A DNA stretch of 64,000 bases from positions 186,001 through 250,000 of the IMG/VR virus record IMGVR_UViG_3300022868_000009; one strand, 5' to 3'. Position 1 is the stretch's first letter. Each line of letters begins with the position of its first letter. The notes under the pieces were generated by a model. It was not told the origin of the DNA. It was given only the letters and a program-made list of their open reading frames with translations, and did no database searches. This stretch comes from a virus. Positions 1 to 64,000 of the stretch are shown one piece after another. A program made the position numbers and the translations under genes.

Positions 1-1638
1 ACCTGGTGTGCTTTCTGTACCTTCATATGTTAATATATCTTCTGAACCTTTCAACATATAAACTACATCAACTCTACCTACTGTAGAACCTGTAGTAACC
101 AATGTTAATGGCTCGAATTGAACTGTTGTTGTACCCGTGTCTAATGTTTGTTTTGTGTCTGCAACAAAATATGGATCAGCACCAAATGAAAAGGCTTGAT
201 TATTTATTGTTGCTAAAACATCTGTTGTTATAGTTATTCCAGAAACTGCAGTTCCATTAGGATCTAATAATGTGAAATTATTAATACCAGGAGCAGAAAC
301 TGAAGGATATACTACTGTATATTCTAAAGTAGAATCAACACCAGTGAATGATTTATTGAATGTTATGGTTGCACCATTTATACTTGTGATAGCACTTACT
401 ACTGTAGAAGATGCCAATGTATCACCACTTACAATACTCGTAATGTAAAGATTTTCAAATGATGTATCACCTGTGACAACATCATTAACATACCAGTTTG
501 TGAATCCACCTGTTGTTCTACCGTAACTAGCATTCCATGCAGCTGTTAAATCTGCATCATAATTAGCAAAAACGTTTGATTCTGCATCTAAGAACTTATT
601 AGCCAATGATACAGTTTCTGTAACTGATTGGTTATATGACATAAAATTAATACTATCTAATTGAGTACCAACTAATCCGTCACCAATTATATCAATTTTA
701 CCGTTTGGATAATCTGCACTCATTAATAAATCTTCATTATATGAGCAGAAAATACCTGTTTTATCTGTGTCTGCATTAATATTACTCTTAATGTAAAGAT
801 CTCTATTATTTAAATCTCTAAAGTAAGGTAATAGTGATGTATCATAATATCCTAATATTGTTATGTTAGTTTCAGATATGAAATCACTAACTGTTCCTTT
901 AATTAAACCTGTAGTATCAAAATAAGAACTCCATGTTGTATCAACTGATAATGAATTATAATCTGTCCAATCACCTTCAACTATAATAACTGTAACTAAA
1001 TAATCTGAAATCCAGTCAGTTGGATTAATATAAGTAGGAACTTTAGTTCTACCACCATACCACCATTCGGCAGTAACATCAAATCCTGTTAAACTTGATT
1101 TAAACATAAATACTGTAACAGCCTTGTTGTTAAGGTTTGTAAAATTAAGTAATCTATCATCTGACCATGTTGTTAGACTCTTAAGATAATCTTGGAATGC
1201 AATATCATCTCTTTCCCAGAAATCTTGTCTATTGAATATCTTACTATATGGTATAGTAACTTTTGTACCTTGTGAAGTTGGATAGTTTGCATATTGAGAT
1301 GCAACTGACATTGAATCATATTCAATTAGATCTCTCGTATCATTAGTTGACAGTAAATTAAGTGCCCAAATCGGACCACTCTGTAACATTTTTAAACATG
1401 TTCTGTGGAAATAAGAACCTTTGTTTTCTAATTGTCTATCTAAATCACCGAACACAGTTGCAAACGTAGTTGGATTGTCTATATAAACTGGCTTATTGAT
1501 AGGCCCTTTCTTTGAAAAACCTGGTACTAGATTTATAAGAATATCTTGTACTGGTAACTCAATAGGTGACTGATTTATTTCTTCTATGAAAATGTCAGGT
1601 CTTTTATATTTTCCTAAATCTTTTTGTTGAATTGGCAT
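1..1638 (-). CDS. Contractile tail sheath protein, C-terminus cut by window edge
   Basis: The frame is open without a stop from an ATG at 1638 to base 1, giving 546 residues. The N-terminus (RPDIFIEEINQSP, then a hydrophobic stretch and a GFSKKGP turn) is the usual start of contractile-tail sheath proteins. It is followed by PTTFATVFGDLDRQLENKG and a GPIWALNLL segment, corresponding to the part where sheath subunits import the neighbour's strand. The sheath polymerises round the tail tube and contracts at infection. The middle is a beta-rich, Thr/Ser/Gly-rich insertion domain as in T4 gp18. The conserved C-terminal core lies beyond the window. It has its own late-type promoter box (1661-1670) and faces no gene on its 5' side for 143 bases. 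Family assignment is by recognition of the N-terminal pattern, not by alignment. Confidence 0.8.
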   Translation of the reverse strand, partial: MPIQQKDLGKYKRPDIFIEEINQSPIELPVQDILINLVPGFSKKGPINKPVYIDNPTTFATVFGDLDRQLENKGSYFHRTCLKMLQSGPIWALNLLSTNDTRDLIEYDSMSVASQYANYPTSQGTKVTIPYSKIFNRQDFWERDDIAFQDYLKSLTTWSDDRLLNFTNLNNKAVTVFMFKSSLTGFDVTAEWWYGGRTKVPTYINPTDWISDYLVTVIIVEGDWTDYNSLSVDTTWSSYFDTTGLIKGTVSDFISETNITILGYYDTSLLPYFRDLNNRDLYIKSNINADTDKTGIFCSYNEDLLMSADYPNGKIDIIGDGLVGTQLDSINFMSYNQSVTETVSLANKFLDAESNVFANYDADLTAAWNASYGRTTGGFTNWYVNDVVTGDTSFENLYITSIVSGDTLASSTVVSAITSINGATITFNKSFTGVDSTLEYTVVYPSVSAPGINNFTLLDPNGTAVSGITITTDVLATINNQAFSFGADPYFVADTKQTLDTGTTTVQFEPLTLVTTGSTVGRVDVVYMLKGSEDILTYEGTESTPG

Positions 1639-1660
1639 AGTTAATACTTTATTTTTTACC

Positions 1661-1670
1661 TATATATTAA
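1661..1670 (-). promoter_or_regulatory. Late-type promoter box for the tail sheath gene
   Basis: On the minus strand this reads TTAATATATA and ends 22 nt before the sheath ATG. It is one of the set of boxes with nearly fixed spacing described in the findings. Confidence 0.55.
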
Positions 1671-1781
1671 ATATATTTTTCGAATTATCTTCAACTATTA
1701 TATATAAAGTTGAAAATGTAACAAATTTCGTAAAATAAAATAGGTAGGATTTTCATTACCATCCGTATTTTTAATTATATA

Positions 1782-2972
1782 TTAAATTAAATTTCTCAAA
1801 TGATAATTGAAAACTAACTTAACCTCTTCTGAATATTTTTTTGGATATACTACAGAATCATGAATAGTAAAGATCTTAATGTGTGGATATTTCTTTGCAA
1901 TATCGCTCACAACCTTACCATAAATAAAATCACTTTCCATTCTCTGCAATTTATGACTCAACGATTTATAAGTATCGTCTAAACTTTTTAATTCTTTTAT
2001 ATACTCTAAAACACTCGGGTATAATTCACCAAAAATGTTATTTTCTCTGTTTCCATTATTATTTCCAAATAAAACCTTAAACATCATCAACTTAGCATCA
2101 GTCCTTGTTTTAAGTTCAAGTGGAAATCTTTCAGTAAATTCATCATATATTAAACCATTTTTAACAATATCAATAAATCTTATAACTTCTTCATTTAATT
2201 CATCTATCTCTTGTTTTAAATATAAACCAAAAAAGAAAGGTTGTGAATTTTTAATATCAACTTCATCAACAGGCTCACCATCAATCTTCAAAAATCTATT
2301 TCTAATTTCTTTTTTAAGTATCGTAAAATTAGTGTGCATTCTACCATAACCATCAAATTTAAAAAATATATTGCCTGTTTGTATTCCATCGACACTATTA
2401 TGATTACGTAAATATTTACTATTCTCCATTTCACCATTTTCCCATAAATCATCAATATAATCTATCGACTTTTGATAATCTATCTGTACATAATATAAAT
2501 AATCAATTAATTTCTTTCTAATTTCAATATCTATTGGACTATTAACATAGGTTGTAAATGATCTCTCTAAATAATCCTTTTGATATTTTTTCATTAAGAT
2601 TTTATCATCAACCACACATTTAGTTATTTCTAAGTCTGTTATATTTAATTTATATGTTTTGGCTTTTTTTGAAACATAATAATTAGAGACCAAAGTCATA
2701 AATCTTTTTTCAATTAAATAATTAATATAATAATTATAATATTTTCCATATTTATTTCTTAATAATACAGACCATAAATTAAATTTAACTTCATTAGTAA
2801 AAAAATATTTTATTACTAACTCATGAATTATATTTATTAAGTAATCTGTTTTTAAATTAATACCATTATATGGTATCTTCTTTATTCCAGTTAAATATTC
2901 ATATTCTTTTGGAATAAATTGATATAAATATTGTCTATCTTTTGGTAAAATTATATTTGTTTTATGGAACAT
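1782..2972 (-). CDS. Small family-A-like (Pol I / single-subunit RNAP) palm polymerase
   Basis: This is a 396-residue protein carrying the three catalytic motifs of the Pol A / T7 RNA polymerase superfamily. Motif A is EVDIKNSQP (Asp metal ligand). Motif B is RTDAK followed seven residues later by FG, which matches R-x3-K-x7-(Y/F)-G exactly. Motif C is IHDS, the form seen in T7-type RNA polymerases, where DNA Pol I has HDE. There is no recognisable 3'-5' exonuclease domain, and the protein is less than half the size of T7 RNAP or Pol I. The roughly 190 residues before motif A are basic and Tyr-rich and could bind template. It is a lone minus-strand gene. Whether it makes DNA, RNA or primers cannot be told from sequence. 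The presence of the motifs in the right order is seen directly; activity is inferred. Confidence 0.6.
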   Translation of the reverse strand: MFHKTNIILPKDRQYLYQFIPKEYEYLTGIKKIPYNGINLKTDYLINIIHELVIKYFFTNEVKFNLWSVLLRNKYGKYYNYYINYLIEKRFMTLVSNYYVSKKAKTYKLNITDLEITKCVVDDKILMKKYQKDYLERSFTTYVNSPIDIEIRKKLIDYLYYVQIDYQKSIDYIDDLWENGEMENSKYLRNHNSVDGIQTGNIFFKFDGYGRMHTNFTILKKEIRNRFLKIDGEPVDEVDIKNSQPFFFGLYLKQEIDELNEEVIRFIDIVKNGLIYDEFTERFPLELKTRTDAKLMMFKVLFGNNNGNRENNIFGELYPSVLEYIKELKSLDDTYKSLSHKLQRMESDFIYGKVVSDIAKKYPHIKIFTIHDSVVYPKKYSEEVKLVFNYHLRNLI

Positions 2973-3167
2973 TAATGAAATTATTTTTTCTTTTGAATTT
3001 AAATTATTATTTTAGAAAAGTTTATGGTTAAATTCTTAAGATGCATCAAAAGCTATTTCCACATGAAACGAAGATTTGGTGCAAAATTATGATAGTATTC
3101 TAATTAATTAATTTTTTTCTTTAAGAAAATTTTCTTATTTTAGAAGAACATTAAAACGAAAAAAATT

Positions 3168-3758
3168 ATGGATGAAAATATAAAAAAATCATTAGAATCT
3201 TTAAGTAAATCTATTTGTTCAAAACTTGTAGATAAAAATATAAATTTAGATGAATTAATTTCTAATCATTTATCAACTATTAAATTGCTTTATCCTGATG
3301 TTGAAAATTTAGAAAAAATATTTACTGATATTGTTCTTAAAGAATCAAAAAAGTATTATGAATCAAAGAAATTTAAAGTAAGATGTATAAAAACACATAA
3401 TACATTTTCACATAAATATAATAGAGGTTCAATTTATACTGTAATTGATGAATTTAAACAAGTTGGTATACATAATAATGATGATGAAGAACATTATTAT
3501 AAAATTAAAGATGATAATAATAAAATTGTATTAGTTGAGCCAAATCATTTTATTAAAATTGAAGATGAAGAAAGTTTAGCAGATATGAAAATAGAATATG
3601 TAGATGATGAATTAATAATTTCTACTTATGATGGACAAGCATTAAAAATAGAAAGAAAAAATATTGATATTTTTTTAAGAGAATTACATAAATATTCTTC
3701 ATCGTATATTAAAAATGATAAATTAGAAAAAACTTTAATATTTTTTGAAAGTAAATAA
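3168..3758 (+). CDS. Hypothetical protein with SH3-like central segment
   Basis: This 196-residue protein is not recognised. Residues about 1-65 are helical and charged. Residues about 68-125 (KVRCIKTHNTFSHKYNRGSIYTVIDE, ending in EPNHFIKIED) look like a small beta barrel of the kind found in short phage nucleic-acid or cell-wall associated proteins. The rest is helical and acidic. It starts a plus-strand run continued by 3803 and 4321. The 195 bases upstream hold A/T runs and no convincing terminator. Confidence 0.6.
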   Translation: MDENIKKSLESLSKSICSKLVDKNINLDELISNHLSTIKLLYPDVENLEKIFTDIVLKESKKYYESKKFKVRCIKTHNTFSHKYNRGSIYTVIDEFKQVGIHNNDDEEHYYKIKDDNNKIVLVEPNHFIKIEDEESLADMKIEYVDDELIISTYDGQALKIERKNIDIFLRELHKYSSSYIKNDKLEKTLIFFESK

Positions 3759-3802
3759 AGACAACAAATTAAAAATAAATAAATTAAATAAATTAAATTA
3801 CT

Positions 3803-4321
3803 ATGAGAAACAGAACAAAATACAAAAACATTTTTATTGCTTTAGGAATAATTTTAATAATTGTTGCTGCTATAGCTGCATTTCAATTTTCATCGTCAAA
3901 TTCGGTTATTACTGATAATAAAACACTAGAATCAAAAAACAAAAAATATGTAAAATTATTAACAAATAATAAAAAACTTGTTGAATCGAAAGATTCAACA
4001 ATAATTTCCCTGAAACAGAAATATAACAAATTAAATACATCATTTGTAGATTCATTAGAAAATTTAGAAACAAAATATGCATCAAGGACAATTAAAAATA
4101 ATCTTAATTTAAATTCAACTTATTGGTATGTATATTTCGAAACATCTAAAATTAGAGGATATGATATAATTAAATTAAAATCTGATTGGAATTTAAATGA
4201 AGCATTTGAAAAAATTAAAAAATCATCAGAATTAAAAGACGACGATTTTATCGGAATCCAAAGTAGATGGCAAACTTCTGAGTGGGATTATATAAAATAT
4301 TATAAAAAATTAGAAGAATAA
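3803..4321 (+). CDS. Single-pass membrane protein with coiled coil
   Basis: This is a 172-residue protein with a short basic N-terminus, one transmembrane helix at about residues 10-30 (hydrophobic IFIALGIILIIVAAIAAF), then a predicted coiled coil to about residue 95 and a compact C-terminal domain rich in Trp and Tyr (YWYVYFET, SRWQTSEWDY). The orientation is probably N-in with the C-terminal part in the periplasm. Its last base is shared with the start codon of the ligase gene (TAATG type), so the two are translationally coupled. No family recognised; a role at the envelope is only inferred. Confidence 0.6.
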   Translation: MRNRTKYKNIFIALGIILIIVAAIAAFQFSSSNSVITDNKTLESKNKKYVKLLTNNKKLVESKDSTIISLKQKYNKLNTSFVDSLENLETKYASRTIKNNLNLNSTYWYVYFETSKIRGYDIIKLKSDWNLNEAFEKIKKSSELKDDDFIGIQSRWQTSEWDYIKYYKKLEE

Positions 4322-4974
4322 TGAAATCGTACCCACATCTATATTACTGGAATAAAGGCATAATGGGAGAACCTATTTATGCCTTTAATAAATTTGATGG
4401 CTCAAATATTAGAGCCGAATGGTCAAGAAAATTAAGTAAAAAAACTAATTTCACTAATGGTTTTGGTAAATTTGGCACAAGAAAACAATTAATTAACCAC
4501 GTCAATGAACAATTTGGAGAGTCCGTTGATATCTTTATGGATAAATATTCAGAAGATTTAGATAAAATTTTCAGGGAAGATAAACAATTTAGAAATATGA
4601 GAACAATGACTGTTTTCATGGAATATTTTGGTGAAAATTCATTTGCTGGATTTCATGAACCTAGTGATGAAAAAGATGTTGTAATATTTGATGTAATGCA
4701 ATTTCAAAAAGGCTGGGTTAAACCAAAAGATTTTGTTAATACTTTTGGACATTTACATATACCAGAAATAGTTTATCAAGGTAATTTGAATATGGAGTTT
4801 GTAAACAAAGTTAAAGAAGATTATTACAAACTTGATGAAGGTGTTGTAATAAAAGGTATAAGAAAAACTAAAGGTCAAGATATTGTTTGGATTGTAAAAT
4901 GTAAAACAAATAAATGGATTCAAAAAGTTAAAGGAAAATATGGACAAACAGCCATAGACAAAGAATTTAACTGA
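4321..4974 (+). CDS. ATP-dependent RNA ligase (Rnl2-like nucleotidyltransferase)
   Basis: This 217-residue enzyme has all the nucleotidyltransferase motifs of the ligase/capping family. Motif I is KFDGS with Lys24 as the predicted AMP acceptor. Motif III is MEYFGENSF (Glu101), IIIa is VIFDV (about 121-125), motif IV is EGVVIKG (173-179) and motif V is WIVKCK (190-195). It ends soon after motif V, so it has the adenylation domain but no OB or Rnl2 C-terminal domain. Minimal ligases of this kind are known from phages and seal nicks in RNA, often tRNA cut by host anticodon nucleases. The matching 5' kinase is encoded at 40639. Substrate choice (RNA rather than DNA) is inferred from size and similarity. 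Confidence 0.8.
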   Translation: MKSYPHLYYWNKGIMGEPIYAFNKFDGSNIRAEWSRKLSKKTNFTNGFGKFGTRKQLINHVNEQFGESVDIFMDKYSEDLDKIFREDKQFRNMRTMTVFMEYFGENSFAGFHEPSDEKDVVIFDVMQFQKGWVKPKDFVNTFGHLHIPEIVYQGNLNMEFVNKVKEDYYKLDEGVVIKGIRKTKGQDIVWIVKCKTNKWIQKVKGKYGQTAIDKEFN

Positions 4975-5022
4975 GGGAGGCGAAGCCGTATTAAAAAAAG
5001 ATATTTCGAAGGTGATACAAGT

Positions 5023-5122
5023 CTATTATAAAATATCCATTGATAAACCGTTAACAATATAAGAAGTTTCTGAATTCAAATCTTTTAAGATTGATGTCTG
5101 TGAATTGTTCAAAGGTTTTCAT
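5023..5122 (-). pseudogene. Remnant of a small tagged gene (intact 23-codon mini-ORF 5051-5122)
   Basis: On the minus strand an ATG at 5122 opens MKTFEQFTDINLK, an almost textbook copy of the N-terminal tag described in the findings, and stops at 5051. Moving one base in frame after the AAAAG run allows reading to continue (DLNSETSYIVNGL) to a stop near 5023, which suggests a frameshifted, truncated gene. It lies 3 bases after the stop of the gene at 5126. It could instead be a genuine 23-residue peptide. Confidence 0.4.
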
Positions 5123-5125
5123 ATA

Positions 5126-5497
5126 TTATCCAGCTCTACCAGGTTTGTGAAGAGTAGTGAAACGTTTCCATTGACTTATGAAATCAGGTTTACTATTAGT
5201 TTTAGCTATTTCCGATTCTTTCTTGTTCTTTTCTCTTTCTCTTCTATTTCTCTCAATGGTTGATTTAGTATCAGATTTTTCTTTTTTATCAATTTTTTCA
5301 TCTTCTTCATCAAGTAAATCTATATCATCTTCATGAAGATCAACTACACCAGCATCACTAACTGTATCTTTACTAGGAGCACCAGTTTGACCTGCACCAA
5401 ACCAATTAGAATTACCATCTAATCTATTATTTGCAGTATTAGATTGATCTAATGGAACATTATGTTGCCATTCTAAATAAAATTTTAAATGTTTCAA
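5126..5497 (-). CDS. Hypothetical hydrophilic protein with N-terminal tag-like start
   Basis: This is a 123-residue protein starting MKHLKFYLEW, which fits the recurrent tag. It then has an Asn/Gly/Ser-rich linker, an acidic patch (HEDDIDLLDEEDEKID, about residues 55-70) and a Lys/Arg/Glu helix. No enzyme motif is visible. The composition (disordered, strongly charged) suits a small internal head or scaffold-like protein. It has a late-type box 18 nt upstream. Confidence 0.55.
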   Translation of the reverse strand: MKHLKFYLEWQHNVPLDQSNTANNRLDGNSNWFGAGQTGAPSKDTVSDAGVVDLHEDDIDLLDEEDEKIDKKEKSDTKSTIERNRREREKNKKESEIAKTNSKPDFISQWKRFTTLHKPGRAG

Positions 5498-5515
5498 AAC
5501 TATTTTAATTTTAAC

Positions 5516-5525
5516 TTATATATAA
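5516..5525 (-). promoter_or_regulatory. Late-type promoter box, palindromic
   Basis: TTATATATAA lies 18 nt upstream of the minus-strand start at 5497 and 35 nt upstream of the plus-strand start at 5561. Because it is its own reverse complement it could serve both genes. Confidence 0.45.
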
Positions 5526-5560
5526 AAAACACACAAAGGAAATTTAAAAATTATTAATTT

Positions 5561-5785
5561 ATGAGTATATTTATTGTTACTTATTTAAGTAAATCAAAAA
5601 AACCTCAAACGAAAAAATTTACAACATCAGCTAATTCTAGTGATGATGCGTCTTTTAATTTTAGAAAATCTGGAATTAAATATTTAAAAGTTTTCAACAT
5701 TAAAGAATCAACATCAAACTGTTTAGGGAATATTTTTCCTGATTTACAAAATCTTAAAGATAAATTAGAAAATGAAGAAAATTAA
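5561..5785 (+). CDS. Hypothetical small protein
   Basis: This is a 74-residue protein of mixed alpha/beta character (VTYLSKSKKPQTKKFTTSANSSDDASFNFRKSG split by a turn). It resembles the short 'IVTYLSKS...KKF' proteins common in large Bacteroidota phages but has no assigned function. It overlaps the next gene by 14 bases. Confidence 0.5.
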   Translation: MSIFIVTYLSKSKKPQTKKFTTSANSSDDASFNFRKSGIKYLKVFNIKESTSNCLGNIFPDLQNLKDKLENEEN

Positions 5786-6065
5786 AATCAATTTTACATT
5801 AATAATAGCAATATTAAACACATTTGCTTTTATAATTAATCCACTATCTATTATAGGTCTAGTAAATTTATTTTTTGCAATTTACTTCATAAGAAGCGTT
5901 TATAAACATTATAGGAAAAAATATGTGGAAAAAATTACTATTAAAAAGAAAAAAGAAGAAGAATTTGTGAAAAATTTTAGAAATTCAATAAAAAAACACA
6001 AAAAATTCGAAAAAGAATATGATTATATCAAAATTGATAAATCACCCGTTGAATTTAGAAATTAA
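5772..6065 (+). CDS. Two-helix membrane protein
   Basis: This 97-residue protein has two hydrophobic helices at about residues 6-24 and 27-43 separated by a Pro/Ser turn, followed by a very basic Lys-rich tail. It overlaps the gene before it and converges on the membrane protein at 6042 (24-base tail overlap). The size and topology would fit a holin or small membrane effector, but nothing specific supports either. Confidence 0.5.
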   Translation: MKKIKINFTLIIAILNTFAFIINPLSIIGLVNLFFAIYFIRSVYKHYRKKYVEKITIKKKKEEEFVKNFRNSIKKHKKFEKEYDYIKIDKSPVEFRN

Positions 6066-6968
6066 TTTAGTAACTAATTTACTTCCTGAATTTGTCAAAC
6101 TAAATAACTTATTATCATTTTGATCTATTAATCCACGGTGATATAATTCAATTATATTATTAACTAATTCTTTAAAATCTAATTTATGTAAATATAAATC
6201 ATTTTTTAAAAATGATATTTTTCTAGGTTTAATATATAGTTTATATAATATTGCAAATTCTAATTTTGTCACCTTATTTGAACTATACACAAATCTTTCA
6301 TATAGAAATTCTACATGAAATTCTTCATTATTTCTAAATATTTTCATTATTAAATTGTCGAATTTATTTTTAATCTTATTAAAAATATCAGTTCCATAAT
6401 ATTTTAAACCAACTAAAGTAGCACCAACTCCAGTTAAGGTTACAGATTTTAAAAATTCTACTAAATTTATATCATTTATATTTACATCTACTAAAACACT
6501 AATAAAAGGTACTAATAAAATAGAATAAATAAATAAATCTCTTATTCCTTTTATAACTTTACCAAAATTACTAGCTAATATAGAAAATAATTTTTTTACA
6601 TTTTTTATAACATCAATAATCATTTTTAACAATTCATCTAAGCCTTTTTCATTAATAATTAATTTTGCTTTATGAATAGAATTTTTATTTTCTTTTAATA
6701 AAATTGCTAAAGCTGTTATTGTTAATAAAATAATATCAAAAACTCTTAATTCATATCCTGTATTCTTAATAATACTCTCAATAAAAGGGTAAAAAGCAGT
6801 AACGGATGTACCAAAAGTGGCTATGAAATAATAATTTAAACCTATTTCTTTAATTACATTTTTTTGTTCTTTTTGCCAAGTTGAAATTTCTCTTTTTTCA
6901 AATAATTTATACAGAATCTCACTTTCATTATCTTCATTATAACTTTTATAAGAATTAATATGTTTCAT
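6042..6968 (-). CDS. Multi-pass membrane protein with tag-like N-terminus
   Basis: This is a 308-residue protein starting MKHINSYKSYNED, a tag-like start. Hydrophobic segments are visible at about residues 46-62, 75-90, 142-158 and 175-190. The last 90 residues are soluble and look like a winged helix (KLEFAILYKLY, FKELVNNIIELYHRGLIDQ, LFSLTNSGSKLV). No family recognised. A membrane protein with a cytoplasmic winged-helix tail could sense or respond at the envelope, but this is inference. Confidence 0.55.
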   Translation of the reverse strand: MKHINSYKSYNEDNESEILYKLFEKREISTWQKEQKNVIKEIGLNYYFIATFGTSVTAFYPFIESIIKNTGYELRVFDIILLTITALAILLKENKNSIHKAKLIINEKGLDELLKMIIDVIKNVKKLFSILASNFGKVIKGIRDLFIYSILLVPFISVLVDVNINDINLVEFLKSVTLTGVGATLVGLKYYGTDIFNKIKNKFDNLIMKIFRNNEEFHVEFLYERFVYSSNKVTKLEFAILYKLYIKPRKISFLKNDLYLHKLDFKELVNNIIELYHRGLIDQNDNKLFSLTNSGSKLVTKLISKFNG

Positions 6969-7076
6969 AATATCTATATATTATTTTTTTATTTATAAAA
7001 AATTTTCTATATTGAATTAGGAAAATAAAGAAAAAAGGAAAAATTCAACCTTATTTAAATTTAAAAATATAATTAG

Positions 7077-7931
7077 ATGGCAGAAAAATTCAATTTTACT
7101 AAAACATATGATAAAGATAATATTTTTAACACATTAAACAATTTAAAAATATATCAACAAGGCAACTATATTATCACCAATTATAAAGGTAGACCTATCA
7201 GTGAAACAAAGGTGACAAATAAATATCAAATTTTTGACTTTTCTTCATTTGCAAAAGAAATTGTTGGGGAAGTTGAAAATTATTTTACCCCAGAAACATA
7301 TAAACTAAGAATAAGAAAAGGTATTCAAGAACTCAGATTAATTGGCGAAGAAGTTTATATAAACGGTGAACAATATCATAAAATGTTAAATATTTTAAAC
7401 TCAACAGATAAATCAAGAGCATTACAATTAAATATTGGTCTTATTAGATTTATTTGTACAAATGGTGTAATTGCGGCAGTTGAAGACGAATATACAGGTT
7501 TTAAAAATAAACACTATAAATCATCATTGCCTGGTGCTGTTGAAGATTTTATGAAAAACCTTAACAAATTCAATATTATACTTGATAAACAATCAACTAT
7601 AATTGAAAGTTTATCAACAAATATAATTTCATTACAAGAATTAGCTGCAAAGTTAACTTTAGATGAACATGGTGTTATCAAAGAAAACAGACTTCTTAAA
7701 TTGAAATCTTTTACTAAAAAATTATTAACTTCAAAAACAGATAAATTAAATATTAAACTGTTAAACGAAGAACAAATTAAACTATTAAATTATCCTGAAA
7801 TATTTCAATCTACGAAAGTTGATATCGAAATACCAGCTTATCAAGCGTTTAATAACTATACAGAATTATTCAGAGAATATGATAGTTCAGTAATTAAAAG
7901 AGAAACAAATAGAATATTAGAATTAGTATAA
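7077..7931 (+). CDS. DUF932-like phage/plasmid protein
   Basis: This 284-residue protein resembles the DUF932 family of phage and plasmid proteins of unknown function. The best marker is LNIGLIRFICTNGVIA (about residues 118-133), matching the family's 'RxVCxNG' signature, preceded by a beta-rich domain and followed by long helices. It sits just before the sigma factor gene. DUF932 genes often lie in early or middle regions of large phages. The assignment rests on this motif and on length, so it is moderate. Confidence 0.55.
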   Translation: MAEKFNFTKTYDKDNIFNTLNNLKIYQQGNYIITNYKGRPISETKVTNKYQIFDFSSFAKEIVGEVENYFTPETYKLRIRKGIQELRLIGEEVYINGEQYHKMLNILNSTDKSRALQLNIGLIRFICTNGVIAAVEDEYTGFKNKHYKSSLPGAVEDFMKNLNKFNIILDKQSTIIESLSTNIISLQELAAKLTLDEHGVIKENRLLKLKSFTKKLLTSKTDKLNIKLLNEEQIKLLNYPEIFQSTKVDIEIPAYQAFNNYTELFREYDSSVIKRETNRILELV

Positions 7932-8072
7932 AGAATTTTTGAAAAAATTTGTATTATTTTCAACTTTTAAATATATTTATAATATATAATAGAATGTTTT
8001 TTAACAAAAAAGAATTATAAAAAATATCATTAATTTTGTTATTGGCATTGTAACTAAAAAACAAAAAGTTTT

Positions 8073-8669
8073 ATGGGAAAAAATAAACATGAAGTCAAAT
8101 TCAAAGAAGCAACTGGACAAGAATTTTCTAAATTTTATCAAGATCAAATGCCTAGATTAACTTGGCATCTTTCAAATTATACAAAAGATTTTGAAGTAGC
8201 AGAAGATTTTGCAAATGACGCATTTGAACAAGCCTTAAAAAAAATTGAAACTTATGATAAAAATAAGTCTCAAATTCAAACTTGGTTATACACAATTGCT
8301 AGACACATTGTTATTCAATCTTGGAATAAAAAGCAAAAAATGCCATCCGTCTCAATTGATAAAGAATATGACGTAAACCTTTCATTAAGTACTTTTTTAC
8401 CTTATGAAGATGGAAAAGAAGATTTAGAAAAGTATAATACTTATGTTGAAAAGGCTAAGATTATAAAAGAAGTTATTAAAAATCTTCCTCCTAAATACAA
8501 AGAAGTCATGGAATTAAGAGAATTAGATAATATGCAATATAAGGAAATTGCGAAGTATCTTAAGAGAAACGAATCTACTGTTAAATCTCAAATTCGAAAA
8601 GGACGTGAATTAATAAGAGATAAAGTGCAGAAAAAATTCGATTACATTGATAAACATGGACTGGAATAA
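8073..8669 (+). CDS. ECF-type sigma-70 family factor, candidate late sigma
   Basis: This 198-residue protein has region 2 (about residues 16-90: FSKFYQDQMPRLTWHLSNY, then ANDAFEQALKKIETYD and the -10 recognition helix TWLYTIARHIVIQSWNKKQ). A linker follows, then region 4 (about 135-185: NLPPKYKEVMELRELDNMQYKEIAKYLKRNESTVKSQIRKGRELI), a helix-turn-helix that would read a -35-like element. Regions 1 and 3 are absent, as in ECF factors. In T4 the late sigma gp55 is similarly small. The gene is monocistronic: own upstream A/T region, strong hairpin terminator after it. It may drive the TTAATATATA promoters, but this is inference. Confidence 0.85.
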   Translation: MGKNKHEVKFKEATGQEFSKFYQDQMPRLTWHLSNYTKDFEVAEDFANDAFEQALKKIETYDKNKSQIQTWLYTIARHIVIQSWNKKQKMPSVSIDKEYDVNLSLSTFLPYEDGKEDLEKYNTYVEKAKIIKEVIKNLPPKYKEVMELRELDNMQYKEIAKYLKRNESTVKSQIRKGRELIRDKVQKKFDYIDKHGLE

Positions 8670-8679
8670 CCCAATATTA

Positions 8680-8707
8680 AAGAGCCTTGTTTTTACAAGG
8701 CTCTTTC
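8680..8707 (+). terminator. Intrinsic terminator after the sigma factor gene
   Basis: An 11-bp perfect stem (AAAGAGCCTTG / CAAGGCTCTTT) with a TTTTTA loop, starting 10 bases after the stop codon. Confidence 0.75.
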
Positions 8708-8738
8708 TACTTAAACTTATTAATAAAATTAACATATA

Positions 8739-8948
8739 ATGAGTAATATTTCGAAAGAAAATAAAAAATTAGCTAAAAACTGGTTTATAAAAAACATTGA
8801 TAAATATAATCTATCAACTTGGGATGATGAAGATGATTCATACAAATTATTTGAAGATCTACATAAAGATACAAGCATTAATTATGAAGATAAATTATAT
8901 TATAGAGAAGTTTTTACATTAGCCATGAAAATAAAAGATGAAATATAG
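8739..8948 (+). CDS. Hypothetical small acidic protein
   Basis: This 69-residue, mostly helical, Asp/Glu- and Tyr-rich protein is not recognised. It ends with TAG, one of the few amber stops in the window, and overlaps the next start by 11 bases, so both are probably translated from one message. Confidence 0.5.
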   Translation: MSNISKENKKLAKNWFIKNIDKYNLSTWDDEDDSYKLFEDLHKDTSINYEDKLYYREVFTLAMKIKDEI

Positions 8949-9273
8949 AGTTTTTAAAGAAAGTATAGGATGGAGTGAAGGTTTATTTATATTTCCATTT
9001 GAAATTAAATTTAGTGAAATTAGTAATTTTCCACAAACACATTTTATATGTAAAGATAATTATTTAGGAGAATTTACATTTGATTTAAAATTTTTAAAAA
9101 TTTTAAATCAAGGTAAAATTAATGATAAAACTTTTTGGTTTGAATATTTGTTCGAACATGATTCAGATGATTCAATTAAAAACAAAAAAGAACCTTTAAT
9201 GAGAGAAGAACCTAAAATTGTCCCTAAAATAGTTCCTAAAAAGCAATTACCTGAAAATGAAAGTCTATTTTAA
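8938..9273 (+). CDS. Hypothetical protein with Pro/Lys tail
   Basis: This 111-residue protein has a beta-rich core (FPFEIKFSEISNF, LGEFTFDLKFL) and a tail with the repeated element PKIVPKIVPKK. Its stop codon overlaps the ATG of the DUF4326 gene (TAATG). Function unknown. Confidence 0.5.
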   Translation: MKYRVFKESIGWSEGLFIFPFEIKFSEISNFPQTHFICKDNYLGEFTFDLKFLKILNQGKINDKTFWFEYLFEHDSDDSIKNKKEPLMREEPKIVPKIVPKKQLPENESLF

Positions 9274-9614
9274 TGTGTAAAGTTGTTCATTTTAAAAAAG
9301 ACAATTATGATATTTATATTGGTCGTTTACCTAATGATGAATATAATAAATGGTCTTATCCAAAATGTTTATCTGAACAAATGTCAGGTGTTACAAGAAT
9401 AGAGAAAATAAATGCTTATGAATATTATTTAATTAATAATGAAGAATTGATGAATAATTTACATGAACTTAAATATAAAACTTTAGGATGTTGGTGTAAA
9501 GACAAAGGAGGCGGAGGTAAAAAATGTCATGGAGACATAATTAAAAAATACGTAGATAAATTAGAACTTAAAGATAAACAAAAAAATCTTAATTATAATG
9601 ATTGGGATTTTTAA
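9273..9614 (+). CDS. DUF4326 domain protein
   Basis: This 113-residue protein matches DUF4326. KVVHFKKDNYDIYIGR at the start corresponds to the family's 'VVhckk..dvYIGR', and LGCWCKDKGGGGKKCHGDIIKKY near the end to 'LgCWCkP..CHGdvL'. The family is widespread in phages and has no established biochemical role. The Cys-Trp-Cys and Cys-His residues may bind metal. It is coupled to 8938 by a one-base overlap. Confidence 0.75.
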   Translation: MCKVVHFKKDNYDIYIGRLPNDEYNKWSYPKCLSEQMSGVTRIEKINAYEYYLINNEELMNNLHELKYKTLGCWCKDKGGGGKKCHGDIIKKYVDKLELKDKQKNLNYNDWDF

Positions 9615-9692
9615 AGAAAAATGATTTGGAATTGATTTTTTTTAACAAAAAAATTTAGTATTTTAGTAATAGGTAAAAAAAAAGAATGATAT

Positions 9693-10085
9693 GTGATGAA
9701 CAAAGATAAAATAATACCTACTCACAATGGTTTAGAAAGAATAAGAACATATACAATAGAAGAAGTTTTTAAATGGATTGACGATAATCCAAGAAAAACA
9801 TACTGGGAAGACGGAGAATATAGGATTAAAATGACACGAGCAAAAATTTTTAAAAAGAAAGGATTAATTTGCTCTATATGTGGGCTCGAAGGACTCTATT
9901 TTATATTAGAAAAAGATAAAGGCGGTGGTATACACTTAGATTTATATGGTTTAGAAAATGAAGTTGAAATATTACTCACAGTTGACCACATAATTCCTAA
10001 ATCTAAAGGTGGTATAAATAATATAATAAATTATCAAACCATGTGTAAATATTGTAATGAATTAAAATCAGATGATAACTTTTAA
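9693..10085 (+). CDS. HNH endonuclease
   Basis: This 130-residue protein has a classic HNH core: CSICG (about residues 58-62), then VDHIIPKSKGGINNIINYQTMCKYCN (about 98-123), where DH, N and the CxxC/CxxC zinc ligands are all in place. A helical N-terminal 50 residues precedes it. Free-standing HNH genes in phages are often homing endonucleases or packaging-associated nicking enzymes. There is no neighbouring terminase here, so homing is more likely. Confidence 0.8.
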   Translation: MMNKDKIIPTHNGLERIRTYTIEEVFKWIDDNPRKTYWEDGEYRIKMTRAKIFKKKGLICSICGLEGLYFILEKDKGGGIHLDLYGLENEVEILLTVDHIIPKSKGGINNIINYQTMCKYCNELKSDDNF

Positions 10086-10098
10086 AAATTAAAAAATA

Positions 10099-10350
10099 AT
10101 GAAAAACGAAAAAACAAACAAAGAAGAAATAAAAATTAACGGTAAAGATCTTTTAAGTAAGATTAAAAAGGTAATTAAAGAAGGTAATGTTAAAAAAATT
10201 ACAGTCAAAAATTCAAAAGATGAATCAGTATTAAGTATTCCTGTTACAGCAGGTCTATTAATGTTAGTAATTGCACCTTATCTTATAATTATAGCATCTC
10301 TTACTGCTTATGCTATTGATTATACACTTGTAATTGAAAGAAAAGAATAA
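10099..10350 (+). CDS. DUF4342 domain membrane protein
   Basis: This 83-residue protein fits DUF4342 over its full length: INGKDLLSKIKKVIKEGNVKKITVK, then LSIPVTAGLLMLVIAPYLIIIASLTAYAID and a short charged end. In the family a helical cytoplasmic head (with an 'EGNV' motif) precedes a hydrophobic hairpin. It is common in Firmicutes and in phages and has no known function. It clusters with another membrane-anchored protein at 10354. Confidence 0.7.
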   Translation: MKNEKTNKEEIKINGKDLLSKIKKVIKEGNVKKITVKNSKDESVLSIPVTAGLLMLVIAPYLIIIASLTAYAIDYTLVIERKE

Positions 10351-10353
10351 AAT

Positions 10354-10743
10354 ATGTTATATTTCTTATTAGGATTATTATCAGGAATTATATTAACAAC
10401 ATTTTATCTAATTTACAAATTTAAAAATTCCTTTAAATTTATAAATTACAGAATTGATTCAATTGAACAAGAAATGTATGATGAATCAAATTCAATATAC
10501 AATATGGTTGAAAAAATTGTAGATGATGTTAATAATAATAAAAATGTTATTCAAGATATTGATAAAGATACTAACATATTGGCATCAAATCAAAAATTAA
10601 TAAGTGATTTAATATTAGATAAAAATAATACTAAAAATAACAAATCAACAAAATTAACTATTGATAATGTTTTAGATAAAATTAGTAGTGAAGGATTAGA
10701 AAATCTAACAGATGAAGAACGTGACATTTTAAATAATATGTAA
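10354..10743 (+). CDS. Membrane-anchored coiled-coil protein
   Basis: This 129-residue protein has an N-terminal transmembrane helix (about residues 2-22) followed by a long coiled coil with Asn-rich breaks. It ends LSSEGLENLTDEERDILNNM-like, a short acidic helix. Topology resembles LapA/YtxH-type proteins or i-spanins, with no specific support. The stop overlaps the next start by one base. Confidence 0.5.
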   Translation: MLYFLLGLLSGIILTTFYLIYKFKNSFKFINYRIDSIEQEMYDESNSIYNMVEKIVDDVNNNKNVIQDIDKDTNILASNQKLISDLILDKNNTKNNKSTKLTIDNVLDKISSEGLENLTDEERDILNNM

Positions 10744-11366
10744 TGACAGACTTTGAAAAAATATATAAATTAGAAACTGGAGAATATCCTAGTCGCATAG
10801 ATATGCATTCTGAAAGATCTATATTTACTAGTGAATATGTTGAATGGTTAGAAGAACGACTTGATTCTAGTAAACAAAAACCAATGGTTAGAACAATCAA
10901 AAGAATGTTTAACCATTCTTTTAAAAAAGAATGGTATGAAACATACTGGGGTTTTGATTTGCATGGTACTATTTTAATTCCAAATCATATTAAAGGTCAT
11001 TTAGATACAGAATTTTATCCTTATGCAAAAGAATGTATGCAAATATTATCTAAAAGAAAAGATGTTAAAATGTTTACATGGTCTTCATCACATCTATATG
11101 AATTAGAATCATATATAAATTTCATGAAAGAAAATAACATTGAATTTGATTATATACAAGAAAATCCTGAAATATCATCAAGTAAAGGTTTTTTCGGTTA
11201 TTATGAACAAAAACCTTATTTTAATGTTATGTTTGAAGATAAATCTGGATTCTTTCCAGAAGAATGGAAAGACATATATAAATTACTAAAATACTATGAA
11301 AATAATAATATTTATCCAAATCCCGAATGGGATATGAAAACTGAACCAGGTGGTTCTCTAGAATAA
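10743..11366 (+). CDS. HAD-superfamily-like protein with DLHGT motif
   Basis: This is a 207-residue protein whose first 60 residues are helical. The HAD-like fold follows: motif I FDLHGTIL (Asp72; the usual second Asp is His74), motif II MFTWSSS (about 110-116) and motifs III/IV VMFEDKSGF (Glu165, Asp166, Lys167). HAD enzymes transfer phosphate through the first Asp, while the second Asp acts as acid/base. Its change to His suggests altered or lost phosphatase activity, though DxHG variants occur in phage HAD proteins. One-base overlaps link it to both neighbours. Confidence 0.6.
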   Translation: MTDFEKIYKLETGEYPSRIDMHSERSIFTSEYVEWLEERLDSSKQKPMVRTIKRMFNHSFKKEWYETYWGFDLHGTILIPNHIKGHLDTEFYPYAKECMQILSKRKDVKMFTWSSSHLYELESYINFMKENNIEFDYIQENPEISSSKGFFGYYEQKPYFNVMFEDKSGFFPEEWKDIYKLLKYYENNNIYPNPEWDMKTEPGGSLE

Positions 11367-11596
11367 TGAGTTTAAACATAAATTATAAAATAAAATGTTA
11401 TACATCTATTAAAACAGAAAGTTTCATAATGGAGTATTCTTCAAATAAATTTGCTGAAAATTTAGATAAATTAATATCTGATATTATTAAAAAAGCAGAA
11501 AATCAAGAAAATGTTGAAGTTTACGATTTTAATATCGCAATTGATGCGGATAATAATTATCATATAATTATCAAATATAAAAAATACGAAAATTAA
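11366..11596 (+). CDS. Hypothetical small protein
   Basis: A 76-residue alpha/beta protein in which strand-like segments (NINYKIKCYTSIK, VYDFNIAIDADNNYHIIIKYKK) flank a helix. Unrecognised. It overlaps the HAD-like gene by one base and precedes thioredoxin by 16 bases. Confidence 0.5.
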   Translation: MSLNINYKIKCYTSIKTESFIMEYSSNKFAENLDKLISDIIKKAENQENVEVYDFNIAIDADNNYHIIIKYKKYEN

Positions 11597-11612
11597 AAAA
11601 ATAAATAAAATT

Positions 11613-11987
11613 ATGACAAAACAACTAACAACAGAGGAATTTAAAGAAAAAATATTTGACTTTACTCAATTAAATGAAAATAATCAAAAATGGCATTTTA
11701 AAGGTGGTAAACCTTGTATAATTGATTTTTATGCAGAATGGTGTGGACCTTGTAAAATGGTAGAACCAATTCTTGAAGAATTATCAGATGAATATTCTCA
11801 AATTGATTTTTATAAAGTTAATACTGAAACAGAATCAGAAATTTCACAAGTATTTGGTATTAAAAGTATACCAACAATACTTTTTATTCCACTTGAAGGT
11901 GATCCACAAATTAATATGGGTGCACTTCCTAAAGAAGATTTTATAGAAGGTATAAATAATGTTTTACTAGGAAAGGAGACTGAATAA
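11613..11987 (+). CDS. Thioredoxin
   Basis: This 124-residue protein has the thioredoxin active site WCGPC at residues 43-47 within IIDFYAEWCGPCKMVEPILEEL, and the cis-proline loop IKSIPTILF further on. Length is slightly above typical (about 105) because of a 25-residue N-terminal extension. In phages thioredoxin can reduce ribonucleotide reductase (encoded at 36186) or act as a polymerase processivity factor. Reduction is the more likely role here because a class II reductase with the redox Cys pair is present. Confidence 0.85.
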   Translation: MTKQLTTEEFKEKIFDFTQLNENNQKWHFKGGKPCIIDFYAEWCGPCKMVEPILEELSDEYSQIDFYKVNTETESEISQVFGIKSIPTILFIPLEGDPQINMGALPKEDFIEGINNVLLGKETE

Positions 11988-12160
11988 TGAGTTGGCCAGC
12001 CTCACACCCTATCAAAGGACGGATAGATTGGAATGAACTTTCACTAGATGAAATGGTTGAATTCCTAAGAAGCAAATATATGTTTCTATCTTCTGGTGAA
12101 GCTAAATGTGTAATGGAATTGATAGATTTCTATGAAAAACATAAAGAGGTTGACAAATAA
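11987..12160 (+). CDS. Hypothetical 57-residue protein
   Basis: The ATG shares its A with the thioredoxin stop codon. Unlike almost every other gene here it is preceded by a Shine-Dalgarno-like GGAG at a suitable distance. The 57 codons (starting MSWPASHPIKG, ending HKEVDK) encode a soluble helical protein. The open frame, the coupling and the terminator directly after it support a real gene. Confidence 0.6.
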   Translation: MSWPASHPIKGRIDWNELSLDEMVEFLRSKYMFLSSGEAKCVMELIDFYEKHKEVDK

Positions 12161-12175
12161 GAAGTAAATCTTAAT

Positions 12176-12212
12176 AAAAATCCTAATATAATTTTTTATG
12201 TTAGGATTTTTT
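12176..12212 (+). terminator. Intrinsic terminator
   Basis: Stem AAAAATCCTAA / TTAGGATTTTT with a 14-base loop and a T run, 16 bases after the 57-residue gene. It closes the 8739-12160 run of genes. Confidence 0.7.
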
Positions 12213-12214
12213 CG

Positions 12215-12254
12215 TTATATTTGAGTATTAATAACTAAAAAATATAAAACTATG
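12215..12254 (+). promoter_or_regulatory. Promoter/leader shared with the LigA-like gene at 22253
   Basis: It starts TTATATTTGAGTATTAATAA and runs to the ATG at 12252. 35 of 40 positions equal 22216-22255. It contains TATATTTG (12216-12223), matching the Bacteroidota -7 consensus TAnnTTTG. It directly follows a terminator. Confidence 0.5.
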
Positions 12255-12548
12255 GATTTTAAAAACGCATTTATTGACGACTTACTTTATAGTATGAATG
12301 AATATTTACCTAAATTAAAAACAATTGCATGGTATCCAGAACCTTTCACAATTATTCTAATTTTAGGAGAAAATGTTTATGATTTTGATTATGAAAATAA
12401 AATGAAATTATACGAAATAACTGAAGAACTTTGTGATGAATATGAATATAATTTCGAAAAAATAAAAGAAAAATTAAATGTTATTGAATCAATTATATCA
12501 GAAGGTAAACACACACTTAATTATAATCATATAGACGAAAATGAGTAA
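12252..12548 (+). CDS. Hypothetical acidic protein
   Basis: This is a 98-residue, mostly helical, acidic protein rich in Tyr and Glu. It overlaps the NMN adenylyltransferase gene by 8 bases and is its leading cistron. No family recognised. Cotranscription suggests a link to NAD metabolism but nothing in the protein shows it. Confidence 0.5.
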   Translation: MDFKNAFIDDLLYSMNEYLPKLKTIAWYPEPFTIILILGENVYDFDYENKMKLYEITEELCDEYEYNFEKIKEKLNVIESIISEGKHTLNYNHIDENE

Positions 12549-13443
12549 ACAGAAAAAAGTATCAGATAAGTTTGAAGAAGCTTTTGATTACACTCCTCTA
12601 ACCGAAAGGAAAGAAGATATTCAAAGACAATTCTACAAAGTATTTAATGGTGATGGAAAAGACCTTAAAAAAGGAACCGGAAACCTTATTACTTCATTGA
12701 TTGCACTTTGCGAAGAATCAGGATGGGATTATGAAGAACTTGTCGATGATACATTAAATATAATTGATGCAAGAATGGATCAATATAAATCACTTGGTAG
12801 AAAAGTTAGAATTGCAATTTATGGTGGAGCTTTTAATCCAATTACTAAAGGTCATATTGAAGTTGCACAATTTGTATTAAATACAAGTAGATTATTTGAT
12901 GAAGTTTGGTTTATGCCTGCATTTGGTCATATGTATAATAAAGAATTAGAATCTACTAAAGATAGATTAAATATGGCTAATTTAGCTTTAAATGATGGTC
13001 GAATAAAAGTATTTGATTACGAAATTGAAAATCATATGAGCGGTGAAACTTTTAGATTAGTTAAAAAACTAAAAGAAGATATTAAATTTAAAGATAAGTT
13101 TGATTTTTCATTCATTATAGGAATAGATAATGCAAACACATTCGACAAATGGGTTAATTATAAACATCTTGAAAAACTTATACCATTTGTAATAATTCCA
13201 AGGAAAGGATATAAAACAGAAGAAGGTGTTGATTGGTATAGAAAATCACATCACATCTTTTTGGCAGGTGATGTTTATTCTTCTCCAATTAGAGAAATAT
13301 CTTCAACAGATGTAAGAGAAGTCATTAAAAATTATTATGAATCAGATGATATTGAAGAACAATTTGCGTTAATTGAAGATTTAAGAGAAATGGTTGGAAA
13401 TGAAGTATCAGAATATATTATAGAAAACAAATTATATAACTAA
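12541..13443 (+). CDS. Nicotinamide-nucleotide adenylyltransferase with N-terminal extension
   Basis: This 300-residue protein contains a complete nucleotidyltransferase domain from about residue 90: GGAFNPITKGH (95-105; the HxGH site with Thr for the first His), PAFGHMYNKE, then FIIGIDNANTFDKW, and ISSTDVR (253-259), the NMNAT signature. It condenses ATP with NMN (or NaMN) to NAD+. The first 85 residues, ending in LCEESGWDYEELVDDTLNIIDARMDQYKSLGRK, are helical and vaguely MazG-like. Their role is unknown. Phage NMNATs can rebuild NAD+ drained by host defence. The leader of its operon is nearly identical to that of the NAD+-ligase-like gene at 22253. Confidence 0.8.
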   Translation: MSKQKKVSDKFEEAFDYTPLTERKEDIQRQFYKVFNGDGKDLKKGTGNLITSLIALCEESGWDYEELVDDTLNIIDARMDQYKSLGRKVRIAIYGGAFNPITKGHIEVAQFVLNTSRLFDEVWFMPAFGHMYNKELESTKDRLNMANLALNDGRIKVFDYEIENHMSGETFRLVKKLKEDIKFKDKFDFSFIIGIDNANTFDKWVNYKHLEKLIPFVIIPRKGYKTEEGVDWYRKSHHIFLAGDVYSSPIREISSTDVREVIKNYYESDDIEEQFALIEDLREMVGNEVSEYIIENKLYN

Positions 13444-13454
13444 AACAAAAAACT

Positions 13455-14195
13455 ATGTTAGGATCTAAAAGAAGAAAAATTAATAAATTAGAAAAAGAAA
13501 ACACAGAACTAAAAGAAAAACTTGAAAAAAAGAACAAGAAAAAAGAGAAAAATGGACCAGGTTTTTGGACAAGTATAGGAAATTCTTTAAAATCTAAGAA
13601 AAGAAAAGAATCTGAAGCTGAAGTTGAAAAATTAAGATTGGAAAATGAAAAATTAAAAGAAAATAAAAAAACTAAACTTGGCGAAGGTATCCAAAATATT
13701 GAAGACAAATCCAACGAAATTACTGGTGATATTTGGACTAAAATTAGTGAAATGTCAGATAAAATGAACTCATCTATTTTTAATGGTGCAAATGTTGCAA
13801 ATGATACAGGTAACAAAATAATTGAAAATCTTAAAGATAAAATTGGTGAATTATCTGATCAAGCAACTGACATGAAATTAGAAGAAATTCTTTCTAATAA
13901 TTTCAATGAAAGCCTTTTTGTGAAGGCTATATTAGAAGGTAAAATAAATTTTACTTTTAAAGGCGAAAGAAATATTTATGATTTTATGACAGTTACTGGT
14001 ACTAAATATATCTGGAAATCAGATTATGAATATTTTGAATTTACATTACTTAGAAAAGTTGATAAAACTGCTGAATTCATATTCAAAATCAATCATATTG
14101 ATGTAAAAGTTACAATGATTCATGTAAATTATAATAGATTGTATAATGCAATTATAAATAAAAAAGATGAAACTCAATTAATTTTAACAAAATAA
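13455..14195 (+). CDS. Hypothetical protein with basic coiled coil
   Basis: This is a 246-residue protein. Residues 1-75 are a Lys/Glu-rich coiled coil (heptads from INKLEKEN onward), interrupted by GPGFWTSIGNSLKS, then a second coiled coil. Residues about 145-246 form a compact beta-rich domain (ILEGKINFTFKGERNIYDFMT, YEYFEFTLLRKVDKTAEFIFKI). Function unknown. It lies 12 bases after the NMNAT gene. Confidence 0.55.
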   Translation: MLGSKRRKINKLEKENTELKEKLEKKNKKKEKNGPGFWTSIGNSLKSKKRKESEAEVEKLRLENEKLKENKKTKLGEGIQNIEDKSNEITGDIWTKISEMSDKMNSSIFNGANVANDTGNKIIENLKDKIGELSDQATDMKLEEILSNNFNESLFVKAILEGKINFTFKGERNIYDFMTVTGTKYIWKSDYEYFEFTLLRKVDKTAEFIFKINHIDVKVTMIHVNYNRLYNAIINKKDETQLILTK

Positions 14196-14197
14196 AA

Positions 14198-14323
14198 ATG
14201 TGGTATAAAATAGCAAAAAGTTTAATAGTTGCGGCATTGGCGGTAATATCAACAAAAGTTTCTTTTGATGTGATGAAAAAATCAGATGAAAAGATAGAAA
14301 AAGAAAATAATAAAAATGGATAA
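14198..14323 (+). CDS. 41-residue membrane peptide
   Basis: The frame runs ATG 14198 to TAA 14321. The first 20 residues form one hydrophobic helix (IAKSLIVAALAVIS), followed by a charged tail. It overlaps the next start by 8 bases (ATGGATAA), typical of coupled phage genes. Confidence 0.5.
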   Translation: MWYKIAKSLIVAALAVISTKVSFDVMKKSDEKIEKENNKNG

Positions 14324-14750
14324 ATCCATAGAAGAATATCAAGAAAGTCTAGAAAATAAAGAAATTATTATAGAATTACTTAAAGAAAAAGTTGATAATC
14401 TAAATATAGAATTAGAAAATTATAGTTTTGAAATGATACAAACCACCAAAAATGGGTATAAAATGTATCGTCTCGATCCATATTTTAAAGAAACTAAAAT
14501 CGAAGAATTACAAGATTTTAGAGATAATATAAAAAATCCCACCATAAAGAAAATTACACAAGAGATAATTTTTTGTATAGACAAGGAAGAAATACCTGAA
14601 ATTGTCCTTCTAAATGAAAATGAGTATCAAATTTTACAGGAATATTTCGATGAAATACTTCAAAATGATAATGATAAAAAAATTCACCTTCCCGAAATAA
14701 GTTTAACAGTATATGTTTGCAAGGATTTGAAAAAATTAATTGTAAAATAA
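14316..14750 (+). CDS. Hypothetical protein
   Basis: This 144-residue protein has an N-terminal coiled coil of about 40 residues and a globular acidic remainder ending in a beta-rich LPEISLTVYVCKDLKKLIV. Unrecognised. It is the last gene before the leader region at 14751. Confidence 0.5.
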   Translation: MDKSIEEYQESLENKEIIIELLKEKVDNLNIELENYSFEMIQTTKNGYKMYRLDPYFKETKIEELQDFRDNIKNPTIKKITQEIIFCIDKEEIPEIVLLNENEYQILQEYFDEILQNDNDKKIHLPEISLTVYVCKDLKKLIVK

Positions 14751-14888
14751 TTTAAACTTGACTATCTAATTAAAATATATAAAGTTGTAGTAGAAAATTT
14801 TGGTCTTGTTAGTTTTGAGTCAAATGGCTTTAGAATCGTAAAACGATGAAAAAATTAGCAATTCAAAAACAAAAATAAAAAATTAACT
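14751..14888 (+). promoter_or_regulatory. Leader of the zinc-ribbon gene with candidate promoter
   Basis: It contains TTGACT (14758-14763) and TATATAAA from 14776, then a small hairpin (ATCGT AAA ACGAT near 14835-14847) and a 10-codon ORF at 14846-14878 just before the start at 14889. The TTGACWATCT element recurs upstream of uvsX. Confidence 0.35.
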
Positions 14889-15863
14889 ATGACACATTAC
14901 AGAATGTCGGACAGAGATCCGAGTGCCGTTATTATGGCAAAAAATCCACGCACTGGTTCCCTAGAGGAACTAAAAATCTACATAGGAAATATAGTATATC
15001 TACAAGATAGACAAGAATTCCAACTTAGATTATTTAATCCAACCCACGAAAAACTTGGTGTACAAATCAATTTAAATGGGAAAATTAATGATCAAGTCCT
15101 AATATTAAACCCAGGACAAGATTACACAATTGATCGTTTTCTTAACGAACAAAAAAAGATGTTATTTGAAACCTATTCAATAGATGGTGGAAATGCATCA
15201 GCTAAAAAAGCAATTGAACTTAACGGTTTAGTTGAAATCAATTTCTTCAAAGAACAAAATCATTCATACACAACTACTACAACTGGTGTGAATAATATTC
15301 AATTCGGATCTAACTTTACTATCACAAATTCAAATTCTAGATGTTATGATTCAGGTACTATAAATTTAGGCGATATGAATCAAATGCGGACGACTACAAA
15401 AGAAACTGATAACTCAATCTTTTTTTCATCAGATTTAGGTGATGTTCAAACAGGTGATTTAACTATAGACGGTGGTGATTTAACTACAGATAGTTTAACT
15501 ACAGATAGTTTAACAATTGAAGGTGATTTAACTGTAACAGGTGACTTAAATCTTACATCTTCACAAAAACTTTCTTCAAAAGGAAAAGGTAAAGGTAAAC
15601 GTAAAAGAATATCTAAATCTATTAAATCTGAAAAAGTTGAAACAGGTAGAGTAGAAAAAGGTAAAATATCAAACCAAAACTTTCAACATGTTGAAGTTGA
15701 ATTTGATACTAATTCACCTATATTAACTCTAAATTATCAACTTAAACCAATAAGTTCTAAGACTTATGAAGTCAAAGAAATTAGAAACTATTGTTTAGAT
15801 TGTGGTTACAGAATAAGAAAACAATCATGGATGTATTGCCCAAAATGTGGTGAAGAATTATAA
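14889..15863 (+). CDS. Beta-rich repeat protein with C-terminal zinc ribbon
   Basis: This 324-residue protein has residues 1-120 as a beta sandwich-like domain and about 125-185 Thr/Ser/Asn rich. Residues about 183-225 carry a tandem repeat of the type GDLT(T/I)DSLT (seven copies of roughly five residues), which should form a small beta helix. A basic linker (KGKGKGKRKRISKSIKS) follows, and the end is a CLDCGYRIRKQ...CPKC zinc ribbon at about 298-321. No family recognised. It could bind nucleic acid through the linker and ribbon. It is followed by a VWA gene 33 bases later. Confidence 0.55.
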   Translation: MTHYRMSDRDPSAVIMAKNPRTGSLEELKIYIGNIVYLQDRQEFQLRLFNPTHEKLGVQINLNGKINDQVLILNPGQDYTIDRFLNEQKKMLFETYSIDGGNASAKKAIELNGLVEINFFKEQNHSYTTTTTGVNNIQFGSNFTITNSNSRCYDSGTINLGDMNQMRTTTKETDNSIFFSSDLGDVQTGDLTIDGGDLTTDSLTTDSLTIEGDLTVTGDLNLTSSQKLSSKGKGKGKRKRISKSIKSEKVETGRVEKGKISNQNFQHVEVEFDTNSPILTLNYQLKPISSKTYEVKEIRNYCLDCGYRIRKQSWMYCPKCGEEL

Positions 15864-15896
15864 TCCAAAAGGATATTAAAAAATAATCTAAAAATA

Positions 15897-16544
15897 ATGA
15901 AAACAACTAAAATAAACAATGAATATACAAAAATTATTTGCATCCTTGATAGATCAACATCAATGGGTGTTATAATTGATCAAGCAATTAATGGATTTAA
16001 TGAATTTTTAATTGGACAACAAAATTGTGAAGGTAAAGCTTCAATGACAACTGTTATGTTTGATTCATCATATGAAAAACTATACGAAAATATAGATATT
16101 CATAAAGTTGAAAAATTCAACAGAAAAACATATTCTCCGAGAGGATGTACAGCGCTTTATGATGCAATAGGTGTCACAATAGATGAAGAAATTGATAATC
16201 TAGGAGAAATTACATTAAAAGATAGACCAGATAAAACATTGTGTGTTATTTTAACAGATGGTGAAGAAAATTCAAGTAAACAATATAATCAATCTAAAAT
16301 TAAAACATTGGTTGATGATATGAAAGAAAACTTTAACTGGGAATTTATTTTCTTAGCCGCTAACCAAGATGCAGCATTAGCCGCAACTTCAATCGGTATT
16401 TCAACTGGAAATTCTATGACATTTGACTATTCAGATGATGGTATTAATGCCGCTTATACTACATTAAATGTTGCTGCTTCTAATTTTAGAAGTGCTTCAA
16501 AAGGTGTAAAAACGGATTCTTTGATAGAAGACATTGAAGAATAA
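15897..16544 (+). CDS. VWA-domain protein
   Basis: This 215-residue protein is a single von Willebrand factor A domain. The metal-ion site is LDRSTSMG (Asp18, Ser20, Ser22), the conserved Thr lies in the SPRGCTALYDAIG loop, and the Asp in CVILTDGEENSS. VWA proteins bind partner proteins through the metal and often pair with MoxR-type ATPases, one of which is at 20275. Terminator after the gene closes the unit. Confidence 0.85.
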   Translation: MKTTKINNEYTKIICILDRSTSMGVIIDQAINGFNEFLIGQQNCEGKASMTTVMFDSSYEKLYENIDIHKVEKFNRKTYSPRGCTALYDAIGVTIDEEIDNLGEITLKDRPDKTLCVILTDGEENSSKQYNQSKIKTLVDDMKENFNWEFIFLAANQDAALAATSIGISTGNSMTFDYSDDGINAAYTTLNVAASNFRSASKGVKTDSLIEDIEE

Positions 16545-16565
16545 TTTAGAATAATTCTAAATAAG

Positions 16566-16600
16566 AAAGTCCTCAAATTTTTTGAGGACTTTTTATTTTT
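16566..16600 (+). terminator. Intrinsic terminator after the VWA gene
   Basis: Perfect 12-bp stem AAAGTCCTCAAA / TTTGAGGACTTT with a TTT loop and a T-rich tail. Confidence 0.8.
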
Positions 16601-16637
16601 TAACACATATATTTATAAGAAAAATAAAAGTAAAAAA

Positions 16638-16970
16638 ATGAAAAGATTTGACGAAAAAAAACATATATTAGAACAATATCAACAAATGATAAATAGCTTC
16701 GATAAATTACAAATCATTTCAATTTATCTCAAATATATCATTGATAATGTTGAAACTGATAAAGATCTTTTAGAATTAGACTTAGATTTACCAATCTTAA
16801 ATAATCAATTTTCAATTGATGGAGATAAAATATACAGATTTCAACTTGAAATAGATAAACTGTTTAATAAACTAAAAATAAACAAAAATATAAAAATAGA
16901 TGATGCAAGATTCATCGAAATTAGTAAAAGATTATTAGAATATGCAAAATCAAAAGACGAAGCCGCTTAA
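16638..16970 (+). CDS. Hypothetical helical protein
   Basis: A 110-residue all-helical protein (MKRFDEKKHILEQYQQ at the start). It overlaps the next gene by 29 bases, so it probably belongs functionally to the metallopeptidase/VWA protein. Unrecognised. Confidence 0.5.
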   Translation: MKRFDEKKHILEQYQQMINSFDKLQIISIYLKYIIDNVETDKDLLELDLDLPILNNQFSIDGDKIYRFQLEIDKLFNKLKINKNIKIDDARFIEISKRLLEYAKSKDEAA

Positions 16971-18456
16971 TGTTGACTTAAGTAAAATCATTAAGAAAGA
17001 AAACGCACATCCACTACTAGAAAACGCAATTATTAGAATGATATCAACATCACACTTACCATATTACGGTGAGTTTGCTCTTTTTGTTACATTCATTGAA
17101 GCAAAAATAGGAACATGTGGTGTAAGTGTTAATAAAAACGGTAATATGATATTTTATTGGGATCCTGAATGGGTCTCAAAACAATCAATGGGTTCTACTA
17201 TATTTGTAATGGTACATGAAATTTTTCATTTATTATTTTCACATATTAAAAGGACAGTAGGTTATAATAAGAATCTATCTAATGTTGCACAAGATATGAT
17301 TATTAATTCAATTATATATTCAGATCTTATGTTAGGTGAAAAATTGGGACCTGGTTATGAAAATTTTATAGAAGTTCCACTAGATGATGATGGTAAAAAC
17401 ACAGCATTATTTGTACCTAAAGAATATGATGGACCTTGGGTATTTGAATCTTTATATAAATGGTTGAAAGAAGAATATAAAGAATGGAAAGAAGAAAATT
17501 CGGACAAATGTAATGACGGAAAATTAACCATTAATGTTGACAAAGATGGTAATATGACTATGCCTGGAAAAGAAGACGAAGGTGGTGAACAAGAAGAAGA
17601 TGGTGAAAATGGAGATCAAGAAAGTGGAAATGAAAAGGGTAAAGAAAAACTAGATTCAACTGGTAAGCCAATATATGGTCCTTATGCTGAATCAGATTAC
17701 CAAGATCAAAAAAGTGGTGAAAAAAGACACACAGACATTGATTGTTATTCTAAAGAACATATTTTTGAAGGTTTAGAAAGTAGTAAAGGTTTAACATTGG
17801 ATTGTCACTTTGATGATGAAGTACCAGAAGAAATAAGAAGAGAAGTTGTAAATAGTGTAATGCAAAACCTTAAAAATAGAGGTTTAGAAACATCAGATAT
17901 TGCCGAAACATTAAGAAAACTTCAAAAATCTGAAAAAGATTATCTTAAATATATTAAAAGAAGTTTAAGTCACCATGTATTTGGTACTAAAAAAATGAAA
18001 TCTATCACCAAACCAAATCGTAGAGGTATCTGGGGATTAAAAGGCAATAGAAAATATAAAACAAAAATCAATTGTATTTTAGATACATCTGGTTCTATGA
18101 GTGGTGAATTTGAAAAAGCTCTAGCTTATATTTTTCAAAATGATATTTCAGTTAACCTTATACAATGTGATACAGAAGTAAAAGATTTTATTGAAGTGAC
18201 CGACAAAAATCAACTTAATCAAATGGAAATTAAAGGTTTAGGTGGCACAACACTAACACCAGGTATAAAATATATTGCAAATAATAAAGATTTAAATAAA
18301 TTAAATACAGTTATTCTTACAGATGGATATGTTGATCAATTAGATTTTACAGGTGTAAAAGGAAAAGTTTTGATTATATCAAATTCTGTTGAATGTCCTA
18401 TATTAAAATCAAACAATAAAATTAAGCAGATTATTATTGATAAGTCAAATGATTAA
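16942..18456 (+). CDS. DUF2201-like metallopeptidase/VWA fusion (CobT-like layout)
   Basis: This 504-residue protein has a zincin-type HEIFH at residues 92-96 inside VMVHEIFHLLFSH. An acidic low-complexity stretch at about 205-240 follows (EDEGGEQEEDGENGDQE), then a C-terminal VWA-like domain with DTSGS at 381-385 and GGTTLTPG and LTDGY further on. The order N-domain, acidic linker, VWA is also that of cobaltochelatase subunit CobT, while HExxH plus VWA-like is that of DUF2201 proteins. Both types work with a MoxR/CobS AAA+ partner, and one is encoded at 20275. Start at 16942 is taken because no later ATG keeps the N-terminal domain intact. Confidence 0.75.
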   Translation: MQNQKTKPLNVDLSKIIKKENAHPLLENAIIRMISTSHLPYYGEFALFVTFIEAKIGTCGVSVNKNGNMIFYWDPEWVSKQSMGSTIFVMVHEIFHLLFSHIKRTVGYNKNLSNVAQDMIINSIIYSDLMLGEKLGPGYENFIEVPLDDDGKNTALFVPKEYDGPWVFESLYKWLKEEYKEWKEENSDKCNDGKLTINVDKDGNMTMPGKEDEGGEQEEDGENGDQESGNEKGKEKLDSTGKPIYGPYAESDYQDQKSGEKRHTDIDCYSKEHIFEGLESSKGLTLDCHFDDEVPEEIRREVVNSVMQNLKNRGLETSDIAETLRKLQKSEKDYLKYIKRSLSHHVFGTKKMKSITKPNRRGIWGLKGNRKYKTKINCILDTSGSMSGEFEKALAYIFQNDISVNLIQCDTEVKDFIEVTDKNQLNQMEIKGLGGTTLTPGIKYIANNKDLNKLNTVILTDGYVDQLDFTGVKGKVLIISNSVECPILKSNNKIKQIIIDKSND

Positions 18457-18489
18457 TCAGATAATAAGTGATTTTTTAACAGATGGTTT

Positions 18490-18499
18490 TTAATATATA
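18490..18499 (+). promoter_or_regulatory. Late-type box before the endonuclease gene
   Basis: TTAATATATA ends 9 nt before the ATG at 18509, closer than the usual 18-23 nt. It suggests the inserted endonuclease gene has its own promoter. Confidence 0.35.
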
Positions 18500-18508
18500 A
18501 AAATAAAA

Positions 18509-19339
18509 ATGATTATTTGTGAAATTTGTAAAAAAGAATTAAAAAATAGAAAATCTTTAGGATCACATTTGTGTAAATCACATAAAGAAATATCAACTAA
18601 AAAATATTATGACAAATATTTTCTCATAGAAAATGAAAATATTTGTAAAAATGAAAATTGTAATAATACAACTAATCAATTTAAAGGTTTAACTAAAGGT
18701 TATATTAAATCATACTGTTCAATTTCTTGTGCTAGAAAATCAAAAGAAGTTATAGAAAAACAGAAAAAAACATGTTTAGAAAAATATGATAATGAAAATT
18801 ATAGAAATATAAACTCATATAAAAAAACGTGTTTAGAAAAATATGGTAAAGAAAATGCTTTATGTAAAGGCACTAAATCATATAATAAAAAAATAAATAC
18901 ATGTTTAGAAAAATATGGCGTTGAAAATGTATTTAGTGATGATGATATATGTAAAAAAATAAGATTAACAAATGAAAAAAGTGGTTTTTGGCAAAAAAGA
19001 GATGTGTTAAATAATTTTCAACATTATTATGAAGAAGTTAAGAAACTAACAAACAAAAACAAAAAATTATTATTTGAAAAATGGAATGGTGACGATTATT
19101 ATGATAATGAATATATTTTTAATAATTTTGTATTAAATAATAATGATAACAATTATCCTAGTGTAGATCACAAAAAATCAATAAAATATTGTTTCATAAA
19201 TAAAATATCACCAAAAAAGTGTTCAAATATTGACAATTTGTGCATTACTAAAAGAATTATTAATATTATTAAAAATAGTGATGATGAATTAGAATTTAAA
19301 AATCAATTAAAACAAATAGTAATAGATAAAAAAGATTAA
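18509..19339 (+). CDS. Homing-type HNH endonuclease with zinc fingers and KKTCLEKYG repeats
   Basis: This 276-residue protein starts with a C2H2-like finger (CEICKKELKNRKSLGSHLCKSH). A second Cys cluster follows (CKNENC...YCSISC), then three copies of a (K)TCLEKYG(x)EN motif at about residues 89, 108 and 130. Such repeats are typical DNA-binding elements of phage homing endonucleases. The C-terminal VDHKKSIKYCFINKISPKKCSNIDNLCITKR resembles the HNH-type nuclease core (DHK, N). It splits the VWA/MoxR gene cluster, consistent with a mobile insertion. Catalytic residues are read by eye. Confidence 0.65.
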   Translation: MIICEICKKELKNRKSLGSHLCKSHKEISTKKYYDKYFLIENENICKNENCNNTTNQFKGLTKGYIKSYCSISCARKSKEVIEKQKKTCLEKYDNENYRNINSYKKTCLEKYGKENALCKGTKSYNKKINTCLEKYGVENVFSDDDICKKIRLTNEKSGFWQKRDVLNNFQHYYEEVKKLTNKNKKLLFEKWNGDDYYDNEYIFNNFVLNNNDNNYPSVDHKKSIKYCFINKISPKKCSNIDNLCITKRIINIIKNSDDELEFKNQLKQIVIDKKD

Positions 19340-19343
19340 TTAA

Positions 19344-19736
19344 ATGAAAAATAAAATTAAAAAAGAACGCTTAATAGCGATGAAAAATAAAGAAAACATT
19401 AAAAAGAATGTTCTAGGTGTCTTATTAGGAGAATTAGATAGAGTAGATAAAGATCCTACTAAAGAACAAATTATTAAAACTATTAAAAAAATAATAGATG
19501 CAAATATTGAAGTTGGTTCAGAAATTACACTAAAAGAAAATGAAATATTACAAAAATATATGCCACAATTATTATCAAATTCTGAATTAGAAATTATTAT
19601 TAATACTCAAATATCATATAACGAATATAAAGGTATAAAAGACATGGGTAAAATAATGGGATTTCTTTCCAGTAATTATATAGGTCAATATGATGGTAAA
19701 AAAGCAAGTGAAATAATAAGAATTAAATTAAATTAA
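19344..19736 (+). CDS. GatB/YqeY-like protein
   Basis: This 130-residue protein aligns by eye with YqeY. An N-terminal helix ends LGVLLGELDRVDKDP, then an EILQKYMPQLLSNSELEIII segment matches the 'eYLPxqLSeeEl' motif, and KDMGKIMGFLSSNYIGQYDGKKASEIIRIKL matches 'kDMGKVMk.L..k..GraDGkxvs..Vk..L'. The fold equals the tRNA-binding tail of GatB amidotransferase. The role in phages is unknown; contact with tRNA is plausible. Next to a Pth2-like gene. Confidence 0.75.
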   Translation: MKNKIKKERLIAMKNKENIKKNVLGVLLGELDRVDKDPTKEQIIKTIKKIIDANIEVGSEITLKENEILQKYMPQLLSNSELEIIINTQISYNEYKGIKDMGKIMGFLSSNYIGQYDGKKASEIIRIKLN

Positions 19737-19739
19737 AAA

Positions 19740-20246
19740 ATGGAAGTAAAAAAAGTATTAGAAAAAAGAATGTATTTCTTAACAATGTATAATATATCAC
19801 CTATTCAAAAAGGTATTCAGTGTGGTCATGCAGCGTTAAGATATGTGAAAGAATGGAAAAATGAAAAAGATGTCTGGGATTTTATTGAGGATCATGAAAC
19901 ATGGATTATTTTAAATGGTGGAACATCTAATATTGGTGGTTTTGGAAGAGATAAAAACAAATTACACATAGAAGGAACAATGGAAAAACATTTAAAAACA
20001 TTAATTGAATATAGAATTAAATGTACACCTTTTTATGAACCAGATTTAAATAATTCATTAACATCAATTTGTTTTATTGTTGATGAAAGAGTTTTTAATA
20101 AAGAAGATTATCCAGATTTAGATGATTATTTACAAAATGATACTGGTGAATGGAGAGGTAAGACATATGACAAATGGTTAAATATAATAGGTGGTGAAAA
20201 GATAGCTTTCTTAAAAGAATTTTTATCACAATTCAAATTAGCATAA
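19740..20246 (+). CDS. Pth2-like (peptidyl-tRNA hydrolase II family) protein
   Basis: This 168-residue protein opens with RMYFLTMYNISPIQKGIQCGHAALRYVKEW, resembling the Pth2 core 'vlvvR.DL.MskGKiaAQcaHAa...y'. A later helix (EKHLKTLIEYRIK) and strand (SICFIVDERVF) correspond to the second half of the fold. Pth2 cleaves the ester of peptidyl-tRNA. The conserved Lys-Gly and Gln-x-x-His are present, but the family's Asp-Ala-Gly is not clear, so activity is uncertain. It lies 3 bases after the YqeY gene. Confidence 0.5.
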   Translation: MEVKKVLEKRMYFLTMYNISPIQKGIQCGHAALRYVKEWKNEKDVWDFIEDHETWIILNGGTSNIGGFGRDKNKLHIEGTMEKHLKTLIEYRIKCTPFYEPDLNNSLTSICFIVDERVFNKEDYPDLDDYLQNDTGEWRGKTYDKWLNIIGGEKIAFLKEFLSQFKLA

Positions 20247-20274
20247 TATTAATTAAACATTAAAAATATACAAC

Positions 20275-21558
20275 ATGGCAAAAAAACAAAATCCAAACAA
20301 TACTAAAAAAATTAGTAAAAAGAAAGTAGAAGATTTAAAGAAAAGATTGGAAAATGAACAAAAACCATTTATACATCAATACCCAATTAAAAATCTAAAT
20401 GAAAAGGAAGAAAATTATTTCAGACAAATGGCATCAAAAGAAGGTGTACTATTTATAATGTCTGAACCTGGTTTAGCTAAATCAGCTATGATGAGGAGTA
20501 TATCAAGTAAACTAAATCTACATTATATTGATCTTAGATTAAGTATGATGGATGAAACAGATGTTGGTCTTTTTCCAGACAAAGACGAAATAGAAGTTGA
20601 AATTAATGGTGTGGTTAGAACAGAAAAATTCCTATCTCACATTATACCAGAATGGGCTTGGTCTGCAAACAATCCACCAAATAATAAAATTGGAACATTA
20701 ATTCACTTTGAAGAATTAAATAGAGCACCATTATCAGTTAGAAATGCATCTTTGCAGATTCTTCTTGAAAGAACCATTGGATTTAGAGGGTTTAAATTCA
20801 ATGAAAATGTATTTATGGTATCAAGTGGTAATTTAGGTGATGAAGATGGTACAGATGTTGAAGAATTTGATGCTGCTCTTTATGGTAGATTAATTGTTCA
20901 AAGACATACATTAAGTTTACCAGATTGGAGAAAATATTATGGTGACGAACATGTACATTCAGCAATTGTAAGTTTTTTAAATGCCAATCCAGAATATTTC
21001 TATGTAAAAAGAAGTGAAAAAGATGAAAATGAAAAAGTATACGCATCACCAAGAAGTTGGACATTCTTAAGTAAAATGATTGATGCTAACTATGGTAAAG
21101 AAGCATCACCACAACTATTCTTAGATTTTGTGGCTAGAGTCGGCCATGGTTATGTAGGCGCAGCTTGCCAACCATTTTTAAGATATTGTAGAGATATTGA
21201 TAAAATTACTATTCAAGATATTTTAGATAAATATAGTCAATATCAAGATGAAGGAAAGGTATTTATTAGAGATAAGAGATCTGAATTACTTCAAAAGTTA
21301 AGAAAAGTTAAAGTTGCAAAACTTAAACCAATTCAAATTGAAAATGCTAAATTATTTTTATTAGATATTAGAGCCGATGAAGTTGCAGCATTTATTATAG
21401 ATATGTTAGATAATGACCTTATATATCATAAAGACCCAACATTAGATGATCAAGATATTCTAGATTTTTTAAGAGACCCAAGATTTGAAAAATTTAATGA
21501 TTTAATATACGAAAATGTAGATGATGATGATGAATTTTTGAATATAAACAAAGATTAA
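20275..21558 (+). CDS. MoxR/CobS-like AAA+ ATPase
   Basis: This is a 427-residue protein with Walker A SEPGLAKS (63-70, the AKS form seen in RavA/MoxR) and Walker B HFEELNRAP (about 144-152, the ELNRA variant typical of MoxR). A sensor-1 region follows (FMVSSGNLG), then DAALYGRLIVQRHTLSLP, corresponding to the 'DRF' arginine-finger region. MoxR ATPases act as chaperones or insertases with VWA partners; CobS, in the same clade, drives cobalt insertion into the corrin ring with CobT. Partners here are the proteins at 16942 and 15897. Confidence 0.85.
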   Translation: MAKKQNPNNTKKISKKKVEDLKKRLENEQKPFIHQYPIKNLNEKEENYFRQMASKEGVLFIMSEPGLAKSAMMRSISSKLNLHYIDLRLSMMDETDVGLFPDKDEIEVEINGVVRTEKFLSHIIPEWAWSANNPPNNKIGTLIHFEELNRAPLSVRNASLQILLERTIGFRGFKFNENVFMVSSGNLGDEDGTDVEEFDAALYGRLIVQRHTLSLPDWRKYYGDEHVHSAIVSFLNANPEYFYVKRSEKDENEKVYASPRSWTFLSKMIDANYGKEASPQLFLDFVARVGHGYVGAACQPFLRYCRDIDKITIQDILDKYSQYQDEGKVFIRDKRSELLQKLRKVKVAKLKPIQIENAKLFLLDIRADEVAAFIIDMLDNDLIYHKDPTLDDQDILDFLRDPRFEKFNDLIYENVDDDDEFLNINKD

Positions 21559-21573
21559 CTTTTACATTTTTTA

Positions 21574-21609
21574 AAAAAATCCCAAAAACACTTTTTTGGG
21601 ATTTTTTTT
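21574..21609 (+). terminator. Intrinsic terminator after the MoxR gene
   Basis: AAAAATCCCAAAA / TTTTTTGGGATTTTT hairpin with ACAC loop and eight T's, 15 bases after the stop. Confidence 0.8.
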
Positions 21610-21681
21610 ATAAATTTTTAAACATTTTTTATAATTGAGACAATATGAAAGTGATATATAATAAAAAATAAATGAAATGAA

Positions 21682-22149
21682 ATGAAAAACAAAGATCTTA
21701 TTACATTAAACACAGCATTACAAGAAGTTTCAAACATAAAAGGTAAAGATTTTGCTTATGCTGTTTTTAAAAATAAAAATTTAATTGAAAAAGAATTAGA
21801 AATTTTTAATAAATTACAAAGAGAACCTCACCCAGAATTTCGAAATTATGAACAAGAAAGAAATATATTGTGTATTACACATTCAGTAAAAGATGAAAAT
21901 GGAAATCCCAATATCAAAGATAATAAATATGAAATAGATGCTGTTCAACAAGTTGATTTTCAAAATGAATTTGAAGACCTAAAAGAAGAATATAAAGAAG
22001 TTATAGAAGATATGCAACAAGCAGAAAAAGATTATAATGATTTTCTTGAAAAAGATTCTTTGATAGTTTTAATTAAAGTTAAATTTAATGATTTACCAGA
22101 AGAAGTTGATGCTGTTTTTTTAGAGAGAATTAAATATATGATTGACTAA
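21682..22149 (+). CDS. DUF1617-like phage protein
   Basis: This 155-residue helical protein resembles the DUF1617 phage family: an N-terminal TLNTALQEVSNIKGKDFAYAVFKNKNLIEKELE helix pair, a PEFRNYEQERN segment, then 'DENGNPNIKDNKYEI' and long acidic helices. Function unknown. It is flanked by terminators on both sides and so is monocistronic. Confidence 0.5.
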   Translation: MKNKDLITLNTALQEVSNIKGKDFAYAVFKNKNLIEKELEIFNKLQREPHPEFRNYEQERNILCITHSVKDENGNPNIKDNKYEIDAVQQVDFQNEFEDLKEEYKEVIEDMQQAEKDYNDFLEKDSLIVLIKVKFNDLPEEVDAVFLERIKYMID

Positions 22150-22167
22150 ATTAATCGATAATTAAAT

Positions 22168-22199
22168 AAAATCCTGCTTTTTTGGTGGGATTTTTTTTA
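22168..22199 (+). terminator. Intrinsic terminator
   Basis: AAAATCC / GGATTTT stem extended by T-G, G-T and C-G pairs, with a T-rich loop and a T8 tail that runs straight into the next promoter. Confidence 0.7.
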
Positions 22200-22202
22200 T
22201 TC

Positions 22203-22255
22203 TTGAATCTTTTCCTTATATTTAAGTATTAATAATTGAAAAATCAAAAACTATG
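22203..22255 (+). promoter_or_regulatory. Promoter/leader shared with the NMNAT operon
   Basis: TTGAA (22203-22207), a 9-nt gap, TATATTTA (22217-22224), then a leader differing at only 5 of 40 positions from 12215-12254. The same TTGAA-N9-TATATTTA arrangement occurs at 51985-52006. Confidence 0.5.
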
Positions 22256-23089
22256 AAACTAAAATCCTTTATGCCAACAATTTGTCCGGAATGCGAAAGT
22301 AAACTCGTTATTGAAGAAGGTAAAAAAGAGGATGTAATTAGACTTATGTGCAAAAATCCTAAATGTAAAGGAACTGCTATTAAGAAATTACAAAAAGGTA
22401 TCAAAGCTTTAGAAATAAGAAATTTAGGACCCTCCACAATAAAAAAACTTTATTTATCAGGGATTGAAAATAGTTTTGATTTATTTAATCCAGAAATATT
22501 TAACGAAGAAAATCTTTGTAATGGATACTTTAAAGAAGGAAGAGCATTAGAAAAAATAATGGATTCAGTTGATAATGTTGAATCAATTGCAATTGAAAAA
22601 GCCATTCTATCACTTCAAATAATGGTTGAAAAAGAAGAAGGTGAAGGTTTTATATCTATTGGTGAATCTTTATCAGAACAAATTGGTAGAATGATGTCAG
22701 GTGTTGATTTTGATTATGATGGTTTAAGTATTCAAGTAAGAGAAGAAGTACAAAACGAAAAGAGTCCACTTTATCTTAAAATTAAAAGTGCTCTCCAAGA
22801 ATTTGAAAATAATGATATTGAAATAGATAAATTTAAAAAAGTTGAACCATTAGATTTATCAAAACTTAAAAAAGTTAAAAAACAAGTAACACTTATTGGC
22901 GAACCAACAACTATTGATATGACAACAGAAGAATTCTTAAACAAATTAGAATGGGGTGTTGTAGATATTAAAAATAGTGATATGTTAATCGTTGAAAATA
23001 AAAATATAGAAAACGAAATTGTTGAATACGCAAAAGACGAAGGTATTAAGATAATGACATTTAAACAAATTAAATTATTATTTCTATAA
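22253..23089 (+). CDS. C-terminal half of an NAD+-dependent DNA ligase (zinc finger, HhH, BRCT), no adenylation domain
   Basis: This 278-residue protein begins with a four-Cys zinc finger (CPECES..., then CKNPKCKG, residues about 12-42) as in the middle of LigA. Helix-hairpin-helix motifs follow (ALEIRNLGPSTIKKLYLSGIENSFDLF, LGxxT-type), and a BRCT-like domain from about residue 205 (KKQVTLIGEPTTIDMTTEEFLNKLEWG, ending IKIMTFKQIKLLF). The KxDG adenylation domain, NMN-binding Ia domain and OB fold that should precede these are absent. Either the catalytic half is encoded elsewhere, as in phages with split ligases, or this is a stand-alone DNA-binding derivative. Confidence 0.7.
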   Translation: MKLKSFMPTICPECESKLVIEEGKKEDVIRLMCKNPKCKGTAIKKLQKGIKALEIRNLGPSTIKKLYLSGIENSFDLFNPEIFNEENLCNGYFKEGRALEKIMDSVDNVESIAIEKAILSLQIMVEKEEGEGFISIGESLSEQIGRMMSGVDFDYDGLSIQVREEVQNEKSPLYLKIKSALQEFENNDIEIDKFKKVEPLDLSKLKKVKKQVTLIGEPTTIDMTTEEFLNKLEWGVVDIKNSDMLIVENKNIENEIVEYAKDEGIKIMTFKQIKLLFL

Positions 23090-23109
23090 TATTAAGAAAA
23101 AATTAAAAT

Positions 23110-23370
23110 AGTAAAAGAATTTTTTCCAGAATGGGATGGTGATTATGATAATGATGAATTTGAACCAATAAAATGTGTGACATTACACACCGGTGAAATA
23201 TTATTGGGAACATAATGACTATCAAAGATGTTAAGTGGACACCAAAAATAAATATATTAACAATTAAGTGTGATTGTTCTATAGAGTTTTTATGGCCCAC
23301 AAATGTAAGTTCATGAAGAAGCAAAAACATGGGACGAAAATATAAAAGTCGCAAAACTAAAATTAAATAA
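23110..23370 (+). pseudogene. Decayed gene between the ligase-like and BRCT genes
   Basis: Three protein-like fragments lie in order but in different frames: IVKEFFPEWDGDYDNDEFE up to a stop at 23213, MTIKDVKWTPKINILTIKC from 23215 to a stop at 23314, and VHEEAKTWDENIKVAKLKLNK to a stop at 23368. The first has no start codon. Codon use and amino-acid content look coding throughout. The middle fragment could survive as a 33-residue ORF. Confidence 0.45.
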
Positions 23371-23376
23371 ATAAAT

Positions 23377-23628
23377 ATGGCAAAAGTAATTGAAATGACA
23401 GGCAGCCCTAAATCAGCGGGTTTTAAAACAAAATCTACTTTTTTAGAAAAATTAGCAGAATTTGGATTTACACAATCTAAAATGAAAAAGAAAGATAACC
23501 CAGTAGATATATTAGTAACAAATGATCCTGGATCTACAACATCTAAAATGACACTTGCCAATGAATTAGGTGTTGAAATTATGACTTATGAAGATCTTAA
23601 AGATTCATTCAATTTAGAGGTAGATTAA
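23377..23628 (+). CDS. Stand-alone BRCT domain protein
   Basis: This 83-residue protein is a single BRCT domain: MTGSPKSAGFKTKSTFLEKLAEFGF, then VDILVTNDPGSTTSKMTLANELGVEIMTYEDLKDSF. This equals the LigA C-terminal BRCT pattern 'vtGs......tk..f...i...G......s.k...LV.dd..s.s.K...A..lgi.ii.ye.f'. BRCT domains bind phosphoproteins or DNA ends. It follows the LigA-like protein and could work with it. Confidence 0.75.
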   Translation: MAKVIEMTGSPKSAGFKTKSTFLEKLAEFGFTQSKMKKKDNPVDILVTNDPGSTTSKMTLANELGVEIMTYEDLKDSFNLEVD

Positions 23629-23671
23629 AAACTTTTTAACTGTAAGACACTATAATATAAACCAAAAAATT

Positions 23672-24121
23672 TTAATTGTATTTCGTTCTTCGATTTACTT
23701 TTTGAGTTATTTCAAAAAGTAAATCAAGAATATAATTGTCACATTCTTCATTTTTCGTTTCTTCTATTGGAACTGGATTTTCGAAATTTGGATTTTTTTC
23801 CGCTCTTTTTTGATCATCTCTAAACCATTGATCTTCATTAATATAATATTCAAATCTCAAACCATTATCTAAAATAATAATTATCATATCATTTTTACTT
23901 TCACTAGAATCAGATGAATTACTAAGTCTAACATCTTTAATTTTACCACCAGGTAAAGTTTGTAAAACTTTCCCAATATATTCACTAAAATCTAGATCAG
24001 ATCTATTATTTCTTTGAAATTCTGATTTCCAGTCATCAAATTCATGTCTATCATCTTGATTTAAAGAACCATAAATATCTTTAAGTTTATTAAAATTCTC
24101 GAATTTTTTTAAGTATTTCAT
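23672..24121 (-). CDS. Tagged hypothetical protein
   Basis: This 149-residue acidic protein starts MKYLKKFENFNKLKD, one of the clearest tag copies, followed by charged helices, a beta segment (DMIIIILDNGLRFEYYI) and a C-terminal helix. Its 5' region, from promoter box through leader to the first codons, is nearly the same as that of the gene at 24436. No enzyme motif. Confidence 0.6.
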   Translation of the reverse strand: MKYLKKFENFNKLKDIYGSLNQDDRHEFDDWKSEFQRNNRSDLDFSEYIGKVLQTLPGGKIKDVRLSNSSDSSESKNDMIIIILDNGLRFEYYINEDQWFRDDQKRAEKNPNFENPVPIEETKNEECDNYILDLLFEITQKVNRRTKYN

Positions 24122-24166
24122 AATCGTTTTTTTTTTTTGTGGTTATTGATATTATATATATTATTA
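24110..24166 (-). repeat. Duplicated promoter-leader-tag cassette, copy 1
   Basis: Minus strand: ATATAATATCAATAACC, an A-run, GATT, then ATGAAATACTTAA and an AAATTC codon pair. Copy 2 lies at 24424-24466 with only a few changes and a shorter A-run. Confidence 0.65.
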
Positions 24167-24436
24167 AGTTGAAATATTTTTAGAGAAATTTTTTACAAAT
24201 GGTATATAAATTTCTCTATAAGGTGACTCATTTTTAATTTGAGGGTGTTTATTAACTAGTTTTTTTAACCTATTTAATTGTTCATCTATATCATCTATTT
24301 TAGTAATATCATCTAACATTTCTTCTAAATCTTTTATTTCTAATTTATAAAGACCAAGTTGATCGCTTACTGATTTCCAATCTTTATCATTATTGAATGT
24401 ATCATTCCATTCGTTGAATTTTCTTAAGTATTTCAT
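24164..24436 (-). CDS. Tagged hypothetical protein
   Basis: This 90-residue helical protein starts MKYLRKFNEWNDTF, a tag copy, then an acidic helical body (LEEMLDDITKIDDIDEQLNRLKKLV). It is small enough to be an internal head protein. The next gene in line starts 43 bases after its stop and carries a sister copy of its 5' region. Confidence 0.6.
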   Translation of the reverse strand: MKYLRKFNEWNDTFNNDKDWKSVSDQLGLYKLEIKDLEEMLDDITKIDDIDEQLNRLKKLVNKHPQIKNESPYREIYIPFVKNFSKNIST

Positions 24437-24466
24437 AATCTTTTTTTTGGGTTATTGATATTATAT
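24424..24466 (-). repeat. Duplicated promoter-leader-tag cassette, copy 2
   Basis: Minus strand: ATATAATATCAATAACCC, A8, GATT, ATGAAATACTTAAG. See 24110-24166. Confidence 0.65.
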
Positions 24467-24503
24467 ATCAACAAAAAAAAATGGTTTTTAACAAGATTGA
24501 AGA

Positions 24504-24908
24504 TTAAAATAATTCTTTTTCTAATTCTTTCATACATTGAATAACACCAAATTTGGTACCTTCCAATATAAAATCATATAAAGAAAATATATTATTACTC
24601 TTTGGTGAATCATCAAACCAATTATTATCATTACAAATATCATCAACATCACTTTGATATTTCAAATAAAAATTAAAAATATCTCCATTCTCAACAAAAT
24701 CTTGTAATTTACCTGGTTCTGGGTCATTAATGTAATCTCTGATAAAATTTTGAACATTAACCAATTCAGTTGTATTATCAACTGAATTATCTAATAAATC
24801 TAATACTCCTCTCTTTAAAGAAATATATTGTTCGGTTAGTTTATCTTTAAGAGTATCTTCAAGATTCTCTTTTATCATTTTTGAATATTCTTCTGTAAAT
24901 TTTTTCAT
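24504..24908 (-). CDS. Tag-like hypothetical protein
   Basis: This 134-residue helical protein starts MKKFTEEYSKMIKENLED: hydrophobic spacing as in the tag and an I-x-E (IKE) at residues 12-14, the type of site cut by T4-like prohead protease. The body is acidic with Trp/Phe-rich end. AATATATAG lies just upstream of the ATG. Confidence 0.55.
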   Translation of the reverse strand: MKKFTEEYSKMIKENLEDTLKDKLTEQYISLKRGVLDLLDNSVDNTTELVNVQNFIRDYINDPEPGKLQDFVENGDIFNFYLKYQSDVDDICNDNNWFDDSPKSNNIFSLYDFILEGTKFGVIQCMKELEKELF

Positions 24909-24931
24909 AAGACTATATATTATTATATTTT

Positions 24932-25876
24932 TTAAAAATCTGATGCATTTAATAATGTGTATTGATAAATACCACCTTCCAATTTAGTTCGATATTTTTC
25001 ACATAAAGACATAAATCTTTGAAAATCAGACCAATAATGTATTACTTGACAACCTGCAGACCATGATTTAACACCACTCCCTGGTGATGATTTTTCGGTA
25101 CCTACCTTAGTAGAATGTATATTAATACCTCCACCTTCACTACTATTAATATTATAATGAAAAGTTCCGTTTTTTGTAGGATCTCTATGAACTGGTAAAT
25201 TATAAGTAGGGTTCAACGCTCTATATCTAGCAGAATTAGTTTGTTTATGATATCCAAGTTTATATGTAAATTGTCCCTCTTTTAAAATTGAACAACCTTT
25301 AGAATTTAATAATTTTTTAAGGTAATAAACTCCAGGTTTTGTAGTACATTCAAATTCTTCAACAATATCATCATATACAACTAGCATAGTATCATTCCAA
25401 TTATTCGGTTTATCAGCGTTTCTAACTCCTATTAATTGAAAAGGTTCAATCCATTTGTATTTTTTTAGTTTAAAAATTCGTTTAAGTTGACTAACCGTAA
25501 TATTTGAAGGTTTTGGTGTTGTGTTTGCTGGATTAGAACTACCATTATTTGAAGTTGATATATTTGTTTGACCACCTTGACCTATTGATGAATCTAATTG
25601 TTTAGTAGGTGTATAAGTTCCCCATTCAGGGTTATTATATATAACATCTGATTCTCCAAAAGTATCTCCATCTACATACGGATCATAACTATCATCATCG
25701 GCATTAATATTACTAGAATATTGATTCATTTCAGAATAAGTAAACTCATTTGCGTCACCATATGAACCAGAATCTTCAAAATCATCAACACCACTATAAG
25801 GATCATATTCTTCTTTTATCACAGTCTCCTGTTTTTGTGTTATTGGCTTTGTTTCATCATATTTAGGTATAGCCAT
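24932..25876 (-). CDS. Baseplate-associated L,D-transpeptidase-like protein
   Basis: This is a 314-residue protein. Residues 1-130 are disordered, rich in Asp, Ser, Asn and Tyr (DPYSGVDDFEDSGSYGD). Residues about 135-314 form a domain ending GGGINIHSTKVG followed about 20 residues later by SAGCQVI. That His...(S/T)xGC spacing is the active-site layout of YkuD-type L,D-transpeptidases, which act on peptidoglycan peptides, and similar domains occur as phage endolysins. Its start shares one base with the stop of the gp5-like gene. It probably supplies the wall-degrading activity that T4 gp5 carries as a lysozyme domain. Confidence 0.55.
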   Translation of the reverse strand: MAIPKYDETKPITQKQETVIKEEYDPYSGVDDFEDSGSYGDANEFTYSEMNQYSSNINADDDSYDPYVDGDTFGESDVIYNNPEWGTYTPTKQLDSSIGQGGQTNISTSNNGSSNPANTTPKPSNITVSQLKRIFKLKKYKWIEPFQLIGVRNADKPNNWNDTMLVVYDDIVEEFECTTKPGVYYLKKLLNSKGCSILKEGQFTYKLGYHKQTNSARYRALNPTYNLPVHRDPTKNGTFHYNINSSEGGGINIHSTKVGTEKSSPGSGVKSWSAGCQVIHYWSDFQRFMSLCEKYRTKLEGGIYQYTLLNASDF

Positions 25877-27039
25877 TATTTATATCTTATAAATTTTTTA
25901 GTTTTCTTATCAAAAATTGCAATTTTTCCATCTTCTGTTTCTCTATATATAATATCCTTTTTAGTACCAGAAGTTGGTATCGTTTTTATTATTTTAGGTT
26001 CTAAACCACTTGATTTTTTAACATTTAATTTCTTAAAATCTTTATATTGTGCGTATTCAGATTCATCTGTTTCAATTGTCTCACCATCAACAACTTTAAT
26101 ATATGTTATATATTCAGTTCCGTCTTCGTTTTGACTAACAAAAGGAGCGTCATCTATAATAAATTTTGATGGTTGTGATTCTACTTCTTTATCTACAGCC
26201 TTTTCTCTTTCTTCATTAACTTTTTCTTTAAAATCTTTTGAAACATATTCAGATTTTAAAAGTTTTTTAGGTTTTGGTTCATTAAATTTATCAGTTAAAT
26301 CAATTGTAAGATCATCATCATCTTTAATAACAGACGTTTCAGGTGATCTTTTCAATTTCTTAATTTTATTATCATCATTCAAGAAAACATTATCAGAAAC
26401 AAAAGTTTCTCTGATTACTTTATATTCCATTAACAACATATCTAACTCTGGTCTAATAATAGGGGCCGCTAAATTTCCTGTTAATGTTGTAGGAACCAAT
26501 AATTTATTGATAAATTTATCCATCCACGCAAAAAAATTAGTTCCTAAAACAGCTTCTTGATCTGCAGTTTTATCACCTAAATTTATTTTCTGTGAATTAT
26601 CTTTTAATTCAATATTAATAGAATTATTATCTATTCTAATTTTATTATATTTATGATCTATTATAAATTCATCACCATTTGTATATACCTGAGAAGTTTC
26701 ATCAAATAATAAAGCCACAAAATTCAAATAATCATCTTCACTTAAACTCTTTAATTTTCTTTCAAGATTTATATTGTAATTCTCACTATAAATATAATGA
26801 GGATCATATATATCATCATTTAGAAAAATAACATTCACTATTTTACCAATAGCAGGAACCTCAAAAGATTTTCCAGCTAACCCCCTATATGGGGAAGAAT
26901 ATGGCAAATCTTCCATTGGTATAGTATCAAAAACACCTTGTACCCTAACTTTAAGTCTACCTTTTCTATTAGGATCTTTATTATCTTCTACAATACCTAC
27001 AAATATTTTATCTCTAATATCAACATTAATTTGTTGCAT
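25876..27039 (-). CDS. gp5-like baseplate hub protein, OB-fold domain
   Basis: This 387-residue protein has an N-terminus (DKIFVGIVEDNKDPNRKGRLKVRVQGVFD, then IPMEDLPYSSPYRGLAG and GKIVNVIFLNDDIYDPHYI) that is the gp5/VgrG OB fold at the base of the tail needle. No lysozyme signature (Glu-Asp-Thr) follows. Instead there is a middle domain with DKYN repeats and a Lys/Glu-rich tail. It should sit on the gp27-like hub at 28704. The order within the operon matches T4-like central baseplate genes. Confidence 0.75.
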   Translation of the reverse strand: MQQINVDIRDKIFVGIVEDNKDPNRKGRLKVRVQGVFDTIPMEDLPYSSPYRGLAGKSFEVPAIGKIVNVIFLNDDIYDPHYIYSENYNINLERKLKSLSEDDYLNFVALLFDETSQVYTNGDEFIIDHKYNKIRIDNNSINIELKDNSQKINLGDKTADQEAVLGTNFFAWMDKFINKLLVPTTLTGNLAAPIIRPELDMLLMEYKVIRETFVSDNVFLNDDNKIKKLKRSPETSVIKDDDDLTIDLTDKFNEPKPKKLLKSEYVSKDFKEKVNEEREKAVDKEVESQPSKFIIDDAPFVSQNEDGTEYITYIKVVDGETIETDESEYAQYKDFKKLNVKKSSGLEPKIIKTIPTSGTKKDIIYRETEDGKIAIFDKKTKKFIRYK

Positions 27040-27054
27040 ATAATTCTTTTAATT

Positions 27055-28695
27055 TTATAAAATTCCAGAAAGACCAAGAAGATCGATTGTTTCACCTACA
27101 GTTGGAACAACATCTAAAAATTCATCTTCTATGTCTCCACTTAAATCTCCAATTAAATCTCCAATAACATTTTGTAGTGTTAGATCATAATAATCTTCAG
27201 CATAAACATTATTAGGATAAATTTCTGGAATACCAGTAACATCTCTAACTTGATAGACAACTTCTCTTAATAAATCTCCCCTGAAACCTCTCAATTTATT
27301 CATAACATCACCTTTAAAATCTTGAACATTTTCATTCAATGTATTACTCAATGTTTCTAAAAATGTTGGTTGATTATTAACAACATCTTCCCATTCAGTA
27401 GGTGCAGCATTTATAATCCAAGATTCAGTTCTATCCTTAGTACTAAATGACTTATTAACTTTTCTTTCAACTGCTTCTTTTCTAATTTGTTCAACAGATT
27501 TCTTATATCTACTAAATTCAAAGTCAGTTGAAGCCATAGATGAATCCGTCATATTTCTTATTCTATCACCCGATCGTATACGCTTACTGTAAAGTATATC
27601 CTGTGTAATCATCAATGGATTAAATAATCTTTCAACAGATTTATAATAAATATCAAATTTTAAATTCGCAGATGTAGTATTTAAAGTTGAATCAAACCCA
27701 GCCATTGATAAATCAGAACCATGTATTTGTGATTTCTCAAAATCAAAATTACAATCACGTAATATATAATATTGTGATGAAACTTCTGGATTTATTTCAT
27801 AAGAACCAGTAGAATCATTCCATTTTTTAAAACTTCTAAGATCTGTTATTCTGATTACCATGTCAAATCTTAATAAATTTTCAGGAAACATATACTTTTG
27901 TAATCTATAATCATAATTTAAATTATTATATAATTCAGCTAAATATAAAGCAATCATTGTAACATCTTCATTTAAATCAAATGTTATTTTATCTTCTTTA
28001 TATTTTACAATCTTTGCATTTAACTTATCTAAACCATTAATATTCTTAATATAATAAGGTCTATTTCTATCTCTCTTTTTATTTAAAAATACATCTCCTT
28101 CTAAATTAAATAATTGACCAAGTGTTGCAATAAATTTATTATATAATATTTCTCTAACCTTAACATCTGGTATTTCAGAATATTGTGTAATAAAAGATTT
28201 TAACGATTTAGCATCTAATAAACTTGATTTTTGTGATATAAACAAATCAAAACCTAAAAATGTAGGATCTTCGTACTTTAAAAAATCAAAATTTTTCGAA
28301 AAATCAGATAAACCATATTTAAATGTGTCTTCATCATAATTAAACATAGACTGAGTTCTTCTTGGACCATCATCAGGTATTAAAGGATTATAAACATTAC
28401 CTATATTTATATTACCAGTATTGCTAGTATTTAATGAATCAGAATTAGTAGAATTAGGATTATTACCAGCATCAGTGTTTGAATTTGGGTTTGATGTAGA
28501 ATTTAATTCTTTTTCAGTCCACGCAGCACCCTCATTTTTTCTAACATCAATTTCCTCAGCTAATTTTTTAGCCGCATTAGATGACATATCTTTAGATTCT
28601 TTTAATAATGTAGAATCTTTTAATGATTTAACACTAGCTAAATCTTCTGCTACTTTTGTAGGATCTATTTTTGAAATTTCATCTAAATAACCCAT
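27055..28695 (-). CDS. Baseplate/tail structural protein
   Basis: This 546-residue protein has about 110 disordered N-terminal residues rich in Ser, Asn and Thr, then a folded region (FNYDEDTFKYGLSDFSKNFDFL...; MVIRITDLRSFKKW; YYILRDCNFDFEKSQIHGSDLSMAGF) and a C-terminal helical part. The 'ITDLRxF ... RDCxFxFE ... AGF' pattern is seen in tube-fold tail proteins of large phages. It could correspond to T4 gp48 or gp54. The assignment as baseplate/tube junction rests on context. Confidence 0.5.
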   Translation of the reverse strand: MGYLDEISKIDPTKVAEDLASVKSLKDSTLLKESKDMSSNAAKKLAEEIDVRKNEGAAWTEKELNSTSNPNSNTDAGNNPNSTNSDSLNTSNTGNINIGNVYNPLIPDDGPRRTQSMFNYDEDTFKYGLSDFSKNFDFLKYEDPTFLGFDLFISQKSSLLDAKSLKSFITQYSEIPDVKVREILYNKFIATLGQLFNLEGDVFLNKKRDRNRPYYIKNINGLDKLNAKIVKYKEDKITFDLNEDVTMIALYLAELYNNLNYDYRLQKYMFPENLLRFDMVIRITDLRSFKKWNDSTGSYEINPEVSSQYYILRDCNFDFEKSQIHGSDLSMAGFDSTLNTTSANLKFDIYYKSVERLFNPLMITQDILYSKRIRSGDRIRNMTDSSMASTDFEFSRYKKSVEQIRKEAVERKVNKSFSTKDRTESWIINAAPTEWEDVVNNQPTFLETLSNTLNENVQDFKGDVMNKLRGFRGDLLREVVYQVRDVTGIPEIYPNNVYAEDYYDLTLQNVIGDLIGDLSGDIEDEFLDVVPTVGETIDLLGLSGIL

Positions 28696-28703
28696 ATCTT
28701 ATT

Positions 28704-30071
28704 CTATTTTTTTGAAGTGTTTGGAGTATACTCCTCATTTAAACTTCTCTTTGCTAATGTTATTTCTTGAACATTACCATCTTTCTTTGAAAATGTGTAA
28801 CTAATGCCAATTATTATCCATTCCCCTGACAATCTTTTATTAATTTTTGCATCATCAACTTTAGGATTTTTTTCAGTTGTTACAGCATCTTGATTAAAAC
28901 CAACATCATCTAATTGTCCTAATGAATATAACTCAAGTAAAACTTTTTGAAATCTATTTAAACTAAAATTAGGTCTAGTTAATGTTATTAACATATTAGT
29001 TTTTTGTAACATTAACATATTATAACTATTCTGTTGATCTGCAAATAAATAATTTTCATGCATATTATCAATATCCAATTTCCCTAAATATCTACCAGAT
29101 ACAGGTGATAATTGTGAATATTTATCTTTATCATTCTCTTTAATAACTTTTAAATGAAAAAATTTATAACTATTTTTTAATTTATCATACCATCTAATAT
29201 ACCTTGAATAACCCTCTTTTAAATGAAAAGATGTTTTCTCATCTAACAAATTAAATTTATCAATATAAGTATTAGTATCATTATAATCTGGATGATTTGT
29301 TAATTTTAATTTTGTTATATTATCTTCTTCTTTAGTAGATGATGTTGTATAAGCAGACTCATTACCAACATTTTGAACTGTTGATATATCGGCTTTTAAT
29401 TCTATTTCAACATTAACAAAACAAAAATTATAATAAAAATCAATATAACTAGATAAAAAACTCGAATCATTTTTAAAAGATTTAATTGTTATTTCTTTCA
29501 TATAATACATTGTATAATCTGCTGGATTTAACCATGTCATTTCATCTTGAGTACCATCTATATTTGTTGCAAATCCTAATTGTGATTCTTCAGATATTTT
29601 TTTTAATATAGAATAACTAGTACCTTTATCAGATCTAAATTCTGTATTATATAAAGTATCTACATTTAATTCACCTTCTAAATAATATATTAATTTTTGA
29701 TTTTCTTTTCCAACTGGTTTAGTTGGATTAAAAACTGTTATCTTAAAATCCATTCTAACTGGCATAGAAGATTCATTTTGTGCTCTTATAAAAATACTAA
29801 TTAAATCATTATCAAGTGGATAAATATCACCAAATAATTTATTACTTTTATCATTAAACTTCATTTCTAATTTAGGTAAAAAATCGTCATTTGTTAATGT
29901 TAAATATAATATGTCATCCGATTCTATACTTAATCCTTTATAATATACCAATGGATATTTACCAACATTATCACCATAATAATCTTTTTCACTATCCTTT
30001 GCATCAGTTCTATAATCATATTCAATATCAACTAATTGTAATTTACTTCTATTTATAATTTCTAATGACAT
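28704..30071 (-). CDS. Baseplate hub protein, gp27/late control D-like
   Basis: This 455-residue beta-rich protein ends RLSGEWIIIGISYTFSKKDGNVQEITLAKRSL, which matches the C-terminus of gp27/gpD/XkdQ-type hub proteins ('lsG.W.v..v.H.f....g..q.i.l.R'). Upstream there are tube-like domains. It would trimerise to form the hub between tail tube and the gp5-type needle. Two bases separate it from the gp53-like gene. Confidence 0.65.
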   Translation of the reverse strand: MSLEIINRSKLQLVDIEYDYRTDAKDSEKDYYGDNVGKYPLVYYKGLSIESDDILYLTLTNDDFLPKLEMKFNDKSNKLFGDIYPLDNDLISIFIRAQNESSMPVRMDFKITVFNPTKPVGKENQKLIYYLEGELNVDTLYNTEFRSDKGTSYSILKKISEESQLGFATNIDGTQDEMTWLNPADYTMYYMKEITIKSFKNDSSFLSSYIDFYYNFCFVNVEIELKADISTVQNVGNESAYTTSSTKEEDNITKLKLTNHPDYNDTNTYIDKFNLLDEKTSFHLKEGYSRYIRWYDKLKNSYKFFHLKVIKENDKDKYSQLSPVSGRYLGKLDIDNMHENYLFADQQNSYNMLMLQKTNMLITLTRPNFSLNRFQKVLLELYSLGQLDDVGFNQDAVTTEKNPKVDDAKINKRLSGEWIIIGISYTFSKKDGNVQEITLAKRSLNEEYTPNTSKK

Positions 30072-30072
30072 A

Positions 30073-30519
30073 TTATTCTAATTTGTTTGTTATTCTAATT
30101 CTACCCGCTTTCTTATCATTTGTAACCTGACTTAATCCTTTAGGTTTCATAGTTGGAGATAACTTAGGAGTACCGTCTGGTTTCTTTTCTTGAAATTTTG
30201 TCAATTTATCAAAAGCAGAATCATCATCTTTTCCACCATGTAATATCATAAGATTTTCAGGAGAAAAATATAAGATTTCATCACCTTCTTTAATATTCCA
30301 TGGATTATAAATATTATTAACAACCATTAATTCTTCAATAAAATCCGTGTGAGTATATAAATAATCACATATTAAATCGAGTCTCATTTCATGTTCAGGC
30401 AATACAACATAAACATAAAAATTCTGTTCTATATCATAAATAACAGTTGTTCCGAAAATATCATATAAACCATTACTTGTTCTTTTAAAACCATCTAAAT
30501 CATCTAAAGAATATAACAT
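30073..30519 (-). CDS. gp53/LysM-like baseplate wedge protein
   Basis: This 148-residue protein has HEMRLDLICDYLYTHTDFIEELMVVNNIYNPWNIKEGDEILYFSPENL in its middle: the LysM-like segment of T4 gp53 and LysM tail proteins, where a 'xNxIxNPxxIxxGxxLxY' motif is diagnostic. The C-terminus is Lys/Pro rich. It links wedge and hub in the baseplate. Confidence 0.65.
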   Translation of the reverse strand: MLYSLDDLDGFKRTSNGLYDIFGTTVIYDIEQNFYVYVVLPEHEMRLDLICDYLYTHTDFIEELMVVNNIYNPWNIKEGDEILYFSPENLMILHGGKDDDSAFDKLTKFQEKKPDGTPKLSPTMKPKGLSQVTNDKKAGRIRITNKLE

Positions 30520-30548
30520 ATTAAAATTTAATTTTTAAACATCACCAT

Positions 30549-32186
30549 CTATGGTAAATACTTTTTAGTAAATTCATCAGTTTTTTGAGGATTTGTATTA
30601 AAATCCACTTGCCATGTTTCTGAACCCGATTCACCACCTGCAGCAACATTTGAAGGGTTAGTAACATCACCAACAATAGAACCAACCTTATAAATTCTCT
30701 TATATCCATTATTAAAATATGTCATTATTTCCTGTGCACCCATATTTCTACCCAATCTACAATCTATTTTAACACCAATATTAATTGGAGAATCATTAAA
30801 AGATAATTGGTTTGCAAAATCAATATTAACTTTATCAACAACTATATTGTTAATTGATAATATAGGCATATATGGATTACCAACTGTTATATGCCATGGT
30901 GTTGAAGGTAAACCTGTCATAACAGATACAGACCCTCTTAAAGGCCATTTATATTTATTTAATGTACTTGCTAATAAACTACCAAGAAGACCATTTGCAT
31001 TAATACTATCAACCCTTTTTACTGCATCCAGACCACTTTTCTTCACTTGAATTAACACATCATCAGATGTTAAACCTACTTCATCATTTTTTTCTTCTGT
31101 GATAGTACCAGTTACTGAACCAATCACCTCTTTAACTATTTTAATAATAGCTAATACAAAAGCTCTTACCAATGTTTTAATAAACCCTAACCATGCATCA
31201 ACAGAACCACTATTTGTAGCAGCTAATAATTTTTTTATAACAGAACTATTAGAATTAGATAAAACATATCTAACATCTGATGTACCCATTTTTAATAAAT
31301 TATCAATTATATCATTCATTGCAATACCTGGATCAATATTATTAATATATTTTTGTTCATAAGATGTTTCTAAAGAAATATCTAAATTAGATACTAAACC
31401 AAATGAATTTGCATCACGAGTAGCACCTTCTTGTAAAACGTTAGGATTACCAAAAGGTATTTCTTGAGAATCAAATCCACCAGATGATTTTCCACCTTCT
31501 TCTTTATTTCTTTCTGTCATACCCATAGCCTTTAAAAACCCAAACAATAAACCTTGTGACCAACCAGGTATAGGTATAGATTTACCAGCATCAAAATCAA
31601 ATTCATTTGATAATACTTCACCTAATATTTCATGTACCATTTTTGTTTCTGTTATCCATTTCTCATTAAAAGATAAATTAAATAACTTTTCATCACCATC
31701 TTTAACCCATCCAATAACAGTAGATATAGGTTTTTTGGCATTTTCGGACATTTTCGGCCAATTATTTAAATTAGTAGGAACAATAGTACCTTCTCTATAC
31801 CTTCTCAAAATTACTAATCTATTTATAGGATAAACACCTAAATCTTTTAAATATACAAAATCGGCTGCTTTTAATTTCATAGCATTATTGTCTTTGAAAT
31901 ATTCAATTAATTTTAGATACGGGTTAGCACCTGTATTAGGTTTACTGAAAGAATTAATATTTATCCTATTTGAGATAGCTTTTGTACCAGCCAATTTAGC
32001 ACTAGTGCCTTTAGTTGGTTTATATACATTAACTCTCTCACCACTATCAGATTTTTTATATAAATCACCTGAAACCCAGCCTGATCCCGGGTTATCATAT
32101 ATACTACCTTTATTATCCTTATTATTAAATTGGGATGGATCTAATGAAAATAAAAACTTTAATTCTGTTCCATGACTTCTAAACAT
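30549..32186 (-). CDS. Baseplate / tail tube initiator-like protein
   Basis: This 545-residue protein opens the baseplate operon. The C-terminal third has STPWHITVGNPYMPILSINNIVVDKVNI, LSFNDSPINIGVKIDCRLGR and GAQEIMTYFNNGYKRIY: tube-fold beta strands as in tail tube initiators (T4 gp54/gp48). A hydrophobic helix lies at about 338-360 (AWLGFIKTLVRAFVLAIIKIV), unusual for a soluble structural protein. It may be buried or membrane-active. T4 equivalence is inferred. Confidence 0.55.
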   Translation of the reverse strand: MFRSHGTELKFLFSLDPSQFNNKDNKGSIYDNPGSGWVSGDLYKKSDSGERVNVYKPTKGTSAKLAGTKAISNRININSFSKPNTGANPYLKLIEYFKDNNAMKLKAADFVYLKDLGVYPINRLVILRRYREGTIVPTNLNNWPKMSENAKKPISTVIGWVKDGDEKLFNLSFNEKWITETKMVHEILGEVLSNEFDFDAGKSIPIPGWSQGLLFGFLKAMGMTERNKEEGGKSSGGFDSQEIPFGNPNVLQEGATRDANSFGLVSNLDISLETSYEQKYINNIDPGIAMNDIIDNLLKMGTSDVRYVLSNSNSSVIKKLLAATNSGSVDAWLGFIKTLVRAFVLAIIKIVKEVIGSVTGTITEEKNDEVGLTSDDVLIQVKKSGLDAVKRVDSINANGLLGSLLASTLNKYKWPLRGSVSVMTGLPSTPWHITVGNPYMPILSINNIVVDKVNIDFANQLSFNDSPINIGVKIDCRLGRNMGAQEIMTYFNNGYKRIYKVGSIVGDVTNPSNVAAGGESGSETWQVDFNTNPQKTDEFTKKYLP

Positions 32187-32206
32187 TATTTGATATAAAT
32201 TTTAAT

Positions 32207-32216
32207 TATATATTAA
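32207..32216 (-). promoter_or_regulatory. Late-type promoter of the baseplate operon
   Basis: TTAATATATA on the minus strand, ending 20 nt before the ATG at 32186. The operon behind it runs to 24932. Confidence 0.6.
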
Positions 32217-32246
32217 AATAATTAAACTGAAACAAAAAGAAAAAAA

Positions 32247-32660
32247 TTAATAATCTCTTATAATCTGTGAAGTATCAAAATTATGAAGCTCACCTAAGAT
32301 TTCTTCCTGTGTTTCAGAATCATCTTGAAAATCTTCATATAAATATAAAGATCCAAACTCAACTGGGAACTCAAAAATGTTCTTTATCTTAAATAAATCT
32401 GCAATATTTAATTCGGGATTTTCAAAATTTGGAATGTAATATATATCTTTTTTCTTTCTTAAAGAATGAACAATTTTAGTGTATACCAATAAATTGAAGT
32501 AATCTCTATATTTTTTAATAGTAAAATCAGGGCCTTCTTCATCTTTTAACTGATCTATTTGTTGTTTTATATCTATAATAACTTTGTTCCTAATTCGATT
32601 TACTTTCACGTATTTATCAAATTTCTTTCTGTTCTTGCAAAATACTATATAAAATTTCAT
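32247..32660 (-). CDS. Hypothetical protein
   Basis: This 137-residue protein has a basic, Tyr-rich first half and an acidic second half (DFQDDSETQEEILGEL). It has its own late-type box. Position next to the baseplate operon suggests a virion or assembly role. Unrecognised. Confidence 0.5.
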   Translation of the reverse strand: MKFYIVFCKNRKKFDKYVKVNRIRNKVIIDIKQQIDQLKDEEGPDFTIKKYRDYFNLLVYTKIVHSLRKKKDIYYIPNFENPELNIADLFKIKNIFEFPVEFGSLYLYEDFQDDSETQEEILGELHNFDTSQIIRDY

Positions 32661-32681
32661 TTAAACATCAATCATTTTTAG

Positions 32682-32691
32682 TTATATATAA
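32682..32691 (-). promoter_or_regulatory. Late-type promoter box
   Basis: TTATATATAA, ending 21 nt before the minus-strand ATG at 32660. Confidence 0.5.
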
Positions 32692-32790
32692 GACACCCCA
32701 GGTCCAAAATTAACCAAAGTTCATGACAAAAAATGTCATTAATTAAAATTAAAAATTTCACCAACTTTTTCACAACTTCAAAATACAAAC

Positions 32791-32819
32791 TTGACAATCT
32801 GTGAAATATAATCTTTCAC
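32791..32819 (+). promoter_or_regulatory. uvsX promoter with operator-like inverted repeat
   Basis: TTGACA at 32791-32796 and TATAAT at 32807-32812 lie 10 bases apart. A perfect inverted repeat GTGAAA (32801-32806) / TTTCAC (32814-32819) encloses the TATAAT. A repressor dimer there would block the -10 region. Start of uvsX follows at 32841. Confidence 0.5.
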
Positions 32820-32840
32820 ACAAAAATTAATTCATTATGA

Positions 32841-34085
32841 ATGGCTAAAAGTACAGGAAAATTTGACTTTTCCAAATTAACAAGCGTAGTTGAAGATATT
32901 TCAAAAAAGACCGCTATTATGATTGAAAAAGATAATAAACAAACATCTTTTATTGATACTGGTATTTATACTTTCAATGCACTACTTTCTAAAAATATTC
33001 GAACTGGCGGTATTTCAAAGAATAGAATTACCGTATTAGCTGGACCCCCACAATGTGGTAAATCTTATTTATGTTATAATATTGCTAGAAATGCTCAAAA
33101 AGAAGGATATAATATTATTTATATTGATACTGAATTTTCAATTGAAAAACATGAAATGGAAAAATTCGGTATAAATATTAGCGAAGATAGATTAATGTTA
33201 ATAAGATCAAATAAAGTAGAAGATCTTAAAATAATGTTAACGCAACTTCTAGATAATCTTAAAACACAAAAACAAGATGGTGTTGATATAGGAAAAACAA
33301 TCATATTCCTAGATTCAATTGGTCAATTAGCATCCAATAAAGAAGTAGAAGATGCTTTAGGCGGTAAAATTAAAGTTGATATGTCTAGAGCAAAAGCTAT
33401 CAAATCTCTCCTTAGAATTATTAATAGTGATCTTGGATATTTAGATATTCCATTAGTAGCTACTAACCATGTTTATATGACACAAGATTTATATCCAGTT
33501 GCTGTAATGGGCGGTGGTGAAGGAATCACATATACTGCATCTACTGTAGTTTATATGAGTATAGCTAAACTTAAAACAGGTGAAGAAAATAAAGATTATA
33601 AAATGTATGTGTCTGATATTGGGCAATCTGGTGTTATAGTAACTGCAAAATCTAGAAAGAATAGATTAGCAAAACCAATGAAAATTAAATTCGAAATTAA
33701 TCATAACGAAGGAACAAATCCTTATAGAGGACTTGAAGTATTTTGTACTCCAGAAAACTTTGATAAAGTTGGTATTGCAAAAGTTAAAAAAGTAGAATCA
33801 GGTCGAGGTAAAGCTAAGACAATAGAATATCAAGCTGGTGGTACTAAATATTACGTTAAACATTTAGATCAAAGTTTTTATGAAAAATCATTATTTAATG
33901 GTAAAATTTTCACTGATGAAGTAATTACTGCTCTTGAACCAATCGTTCAAACATACTTTGAATATTCATCATATGATGAACAACAGAAAATCATGGATAA
34001 TTTGGACTCTGAACACGCAAAATTTGAATCAGATACTGATTTTGATATTGATGGTGATAATGATGGGCAACTTTTTGATAAATAA
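32841..34085 (+). CDS. uvsX: UvsX/RecA-like recombinase
   Basis: This is a 414-residue protein with Walker A GPPQCGKS (68-75), a Walker B at IIFLDSIGQLAS, then LLRIINSDLGYLDIPLVATNHVY, and DNA-binding loop candidates, ending in an acidic tail as in UvsX and RecA. It would polymerise on gp32-coated ssDNA (gp32-like at 47958) and drive strand exchange for recombination-dependent replication. The ATG at 32841 is preferred: the overlapping ATG at 32837 stops after three codons. It heads the replication operon. Confidence 0.85.
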   Translation: MAKSTGKFDFSKLTSVVEDISKKTAIMIEKDNKQTSFIDTGIYTFNALLSKNIRTGGISKNRITVLAGPPQCGKSYLCYNIARNAQKEGYNIIYIDTEFSIEKHEMEKFGINISEDRLMLIRSNKVEDLKIMLTQLLDNLKTQKQDGVDIGKTIIFLDSIGQLASNKEVEDALGGKIKVDMSRAKAIKSLLRIINSDLGYLDIPLVATNHVYMTQDLYPVAVMGGGEGITYTASTVVYMSIAKLKTGEENKDYKMYVSDIGQSGVIVTAKSRKNRLAKPMKIKFEINHNEGTNPYRGLEVFCTPENFDKVGIAKVKKVESGRGKAKTIEYQAGGTKYYVKHLDQSFYEKSLFNGKIFTDEVITALEPIVQTYFEYSSYDEQQKIMDNLDSEHAKFESDTDFDIDGDNDGQLFDK

Positions 34086-34117
34086 AAAATAGATAAATTA
34101 CAAAATAAATTTTTTAA

Positions 34118-35455
34118 ATGAGTAAAGAAACCCTAAACACAGGAATGGAAAAAGTATTCTTCCATTATATATTAGAAAACCCTAACCAGTTTTCTAATGT
34201 AGAACCGTATTTTTTCAGAAATGAAAATATACAATTTATCTACACTATTCTCAGAGATAACTATCTAAATAGTAAAAAGAAAATTGTACCAACACCACAA
34301 CAAATCTTTGCAATGACAAAATTGCACGATCCCAATGGTAAGATATCCGACAATTTAATTAAAATGTTACTTAAAGGAGATAATAGTCAATATGAAAATG
34401 ATTGGTTAGACCCTAGATTTAAAGCCTGGAAAATTTCTAATCTTGTTAAAAATAATGTTATGAAATCAATTGACTTTGTCAGAGGAATTGATGATGTAAA
34501 CTATGATAATGTTGTCGAAGTTGCATCAAAAATTAATCAAATGTTTAACGAAGTTCAACTTATTGATACAGACGAAGATGATCTCGGAGATGATTTCGAT
34601 GATCCAGAATCACATAAACAAGATTTTAATAAACATAAAATATCTACAGGTTGGAATTGTTTAGACAATATGATGAATGGTGGATGGGATTATGCATCAC
34701 TTATTGTTCTATTAGGTGAAACCAATGTTGGTAAATCTATGTGGCTAAATAATATAGCAGTTAATATAGCAAACCAAGGTAAAAATGTTGTTTTTGTAAC
34801 TTTAGAAATGGCTTCACATAAATGTATGAAGAGAATGGGATCAATGAGATTAAAAATTCCAGTTGATAGTTATGATGAAAAATCAAAAGATTCAATCTTC
34901 ATGAAAAATAAAATAAATCAACTTAAATCGAGTAACGGTGGTGTTTTTAATTCAACATCAGGCAAAATATATGTTAAAAAATTCCCAACAGGTGCTTGTA
35001 CAGTTACAGATTTAGACAATTATATAACAAAATTAGAACAAGTAAAAAAAATTAAAATTGATGCAGTTTTAGTTGATTATATTAATATTATGGGAATTGA
35101 AAAAGGTCTCGACTTCGCTAATATGCTTTTCCTTAAAGGTAAACATTTAGCTGAAGGTTTAAGATATCTTGCTGACAAACATAACGTAGCATTAATTACA
35201 GCAACACAAACTAATAAATCAGTATGGGGCGCTTCGGATATTTCTCTTAGAGATATTCCAGAATCAAAAGCAGTAGCAGAAACTGCTGATGCAGTGTGGG
35301 CAATCATTAGAAACAGTGAAATGAAAAGACAAAATAAATATAGACTCAAAGTTTTAAAACTTAGAGATGGTGAATATAAAGATGAACAAATAAGATATGA
35401 TTTTAACACTACTTTTCTTTCTATGGAAAATGATGAATTTGTCGGTACTACCTAA
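34118..35455 (+). CDS. Replicative DNA helicase, DnaB/gp41 family
   Basis: This is a 445-residue protein with an N-terminal helical domain (1-150), then the RecA-like helicase core: GETNVGKS Walker A (200-207), VVFVTLEMA (H1a), AVLVDYINIM (Walker B), and ALITATQTN (H3) with the DnaB 'SK.vaetaD.v' region. The hexamer unwinds the fork 5' to 3'. T4 gp41 is 475 residues, so the size fits. No fused primase is visible. Confidence 0.85.
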   Translation: MSKETLNTGMEKVFFHYILENPNQFSNVEPYFFRNENIQFIYTILRDNYLNSKKKIVPTPQQIFAMTKLHDPNGKISDNLIKMLLKGDNSQYENDWLDPRFKAWKISNLVKNNVMKSIDFVRGIDDVNYDNVVEVASKINQMFNEVQLIDTDEDDLGDDFDDPESHKQDFNKHKISTGWNCLDNMMNGGWDYASLIVLLGETNVGKSMWLNNIAVNIANQGKNVVFVTLEMASHKCMKRMGSMRLKIPVDSYDEKSKDSIFMKNKINQLKSSNGGVFNSTSGKIYVKKFPTGACTVTDLDNYITKLEQVKKIKIDAVLVDYINIMGIEKGLDFANMLFLKGKHLAEGLRYLADKHNVALITATQTNKSVWGASDISLRDIPESKAVAETADAVWAIIRNSEMKRQNKYRLKVLKLRDGEYKDEQIRYDFNTTFLSMENDEFVGTT

Positions 35456-35482
35456 AAATTTAGGTTAAAATATCACAAATAT

Positions 35483-36169
35483 ATGGCTAAAAAGAAATCT
35501 GAAATTAATAATTTAGATGATATTTTTGATGGATTTGAGAAAGAAATAATAAATACAGAATCAGATGCAGAATCAGAATCAGAACTAGATACAGAATCAG
35601 AATCAGAATCAGATATAGAACTAGATGATGAATTTGTAAAAGAGGAAGAAGATGATTTTGAAATTAGATTTAAATCCATTCAAAATAAACATAAATCTGA
35701 AGGTAAACACAGTCTTAATAGAGACACAATATTTAACGGTAAATTAGAAGAAAAAGTTGAAGATGAACAATATTTAACCGATGTGGATTACTATGATGTA
35801 AATCCAGCAAAAATTGAACAAGGTACTCAATTTGAATTTGAATCAAAATTCAATGAAGATTATATTAACCTTAAAGAACTAGAAAAAGATGTCTATGATC
35901 TACTATCAGAAAATACAAAACTAGATTTTACTGCTAATAGAAGAAAACCAAATAGACAAACCTTTAATTCGTACTACCAAATGTTACTTAACGAACTTAA
36001 ATATAAATATACTAAAAGTGAAATTTTTGTAACATTATCGTTTTACTTTACCGATAATATATTTAACATGTTTAAACTTTTAGATAAAAAACATGCAACA
36101 ATAATTATCATTGAATTAAAAAACAAAGGATACCTCGAAGATATTATAGGGGACTTTGATTTTCAATAA
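35483..36169 (+). CDS. Hypothetical replication-operon protein with acidic repeat
   Basis: This is a 228-residue protein with a repeat of ESES/ESD units at residues about 26-52 (a near-perfect SE/SD repeat encoded by repeated TCAGAA). The C-terminal helical half (FNSYYQMLLNELKYKYTKSEIFVTLSFYF) could bind helicase or primase. Lying between helicase and ribonucleotide reductase, it is a candidate loader or primase partner, but no family motif is seen. Confidence 0.5.
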   Translation: MAKKKSEINNLDDIFDGFEKEIINTESDAESESELDTESESESDIELDDEFVKEEEDDFEIRFKSIQNKHKSEGKHSLNRDTIFNGKLEEKVEDEQYLTDVDYYDVNPAKIEQGTQFEFESKFNEDYINLKELEKDVYDLLSENTKLDFTANRRKPNRQTFNSYYQMLLNELKYKYTKSEIFVTLSFYFTDNIFNMFKLLDKKHATIIIIELKNKGYLEDIIGDFDFQ

Positions 36170-36185
36170 AAAATTAAACTAATAT

Positions 36186-38711
36186 ATGAATTTTTATGAC
36201 AGAAACACAGTCTATGAATCTACATTAAAATATTTTAAAGGTGATCAACTCTCAGCTAATGTATGGATTAATAAATACGCACTCAAAGACTCAAATGGAA
36301 ATATATATGAACTTACACCAGATGATATGCATAAAAGATTATCTAAAGAATTACATAGAATAGAATCCAAATATATAAACCCAATATCAGAAGAAGAAAT
36401 ATATGATCTTATCAAAGATTTTAAATATATAGTTCCACAAGGTGGTTCAATGTCAGGGATAGGAAATAATTTACAAACTGTTTCACTTAGCAATTGTTTC
36501 GTTGTTGGAAATGAAGCAGATTCATATGGTGGAATATTTATGGCGGATCAAGAACAAGCACAACTTATGAAAAGAAGAGGAGGAGTTGGTCACGATATGT
36601 CTCACATTAGACCAAAAGGTTTTCCTGTTAAAAATTCAGCATTATCATCAACAGGTATAGTTCCATTTATGGAAAGATATTCAAATACAACAAGAGAAGT
36701 TGCACAAGATGGTAGAAGAGGTGCTCTTATGTTATCATGTTCAATAAAACATCCAGATATTGAAGAATTTATAGATGCTAAAATGGAACAAGGTAAAGTT
36801 ACAGGTGCAAACGTATCTGTTAAAATTACCGACGACTTTATGAAAGCCGCTTTAGAAGATAGTGTATTTTTTCAACAATATCCAATTGTTAGTGATAATC
36901 CAGTTATCGCAAAAGAAGTAAATGCTAAAAACATTTGGGATAAAATTGTGCATAATGCTTGGAAAAGTGCTGAACCTGGTATAATGTTTTGGGATACTAT
37001 GATTAATGAATCTATTCCAGATTGCTACTCAGATTTAGGCTATAAAACAGTATCAACAAATCCATGTGGTGAGATCCCTTTATGTCCGTATGATTCTTGT
37101 AGATTACTAGCTATTAATCTTTATTCTTATGTTAAAGATCCTTTCACCAAAAATGCTAAATTTAACTATGAATTATTTGGCGAACATGTAATAATCGCAC
37201 AAAGATTTATGGATGATATTATCGATCTAGAAATAGAAAAAATTGATAGTATACTTAAAAAAATTAAAAGTGATCCAGAAAATCAATTAATCAAACAAGT
37301 AGAAATAGATCTTTGGAAAAAGATACAACATAAAGCTAAAGAAGGTAGAAGAACAGGATTAGGCGTAACAGCCGAAGGTGATATGTTAGCAGCTCTCAAT
37401 ATTAAATATGGTACTAAAAAAGGAACCGAATTTTCAGCAAAAATACACAAATTATTAGCTATCGAAGCATATACATCATCTTGTATCATGGCTGAAGAAA
37501 GAGGCGCTTTTGAGATATATGATTTTGATAGAGAAAAGAACAATCCTCTTATTAAAAGATTATTTGAAGCAAAACCAGAACTTGAAGAACTACACAAAAA
37601 ACATGGTAGAAGAAATATTGCATTATTAACTATTGCACCAACTGGAACAGTATCTCTAATGACACAAACAACATCAGGAATTGAACCGGTATTTCAGTTA
37701 TATTATAAAAGAAATAGAAAAGTAAATCCTAATGACAAAGATTCTAGAGTTGATTTTGTAGATGAAATAGGTGATGCATGGGAATCATATAATGTATTTC
37801 ATCCAAAATTCTTCAAATGGCTTAAAATTAATGATTACAATATTGAAAAAGTTAAGTTGATGTCAAATAATGATATTGCTGTAGTAATTGAAAAAACACC
37901 TTGGGCTGGTGCAACATCAGCCGATGTAGATTGGCTTGAAAAAGTTAAAATGCAAGGAGAAATTCAAAAATGGGTTGATCATTCTATTAGTGTAACAGTT
38001 AATTTACCTAAAGAAGTAACAGAAGAAATGGTTTCTAAAGTATATGAAGAAGCATGGAAATCTGGTTGTAAAGGTATAACAGTTTATAGAGAAGGTTCTA
38101 GGAGTGGTGTATTAGTTTCAACAAATGATGATGAAAAGAAAACACTTGAACAAATTATTAAAGAAAACAATGCTCCTCGAAGACCAAAAAATATGGAATG
38201 TGATATTCTTAGATTCCAAAACAAAGGCGAAAAATGGATCGGTTTTGTAGGTTTATTAGAAGGACAACCTTATGAAATATTTACTGGTATTATTGATTCT
38301 TTCAATATTCCAACATATGTAGAAAAAGGTGTGGTTAGAAAAATGAGAGATGAAAATGGTAAATCTAGATATGATTTTGTATATGAAGATAAAGATGGAT
38401 ATGAAGTTATTATGACTGGTTTAAGTAGAGCCTTCAATAGAGAATATTGGAATACAGGTAAATTCATCTCTGCTATTTTAAGACACGGTATGCCATTACC
38501 AAATGTAATTGCTTTAATGGACTCAATTAGTTTAGATGGTGATTATATAGGAACTTGGAAATCAGGTGTTAAGAGAATGCTTAAAAAATACATTAAAGAT
38601 AATACAACAATATCAGCAGTTTGTCCAGAATGTGGACAAGATACATTAGTATTTAATAGTGGTTGTGTACAATGCACAAACCCAGAATGTGTTTATTCAA
38701 AATGTGAATAA
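36186..38711 (+). CDS. nrdJ: Ribonucleotide reductase, class II (adenosylcobalamin-dependent) type
   Basis: This 841-residue protein carries the reductase barrel: SLSNCFVV (Cys104, redox Cys), RRGGVGHDMS, NPCGEIPL (292-296; Cys294 radical site and Glu296), Cys305 in DSCRLLAIN as the second redox Cys, and TIAPTGTVSLM later. It ends with a CPECG...CVQC...CVYSKC zinc/thiol tail, which is typical of class II NrdJ enzymes. No R2 (NrdB) gene is in the window. It reduces ribonucleotides to deoxyribonucleotides for replication. Class II rather than I is inferred from the tail and missing partner. Thioredoxin at 11613 may recycle it. Confidence 0.8.
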   Translation: MNFYDRNTVYESTLKYFKGDQLSANVWINKYALKDSNGNIYELTPDDMHKRLSKELHRIESKYINPISEEEIYDLIKDFKYIVPQGGSMSGIGNNLQTVSLSNCFVVGNEADSYGGIFMADQEQAQLMKRRGGVGHDMSHIRPKGFPVKNSALSSTGIVPFMERYSNTTREVAQDGRRGALMLSCSIKHPDIEEFIDAKMEQGKVTGANVSVKITDDFMKAALEDSVFFQQYPIVSDNPVIAKEVNAKNIWDKIVHNAWKSAEPGIMFWDTMINESIPDCYSDLGYKTVSTNPCGEIPLCPYDSCRLLAINLYSYVKDPFTKNAKFNYELFGEHVIIAQRFMDDIIDLEIEKIDSILKKIKSDPENQLIKQVEIDLWKKIQHKAKEGRRTGLGVTAEGDMLAALNIKYGTKKGTEFSAKIHKLLAIEAYTSSCIMAEERGAFEIYDFDREKNNPLIKRLFEAKPELEELHKKHGRRNIALLTIAPTGTVSLMTQTTSGIEPVFQLYYKRNRKVNPNDKDSRVDFVDEIGDAWESYNVFHPKFFKWLKINDYNIEKVKLMSNNDIAVVIEKTPWAGATSADVDWLEKVKMQGEIQKWVDHSISVTVNLPKEVTEEMVSKVYEEAWKSGCKGITVYREGSRSGVLVSTNDDEKKTLEQIIKENNAPRRPKNMECDILRFQNKGEKWIGFVGLLEGQPYEIFTGIIDSFNIPTYVEKGVVRKMRDENGKSRYDFVYEDKDGYEVIMTGLSRAFNREYWNTGKFISAILRHGMPLPNVIALMDSISLDGDYIGTWKSGVKRMLKKYIKDNTTISAVCPECGQDTLVFNSGCVQCTNPECVYSKCE

Positions 38712-38712
38712 T

Positions 38713-39015
38713 ATGTGGAAACCTAGAATAAAAAAGACAAAAGATGATCTCTACACAGAAATAAATCAAATTCTAATAAAATCTGGTTTATCTGATGGAG
38801 AAAACTTCTATGGTTTAAATCACACAGAAGTTGTTACTATAGTTTACGAATATTGTAAGATATTAGAATTTAAATTATATTTCAAATCTTTTAAAACTTT
38901 AGGAGTACCTCTAAGACAATTATATACTTGTTGTGAAAAACTTAGTATGTTAGAAAAAAAAGAAATACTGGAATTTCGAAAAACAATACCTACAAAGAAA
39001 AAAGATGACAAATAA
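38713..39015 (+). CDS. Hypothetical 100-residue protein
   Basis: The start at 38713 (MWKPRIKKTKDDL) is chosen because a longer frame from 38659 would lie inside the reductase gene. The protein is helical with several Cys. Last gene of the replication operon: its stop codon lies in the terminator stem-loop. Confidence 0.55.
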   Translation: MWKPRIKKTKDDLYTEINQILIKSGLSDGENFYGLNHTEVVTIVYEYCKILEFKLYFKSFKTLGVPLRQLYTCCEKLSMLEKKEILEFRKTIPTKKKDDK

Positions 39016-39028
39016 AGTCATCTTTTTT
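39000..39028 (+). terminator. Intrinsic terminator of the replication operon
   Basis: AAAAGATGAC / GTCATCTTTT stem with AAATAAA loop and a T tail. The hairpin overlaps the last codons and stop of the preceding gene. Confidence 0.75.
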
Positions 39029-39134
39029 GTAAAAATAAATCACATGAAAGTTAAATATAGATTTTATTAAATTATTAAATAAAAAATCCCAAGCTGAATC
39101 AGATTTTATAAAATTTTCTGATAAATTTGATTTC

Positions 39135-39395
39135 ATGGACTATAAAATGTGTGTTGAAATTACTAAAATTATAGAATCTATACATAATTATGATGATTTC
39201 GATGATGATTTCGATGGTGTGTCATGTTTTACAGATATTACAAATCTTGATATATTTTGGGATATTGGTGAATTATCAAAAATAGTAACATTGACTATTC
39301 TTATTGGTAGTTCAGAAATATTTTTATATACTATAAATAATGATGAAATATTTATGAATGAAACTTGTTTCTATGTAATTCAACAATCTTATTAA
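39135..39395 (+). CDS. Hypothetical protein, 5' end uncertain
   Basis: This 86-residue, Asp-rich protein is unrecognised. The frame is open for about 80 bases before the ATG and would add IDFIKLLNKKSQAESDFIKFS, which looks protein-like but has no ATG, GTG or TTG at a fitting place (an ATG at 39044 is out of frame). A start lost by mutation or a non-standard start is possible. It overlaps the Mre11-like gene tail by 44 bases. Confidence 0.45.
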   Translation: MDYKMCVEITKIIESIHNYDDFDDDFDGVSCFTDITNLDIFWDIGELSKIVTLTILIGSSEIFLYTINNDEIFMNETCFYVIQQSY

Positions 39396-40101
39396 ACTCA
39401 TCTAATAGTTCTTCACTATTTTCAGAATTATCAATATATTCTTTTACCAATTCCTCTACATCAAAAGATTCATCATTGATAGTTATTGGTTCAGTTATAT
39501 CTTTAGGGTAAGTAATCTTCTTAAAATCAAACTTAGATAAAACAATATCAAGTTTAAGTTTATGTTCAATAGCATTTTCCGTTAATTCTAATTCAATCCA
39601 ATTATTCTTAACCCATTCTTTGTCAATGCCTTCTAACTCATCAACATTATCAATTTTGACTTTACCAAATCTCGGACTAGTTGTATTTTCATAGAATTTG
39701 TGAGTTCCACTATCTTCATCAATAACTACAAAGCCAATTTTTTTATAATCTCTTTTCAATTGATATAATCCATCAATTTCATAATTTGCATCTATTTTAT
39801 CATAATACTCAATATTTGGATAATATTTGAAAATATAATTTTTCTTCGAATTTTCTACTTTTACAGGTAAAATAGTTGATATATTATCTAATATTATTGC
39901 AACATAATATAATATATCTATATTAATGTTTTGTCCATTAAATATGTTGCCAGTTATATGAAGTGTGTCTTCTTTATTTGCATTTTTATGTAATAAAGGA
40001 ATGAAAATATTATTAAAATAATCTTGCATCATTTTAAAAATATCAGAATCATTATTTTTCCATCCAAACAAGGGATTAGATATAACAAAGTTTTTAGACA
40101 T
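39352..40101 (-). CDS. Mre11/SbcD (gp47)-like protein lacking metal-binding residues
   Basis: This is a 249-residue protein with the layout of phage gp47/SbcD phosphoesterases: an N-terminal FVISNPLFGWKNND where active enzymes have SDxHxGxxxx, then DTLHITGNIFNGQNIN where they have GDIFDxxxxN, and strands corresponding to the third motif without NHD. Asp to Asn, His to Leu and Asp to Asn changes at these points remove the two-metal site. It is either a pseudo-enzyme with a binding role or a diverged paralogue of an active gp47 elsewhere. No gp46/SbcC gene is next to it in the window. Confidence 0.55.
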   Translation of the reverse strand: MSKNFVISNPLFGWKNNDSDIFKMMQDYFNNIFIPLLHKNANKEDTLHITGNIFNGQNINIDILYYVAIILDNISTILPVKVENSKKNYIFKYYPNIEYYDKIDANYEIDGLYQLKRDYKKIGFVVIDEDSGTHKFYENTTSPRFGKVKIDNVDELEGIDKEWVKNNWIELELTENAIEHKLKLDIVLSKFDFKKITYPKDITEPITINDESFDVEELVKEYIDNSENSEELLDEFNKIVELHRNKFHS

Positions 40102-40118
40102 GTCTTTTATATTAAAAA

Positions 40119-40586
40119 TTAACCAGAAAGTTTACTTTTACAAATATTACCTAATTGTCCTAATGCTTTATAATTAATATTTTCAAACATTTCCCAAGTG
40201 ACTACTTCTACATCTTCAAATCTTTGTGTTTGTGGTCCTTGTAAATTATGAATTTGTTGTGGTTTAGGGTATGATATAACTTCATTTAAACTATTTTCAC
40301 CAATAAACTGGTTTAATCCGTTTGGATCATTGGCAGGTTTTCTTTTTTTATTTTGTTGAATATAAGGATTGCTGTTTGTTTGTGGAACACCATTAACTTT
40401 AATCTCACAATCTATATTCCATCCATCATTAAGATTTTCATTGATTTGATATTGACTCAAATCTGGAGTCTCATTTAATGATTCCATATCATCATACTGT
40501 GGAGTTTCATTTAAAGGTTTTAATTCCTCTTCACTATTATTGTTTTCTTGTACTTGTTTAAATGCTTTTAAATATTCCTCATTCAT
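40119..40586 (-). CDS. Disordered protein with repeated LNE sites
   Basis: This 155-residue Asn/Gln/Pro-rich protein starts MNEEYLKAFKQVQE. It contains LNETP twice and LNDG and LNEV once each. LNE fits the (I/L)xE consensus of T4-like prohead protease, so it might be cut into internal peptides in the head. It lacks other features. Confidence 0.5.
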   Translation of the reverse strand: MNEEYLKAFKQVQENNNSEEELKPLNETPQYDDMESLNETPDLSQYQINENLNDGWNIDCEIKVNGVPQTNSNPYIQQNKKRKPANDPNGLNQFIGENSLNEVISYPKPQQIHNLQGPQTQRFEDVEVVTWEMFENINYKALGQLGNICKSKLSG

Positions 40587-40606
40587 GACAAAATTTGTTA
40601 TTTTTT

Positions 40607-40616
40607 CTATATATAA
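40607..40616 (-). promoter_or_regulatory. Late-type promoter directly behind a terminator
   Basis: TTATATATAG on the minus strand, ending 20 nt before the ATG at 40586. Its upstream T's are the U-tract of the terminator at 40613-40640. Confidence 0.55.
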
Positions 40617-40640
40617 AAAAAACCAGTTATAAACTGGTTT
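40613..40640 (-). terminator. Terminator after the polynucleotide kinase gene
   Basis: AAACCAGTT / AACTGGTTT stem (40632-40640 with 40620-40628), followed on the minus strand by eight T's. It begins at the kinase stop codon. Confidence 0.75.
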
Positions 40641-41238
40641 AATTCAATGTATCTGTAAACTTAACAGTGGAAAACTTTTTATTAAGTTGATTCTTTATTT
40701 TGTTCTTAAATGTATCATCCCATTCACCATCATATTTCAAATCATTAACAACAGATTTTTTAAAATCATTAAATTGTCTTTGAATAACTTCATAAGGTAC
40801 ATTTGATCTAATTTCACCATTATCAATTTGACTTCTTATTCTATGATTAGATATTTCTACACCAGGTCTAAAAACAATAGCTGTTTTCTTAACATCAAGA
40901 AACTGTTTAATAGAGCTATTTCTTGTTGTACTATTTGTATTAATAGCATCTAAAACAGCCACACCATATTCTTTTAATAATACTTTAATTCTAGCATATG
41001 CAACTTCCCATGCTTTTTTAGATCTCCACCAATCTCCACTGTTTCCAGCATTTATGTCACCGTATAATTCTAATCTAATATCATCTGGCGCAATTCGAAT
41101 ATCATCAATTGTTAAGCCGTTCTTATCTAATATTTTTTTAACTTCTGGAAAATCATTTAAAAATACATTATTAAAATAAGTTGATTTTCCGGAACCTGAA
41201 ATTCCAATTGGAAAATATAGAATTGGTTTATTTGCCAT
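40639..41238 (-). CDS. Polynucleotide 5'-kinase-like P-loop protein
   Basis: This is a 199-residue protein with Walker A GISGSGKST (12-20), then APDDIRLELYGD (like the 'SRDxIR..LxG' lid/substrate motif of T4 Pnkp kinase), and a 'VAVLDAINTNSTTR' segment equal to 'vivD.tN....R'. No 3'-phosphatase domain is fused. With the RNA ligase at 4321 it would allow repair of cut RNA: 5'-phosphorylation, then sealing. The 3' end healing may need another enzyme. Confidence 0.75.
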   Translation of the reverse strand: MANKPILYFPIGISGSGKSTYFNNVFLNDFPEVKKILDKNGLTIDDIRIAPDDIRLELYGDINAGNSGDWWRSKKAWEVAYARIKVLLKEYGVAVLDAINTNSTTRNSSIKQFLDVKKTAIVFRPGVEISNHRIRSQIDNGEIRSNVPYEVIQRQFNDFKKSVVNDLKYDGEWDDTFKNKIKNQLNKKFSTVKFTDTLN

Positions 41239-41266
41239 ATTATTACGTTTTTTGATTTAACTTTAA

Positions 41267-41278
41267 TTTATATATAAA
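41267..41278. promoter_or_regulatory. Palindromic late-type box between divergent genes
   Basis: TTTATATATAAA is self-complementary and lies between the kinase (minus) and the gene at 41298 (plus, 20-nt spacing from TTATATATAA). It may drive both. Confidence 0.5.
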
Positions 41279-41297
41279 ACAAATATAATAAATTTAT

Positions 41298-42158
41298 ATG
41301 AAAGAACCTGATGAAATTGAAAATTTTTTTACTTTTGAAAATGAAGATGAAGATGAAGAAAATAAAAAAGAAGCAAAAGAAGTTAAAAAAAGAATTGAAG
41401 AAGATCATATTAAAGAAGTAAAATCTAATATCTCTGAACTTGAAGATAATATTCAAAATATACTTGATGAAATAGAAGAACCCGTCGAAAACCTTTTTCC
41501 TACCAATGATTTATTACCAGATCTCGATATGGAAATTGATATTCATGATTATGAAAAAGATATTCAAATGGTTAAAATTGCAGCAAGTGAAACAATTACT
41601 TGTTTAGCTAATCTTTATCTTGATGGAGAAACAATGAAAAATAAAAATATTAATAGTATTATTAAAGACGACGCTAATAAATTATCAGAACTTAATTTTA
41701 ATGTAACTCAAACTAAAAGAGCATTAATAATGTGTATGAGACAATTAGATTTAGGTATAAATGATCCTGAAATGTTTCAATCTGTTACTATGTTTCAAAA
41801 AGAAATGAGGGAAACAATCAAAATGGCGTATGGATTACAAATTCAAATGAAAGACTTCTATAAAGGACTTAAAAGTGAATTAGATGAACTTAATAAAGGT
41901 GACGATTTAGAAGATGAATTAGGTGTAAGTGAAATGAATATTATAGGTGACCCTAAAGAACTTAATAATATACTTGAAGCAATGCAAAATGATAGAACAC
42001 TTTTAACTTATAATGAAGAAAGAAAAGAAAGAGAAGAAAGAGAAAGGCTAGAAGATGAAGAGTTCGAAGAAAATAGAAAAAGAAGATTAAAAGAAAAAGA
42101 ATCTGAAGAAAAAGAAACTAAAAAAGAAAATATACCTAAAGAAGAAAATCCTGATTAA
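41298..42158 (+). CDS. Acidic helical protein, possibly small terminase-like
   Basis: This is a 286-residue protein with a very acidic N-terminus (ENEDEDEENKKEAKEV), a helical core (about 95-200: ASETITCLANLYLDGETMKNKNIN...TKRALIMCMRQLDLGINDPEMFQ...MREMTIKMA-like), and a Glu/Arg/Lys-rich tail that is a single long helix. The core resembles the helical proteins annotated as small terminase in some large Bacteroidota phages. This is a weak match and no large terminase is in the window. Confidence 0.5.
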   Translation: MKEPDEIENFFTFENEDEDEENKKEAKEVKKRIEEDHIKEVKSNISELEDNIQNILDEIEEPVENLFPTNDLLPDLDMEIDIHDYEKDIQMVKIAASETITCLANLYLDGETMKNKNINSIIKDDANKLSELNFNVTQTKRALIMCMRQLDLGINDPEMFQSVTMFQKEMRETIKMAYGLQIQMKDFYKGLKSELDELNKGDDLEDELGVSEMNIIGDPKELNNILEAMQNDRTLLTYNEERKEREERERLEDEEFEENRKRRLKEKESEEKETKKENIPKEENPD

Positions 42159-42170
42159 AATCAGGATTTT
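42145..42170. terminator. Bidirectional terminator holding both stop codons
   Basis: AAAATCCTGATT, 2-base loop, AATCAGGATTTT: a 12-bp perfect palindrome with A/T tracts on both sides. The stop of the plus gene (42156-42158) and of the minus gene (42161) are inside it. Confidence 0.85.
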
Positions 42171-43621
42171 CTATTTTGTAATTCCGTTAATTTAAAATAA
42201 AAATCTCGAGCTATTTTCTTTAAGTAATATGTACCCATTCCTTGCATGCCTGTTTTCTCGTTATCTGGATCTGGTACTCTTTTACCATTTAAGTAGTTTA
42301 AACCACTAACATTTGTAATAAATTTATGACCCCCTGAATTTGATTGAATAATATCCCATGCCGTAACATACATATCATTTAATATCTTTTTATCATTTTC
42401 ACTTAATTTTATAAAAGGAACAGTCATCACAGCATCTAACACATTTTCAGATTGCTGATCTAAACCAACAATTTGATCTTTAAATAAAGAAACTAAATCT
42501 TTAAATCTAAAACCAAATTCATTTGAAATATCTTTTGGAGCTTTATTTCTTGTACCTTTAGCAGCTCTGACCATATCTTGTTCAGATATTCTCTTAATAT
42601 TTTTAACAGTTATTTTAACGTTTTGTAAATTAGTTTTGAAATTATTTAATACATCTTGTGCAATATCGCCCAAGTTAATATGTTCAAATTTTGGATCTTT
42701 CTTTTTAAAAGGATTTGTTGAAACTTGAACTAATCCCATTGGCCAAGCCATAATAAAAAAATTAGCATCTGGATATAATTTAAATGAAGCATATCTATCA
42801 TATGAACCAGTATCAAACATTCTAGGACCACCATATTGCATCATTATATCATTCTTAACAACTAATTTTTTAAAATTTTTAAGATTGTCAAAATATGTAT
42901 TTGCATGTTTTTCAATTGATTCAGCAGGATCTAAACCTAAATCTTTAGCTAATTTCTTAATTTCTAAAAACATACTAACTAAACTAGGTTTTGAATTTTC
43001 AACTAAACCTACTAAAAAACCAGGTTTATTTTTATAAGCCAATAATAGTTTATTTACAACAAATCCTAATTTCATTCTATTTGATTTAGTTGATATATCT
43101 TTATTGGTTTTATAGAAAAATTGAATTACATCAGAAGGAGTTATATCTTGACTTGCATAATCTGCACTATCAACAGTATCAATCATATTAACATCTTCTG
43201 CTGAAAATATATCATTAGGTGAAATTTCACCGGAAATAGTACCAGCATTTGATTTAGCTTTCTTAAAATGTGCAGACATAGTTTCTACGCCTATTTGCAT
43301 ATCATGGTGGTCTGTATGAATAACAAATTCTGTTTTACCGTGAGCAAAATCTACTAAAACAGCTAATGTACCGGGTTGTGGTTTATCTAAATGATATTCC
43401 ATACCACCATATTGAATAGTATGATATCTTACTGTTTTAATACCATATTGTTTCAAATATTCTCTCATAGCAATAGCTGATGTAACACCATCTAAATCTA
43501 CATGAAAATATATTTCAGCTTCATCAAAAGTTTTAGATATTTTTTTAATATCACGTATGCCAGATTCATTTAATTTCAGAAACTGATTATAACTTTCTAA
43601 TAAACGCATGAAATTAAACAT
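42161..43621 (-). CDS. DHH-family phosphoesterase with N-terminal tag
   Basis: This is a 486-residue protein (482 if started at the second ATG, 43609). The DHH signature is seen at HVDLDGVTSA (40-49), VDFAHG (90-95), HTDHHDM (102-108) and DSADY. This group includes RecJ, nanoRNases and c-di-AMP phosphodiesterases, all using Mn ions. The first residues (MRLLESYNQFLKLNES) match the recurrent tag followed by L-x-E. The N-terminal ATG overlaps the previous stop by 8 bases. Substrate unknown: short RNA, DNA or cyclic nucleotides are all possible. Confidence 0.75.
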   Translation of the reverse strand: MFNFMRLLESYNQFLKLNESGIRDIKKISKTFDEAEIYFHVDLDGVTSAIAMREYLKQYGIKTVRYHTIQYGGMEYHLDKPQPGTLAVLVDFAHGKTEFVIHTDHHDMQIGVETMSAHFKKAKSNAGTISGEISPNDIFSAEDVNMIDTVDSADYASQDITPSDVIQFFYKTNKDISTKSNRMKLGFVVNKLLLAYKNKPGFLVGLVENSKPSLVSMFLEIKKLAKDLGLDPAESIEKHANTYFDNLKNFKKLVVKNDIMMQYGGPRMFDTGSYDRYASFKLYPDANFFIMAWPMGLVQVSTNPFKKKDPKFEHINLGDIAQDVLNNFKTNLQNVKITVKNIKRISEQDMVRAAKGTRNKAPKDISNEFGFRFKDLVSLFKDQIVGLDQQSENVLDAVMTVPFIKLSENDKKILNDMYVTAWDIIQSNSGGHKFITNVSGLNYLNGKRVPDPDNEKTGMQGMGTYYLKKIARDFYFKLTELQNRKS

Positions 43622-44171
43622 TTTTTAACAGATTCATTAAATCATCATTTAATATCTGTAACACTTTTTTACCATTTAGTTCAATTTGTGGGACATTCTT
43701 AATTATAGAAAAAACATCATTGCCCTCAACAACTATTTCACTAAATAATTTATCAAGTTGTGGATTTCTTCTATAATAAGAAACTAAATTATCAACAAAC
43801 TCTTTTAATTTTAATTCATGATTTTCATTATATTTCAAAACTAATAAAGATTTATCAGTTTGCTCTATTATCATGAAATGTAAATCATCTTTAGAATGAT
43901 TATTTGATTCTAAAAGAGAATAAGCATCAGAAGGTTTATAATTATCTAAAAATTTAGCGACTTTGCCATTAAGTTTAAACCTAGGTTTTTTCCTACTAAC
44001 ATTTGGATCTCTGTTATCTCTTCTTGGAGGTTTAGATAACTCTTGAGCCATTGCAGCCAAATTAGCCTTCTTAATCGGAATTTCCTTTGGAATTTCAGGA
44101 ACAGAACTAGTAATAGTTTTTGAACTACCACCACCTGTTGATGCAAAATCACTATATTTTTTTAAGCCCAT
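43614..44171 (-). CDS. Tag-like hypothetical protein
   Basis: This 185-residue protein starts MGLKKYSDFAS, a variant of the tag, followed by a Ser/Thr/Gly/Pro linker, a very basic patch (KPPRRDNRDPNVSRKKPRFK, about 45-65) and a compact alpha/beta domain. Eight-base overlap with the DHH gene. Basic linkers suit DNA contact inside a head, but this is inference. Confidence 0.55.
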   Translation of the reverse strand: MGLKKYSDFASTGGGSSKTITSSVPEIPKEIPIKKANLAAMAQELSKPPRRDNRDPNVSRKKPRFKLNGKVAKFLDNYKPSDAYSLLESNNHSKDDLHFMIIEQTDKSLLVLKYNENHELKLKEFVDNLVSYYRRNPQLDKLFSEIVVEGNDVFSIIKNVPQIELNGKKVLQILNDDLMNLLKNV

Positions 44172-44181
44172 TTTTTAATTT

Positions 44182-44703
44182 TTAAATTTCTTGACTACCT
44201 TGTTGTAACTGTTGACCTTGTTGTTGTAATTTCTGGCCTTGTTGTTGTAATTGCTGCCCTTGTGTTTGTAGATTTTGACCTTGTGCTTGTAAACCATCAT
44301 CCTGTGCAGGAATATCCTGTGCAGTTTGTTGAGCTTGAGTTTCATCTGGAACATCTTGTAATGGTTGAACTTGTTGCGTTTGAGCTTGTTGCATTTGAGG
44401 TTGAACTTGTGCACCTTTTGCATAATTAGAACCCATTGCCATTGTAACAGGCAAATTCTCAATGTTCATATATGATGAAGCGATATAGTTAACAATCATT
44501 TCAGCCATTTGTTCTGCACCATAAAGATCTTTAACATCTCTACCTGTCTCATCTTTAACTTTTTTAGTAAAAGCGTTAATTAATGATTTAGGTACATCAA
44601 CGTTTGGTAATACTCTATAAACATCATCAATAGCAAATACAGTTTCTTGAACTTTATTTCCTTTTGAATTTTTAAAATCATTTAGATTTGTTAAATGTTT
44701 CAT
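44182..44703 (-). CDS. Tagged protein with Gln-rich heptad repeat
   Basis: This 173-residue protein starts MKHLTNLNDFKNSKG (tag), has a helical domain to about residue 95, and ends with a Gln-rich tail. The last 45 residues repeat GQ(x)LQ(Q/T)Q seven residues apart (GQNLQTQ, GQQLQQQ, GQKLQQQ, GQQLQQG), probably a long helix or coiled coil. Such tails are common in structural proteins. Function unknown. Confidence 0.6.
   Translation of the reverse strand: MKHLTNLNDFKNSKGNKVQETVFAIDDVYRVLPNVDVPKSLINAFTKKVKDETGRDVKDLYGAEQMAEMIVNYIASSYMNIENLPVTMAMGSNYAKGAQVQPQMQQAQTQQVQPLQDVPDETQAQQTAQDIPAQDDGLQAQGQNLQTQGQQLQQQGQKLQQQGQQLQQGSQEI
44186..44292 (-). repeat. Coding tandem repeat (21-nt unit) for Gln heptads
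   Basis: About five copies of a 21-base unit on the minus strand (GGTCAACAATTACAACAACA type) with scattered changes; it encodes the GQxLQQQ repeat. Prone to length change by slippage. Confidence 0.6.
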
Positions 44704-44725
44704 AATCGGATTTTTTATTTTTTAT

Positions 44726-44735
44726 TATATATTAA
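44726..44735 (-). promoter_or_regulatory. Late-type promoter box
   Basis: TTAATATATA on the minus strand, ending 22 nt before the ATG at 44703; it serves the 44703-42161 gene group. Confidence 0.6.
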
Positions 44736-44756
44736 ACTTTATTTCTCATTTTTCTT

Positions 44757-45584
44757 TTAGAATATATTCTTAATATCCTGCCATGTGGTTCTTCTAGTAA
44801 TTCCTAAACCTATACCAATATAAGGACCTACTCCTTTATTCATAGGATTATACATAAAACCAACTGAAAACGTTGGACCAATTCCCCATCTATATTTAGG
44901 CATAATAGCTTTTAATACTTTAGATTTTTGTGGATCTATCAAAGCACCATCCAAATTAGCAATACTGAAACCTGGATAATCAGATTTAATAAATATTTTT
45001 AATTGACCTTTTTCTTCAATTAAACCAGTTGTTAAACCTAAACTAAATTCATCTTTTAATAATGTTGTTATAATAGGTTTTACAATTTTACCACTATCTA
45101 TCATAAATCTAGATTCACCAACTAATGTTCTACTATTATATTTATCAAACTGTTTAAAATAATCCCATTTCAACCCATTTGAACCATCAGGATAAACAGT
45201 ATCAGTAGTGTGTATTATAATAGGTTCTTTATTTTTAATCTTAGCTAAAGCAGTTGCTAGATAAATAACATCACCCCTTTGTTTTTTAACTTCATCATAT
45301 AATTCTTTATTCTTTTCTTTTAGTTCTTTCTTATCAGCAATTAATACAGCTCTCTCATATTGTAATTCATTATTCTTATTATAAACCTTTATTAAAGTAT
45401 CTTTATAATATGATTCATTTTGTTCTTTAATTATTAATTTATCTTGTAATTTTCCAACTTTATCACATTTCTGAATAAAAAGTAATATTACAATCGCACC
45501 AGCAATTAATAAAACTGTTCTTTGATTTTTAGGATCTGAAATAAAACCCCATATTTTCTTTAATATTTCCCAAAATTTACCCAT
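44757..45584 (-). CDS. Membrane-anchored coiled-coil protein with beta-rich C-terminus
   Basis: This is a 275-residue protein with a transmembrane helix at about 22-40 (TVLLIAGAIVILLFI), a coiled coil at about 45-110, then a beta-rich end (YRWGIGPTFSVGFMYNPMNKGVGPYIGIGLGI) resembling outer-membrane strands. The layout inner-membrane helix, periplasmic coil, outer-membrane-like tail would fit a unimolecular spanin, or DUF6808-type phage proteins. Both are guesses. Confidence 0.5.
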   Translation of the reverse strand: MGKFWEILKKIWGFISDPKNQRTVLLIAGAIVILLFIQKCDKVGKLQDKLIIKEQNESYYKDTLIKVYNKNNELQYERAVLIADKKELKEKNKELYDEVKKQRGDVIYLATALAKIKNKEPIIIHTTDTVYPDGSNGLKWDYFKQFDKYNSRTLVGESRFMIDSGKIVKPIITTLLKDEFSLGLTTGLIEEKGQLKIFIKSDYPGFSIANLDGALIDPQKSKVLKAIMPKYRWGIGPTFSVGFMYNPMNKGVGPYIGIGLGITRRTTWQDIKNIF

Positions 45585-45586
45585 TC

Positions 45587-47539
45587 TTATAAACTATTTT
45601 TTGACGAATCTATTGGTGGTGTACCATCTCTAGAAGTTTTATTACTTGGATTAAACACCGCACTCATAGAACTATTTGGTATTGAATTATCACCAGTAAT
45701 TTTATTTTCACCTAGTACCCAATAACCTTTATTCCAAATTCCATTATACCAATTACCAAGATAAAATTTTCCATTAATAAAAGTTCCATTATACCAATCA
45801 CCAGACCAAAAATATCCATCATTAAATGTACCACCACTCCATCTACTAAAAAATATATTAGTTTTTGTTGATGAACCATTTTTCCAATCAGCATATATTA
45901 TATCGCTATTTTCTGCTATACCATTTTCCCAAATTGTATTTGTTGTTCCTGTCATGCCTAAAATCGGATCATAAATATTCTCTGTTTCAGAATTGAAAAA
46001 TTTACCATTTTTCCATGTACCATGACTCCATGTTGAATTATTAAACTCGCCTTGATACCAAGTACCAGAACTCCATGTAGAATTTATCATTTTTCCATTA
46101 TACCATGAACCATCTCTCCAACCACCATTATTAAAAGTTCCACCATACCACACACCGTCATACCACGTACCAGTTTCAAATATTCCATTATTCCAGATTC
46201 CATTATTCCATGTAGATCCACTACCTTTAAAAGCACCATTATTAAAAATTCCATCATACCATGTAACATAATTAATTATATTACCATTATTAAAAGTTCC
46301 ATCATACCAGTATATTTTATAATAATATATCAATAATTTTAAATCTCCACTCATATCACCACCATTAAATGTACCACCTGACCACATACAATCTATATTA
46401 TCTGCATTAAAATTGCCATTATTAAAAACACCATTATACCATTGTGAATCTACAAATGTTCCATCATTAAAAGTACCACCAGTCCAATTTGATCTATAAA
46501 AATACCCATCATTAAAAATACCATTTAACCAAGTTTTTGAACTATTAAAATAACCAAATATCCCATTATTCCAAATACCATCATACCAAACACTTGGTCC
46601 AAATTTTTGACTTTCTTCACTTAATAAAGAATAATCTTCACCTATATCATATTCCCATGTACCATAACTCCAAATACAATTATTTTCCACCGTACAATTT
46701 TTAAAATATCCACCAGTAATTATGTAATCACTTATCACACATTCTTCAAAATATCCACCACTTATAATATGATTAGAGCCATTAAAAACTCCATTATAAT
46801 AAATACCAGATTCTATATTAGTTATATAAATATTTGAACTAATTGAATTTTCACAACCAATATAACTATAACCATTATTATTATTATTTTTACTTATAGA
46901 TAAAGATAATATATCATCTTCAGTATTAACTAATGTAGGATACATATAATCATATTTTAATTCAAATGTTGTACCAGTAGAATTACAAACAAAAAAGATA
47001 CCTTGATTTACATTAACATCACCAATCAAATCACATTCTTTTATAATAGCTGCATCTATATAACCATCATTTATTGTGATATTTTCACATTTAACCAAAC
47101 TAATATAATGATTTGTTAAATTAACATTTGAAGGTAAATCTTCATATTTTTTATTAATAATAATTAGATTTCTATTACTATCTACATATATTACTTTATA
47201 TCCATTATCTTTAACATAAGGAAAATTTAAATCATATCTTCTTTCATAAAATGTATCAATATTACCAGTTGCATCATCAAAACTTGAAATATAAACTATA
47301 TCTCCTATTTTAATATTAGAATCTAACATTGTATAAAACCCAAGATATTCATTATATCTTTCTGGTATGTTTACAATCTTAACAGAATTTCTTGTTTCAG
47401 GATATTTTGCAAGTTCTCTTTTTCTAACAGGATCAATAGGATCTGATAAATTAACATTAATACCCAATTCTAATGATAGACCCTTTATAATTCCATTTGA
47501 ATTTAATGTGTCAACAGGTATGTTTGTTATTCTAGCCAT
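45587..47539 (-). CDS. WxxG-repeat protein, probable tail fibre or spike
   Basis: This 650-residue protein is started at 47539 (MARITNIPVDTLN); the longer frame from 47599 would place the promoter inside the gene. N-terminal about 200 residues are globular. Residues about 230-590 are built of repeats such as WYNGTFNNG, WSGGTFNDG, WYDGVWYGGTFNNGGW: an aromatic every five residues followed by two variable residues and Gly. This should fold as a beta solenoid with an aromatic stack. The C-terminus is Ser/Asn-rich. A receptor-binding role is inferred from repeat type and the neighbouring genes. Confidence 0.6.
   Translation of the reverse strand: MARITNIPVDTLNSNGIIKGLSLELGINVNLSDPIDPVRKRELAKYPETRNSVKIVNIPERYNEYLGFYTMLDSNIKIGDIVYISSFDDATGNIDTFYERRYDLNFPYVKDNGYKVIYVDSNRNLIIINKKYEDLPSNVNLTNHYISLVKCENITINDGYIDAAIIKECDLIGDVNVNQGIFFVCNSTGTTFELKYDYMYPTLVNTEDDILSLSISKNNNNNGYSYIGCENSISSNIYITNIESGIYYNGVFNGSNHIISGGYFEECVISDYIITGGYFKNCTVENNCIWSYGTWEYDIGEDYSLLSEESQKFGPSVWYDGIWNNGIFGYFNSSKTWLNGIFNDGYFYRSNWTGGTFNDGTFVDSQWYNGVFNNGNFNADNIDCMWSGGTFNGGDMSGDLKLLIYYYKIYWYDGTFNNGNIINYVTWYDGIFNNGAFKGSGSTWNNGIWNNGIFETGTWYDGVWYGGTFNNGGWRDGSWYNGKMINSTWSSGTWYQGEFNNSTWSHGTWKNGKFFNSETENIYDPILGMTGTTNTIWENGIAENSDIIYADWKNGSSTKTNIFFSRWSGGTFNDGYFWSGDWYNGTFINGKFYLGNWYNGIWNKGYWVLGENKITGDNSIPNSSMSAVFNPSNKTSRDGTPPIDSSKNSL
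45640..46800 (-). repeat. Tandem WxxG repeat region
   Basis: Coding for 70 or more (W/F)xxG units (about five residues, 15 bases, each) in the protein at 45587. On the plus strand the unit shows as repeated ACCATTATACCA/CCATCATACCA and similar. Confidence 0.7.
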
Positions 47540-47558
47540 TAATAATCTTAATTTAGTT

Positions 47559-47568
47559 TTATATATAA
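47559..47568 (-). promoter_or_regulatory. Late-type promoter box
   Basis: TTATATATAA ending 19 nt before the chosen start at 47539. Supports this start over the upstream ATG. Confidence 0.55.
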
Positions 47569-47862
47569 AATATTGATTAGTGATAAAAAAATTTTTCAAA
47601 AATTTCCTTGAATTCTCTAAGATGTTGATTTTATTGTATTTGAATTTTCAACAAATCCTTTAAATATAATAGTTTTAGAAATTTTAAAAAAGTGAAAAAT
47701 TTTTTAAATATATAAATAGTGTAGTATTTAAACAGAATTTAGATTGAAAAGTATTAAAAAAATTAAAAACTTTTATTTGAATTCGTTTTATATGATTTAA
47801 GATAAATTTTAAAACGCTTTAAAGTTTTTCAGTTGAACTAAACAACATTAAAAATTAGTATT
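47569..47862 (+). promoter_or_regulatory. Long A/T-rich intergenic leader before the SSB gene
   Basis: No gene is seen in these nearly 300 bases. It has several -10-like boxes, such as TATAAT (47665-47670, after a TTCAAC element) and AAATATATAAATAG (near 47707). Two or more promoters for the SSB unit are likely. Confidence 0.4.
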
Positions 47863-47961
47863 ATGAAGATTCAAATAATTCAAAGGCAATTAATAGCAAT
47901 CAAAGGATTTTTTAAGAATTACAAGAATTTTCATACAAAAAAAGGCAATTATAGGCAATGA
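47863..47961 (+). CDS. 32-residue leader peptide coupled to the SSB gene
   Basis: ATG at 47863 opens a basic 32-residue ORF (starts MKIQIIQRQLIAIKG). Its TGA stop (47959-47961) overlaps the SSB start ATG (47958) as ATGA. Four-base ATGA overlap is a classic translational coupling signal. It lacks a recognisable function of its own and may regulate SSB synthesis. Confidence 0.5.
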   Translation: MKIQIIQRQLIAIKGFFKNYKNFHTKKGNYRQ

Positions 47962-47968
47962 AAGAATT
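47882..47968 (+). repeat. Direct repeat spanning the SSB start, candidate operator
   Basis: AAAGGCAATTAATAGCAATC at 47882 recurs with few changes at 47941 (AAAGGCAATTATAGGCAATG), followed in both by AAAGRATT. The second copy contains the SSB start codon. Confidence 0.55.
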
Positions 47969-48914
47969 AGAAAACGTTGATCTTTTCAACATGACAGCTG
48001 ACGACGAATCGTTAAATGTCTTCGACAAACCGACTACAAATCAAGACGGAATTTACAGACCAAAATTAGATGAGGCAAAAGATAAGAAAACTGGATATCG
48101 TTCAGTTATTAGATTTTTACCTAACCTCTTCGAAAATGGTAAAATAGGACCTAGTGCAATAGAAAAACATGTACATTACGCTGACCTAAAAAACGAACCG
48201 GGATTAGCTAATTATTACGACTGTGCAAAAAACTGGGATCCTAAATGTCCACTCTGTACAATATATTGGAAACTTAAAAATTCCAAAAATCAAGCAGATG
48301 TTGAGAAATCTCAACTCATCAATAGAACAACTAAGTATTATTCTTATGTTCAAATTATTGAAGATGACCAAAACACCGATTTAATAGGAAAAATTTTAGT
48401 ATTCCCTTATGGATATACTATTAAAGAAAAAATTAACAGTGAACGTAATGGTGATGTTACTGGGGAACCCTGTAATGTGTTTGACTTAGCAACAGGCAAA
48501 GATTTTGTTCTTATTATCAAAGAAAAAGGTGGATTTCCAAATTATGAAGGATCACAATTTAAAGATAGTTCACCTATCAAATTGTATGATGCTAATAAAG
48601 CTAAATTCCTATCAGCTCCTGTAGATGAGAATGGTAGAATAACAAATGCTAAAGTGCAAAAGAAAGTCAAAGATTTCTTACTTGAAAGAACTGTAACACT
48701 TGATGAACATGCACCAGTACAATGGAATGAAGAAGTAAAAGGTAAAATTGAAAACATTTTAGCTATACTTAATGGTGAAGAAATAGTTAAAGCAGAAAGA
48801 TCTTCTAATAAGGCAACAACTGATTCAACAAATGATAACAAAGATCTACCAACTGACTTTGGTGGTGATGAAACAGACGCTGAAGATTTCTTTAGTATAG
48901 AAGATGAAGATTAA
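47958..48914 (+). CDS. Single-stranded DNA-binding protein, gp32-like
   Basis: This is a 318-residue protein with a basic/aromatic N-terminus, an OB fold containing a zinc site (HVHYAD, then DCAKNWDPKCPLC: one His and three Cys as in T4 gp32), a 'YYSYVQIIEDDQN' strand region, and a Ser/Thr/Asp linker with strongly acidic C-tail (GGDETDAEDFFSIEDED) that in gp32 recruits partners. It coats ssDNA and works with UvsX, helicase and polymerase. Regulation by its own level through the leader is known for T4 gp32 and suggested here by the leader ORF and repeat. Confidence 0.85.
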   Translation: MKELENVDLFNMTADDESLNVFDKPTTNQDGIYRPKLDEAKDKKTGYRSVIRFLPNLFENGKIGPSAIEKHVHYADLKNEPGLANYYDCAKNWDPKCPLCTIYWKLKNSKNQADVEKSQLINRTTKYYSYVQIIEDDQNTDLIGKILVFPYGYTIKEKINSERNGDVTGEPCNVFDLATGKDFVLIIKEKGGFPNYEGSQFKDSSPIKLYDANKAKFLSAPVDENGRITNAKVQKKVKDFLLERTVTLDEHAPVQWNEEVKGKIENILAILNGEEIVKAERSSNKATTDSTNDNKDLPTDFGGDETDAEDFFSIEDED

Positions 48915-48935
48915 TCCTCTTTTTATATGATATTT

Positions 48936-48965
48936 AAAAGCCTCGCAATAATGTGAGGCTTTTTT
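48936..48965 (+). terminator. Intrinsic terminator after the SSB gene
   Basis: 11-bp stem AAAAGCCTCGC / GTGAGGCTTTT (one G-T pair), 6-base loop, T tail. It leads directly into the next promoter box. Confidence 0.8.
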
Positions 48966-48976
48966 ATTTTAAAATA

Positions 48977-48986
48977 TTAATATATA
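48977..48986 (+). promoter_or_regulatory. Late-type promoter box
   Basis: TTAATATATA, 5 nt before the chosen ATG at 48992. Close spacing would make a nearly leaderless message. Confidence 0.45.
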
Positions 48987-48991
48987 GGTGC

Positions 48992-49966
48992 ATGAAAATA
49001 TATAAATTTAATTCTTTTATATTTGAAAAAAGTTCTCTAACTTCAATTGGAATACCAAATGAAGTTCTTAAACAAATTCAAATAGATTACGAATTACCAC
49101 ATAATATAAAATGGGAAGAACTTACATTTTCAAACACCATCAAATCATCACTAGAAAATGATGACAAAAATCTATATATTGAAATAAATAAAGAAGGCAC
49201 TAAAGTAAACGTAATAACATCAATAAGAAAAAATAAAAAGAAAATCTACATATTAGACGAATATAAATATAATTTCGGATGGGAAAAATCAGAAAGAATT
49301 GATATAACATTCGCACCAATTGTACAAAAAATGTCATTTAAAAGTATATATTATCACTGTGAATCTAAAAACTTTAAACTCACATCCAAAAAAGAAAGAT
49401 CACTTGAAAATATAAATGTCCAATATGAAAATTTTAATACACAATTTAAAAAAGACTTTACTAACAAATTCATAAGTATAATTAAAAAAGATAAATATAA
49501 TCTACTAGACAATACTATAAAAGAAAACGGTCTAACAACATTTGATGAATATTTATATGATTTTGAATCACAATGTTCAGAAGAATTAAAAAGATATTTA
49601 ACAATTAAAGAACTTATTTCTAGATATGGTAAAGATAAAATATTTAGATCATTTATGTATTTCATTAAAACAAATAACTTAAAATTATTTGAATCAAATA
49701 CTTCATTAAAACAAACAATAAGTTTATTCGTTGACGATTATTGGTATGCAATGGACGAATTAGAAGGAGTATTACATGACTTAGGATATAAAAGAATGAG
49801 TGATAGTGGTAAAGATGTTCTTTTTGTAGAAAAAGAAGGCGAAACTAGATTATATTGGTACGGAAAAGCTTTTGAAATTAAAAATGAACCACATTATAAA
49901 ATGCCAGAAGACTGGGCAACTTTTGTTAAAGAAATAACACAAAATTTTGAAGATATAAAAATATGA
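48992..49966 (+). CDS. Tagged hypothetical protein
   Basis: This 324-residue protein is started at 48992 (MKIYKFNSFIFEKSS); a longer frame from 48953 would begin inside the terminator. The start fits the tag and is followed by I-x-E (IFE). The body has alternating beta and helical parts; the last 70 residues (LFVDDYWYAMDELEGVLHDLG...) form a separate domain. No enzyme motif seen. ATGA overlap with the next gene. Confidence 0.6.
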   Translation: MKIYKFNSFIFEKSSLTSIGIPNEVLKQIQIDYELPHNIKWEELTFSNTIKSSLENDDKNLYIEINKEGTKVNVITSIRKNKKKIYILDEYKYNFGWEKSERIDITFAPIVQKMSFKSIYYHCESKNFKLTSKKERSLENINVQYENFNTQFKKDFTNKFISIIKKDKYNLLDNTIKENGLTTFDEYLYDFESQCSEELKRYLTIKELISRYGKDKIFRSFMYFIKTNNLKLFESNTSLKQTISLFVDDYWYAMDELEGVLHDLGYKRMSDSGKDVLFVEKEGETRLYWYGKAFEIKNEPHYKMPEDWATFVKEITQNFEDIKI

Positions 49967-50175
49967 AACATATAAAAACTTTTGAACAACATGCTGCAGA
50001 TTATTATGAAGGAGAAACTTCATCTTCACCTTCAGGACCAGTTAAAATGAACTGTCCTAATTGTGGTAATGAAATGAATGTAATGTTCCATGAAATTAGT
50101 CCAAAACCAATCACTTGTGAATTTTGTGGTGATAAAATAGAATATCCATATGGTCAAAGTTGGCGTTGGGCATAA
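49963..50175 (+). CDS. Tagged zinc-ribbon protein
   Basis: This 70-residue protein starts MKHIKTFEQHAADYYEG, a strong tag copy. A Ser/Pro linker follows, then a CPNCGNEM...CEFCGDK zinc ribbon (about residues 31-58). The small size and metal-binding fold suggest a nucleic-acid or protein contact. Coupled to the gene before by ATGA. Confidence 0.6.
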   Translation: MKHIKTFEQHAADYYEGETSSSPSGPVKMNCPNCGNEMNVMFHEISPKPITCEFCGDKIEYPYGQSWRWA

Positions 50176-50176
50176 T

Positions 50177-50662
50177 ATGAAACATTTAAAAACATATAAT
50201 GAAAAATTTTCTTTTAGGAAAGATGATCAAAGAGAAATTAGAAAATGGCTTTTTAATTATATATGTAATGAATATTTTGGCGAAAAACAAGAATCATTAA
50301 AAAAATATGATAGAAAAATTCGTTTTTCACCAGGTTCTAATGGTAACGATATATATAAAATATATAAAATATTTAATGATAATAGATATAGATTTGACAT
50401 TATATGTGAACTAACAGACGAAGAAATTAAAGATGATATCTATCTCAGTGCAAGTATTGTAAAATTCAAAGATATGTATGATATCTCACTTAGACAGACA
50501 TACAATGAAACAGAAAAACAAATAGAAATTAAAGGTATTGCTTTTGAAGTAAGAGCAATATTAAAAAAGGGAATGGACAAATCAAAATTTAAATCTGAAT
50601 TATCTGATAAATTAAGAGAAACTGTTGAACATGAATTCAGCATTATGACTCATTATTTATGA
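50177..50662 (+). CDS. Tagged hypothetical protein
   Basis: This 161-residue protein is started at 50177 (MKHLKTYNEKFSFRK), one base after the preceding stop and with the tag; an upstream ATG at 50150 would overlap the zinc-ribbon gene. The rest is alpha/beta with basic N-terminal helix. Unrecognised; ATGA overlap with the next gene. Confidence 0.6.
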   Translation: MKHLKTYNEKFSFRKDDQREIRKWLFNYICNEYFGEKQESLKKYDRKIRFSPGSNGNDIYKIYKIFNDNRYRFDIICELTDEEIKDDIYLSASIVKFKDMYDISLRQTYNETEKQIEIKGIAFEVRAILKKGMDKSKFKSELSDKLRETVEHEFSIMTHYL

Positions 50663-51111
50663 AATATTTCGGTCCGGGTAAGTGGAAGATACCAGAAAAT
50701 GATCGTTTTAAAAATTTTTATAACCTTAAACATTACGAACCACTTTTACTTGACCTTATGAAGGGTTGTGTAATAGATGATAATTATATACCTAAAGATT
50801 TAAAAAAAATTATTTTAGGTGATTATCCATATGGTATCACTAATGATGAAATTAGAAAATATTTATTTAAATTAATACATCCAGATGAGGTTAAAGCATA
50901 CCTTAGAGGATGGTATAAAGTAAGTAAATCTAAAAAGTTAGATTTCACAAAACAAATCTATAAAGATCTTGAATATCAAAAAAATAGTAGATTCGAATCT
51001 AAAAAAGATTTTAAACCTTTAACTGAAAAATATCCAGAATTTTGGAATGATGTCAAAAAATTATATATCGGAACAGCTAAAGATATGTTCCAAAATTTAA
51101 AATGGAATTAA
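50659..51111 (+). CDS. Hypothetical protein
   Basis: This 150-residue helical protein rich in Lys, Tyr and Trp does not carry the tag (it starts MKYFGPGKWKIPEND). It closes the run 48992-51111, all joined by overlaps. Unrecognised. Confidence 0.5.
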   Translation: MKYFGPGKWKIPENDRFKNFYNLKHYEPLLLDLMKGCVIDDNYIPKDLKKIILGDYPYGITNDEIRKYLFKLIHPDEVKAYLRGWYKVSKSKKLDFTKQIYKDLEYQKNSRFESKKDFKPLTEKYPEFWNDVKKLYIGTAKDMFQNLKWN

Positions 51112-51127
51112 AAATAATTGTTTTTTC

Positions 51128-51148
51128 TTGAAATTTTTAGTATATTAA
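51128..51148 (+). promoter_or_regulatory. Candidate promoter of the endonuclease IV gene
   Basis: TTGAA (51128-51132), 8-base gap, TATATTAA (51141-51148). The ATG follows at 51170. Confidence 0.35.
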
Positions 51149-51169
51149 TGTAAATTAAAACTAAAAATT

Positions 51170-51934
51170 ATGAGAATAGGATACCATACTTCAATCTCCG
51201 AAGGACTTAAAAAAACTGCAAAATATATTAAAGATACAGGAATGAGCGCAACACAAATTTTCGCAGGCTCACCTAGAACATATTATGTATCAAAAAACCA
51301 ATCAGAAAGACACTACATAAAAGAACTAAATTGTTATAAAGTAGTTCATATAAATTACCTAGTAAATCCAGCAAAATCAAGACCAGCCATACCTAAATCT
51401 ATTATTGATAATATTAGATTTTGTAGAGACATTGATGCTGATGGTATTGTAATTCATTGGGGTTCAAATGAAAATCTTAAAGAAGCATTGCACTATTCAT
51501 ATGAAAACTTTTTAGCAGTAAGAAATAAAATAGGATTAGAAACAAAAATATTAATAGAAACAACAGCCGAAGGTGGAAACAAATTAAAATTTAATACACT
51601 AATAGACTTTTATGACAAATATAAAGATGAATTAAACTTAGGATTATGTTTTGACACCGCTCACCTTTATGCAGCAGGTTATAACGTATTTAAATTAATT
51701 GAAAAACATGGAAAAAATATAGATGTAATGCATTTAAATAACCCAAGTCCAGATGTAGTTTTCGGAAAACATCTAGATAGACATAATATGTCTCTTTTTG
51801 ATGAAGCAGGAAAATTTACAAGAGAAGAAATATATGAATTAATGAGACTTGGCACAAAATATGATATACCAATGATTTTAGAAACAGGAGAACCACATAA
51901 TGATTTCATGATTTGTGAATCAATAAAACTATAG
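51170..51934 (+). CDS. Endonuclease IV-like AP endonuclease
   Basis: This 254-residue TIM-barrel protein has the metal-ligand motifs of the Nfo family: IGYHTSISEG start, VIHWGSNENL, ILIETTAEG (Glu), LCFDTAHLYAAGYN (Asp and His), DVMHLNN, FGKHLDRHNM and ILETGEP (Glu). It cuts the DNA backbone 5' to abasic sites. E. coli Nfo has 285 residues, so this is a somewhat short form. Ends with a TAG stop. It has its own upstream box and no gene follows closely. Confidence 0.85.
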   Translation: MRIGYHTSISEGLKKTAKYIKDTGMSATQIFAGSPRTYYVSKNQSERHYIKELNCYKVVHINYLVNPAKSRPAIPKSIIDNIRFCRDIDADGIVIHWGSNENLKEALHYSYENFLAVRNKIGLETKILIETTAEGGNKLKFNTLIDFYDKYKDELNLGLCFDTAHLYAAGYNVFKLIEKHGKNIDVMHLNNPSPDVVFGKHLDRHNMSLFDEAGKFTREEIYELMRLGTKYDIPMILETGEPHNDFMICESIKL

Positions 51935-51984
51935 ATCTTTTTAACTCATTTGAATTAAAAAAATTCACATTTAATTTTTAATTT

Positions 51985-52006
51985 TTGAAAAAATTCACTA
52001 TATTTA
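51985..52006 (+). promoter_or_regulatory. Candidate promoter of a small RNA
   Basis: TTGAA (51985-51989), 9-base gap, TATATTTA (51999-52006), the same layout as at 22203-22224. Confidence 0.4.
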
Positions 52007-52011
52007 TAGTA

Positions 52012-52097
52012 GATAAAAAAGAAAAAAAGGTTAACAAAAGTTCATAGTTTAGTAGTTTAGTGGTGAAAGGGCGGACAGATAGTTCGCCTTTTCTATT
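52012..52097 (+). ncRNA. Candidate small RNA
   Basis: From the promoter at 51985 the next 85 bases hold no ORF but contain the direct repeat TAGTTTAGTAGTTTAG and end in a hairpin with AAAGGGCGGA / TTCGCCTTTT (52066-52075 with 52083-52092, two G-T pairs, loop CAGATAG) and a T-rich tail. The D-arm-like TAGTTTAGTGGT hints at a tRNA remnant, but no cloverleaf can be made. Confidence 0.35.
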
Positions 52098-52145
52098 TTA
52101 CTGTTTTTCGTAATTAAACTAATCATTTATTTTTTAGTAAATATT

Positions 52146-52571
52146 ATGTTTGAAAAATTTAACGAGAAAATGAAAATTGATTTTATAGAAGTAATTAATA
52201 GATTATTTAAAAACAAAATAGATTATAAATTACTGATAGATAAAGATAAAGAAGATAATTTCTTTATGGTTAATAGAAAAATTGCAACCAAATATATTAA
52301 AGGTGCACAATTTTTTAATTCTAGATATGTTGATAAAGCAACTGCTTTAGATATTTGGAAATATTTTTTTAGAAATGCTCAAGGGATACCTTCTTGGTAT
52401 TGGGCTCCAAAAAATAGAACAAAAACACCCAAAACAAAAACTCCTAAAAAAGATATTGAAAAAATAACATCATTTTATGATTTAAATAATGATGATTTTT
52501 TATTTTTAGAAAAATATTTCAAGGATAACGTTGATTACGAGATTAAAAAACTAAAAAGATTTGAAGAATGA
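52146..52571 (+). CDS. Hypothetical protein
   Basis: This 141-residue protein is basic and Phe/Tyr-rich, with a TPKTKTPKKD linker near residue 98 and a short helical C-terminus. It starts MFEKFNEKMKIDF. Unrecognised. Confidence 0.5.
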   Translation: MFEKFNEKMKIDFIEVINRLFKNKIDYKLLIDKDKEDNFFMVNRKIATKYIKGAQFFNSRYVDKATALDIWKYFFRNAQGIPSWYWAPKNRTKTPKTKTPKKDIEKITSFYDLNNDDFLFLEKYFKDNVDYEIKKLKRFEE

Positions 52572-52621
52572 AAATTTGGATATTTCAATAGAAATATATA
52601 AATAAAAATAATTCAAAAAGA

Positions 52622-52912
52622 ATGGCAAAAATAAATACAGAATATATTCATTTTATACTAGAACAGTTTGAAAAAACATTTGAAGAAAAACTTTATGATG
52701 TATATGTAGGACATAAAAAAACCAGTGATGATGACAAGGATGTCAAAATCTATACTGCAAAACCAGAAGAATGGGAACAAGTCATTGATACATTATTAGA
52801 AAAAGGTGTAAATCTAGAAGAATATGAACTATGTTCAAAAATACAAGGATTAAAACCTAAAGTATTGGAAGAAGCAAAGAAAAGACTTGAACAAAAAGAA
52901 AATATAGATTAA
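52622..52912 (+). CDS. Hypothetical protein
   Basis: This 96-residue protein is helical with a short beta part (LYDVYVGHKKTSDDDKDVKIY). It ends flush against the tail of the convergent gene at 52913. Function unknown. Confidence 0.5.
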   Translation: MAKINTEYIHFILEQFEKTFEEKLYDVYVGHKKTSDDDKDVKIYTAKPEEWEQVIDTLLEKGVNLEEYELCSKIQGLKPKVLEEAKKRLEQKENID

Positions 52913-53566
52913 TTATCTACTTAATAAACCTATTTTAGAATAAACATTTTTCCAATCATCCTCATTGTTTATTATATATTCAGGTTCTCTGGAATCTAAA
53001 ATAGTTTCAGCATTTTCAATTGTTACATAATCAACGGCTTTTATTTTAATTCCATCATTAATTCTAACTCTATAAGTTTTAAATGTTTCACTCAAAATTT
53101 GTGCTATATATAAAGGAAAAGTACCATCATCAATATACATAACAGCAGAAAGTTTTGCATTTGGCATCTCAACGTACAACTTATTCTCTGTATCTATCAA
53201 ATGATATTTGGATAAGCTTTCTTTAATTCCGTTATGTTTAATAACATCACTATTCTTAACATAATAATAAGAATCTGTAGAAGTTTCTTTAAAAACTAAT
53301 GATGCATCAATTTTTTTACAGAATTGATTTAACATTTTTCTTTGAAAATTGCCTTTATCTAATAAATTACTATTAATTAATCCACTAAACTTATATTTAT
53401 CTTCTAATATAACAACAATTTTTCTATTTGCATTATCATAATACAAACAATCTATATCCAACATATAATTAGATCTAGATAAACTTCTATGTCCTTCAGA
53501 AAAGACATTACTTTTACCCCATTTTCTTTTATAATCTTCAAATATGTTTTTAATTCTTTGTATCAT
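52913..53566 (-). CDS. PD-(D/E)XK-like protein
   Basis: This is a 217-residue protein with a candidate nuclease core at residues 35-59: MLDIDCLYYDNANRKIVVILEDKY, with Asp37 or Asp39 and Glu55-Asp56-Lys57 (ExK) in the spacing of PD-(D/E)XK enzymes. The N-terminal RSLSRSNY lies just before it. The rest is alpha/beta (VDYVTIENAETIL). It overlaps the CCA enzyme gene by 17 bases. Activity is inferred from the motif only. Confidence 0.45.
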   Translation of the reverse strand: MIQRIKNIFEDYKRKWGKSNVFSEGHRSLSRSNYMLDIDCLYYDNANRKIVVILEDKYKFSGLINSNLLDKGNFQRKMLNQFCKKIDASLVFKETSTDSYYYVKNSDVIKHNGIKESLSKYHLIDTENKLYVEMPNAKLSAVMYIDDGTFPLYIAQILSETFKTYRVRINDGIKIKAVDYVTIENAETILDSREPEYIINNEDDWKNVYSKIGLLSR

Positions 53567-54857
53567 TACTCATATATTCATTTTTAAATCTTTCGTATTC
53601 TATTCTTCTCATTTCTTCACCTAAAGCCTTTCCATGAAATCCCTTTTGCATTAACTCTTGTGAATTTTTTAAAAAACCATCACTACAATATTTAATGAAA
53701 GCTTCAGTTATATTTGAATATAATCCCTGAGACTTAGTATATAATCTTAATATATTATCATCAATACCAAATCTAGTCTTATTTTTAGCTAACTGATAAA
53801 TATTTGTCATCCACATATCACCTGTAGATTCTTCTATTATCTTTTTCTCATAATTAAATAGAAAAATAATATAATCAATCAAATTATTTTGCAACTTACA
53901 ATCAATTAATTTGTTGGTTAAATTCGAATCATCTGAACTTGGAGTCATCAAAATAGGTAAAATTATCCTATTATCGAAAAGTGAAAAATTCACCCAAGGA
54001 ACCTCTATTTTAATTCCAGGGAAAATCTCATCAAACATATCAAATTCATCAAGTAATCTTAAATATTTAATAAACATAGACATATCATTTGCATCTCTCG
54101 CATGACCTAACATTTTATTCCATTCACCATTTTTAGTGTCAAATATTCTTTCAAATGAAACATCATCTTTCTCAGATATTCCATGTAATCTATGATCCAT
54201 AGTTAATGCATTCTTTACATTTTCACTTATTTTACCATTAGTTCTTGCACAAAATCTAAACAATCTTAATATTCTCAATCTATCTTCATTAAACCTTTCA
54301 TAAGGTTCACCAACAGTTTTAATAAGTCCTTTCTTTAAATCTTCAATACCACCAACATAATCAATGATTTTCTTACTACCAAGATCATAAAACATTGCAT
54401 TAATTGTTAAATCTCTTCTTAAAACATCATCTTGTATTGTAACATTTGAACCAATTTCTACTTTTTGATCATCACCTTTAACATCTCTACCTTTAGCAAT
54501 ATCTTTTCTATAGGTTGCTAATTCATGACCTAATGGTTCTAAATCTGTATAAATTCTTAATACTCCAAAATTTTGTCCTTGCTCTTCTTCAGAAACATAA
54601 CCACCATTCCAATCTTCTAATATCTCTTTAGATTCATCTGGCATTGCATCTGTAACTAAATCAAAATCTTTAGGTTTTTTTCCTTGTAAATAATCTCTAG
54701 GAGCGCCACCTACAACATATAATTCCTTACCATACTTTTTAAATCTTTCATATATTTCTACAATATCTTCGGGTATGAACATATCTTTAGCTTTAACAGT
54801 TTTCTTTTGCATTTTATTTTCATTTAAAAATTCAGAATATTTATACAATTTATTCAT
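53550..54857 (-). CDS. CCA-adding enzyme / poly(A) polymerase head-domain protein, tagged
   Basis: This 435-residue protein has the class II nucleotidyltransferase head: VVGGAPRDYLQGKKPKDFDLVTD (GGxxRD at 50-55, DFD at 64-66), RRDLTINAMFYD and GxxxRFxEDxxRxLRLxRF near 190-205. It adds or repairs the 3'-CCA of tRNA, or tails RNA. The C-terminal half is helical as in bacterial CCA enzymes. The first 15 residues (MNKLYKYSEFLNENK) fit the recurrent tag and are followed by LNE, so the protein may be packaged into the head. Confidence 0.8.
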   Translation of the reverse strand: MNKLYKYSEFLNENKMQKKTVKAKDMFIPEDIVEIYERFKKYGKELYVVGGAPRDYLQGKKPKDFDLVTDAMPDESKEILEDWNGGYVSEEEQGQNFGVLRIYTDLEPLGHELATYRKDIAKGRDVKGDDQKVEIGSNVTIQDDVLRRDLTINAMFYDLGSKKIIDYVGGIEDLKKGLIKTVGEPYERFNEDRLRILRLFRFCARTNGKISENVKNALTMDHRLHGISEKDDVSFERIFDTKNGEWNKMLGHARDANDMSMFIKYLRLLDEFDMFDEIFPGIKIEVPWVNFSLFDNRIILPILMTPSSDDSNLTNKLIDCKLQNNLIDYIIFLFNYEKKIIEESTGDMWMTNIYQLAKNKTRFGIDDNILRLYTKSQGLYSNITEAFIKYCSDGFLKNSQELMQKGFHGKALGEEMRRIEYERFKNEYMSNDTKN

Positions 54858-54862
54858 GACAA

Positions 54863-54872
54863 TATATATTAA
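54863..54872 (-). promoter_or_regulatory. Late-type promoter box
   Basis: TTAATATATA, 5 nt before the ATG at 54857 and directly behind the terminator at 54878-54906. Confidence 0.45.
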
Positions 54873-54877
54873 ATTAA

Positions 54878-54906
54878 AAAACCATCGTTTAAATTACGAT
54901 GGTTTT
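54878..54906 (-). terminator. Terminator after the PhoH gene
   Basis: 11-bp stem AAAACCATCGT / ACGATGGTTTT, loop of seven. T's on both sides, so it may act in both directions. Confidence 0.75.
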
Positions 54907-54924
54907 ATTATAAGACATTATTTA

Positions 54925-55671
54925 TTAATCTTTTAAATCATATCTTTGTAAAATTCCTGCAATTATAGGATTTCTAACAATATCTTCAGGTCTATCTACT
55001 ATAAATTCATAAACTCCAACACCTTTAGCACCTTTCATTAAAGTGAATGCGTCATATAAACCACTACTATTCTTTTTATTATACCTATCAGTTTGTTCTA
55101 AATCACCACTAATAATAAATTTACTATTAAAACCAATTCTAGTTAAAACAGTTTTCATTTGTTTTGGTGTACAATTCTGTGCTTCTTCAAATATTAAAAT
55201 ACTATTATCTATATTCCAACCTCTTAAATAAGCTAAAGCTAAAGGTTTAATTATTTCAGATTCAACTAATTTTTTTCTATTTTCAATGCCTATTATTTTG
55301 TCAATAAGTTTATAAGTTGAATATAAATAAGGTTCTAATTTATCTTCTAAATCACCAGGTAAATAACCTAATTTCTCTTCTGATTCAACAGCTGGTGTAA
55401 TAATATAAATATTATGATAATTGTTAGAAGAATCAGCTAATAATTGTAATGCCTTAATTATACTAATATAACTTTTTCCTACACCGGCAGGTCCTATACA
55501 AATTGATATTTGATTACTATCAATTATTTTTATAAAATCTTTTTGTTTTTCATTTTTACATCTAATCTTAACTTTTTTGCCATATAATATATCTGCAAGT
55601 TGTTTATTATTTAACAACTCTTTATCTTTACTTTTTACATTTAATTTTGTTGTTATTATTGGTTTTCTCAT
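54925..55671 (-). CDS. phoH: PhoH-like ATPase
   Basis: This 248-residue protein has the PhoH core: Walker A GPAGVGKS (60-67), then PAVESEEKLGYLPGDLEDKLEPYLYS, a region shared by all PhoH proteins, and ILIFEEAQNCTPKQMKTVLTRIG (Walker B), SKFIISGDLEQTD. It is a superfamily I-type RNA helicase-like ATPase. PhoH is a common gene in marine and large phages. Upstream lies a hairpin at 55704-55736. Confidence 0.9.
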   Translation of the reverse strand: MRKPIITTKLNVKSKDKELLNNKQLADILYGKKVKIRCKNEKQKDFIKIIDSNQISICIGPAGVGKSYISIIKALQLLADSSNNYHNIYIITPAVESEEKLGYLPGDLEDKLEPYLYSTYKLIDKIIGIENRKKLVESEIIKPLALAYLRGWNIDNSILIFEEAQNCTPKQMKTVLTRIGFNSKFIISGDLEQTDRYNKKNSSGLYDAFTLMKGAKGVGVYEFIVDRPEDIVRNPIIAGILQRYDLKD

Positions 55672-55703
55672 ATAAATATTTTATTTTTAACCAAAAACAA
55701 AAA

Positions 55704-55736
55704 AACCACTCGTTGCAATATCGCATTTTAAGTGGC
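55704..55736 (-). terminator. Hairpin in the phoH leader, possible attenuator
   Basis: On the minus strand CCACT...AGTGG with an inner TGCGATATTGCA-type stem and a T7 tail, about 35 bases before the phoH start. A terminator inside the leader suggests attenuation, or the end of a short RNA. Confidence 0.4.
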
Positions 55737-55841
55737 TTAAAAAAATATGTTTTTAGTATTCTTAATTTTCATTCATTATTATATATTTTTAAAAATAGAT
55801 GAAATTTTCACAATATTTTTAAAATAGTTTAAACAAAAAGT

Positions 55842-55851
55842 TTAATATATA
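55842..55851 (+). promoter_or_regulatory. Late-type promoter box
   Basis: TTAATATATA on the plus strand, 23 nt before the ATG at 55875. Confidence 0.55.
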
Positions 55852-55874
55852 AATAATATAATAACAAAAAATAT

Positions 55875-56108
55875 ATGAAATATTTAAAGACATACGAAGA
55901 ATTAACCGATTCACAAAAAGAATCTGAATATAATAAAAAATTAGAAGAACTAGAAGATAAAAAAGAAAGACTTCAGAAAAAACTCCAATATTCAGAAGAT
56001 GTAAGAGATCCAGAAAAAACAGAACAAATAAGAAAAGAAAAGAAAGAAGAAATTGAAAAGAATAAAAAGAAAAAGAGTTCTGAAGATCAAAACTCTTTTG
56101 TATCCTAA
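55875..56108 (+). CDS. Tagged coiled-coil protein
   Basis: This 77-residue protein starts MKYLKTYEELTDSQKE (tag) and is otherwise a Lys/Glu-rich coiled coil with a Ser-rich end. Small, helical and highly charged, like the T4 internal proteins. It overlaps the tail of the YkuK gene by 4 bases. Confidence 0.6.
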   Translation: MKYLKTYEELTDSQKESEYNKKLEELEDKKERLQKKLQYSEDVRDPEKTEQIRKEKKEEIEKNKKKKSSEDQNSFVS

Positions 56109-56749
56109 TTTTTACATAATAAATCTGCAGCACTAGTAGAAGCATATGCTTTAGGTTTACATTCAACCTTAAATCCATAACCACACAACATACCCATCAT
56201 AGCTTTATAAACTTTATTAGATTTATTTCTACCATTTCCATCATCTGAATTAAAATCAACATGTAATACAGGTAATCTATAAGGCATAGAACCATCATAT
56301 TCATTTAATTCATGATCTTTAAAATATTTACCTTTTAATTTTTCATCTAAATATAAAGCAAGTTCAAGTAAATATAAACCTTCTGTATATAATCTATTAA
56401 AAATTGCTTCATTAGAACCTGAACTAATTAATTTTGAATTATCTGGTTTATTTTCTTTATACCATTGATCAAATTTATAACCTCTAGCAGCTAAATATTT
56501 AGGTATATTAATTCTTTTAAAAATACAATGCGCACCATTATGCTTAAAATTATCATAAAATACGATAGTTATAGCATATTGTGTTTTTCGTCTCTTATTT
56601 TTAGAATCACAACCAACAGAAATTGTAACATCACTTGGTACTGAATAATTACCAGATTTATCCCCTAAATATTCCATTATGTAATCAATTTCATTATCAA
56701 CGAAATCACCACCAAACCTTTTAAAGTAAATTTTATTTTTCATTTTCAT
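56105..56749 (-). CDS. YkuK/DUF458 RNase H-like protein
   Basis: This is a 214-residue protein with the YkuK pattern: ISVGCDSKNKRRKTQYAITIVFYD (like 'vG.DSq...t.fv.vi'), a central helix LLELALYLDEKL, LPVLHVDFNSDDGNGRNKSNKVYKAMMGMLCGYGFKVECKPKAYASTSAADLLC ('hiDiNp...kS....ei.G...g.Gf.v..KP.a.aAs..AD'). The first Asp and the second HVDFN provide candidate metal ligands of an RNase H fold. Family function unknown. A second ATG two codons in could also serve. Confidence 0.75.
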   Translation of the reverse strand: MKMKNKIYFKRFGGDFVDNEIDYIMEYLGDKSGNYSVPSDVTISVGCDSKNKRRKTQYAITIVFYDNFKHNGAHCIFKRINIPKYLAARGYKFDQWYKENKPDNSKLISSGSNEAIFNRLYTEGLYLLELALYLDEKLKGKYFKDHELNEYDGSMPYRLPVLHVDFNSDDGNGRNKSNKVYKAMMGMLCGYGFKVECKPKAYASTSAADLLCKN

Positions 56750-56771
56750 TATTTTACAATTTTTAAAAAAT

Positions 56772-56781
56772 TATATATTAA
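56772..56781 (-). promoter_or_regulatory. Late-type promoter box fused to terminator tail
   Basis: TTAATATATA, 22 nt before the ATG at 56749. Its first two T's are the end of the U-tract of the terminator at 56780. Confidence 0.6.
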
Positions 56782-56808
56782 AAAATCCCACTGAGAGTGG
56801 GATTTTTT
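56780..56808 (-). terminator. Terminator after the S1-domain gene
   Basis: AAAAATCCCACT / AGTGGGATTTTT perfect 12-bp stem with GAG loop, beginning 2 bases after the stop at 56811. Confidence 0.8.
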
Positions 56809-56810
56809 AT

Positions 56811-57962
56811 TTAATTAGGAAAGTCTAAATAAATCTTTCTATCGTCCCGTATAACAGAAATCACTTTAACTTTCACCTCTTTTCCCACTTCCAACTTTTT
56901 ATCAGCCTTCTGTATATAAGTGTTCTGAATTAACCCTGTTGTCTCTGGATCCAATTCTACTAAAACACCAAATGACTTGATAGATTTAACCTTGCCATCT
57001 TTAATTTGTCCAACTTTAATCTTATCCCACAAAGATTCTCTCAAAAATTGAGATAAAATAATCTTATTACCTTTCAAAATATCTCTAACATAGAATGTTA
57101 CTTCCATACCAGGTTGAACTTGATCAATCTTCCATTCAGGATTAAGATTGACTTTATGTATCATACCAGTTAAACATTCATTAAACTGAACAAATACACC
57201 GTAAGCCATTGTGCCTGTTACTGTTCCTTTATAAGCAATTGTTTTCTTAAGTTTACTAATTTCTACTGGAATTAGAGTTTTAAGATATTTCTTGCGTGAA
57301 ACAACATATACACCTTTCTCTTGTTGTAAAGATTCTAATAACACATTAATTCTACTACCAACTAAATTACTAGATTGTTCATCTGTTAATTTATTAATTC
57401 CAGCCAAAATATTTGGCATAAAAGATTTAATAGTTATATTATCCAACTCAATATCCAACATGAAACCTGCTGGTATTCTTTCAATAACTTTTACAACTAA
57501 CTGACGATTTTCTTTATAATAATCTTTCAATTTGTGCGAAACCTTCGCTTTAATAAGATCTGTTATTGAACCTTTAATTTGAAACGGATTATCTATCACC
57601 TTTATTATCATAACATCAATTTCATCACCAACCTTCAAATTTTGAATAATTTTAAAATCAGATAACTTATTCTCAACATAAATACTATCTTTATAATTTA
57701 TATTAATCTTAAGTTCCCTTTTAGAAATCGTTTCAATTTGACCAGTAACAATGTCACCTATTTTCACCTCATTATATGAAGATTCATTTTCAGACATCAT
57801 ATCTAACATCTCTTTATACTTATCATTAAAAGCTGATGTATCCATATCATCAGTCCACTTGATAATTTTATTATCTTCTTTCTCTAATTCATTCCAAAAC
57901 GCATCATCATCAATAATCGATGTATAATCTAAATTTTCTGGATTTTCTGAATTTTCTTTCAT
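56811..57962 (-). CDS. Phage-encoded ribosomal protein S1-like, four S1 domains
   Basis: This is a 383-residue protein with a 60-residue acidic N-terminus and four tandem S1 OB folds at about 67-135, 150-225, 243-305 and 317-381. The third (YKGTVTGTMAYGVFVQFNECLTGMIHKVNL) and fourth (GKVKSIKSFGVLVELDPETTGLI) match the S1 signature closely. Bacterial bS1 has six, with the first two binding the ribosome. S1 lets ribosomes load on structured or SD-less mRNA. A phage copy may favour its own SD-poor messages. Promoter sequence lies beyond the hairpin at 58019. Confidence 0.85.
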   Translation of the reverse strand: MKENSENPENLDYTSIIDDDAFWNELEKEDNKIIKWTDDMDTSAFNDKYKEMLDMMSENESSYNEVKIGDIVTGQIETISKRELKININYKDSIYVENKLSDFKIIQNLKVGDEIDVMIIKVIDNPFQIKGSITDLIKAKVSHKLKDYYKENRQLVVKVIERIPAGFMLDIELDNITIKSFMPNILAGINKLTDEQSSNLVGSRINVLLESLQQEKGVYVVSRKKYLKTLIPVEISKLKKTIAYKGTVTGTMAYGVFVQFNECLTGMIHKVNLNPEWKIDQVQPGMEVTFYVRDILKGNKIILSQFLRESLWDKIKVGQIKDGKVKSIKSFGVLVELDPETTGLIQNTYIQKADKKLEVGKEVKVKVISVIRDDRKIYLDFPN

Positions 57963-58018
57963 AAATTAATTTTTTTGGTTAAACTTCTTTTATCTTTACA
58001 TATACTTAAACAATAAAA

Positions 58019-58047
58019 AAAAGTTGTTAAAAAAATTAACAACTTTT
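58019..58047 (-). terminator. Terminator between the UVR-motif and S1 genes
   Basis: AAAAGTTGTTAA / TTAACAACTTTT perfect 12-bp stem with a 5-base A loop and T tract on the minus strand. Confidence 0.75.
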
Positions 58048-58068
58048 CTTAATTATATTAAAAATGTT

Positions 58069-58464
58069 TCAATAACTAATTTCTAGTTTTTGTAAATAAT
58101 TATTTAATACTGATGCCCTTTCATAATCTTCAATTTCTAAATAATATTTCATTTTTTTGATAAGATCCTGTTCGCTGTCATTATATGAAAAAACGTTATT
58201 TTTTGTAATGTCTACAACATATTTCTTTCTTTTTTTGTTGTAAGTAACATCATAGTCTTTTAATTTTTGTCTGACATCTTCTATCGTATAATTATAGTCA
58301 GAATTTTCATCAAGTTTATTTAAACTCTCCGATTCTATCAACATTAACATAAACTCTTCTGAGAATGCCTTTTTCTCACATAAAAAATCACACAGAATTT
58401 CAGGATCTGTGCCAATAATCTTTAATAGTGAGTTGAAATTTTCCTTAAATCTTCTTGTAGCCAT
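58069..58464 (-). CDS. UVR-motif protein
   Basis: This 131-residue protein ends in LIKKMKYYLEIEDYERASVLNNYLQKLE, a UVR/McsA-like helical hairpin that contacts UvrA/UvrC or Clp partners in known proteins. The N-terminal 90 residues are unassigned. The motif alone does not fix function. Confidence 0.6.
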   Translation of the reverse strand: MATRRFKENFNSLLKIIGTDPEILCDFLCEKKAFSEEFMLMLIESESLNKLDENSDYNYTIEDVRQKLKDYDVTYNKKRKKYVVDITKNNVFSYNDSEQDLIKKMKYYLEIEDYERASVLNNYLQKLEISY

Positions 58465-58511
58465 GATAATATGGTTATTTTCTGCCCAATAAGAAACTTA
58501 TTAGGCAAATA

Positions 58512-58808
58512 TTAATCATCAAATTGTGTGTACTCATTAGGTTGATTCAATAAACCTAAACTTTTGTAAATACACACTTTATTATTATCAATATAATATT
58601 TATCATAAGACGTAAAATTACATAAACTTATAAAAGATTCAAACCAAACCTCTTTTCCTGTAATAATATCATTTAATTCAATTGTTATCATCTGATTTTC
58701 TTCAATTAAATTAATATCAATGTCAAGATCTTCAAAAAAATTATATAAATTTGATTTCAATGAAACATACTGTGTTTCATTTATAAATTGATTAAATTTT
58801 GTTTTCAT
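58512..58808 (-). CDS. Tagged hypothetical protein
   Basis: This 98-residue protein starts MKTKFNQFINETQYV, a tag copy very close to the T4 internal-protein leader (MKTYQEFIAEA), with I-x-E (INE) at 9-11. The body is acidic alpha/beta. One base of overlap with the gene before. Confidence 0.6.
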   Translation of the reverse strand: MKTKFNQFINETQYVSLKSNLYNFFEDLDIDINLIEENQMITIELNDIITGKEVWFESFISLCNFTSYDKYYIDNNKVCIYKSLGLLNQPNEYTQFDD

Positions 58809-59500
58809 TATCTAAATGTTTTATAAAATTTACCTAAATTGTTCTTCTTATATATTAATTCTTTTTCTCTTCTATCTAATTCTTCTAAAAATTCTTCATC
58901 ATTAGAAACACCAAAATCTTTATAATGTTTCTCTCTAGAAGGCGCGGATGTCGTATAACTACCGTAAGTCGCAATTGAGTCTGGTTTTGTAGTTTCAGGT
59001 AAATTTCTTTTTATAATTAACCCAGCCATTCTATTATCAATTTGATTAATTATTGGATCTTTTAAATGTTTAACAATTTTCTTATTATTTTTAGTTTCTG
59101 GATAAAATGCAATAAATTCATCAAAAACGCCAATATCAAAAAGTCTACTTTTATTACTAGATTTAGTACTCGTTATTCCTTCACTATATTCATAATCTGC
59201 AATTAAAGGAAATATATCATTAATATCTTTTGATTTTGAATTCATAAAATCATATAGAGGTTGTATGGCTTTTTTATAAGCTTTTTGATTTTCTTCTTCT
59301 ATACCAACTTTATTTCTTTCATACCAATTCGTACTCAAAGATCTCCATTTATCCTTGATCTTATCATATCCTTGATAAGTACTATAATCTTTTTTAAGTT
59401 TTTGAAGACTTTTTAATACAACATCATCATCAACAATATTTTCAATTTCTTCCAATCTAATTTCAAGATCTTCAAGATCATTACTACAATATATTTTCAT
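58808..59500 (-). CDS. Hypothetical protein
   Basis: This 230-residue protein has an acidic N-terminal coiled coil (about 10-45), then mixed structure; residues about 190-215 are Ser/Lys/Glu-rich. No tag and no family. Coupled by one-base overlaps on both sides. Confidence 0.5.
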   Translation of the reverse strand: MKIYCSNDLEDLEIRLEEIENIVDDDVVLKSLQKLKKDYSTYQGYDKIKDKWRSLSTNWYERNKVGIEEENQKAYKKAIQPLYDFMNSKSKDINDIFPLIADYEYSEGITSTKSSNKSRLFDIGVFDEFIAFYPETKNNKKIVKHLKDPIINQIDNRMAGLIIKRNLPETTKPDSIATYGSYTTSAPSREKHYKDFGVSNDEEFLEELDRREKELIYKKNNLGKFYKTFR

Positions 59501-59922
59501 TAAAATAAACCTAATTTATTTGATTCAGTTGAATATTTGTATTGTGGATATTTATCCAAAAACTCATCTAATTCAAAATTGTTTTTTGTTTTAGTTTTTT
59601 GTAAAATTTCATTAAGACTATCTTCAACACTAACACCTAAAACTTCGAAATCTTTGTAGATACCAGTTGATAGTTTATTCTTATATTCAGAATTAGGATT
59701 ATAAGATATATAACCTTTATTTTCAGAAGGTTTAAAATTCTTTTTATCATTAACAAAATCTAACCATTCTATATTAAATTTTTCATCACCATTATAAATA
59801 TCACAAAAAATAGTGTAAATAATTTTCAATTTATCAGGTTTAATATTATATAATGTTAAATCGTTCCCTGTATAATCAAGATTAATGTTTTCAAACATTT
59901 TATATAAAACTAAATATTTCAT
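59500..59922 (-). CDS. Tag-like hypothetical protein
   Basis: This 140-residue protein starts MKYLVLYKMFENINLD. Hydrophobic spacing is tag-like, less basic than others. The rest is acidic/aromatic with a C-terminal ELDEFLDKYPQYK helix. It leads the three-gene group 59922-58512, with AATATATAA boxes just upstream. Confidence 0.5.
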   Translation of the reverse strand: MKYLVLYKMFENINLDYTGNDLTLYNIKPDKLKIIYTIFCDIYNGDEKFNIEWLDFVNDKKNFKPSENKGYISYNPNSEYKNKLSTGIYKDFEVLGVSVEDSLNEILQKTKTKNNFELDEFLDKYPQYKYSTESNKLGLF

Positions 59923-59978
59923 AATATTATATATTTAAATTAAATTCTAACTTTTTGTTTTTTCTTTTGTAAGGTTTT

Positions 59979-60683
59979 TTAGATATTCACATCACCTTGT
60001 TCCTTAATATAACTAATTAAATCAGGTCTTCTTTCACCGCCACGAGGATATGGATCATTTCCAAATGCTTTATCTAAAGTGCCTTGTTGGAAATTTATAG
60101 GAATATCATAAATTGAAGTACTAGTCGCAACATCATCATCGTCAATTTCCCAAAATATATCAATCCAATTAAATCTAAATGTTATAGTAAATGTAATTTC
60201 TTGAACCTCTTGAATTTGATATGCTAAACTAATAGAAGATATATTTTTTAATAAAACATCCCTAAATGATACAGTATAAATCAAATCCCCATCTTTATTC
60301 AAAACATGTAATAAAAATAAGGGTAAATGAGTCTTCTTAGGGTTTAAATAACTCTCAATTAATACCTGTAATAATATAAAATAATTTAAATGAGAATCAA
60401 CAGATCTAAAAGTTATATCTAAATCATTACTAAATTTATCCTGTACATTTTGAGCCTCTCTCCATGAATATTTCTTACCATATTTTAATCTCTGCTCTGG
60501 ATTATCTAATGTAAAAGAAGGAAAAGATATTTCCTTTATCGTAGAATTAACATAATCAATAACAGAATCATATGCTACAAAATTTTTATCCATTAACTTC
60601 TTAAAATCTCTGTATAAATACTCTTCGATAAAATCAACCGGTAAGTTGAATATAAACTGATTGTTTTGTGAACTTAATCTCAT
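59979..60683 (-). CDS. Structural protein, tail-type
   Basis: This is a 234-residue protein with FIFNLPVDFIEEYLYRDFKKLMDKNF, W/Y-rich middle and a beta-rich end (QEITFTITFRFNWIDIFWEIDDDD). The pattern 'NLPVDFI.......F..Y.SVIDYVNSTI' is seen in conserved virion proteins of large Bacteroidota phages near tail genes. The C-terminus is disordered. Specific role not known. Confidence 0.5.
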   Translation of the reverse strand: MRLSSQNNQFIFNLPVDFIEEYLYRDFKKLMDKNFVAYDSVIDYVNSTIKEISFPSFTLDNPEQRLKYGKKYSWREAQNVQDKFSNDLDITFRSVDSHLNYFILLQVLIESYLNPKKTHLPLFLLHVLNKDGDLIYTVSFRDVLLKNISSISLAYQIQEVQEITFTITFRFNWIDIFWEIDDDDVATSTSIYDIPINFQQGTLDKAFGNDPYPRGGERRPDLISYIKEQGDVNI

Positions 60684-60687
60684 AATT

Positions 60688-62868
60688 TTATGTTAATATT
60701 TCATATGCCTTATCAATACCACCTTCACTACTAATACCTTCAAGTTTTAGTATTTCATCTTTCATTGCATTTGTAATGTTTTCTATTATATAGGTGAAAT
60801 TATACATTGTCTTAACTTTAGAAAAATCTCCAATAATTTGTTCCAATTGTGAATTAAATGATGTTTGATTATAAGTACTTTTCACAAATAAAACAAAATA
60901 TCTAATATTAGAACTTGTACCATCACTTGCACCACCTTGTCCAGATTCTGCAGCTATACCACCTTGTTTATAACCTTCATCATAACCTGCATCATAATTT
61001 ACATTAACTTTAATATCATTATAATTTCCAACAACACCATCATTATAACCAGCTAAAAAACCATCAGCATAATCAGCAGAAGCACCACCTCCACCTCCAG
61101 TAACATCATTAATACCAGGTCCGGTATTTGGTTTTAAATTAGAATATACAGGTGATGTTACTCCAACATTTATTTGATCTTGTAAACTTGAACCAACAGC
61201 AGCTTGACTAGACGCACTATCTAAAAAAGTAACATTTTCATAAATAGCAAACTTACCAGAATAAATAAGAGTCTTAGTTCCACTAAACTGTCCGTTTAAA
61301 GTAATATAAAAATTAGTATTATTTTCACTTATAGTTTTTAATGTTTGTACATCTCTTTGACTAACCTTAAATACTATTTGACCTTTATCATATAAATTTT
61401 GATCTGTTTCATAAAATATATCCTTCTCTAAAAACTCCTCATCAGATTTAAATGATAATACTATTTTTGAATTAAACATTAATTCTGATAAATCATAAGG
61501 GGCTACACTAGCATCCGCTGATAATATACCCATAGAAAATTTAATAATATTATCAAATGGAGTAATCATTATCTCTAATAAACCATTGCCCTTATAACCG
61601 GAAACAGACTTAGAACTACCAACCATTATTTTATACTTATCTATTAATATAGGATAATTAACCTTACTAACAGATAAATCAGGTAAAAATTTACTTGTAA
61701 TATTACCTCTATTCAAACTTTCAACTGGGTTTGAATTATATAAAGTAGGCAAATAAGCATCCGCAATATCTATCCTAGTTAAATTAATACCATATTTAAA
61801 TAAATTAGTAGTTAAACCCAATGAAGCACTTCTTTCAATTTGACTTAAATCTGTTAAATCTATAACTTTCATTAATACATCTATAGCTGCAGTAGTATTA
61901 GAAAATGTAATAACAGGTCTGTAATAAACCTCCTGTGCAAAATTTTCAGTCACAGTAAATGTTTGTGTTCTCTGTCTTATATTTTCTTCATATAATGTAA
62001 CATCATATTCTAATCTTATAATTTTTCCTTTAGCTCTTAAATCAGCAACAAAATCATCCATATTTTCATTTGAACCATTATAAGTTCCCTGAATTATGAA
62101 AAAATCTCCAACATCAGACTCTGCAATCTCACAACCCAATGTTTCATATTCTGGTGATTGAGACAATGAAGCGGTATACCAATTATCAGTATAATAATAC
62201 TTAGTTCCAAATGTTGTTTCAGTATCAGTTATATATGTAAATTGAATAAATATAGGAGCAGTCTCACTTAAACCAACACCATTAGTTAAATTGTAATTAA
62301 TAGTATCTGGTAACGCAGCGTTATTTTGATTTAAAAATGTTGTTCTTTGTGGTGATAAAACTCTCACTGAAGGTACATCTAACTCAATATATTTAATCCA
62401 AACTTGTTCGTCATAGTATTGAGGCACTCCAAATTGTACTTCATTTTGTCTATTAGGATCTTCATTATCAAAGAAATAATTAGATAATTCATATACATTA
62501 TTATTATTATAATCATAAGTATAAACCTTAATTAAAAAACCTTTATAAGTTCCATCATCTATTGTGTTATTTTGAGATAATTTAATTTTTATTTTATCAT
62601 ATAAAACTGGACTAGAATTATATGTTTGTGATTTTATAAAATTGTATGTTGTACTTAATTGAGCATATTTTCTAGATATAGGATCAATATTAATTAATTG
62701 GTTATTTGGAATATTAATAGCAGTTGCTCTATTAGATGTGAACAACCTTTTACTATTATCATTTAGATTAGTGTATACTTGATATTGCTCAGATATATTG
62801 TTATCATTATCATAAGTCCATTCAAGTAGAATATTAGTATCTAATTTTAAATATTTGTTCAACGACAT
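60688..62868 (-). CDS. Large structural protein
   Basis: This 726-residue, beta-rich protein, Asn/Tyr/Thr-rich, carries a Gly-rich linker (TGGGGGAS at about 598-605), followed by repeats (AGYNDGVVGNYND, AGYDEGYKQGG). N-terminal LDTNILLEWTYDNDN is typical of conserved phage neck or tail proteins. It is in line with the tail-type gene 4 bases downstream. No assigned function. Confidence 0.5.
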   Translation of the reverse strand: MSLNKYLKLDTNILLEWTYDNDNNISEQYQVYTNLNDNSKRLFTSNRATAINIPNNQLINIDPISRKYAQLSTTYNFIKSQTYNSSPVLYDKIKIKLSQNNTIDDGTYKGFLIKVYTYDYNNNNVYELSNYFFDNEDPNRQNEVQFGVPQYYDEQVWIKYIELDVPSVRVLSPQRTTFLNQNNAALPDTINYNLTNGVGLSETAPIFIQFTYITDTETTFGTKYYYTDNWYTASLSQSPEYETLGCEIAESDVGDFFIIQGTYNGSNENMDDFVADLRAKGKIIRLEYDVTLYEENIRQRTQTFTVTENFAQEVYYRPVITFSNTTAAIDVLMKVIDLTDLSQIERSASLGLTTNLFKYGINLTRIDIADAYLPTLYNSNPVESLNRGNITSKFLPDLSVSKVNYPILIDKYKIMVGSSKSVSGYKGNGLLEIMITPFDNIIKFSMGILSADASVAPYDLSELMFNSKIVLSFKSDEEFLEKDIFYETDQNLYDKGQIVFKVSQRDVQTLKTISENNTNFYITLNGQFSGTKTLIYSGKFAIYENVTFLDSASSQAAVGSSLQDQINVGVTSPVYSNLKPNTGPGINDVTGGGGGASADYADGFLAGYNDGVVGNYNDIKVNVNYDAGYDEGYKQGGIAAESGQGGASDGTSSNIRYFVLFVKSTYNQTSFNSQLEQIIGDFSKVKTMYNFTYIIENITNAMKDEILKLEGISSEGGIDKAYEILT

Positions 62869-62891
62869 AAATTTTTACTATAATTTTAAAC

Positions 62892-62901
62892 TATATATTA
62901 A
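62892..62901 (-). promoter_or_regulatory. Late-type promoter box
   Basis: TTAATATATA, ending 23 nt before the ATG at 62868; promoter for the two structural genes. Confidence 0.6.
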
Positions 62902-62941
62902 AATGACAAATATGAAACTAGAAAATTTATAGATTATTAAA

Positions 62942-64000
62942 TTAAATTGTAATAGTTAATTCATCATATGGATATTCCTGTTTTTTATAAATATTATCCC
63001 TTCTCGATAAATAGTGATTATATAATGTATTAGTATATTGCTTTGAAAATCTATCAACTATATCAAATACAATTAATTTACTTTTTTCAGAATGTAATCT
63101 TAATCCACGTCCAATAGACTGACGTATAATTTGATCAGATTTAAAAGAATCAGCAAATACAATATTAACAATTGATTTTATATTAACACCTGTACTTAAT
63201 GTACCATAACTCGCTACAAGTATTTTTGGATTACCACTTGTAATCTCCATATATTTTTTAATTTGTATTCTAACATCCGATTTAACAGAACCATCTATAT
63301 AATAAAAATCTTTTCCCTGTATATTATTTCTAAAAAAATCATATAATTGTGTACCATAGTCAATACTATGAAACAAAACTAACGAATTTTGTTTAAATTT
63401 AGTAACCAATTTAGTTAAAAATAATTTTCTTTTTTCTGAATTATGAATATATTGTTTCTCTAATTCAAAAGCTTTCTTACCACCGCCCCTCTTCTTAATC
63501 ATAAAAACATTTTCTGCAAATTCATGATCATCATAATTTAATTGTAAAGACTTTATTTTTAAATTACTTATAACACCAATCTCCTGTAGTTTTTTAGCTC
63601 TCACAGTTAAAAGTTTAGGACCCATTAATGATTCAATAGTCATTAATTCTGAAGTTCCATTTAATGGATATGTACCAGACATACCAAATCTATATCTAGC
63701 ATAACCAAATGTTCTTTCTAGAATAGTATTAATAGTTTTAGCTTTAGCTTTATGTGCTTCATCAGTACCTATTAAATAAAATTGTTTGAAAAATTCTTTT
63801 GGATATTTCTCTAAAGATTGATATGTGCCAATATAAATATTCGGTTCAACATTATCTCTATTTTTTCTTGGTTTATCAGACATAATCTCTTGTATCTTAA
63901 TATCTAAAGGTTCTTTTTGTTCTTTATTATAACCCTCATTATAATCTAAAATATCATCATAAAATTGTGTCACCAAAGATATATTAGGAACAATTAACAA
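62942..64000 (-). CDS. UvsW-like SF2 helicase, N-terminus cut by window edge
   Basis: This is a 352-residue C-terminal piece. Motif Ia VPNISLVTQF is near the edge, so Walker A (motif I) lies outside. Motif II is TDEAHK (DEAH type), motif III MSGTYPL, motif V LSTGVNIKSI, motif VI QSIGRGLR. UvsW in T4 unwinds R-loops and branched DNA, thereby switching origin to recombination-dependent replication. The minus strand continues past 64000 with an open frame. Confidence 0.8.
   Translation of the reverse strand: MLIVPNISLVTQFYDDILDYNEGYNKEQKEPLDIKIQEIMSDKPRKNRDNVEPNIYIGTYQSLEKYPKEFFKQFYLIGTDEAHKAKAKTINTILERTFGYARYRFGMSGTYPLNGTSELMTIESLMGPKLLTVRAKKLQEIGVISNLKIKSLQLNYDDHEFAENVFMIKKRGGGKKAFELEKQYIHNSEKRKLFLTKLVTKFKQNSLVLFHSIDYGTQLYDFFRNNIQGKDFYYIDGSVKSDVRIQIKKYMEITSGNPKILVASYGTLSTGVNIKSIVNIVFADSFKSDQIIRQSIGRGLRLHSEKSKLIVFDIVDRFSKQYTNTLYNHYLSRRDNIYKKQEYPYDELTITI

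Follow-up and report, generated by a model that had tools for sequence, protein, structure and literature searches.

Tagged genes in the window

The window, a stretch of 64,000 nucleotides, comes from a jumbo-phage record of 344.6 kb (25 % GC) that is related to the 634–735-kb "Mahaphages"; a megablast comparison between part of the window and named phages gave no match. A first-pass annotation had reported 15 ORFs and a mini-ORF whose products share an amphipathic N-terminal pattern resembling the capsid-targeting sequence (CTS) of phage T4, and all of these are present in the sequence. Because the low coordinate was cited there for minus-strand genes, the tag of such genes sits at the high end. 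Two fixed rules describe the tag here, a strict form with the start M[KR]x[LIV]x.[FYW] (MK-x-[LI]-x-x-[FYW] form) and a contiguous T4-CTS form, M..[FYWL]xx[FYW][ILVMF]xE.

Twelve of the 15 ORFs fit the reported pattern closely. The exact T4-CTS form is found in a gene for a CCA-adding enzyme (53550–54857, minus strand), where the tag MNKLYKYSEFLNE at 54819–54857 ends in a candidate cut site before N and a PHROG tRNA nucleotidyltransferase match begins at residue 44, in ORF 58512–58808 (minus; MKTKFNQFINE, then T, at 58776–58808), and in ORF 48992–49966 (plus; MKIYKFNSFIFE, then K, at 48992–49027), which starts at an internal ATG of a GTG ORF at 48953. The strict form begins ORFs 5126–5497 (minus, TTG start; MKHLKFYLEW, 5468–5497), 6042–6968 (minus; MKHINSYKSYNE, 6933–6968; the orthologue in a 735-kb phage begins MKKYNEYLLEE), 23672–24121 (minus; MKYLKKFENF, 24092–24121), 24164–24436 (minus; MKYLRKFNEW, 24407–24436), the small CxxC-containing ORF 49963–50175 (plus; MKHIKTFEQH, 49963–49992), 50177–50662 (plus; MKHLKTYNEKF, 50177–50209; its start lies inside ORF 50150) and 55875–56108 (plus; MKYLKTYEEL, 55875–55904). 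Close fits are also seen in the conserved gene 44182–44703 (minus), where the tag and a candidate site before T, MKHLTNLNDFKNSKGNKVQE, occupy 44644–44703 and orthologues start MVNNIFSFDDF..IQES, MNKNLYEFGEF..LTEN and MKHIRTYENY..IKES, and in ORF 59500–59922 (minus; MKYLVLYKMFEN, 59887–59922), which is tagged at both ends, with KLGLF-stop at its C-terminus (59503–59517). One example among the tags of the window is MKTKFNQFINET.

The remaining three fit less well. The DHH-family gene 42161–43609 (minus; tag MRLLESYNQFLKLNE, then S, at 43565–43609) conforms only from an internal ATG at 43609 (MRLLESYNQFLKLNES); its DHH domain, scoring below the Pfam cut-off, runs from residue 37 of the longer ORF, and the orthologue in a 634-kb phage begins MISKYNQFINEE. 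ORF 24504–24908 (minus) has a weak tag, MKKFTEEYSKMIKE at 24867–24908, that is off-pattern by sequence alone, and its orthologues are tagged (MIKKYLQFIKEA in the 634-kb phage, and MPLTFQKFFEE). ORF 43614–44171 (minus), also with a weak tag (MGLKKYSDF, 44145–44171), lies between two tagged genes. The mini-ORF of 23 aa at 5051–5122 (minus; low end about 5051), MKTFEQFTDINLKRFEFRNFLYC with the start MKTFEQFTDINLKRF, is tag-like and may be a remnant.

Frequency of the tag and its cargoes

Training a position-specific profile by EM let it drift towards generic MK starts (mixture weight 0.76); the profile was abandoned for the fixed rules, which were scored over the 494 genes of the whole record against two chance controls. 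Under these rules, which were drawn up post hoc with examples already known and applied to gene starts that are our own crude calls, 42 of the 494 genes start in the strict form, with 0.30 expected from shuffled N-termini and 0.34 from internal Met windows, and 25 in the contiguous T4-CTS form (2.2 and 6.2 expected). The pattern is rarer in control N-termini than in real gene starts; the N-terminal tag is real, far from chance and genome-wide, the window being about a fifth of the genome.

Related huge phages carry the tag too, again on diverse cargoes. The 735-kb relative has 58 starts in the contiguous form, with 4–5 expected, and the counts in four sets of genes from relatives were 58/1016 (W01), 21/566 (W02), 18/184 (G003; 0.8 expected) and 13/180 (G004; 0.9 expected). 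T4 and one cyanophage give 4 contiguous-form matches each, those in T4 including the known internal proteins IPII and IPIII, whereas in the 344.6-kb record the exact tags number about 25 and the broad ones ~70. The same tests showed no excess over chance in phages 121Q (1/594) and PTm1 (1/308). Orthologue pairs tagged in both members number 18, with 4.35 expected. Pairs with at least one tagged member are mostly discordant (72 vs 18), which counts against a CTS, though this is partly because the rules are strict.

Cargoes here and in the relatives include NUDIX, DeoC, RNase H, CCA-adding enzyme, CoaE, methyltransferase and ADP-ribosyltransferase (ART) proteins; Pfam searches with ten further tagged proteins assigned a family to one only. 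In the clearest cases (ART-PolyVal, CoaE, Sa_NUDIX and RNase H) the tag is an add-on of 12–20 residues and the domain begins at residue 13–22, as in an ART-PolyVal protein of the relative G001, where MKIKFTEFITE followed by D precedes the domain.

Protease, scaffold repeats and candidate cleavage sites

A prohead-type protease, sought because its absence would have spoken against packaging, is encoded in the genome. It is an 811-aa ORF matching Peptidase_S77 (E=5.7e-6; 23.5 bits, under the Pfam cut-off of 27) and PHROG_207 'head maturation protease' (E=1.3e-29), in which GEFDHP and VSSRAAG are conserved. This gp21-type protease is fused to a scaffold and adjoins a gene for a gp23-type capsid protein (PF07068, E=4.7e-25). 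Across relatives the scaffold contains 3–12 tandem copies of [YF]SEY[ILV]AE, which resemble the T4 CTS core (YQEFIAE), and the repeats are present in all 50 of the 50 protease ORFs collected. The fusion as modelled, at low confidence, by AlphaFold (mean pLDDT 53) has a long helix in the repeat region; searching the protease-scaffold alignment by sequence against solved structures yielded coiled-coil and helical-bundle matches only, and none to gp21.

The first-pass annotation had placed an (I/L)xE site in only some of the tagged proteins, and this is so. The motif [IL]NE occurs within residues 8–28 of 17 % of tagged and 5 % of untagged proteins (p=5e-11), an enrichment that is gone at residues 51–71; [ST]xE is weakly enriched (18 % vs 13 %). 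In the tag sites N is enriched 6.4-fold at P2 and P1' is N, S or A. The protease domain is followed by an invariant N172-E173-S174 (consensus LNE, then S), and capsid homologues have LNE, MNE or VNE followed by N near the N-terminus, so that the tag sites, [IL]NE followed by N, S or A, resemble, at the level of sequence, those in the protease and the capsid protein. Many tags (MKYLKTYEN type) include no immediate (I/L)xE, which counts against a CTS; hence, cleavage cannot be claimed for every tag.

Interpretation and relation to known systems

Taken together, the data make it likely that the tag is a CTS of the T4 type, employed much more widely than in T4, by which cargo would be packaged into the head, and the packaging role proposed in the first-pass annotation appears to be borne out by those refutation tests that could be run. 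We infer that the tag, an amphipathic peptide that is probably helical and has aromatics at a spacing of three residues, brings its protein into the core of the prohead as the head is assembled, probably docking there by mimicry of the scaffold repeat. The protease would then cut after [IL]xE in tags with a site to free the mature cargo, tags with no site would serve in targeting without such processing, and the packaged enzymes would presumably be ejected together with the DNA.

A rather improbable alternative is that the tag addresses proteins elsewhere, to a replication compartment, a membrane, or a phage-coded protease or chaperone, and that its likeness to a CTS is convergence. The tags with no cut site, the existence of a second, C-terminal tag and the predicted nature of the virion location would fit this. 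However, [IL]NE is enriched just after the tag, a similar motif is repeated in the scaffold and the same rule picks T4 internal proteins. That the tag reflects composition or translation, AT-rich genomes having MKK, MKY or MIK starts and short amphipathic helices, is very improbable. MK starts are indeed common at 25 % GC, as the drift of the trained profile also indicates, but the strict form far exceeds its count in the same residues shuffled, the similarly AT-rich Lak-A1 (26 % GC) has 1 strict match and 121Q has 0, and the tag codons vary, so that the chance controls and comparison phages largely refute it. Least probable of all is a single expanded gene family with a common N-terminal domain since, though tandem clusters of small tagged genes do occur and 31 of the 105 tagged proteins of W01 cluster together, perhaps through a common DPYGEE motif, the 71 tagged proteins here fall into 64 clusters once the first 20 residues are removed and the enzyme folds are unrelated, which refutes it for most of the set and agrees with the earlier description of the proteins as unrelated.

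The presence of the protease in Lak-A1 and PTm1 despite few or no tags counts against a CTS. This preferred reading has its closest precedent in T4, which also has a gp21-type protease and a gp23-type capsid. In the CTS of IPI, IPII and IPIII (MKTYQEFIAEA), the N-terminal 10–20 residues likewise hold aromatics three apart, followed by (I/L)xE as in a subset of the tags here, residues 4 and 7 directing targeting and 8 and 10 processing (PMC9026906). IPI (MKTFKEFTSTTT..ITEA) starts MKTFKEF with the nearest (I/L)xE about 10 residues downstream, a precedent for tags with no immediate site. In contrast to T4, enzyme cargoes of many folds are tagged here and in the relatives, the site is mostly [IL]NE, and protease and scaffold form one protein with CTS-like repeats. 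The packaged T4 ADP-ribosyltransferase Alt has a counterpart in the tagged ART-PolyVal protein of G001, though this is of another ART family and lies outside the window. Tenacibaculum phage PTm1 ('prohead core scaffolding protein and protease') and Chryseobacterium phage MA9V-2 (S77 fusion) share the fusion followed by a capsid gene, and four proteins of MA9V-2, which is a cultured phage, begin in a CTS-like manner (MKNFFSFINEA, MKTFTYFINEA, MKTFFTFVNES and MKNFFQFINES), but [YF]SEY[ILV]AE repeats were looked for in the two fusions and not found, and PTm1 has no tag excess. In phiKZ and SPN3US many head proteins, some of them processed after glutamate by a prohead protease, are ejected with the DNA (PMC5694885), but no short tag common to many unrelated proteins is described for them; SPN3US has eight processed proteins with the motif AxE, several of them with propeptides of >100 residues and just one whose propeptide is as short as a CTS. 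The tags here do not resemble the phiKZ-type propeptide (mostly about 80–130 residues, AxE/SxE), domains starting 12–20 residues in for the clearest cases. No report of tags of this kind in Mahaphages or in other phages of Bacteroidetes was found in the literature searched, and no cultured phage of the tag-rich clade came to light.

In the largest known phages, most genes lack an assigned role. Were a tag of 10 residues a marker of virion cargo, dozens of proteins of unassigned role in each genome could be sorted by sequence as delivered with the DNA, and candidate roles in counter-defence, nucleotide metabolism and host takeover would be testable. It would suggest that this phage and the largest known phages fill their heads with a large and varied cargo for delivery along with their DNA, hint at natural cargo loading far broader than that of the T4 tag now used for packing foreign proteins, and offer a concrete idea, imitation of a scaffold repeat, for how a CTS binds the core.

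Upstream of the tagged genes, a late-promoter-like AATATATA lies within 40 bases in 25 of 71, as against 54 of 403 others (p=4e-5); the excess is absent when the stretch from −40 to −8 is taken alone, and the motif was therefore not used as evidence. Many tagged proteins were also found, unexpectedly, to end in a lineage-specific peptide. KLGLL-type C-termini (e.g. KLGLF-stop) number 51 in the record, with 0.7 expected, and the corresponding peptides, C-terminal or sometimes internal, are KYNL in G002, DFGFFDN in a 462-kb phage, DPYGEExW in the 735-kb phage and G003, and IEW[LVF] in G003. An origin at the DNA level, as a promoter or ribosome site serving the gene that follows, was ruled out by synonymous codon use and by the position of the next same-strand gene, which ranges from overlapping to 11 kb off. 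It is conceivable, if on balance doubtful, that the two ends form an address code, with a conserved N-terminal tag copying the scaffold repeat and a lineage-specific peptide, C-terminal or sometimes internal, acting together to bring dozens of effectors into the head; such a code may allow each phage to pack its own cargo to the exclusion of that of a co-infecting relative.

Distribution and conservation of the N-terminal tag

The window covers bases 186001–250000 of a virus record 344,634 bases long. The capsid and protease proteins of this phage are nearest to those of the 735-kb phage LR756501 (64 % and 56 % identity, respectively) and of the 634–642-kb phages LR745206, LR756502 and LR756504, with the Lak phages more distant (28–29 % for the capsid protein). 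The 'Mahaphage' clade of Al-Shayeb et al. 2020 comprises their largest genomes and Lak, with Bacteroidetes as predicted hosts (PMC7162821). Our comparison used the complete sequences of this record and the 735-kb phage, partial sequences of the 634-kb, Lak-A1 and 462-kb phages, and four related viral contigs of 110–159 kb (G001–G004), with 121Q, T4, S-SM2, PTm1 and part of MA9V-2 as control phages. ORFs were called in all genomes by a simple script.

Tag rules were fixed, and shuffled N-termini and windows starting at an internal Met served as backgrounds. The recurrent N-terminal tag proposed in the first-pass annotation, which likened it to the T4 capsid-targeting sequence (CTS), was confirmed: the strict form, M[KR]-x-[LIV]-x-x-[FYW], begins 42 of the record's 494 genes (0.3 expected) and the contiguous T4 form, M..[FYWL]xx[FYW][ILVMF]xE, begins 25 (2.2 or 6.2 expected). 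Related phages, where a search had been proposed, also carry the T4 form, namely the 735-kb phage (58/1016 vs 4–5 expected), the 634-kb phage (21/566 vs 1.3–2.3), G001 (8/229 vs about 1), G003 (18/184 vs 0.8), G004 (13/180 vs 0.9) and the 462-kb phage (6/228 vs 0.7). G002 has just four in 212 (1.2–2.0 expected), yet 14 of the strict form vs 0.1–0.3 expected. Among the controls, the T4 form was found in T4 (4/262 vs 0.5), cyanophage S-SM2 (4/246 vs 0.6), MA9V-2 (4/195 vs 0.4) and Lak-A1 (5/417 vs 0.9–1.5), and only once each in 121Q (1/594 vs 1.7) and PTm1 (1/308 vs 0.7). The T4-form rule recovers the T4 internal proteins IPII and IPIII and misses IPI (MKTFKEFTSTTTPVSTITEA) because its nearest (I/L)xE is downstream; hence, a tag may be genuine even where no site adjoins it.

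Among 670 reciprocal best orthologue pairs from five genomes, identified with the first 25 residues masked, both members were tagged in 18 (4.35 expected) and 72 were discordant, part of this being due to the strict rules and part real. The pattern is kept between orthologues while the residues differ. Starts of the protein at 44182–44703 (minus strand) in the window and its orthologues are MKHLTNLNDF..VQET, MNKNLYEFGEF..LTEN, MVNNIFSFDDF..IQES and MKHIRTYENY..IKES. Orthologues that we read as isochorismatase-like, though a Pfam scan of two members gave no match, start MIKKFSNLIES, MKVIKFSDYLKES, MKYIRTYESYS or MKILKIEEFLIKE, and these differing tags are followed by a common (I/L)(L/I)(V/L)(I/V)VDVQ strand.

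CTS tags as such are already known, and CTS-like sequences have been described on further internal proteins of T-even phages (PMC9026906). T4 gp61.1 (NC_000866 18966–19130, gene 61.1; 54 aa, hypothetical) has a CTS-like start, MKTFKEFIKEDM, and is possibly an overlooked packaged protein. In Chryseobacterium phage MA9V-2, a small gene starting MKTFTYFINEA (OR513085 166687–166935) directly precedes the protease gene, and three more starts of this type lie elsewhere in the genome part.

Tagged proteins, the putative cargo

With the first 20 residues cut off, the 71 tagged proteins of the record form 64 sequence clusters. They include NUDIX, DeoC aldolase and RNase H (from residue 22) domains, DHH and NT5C-like domains (both below the cut-off) and, in the window, a CCA-adding enzyme. 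Tagged proteins of the relatives include DeoC again, methyltransferase, GNAT, CoaE (domain from residue 14), Sa_NUDIX (from 16), ART-PolyVal (from 13) and, in G001, a DUF2201 metallopeptidase-VWA protein. The clearest examples have a complete enzyme domain that starts 12–20 residues in, and the tag is therefore an addition. The window's core replication and nucleotide genes (RNR, UvsX, DnaB-type helicase, SSB and PhoH) carry no tag. A 670-aa protein of short WYNGTFNNG-type repeats is encoded at 45587–47599 of the window.

Protease–scaffold fusion and candidate cleavage sites

The gp21-like protease that the first-pass annotation called for is present as part of an 811-aa fusion protein (record 5467–7902, outside the window), whose gene directly precedes the gp23-like capsid gene in the reading direction. 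Residues 4–200 match both the PHROG_207 head maturation protease (E=1.3e-29) and S77 (E=5.7e-6), and GEFDHP and VSSRAAG are conserved across 24 aligned sequences. Beyond the protease domain, much of the fusion is helical scaffold in which [YF]SEY[ILV]AE units stand in tandem. These units resemble the T4 CTS core YQEFIAE and number 3 to 12 in each of the 50 protease ORFs collected. We saw no array of this kind in PTm1, MA9V-2 or Lak, and the 462-kb phage has only a degenerate form of it; within our small sample, it is the tag-rich phages that have the strict array.

An (I/L)xE cut site had also been proposed to follow the tag, and this holds for a subset but not for all tags. When tags were picked irrespective of E, [IL]NE occurred in residues 8–28 of 17 % of tagged vs 5 % of untagged proteins (p=5e-11), an excess that disappears further into the protein. 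At the candidate sites of T4-form tags, N is enriched 6.4-fold at P2, and the P1' residue is N, S or A. The protease has an invariant N-E-S at 172–174 (consensus LNE|S), just past the protease domain, and near the N-terminus of capsid homologues the sequence is MNE|N, VNE|N or LNE|N.

Ten residues of the T4 CTS are enough, with targeting by residues 4 and 7 and processing by residues 8 and 10 (PMC9026906). The tags found here share its aromatic pair and, in a subset, its processing residues. We infer docking, cutting, packaging and ejection of the tagged proteins: tags would likely enter the growing core by acting as a scaffold repeat, those bearing a site would likely be cut by the prohead protease of the fusion protein, and the cargo would likely remain in the head and then be ejected with the DNA.

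Lineage-specific C-terminal peptides

C-termini of the form [KR][LIMF]G[LIMFV][LIMFYV]-stop, mostly K[LM]GLL, end 51 of the record's 519 ORFs (0.7 expected), and ~40 % of these proteins are also N-tagged (an example in the window is at 59503–59517). The codons vary, and selection therefore acts on the peptide. Other lineages have their own: KYNL on 21 of 213 proteins of G002, almost all of which start in a tag-like way; IEW[LVF] in G003 (14 cases); and DFGFFDN or DFG..DN types in the 462-kb phage part (six cases, all N-tagged). LR756501 has ~105 copies of DPYGEE[ND]W in ~90 proteins, 38 of them C-terminal, 22 in the first 40 residues and some internal; G003 has this peptide too, and this phage, G001, G002 and the 634-kb part lack it. 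In G004 and the 634-kb part we saw no clear lineage-specific C-terminal peptide of any of these kinds. The lineage C-termini are over-represented on N-tagged proteins (odds ratios 3.3 to 14, p=0.005 to 2e-9), and one possibility is that they are a putative second loading signal.

In the open-access literature we found no report of so many CTS-type tags or such enzyme diversity, of a scaffold built of CTS-like repeats, or of these C-terminal tags, which is weak evidence because only open-access papers were covered.

Clusters of ~100-residue proteins at record 299879–343000, many C-terminally tagged and some tagged at both ends, look like a diversified cargo array. Proteins at record 20942–21253, 97218–97820 and 336852–337331 end in NKMGLY or KKMGLY; the first two have LPELPKGL-type leucine-rich repeats, and the last two begin MMRYLKTYSEN or MKYLKTYSEN.
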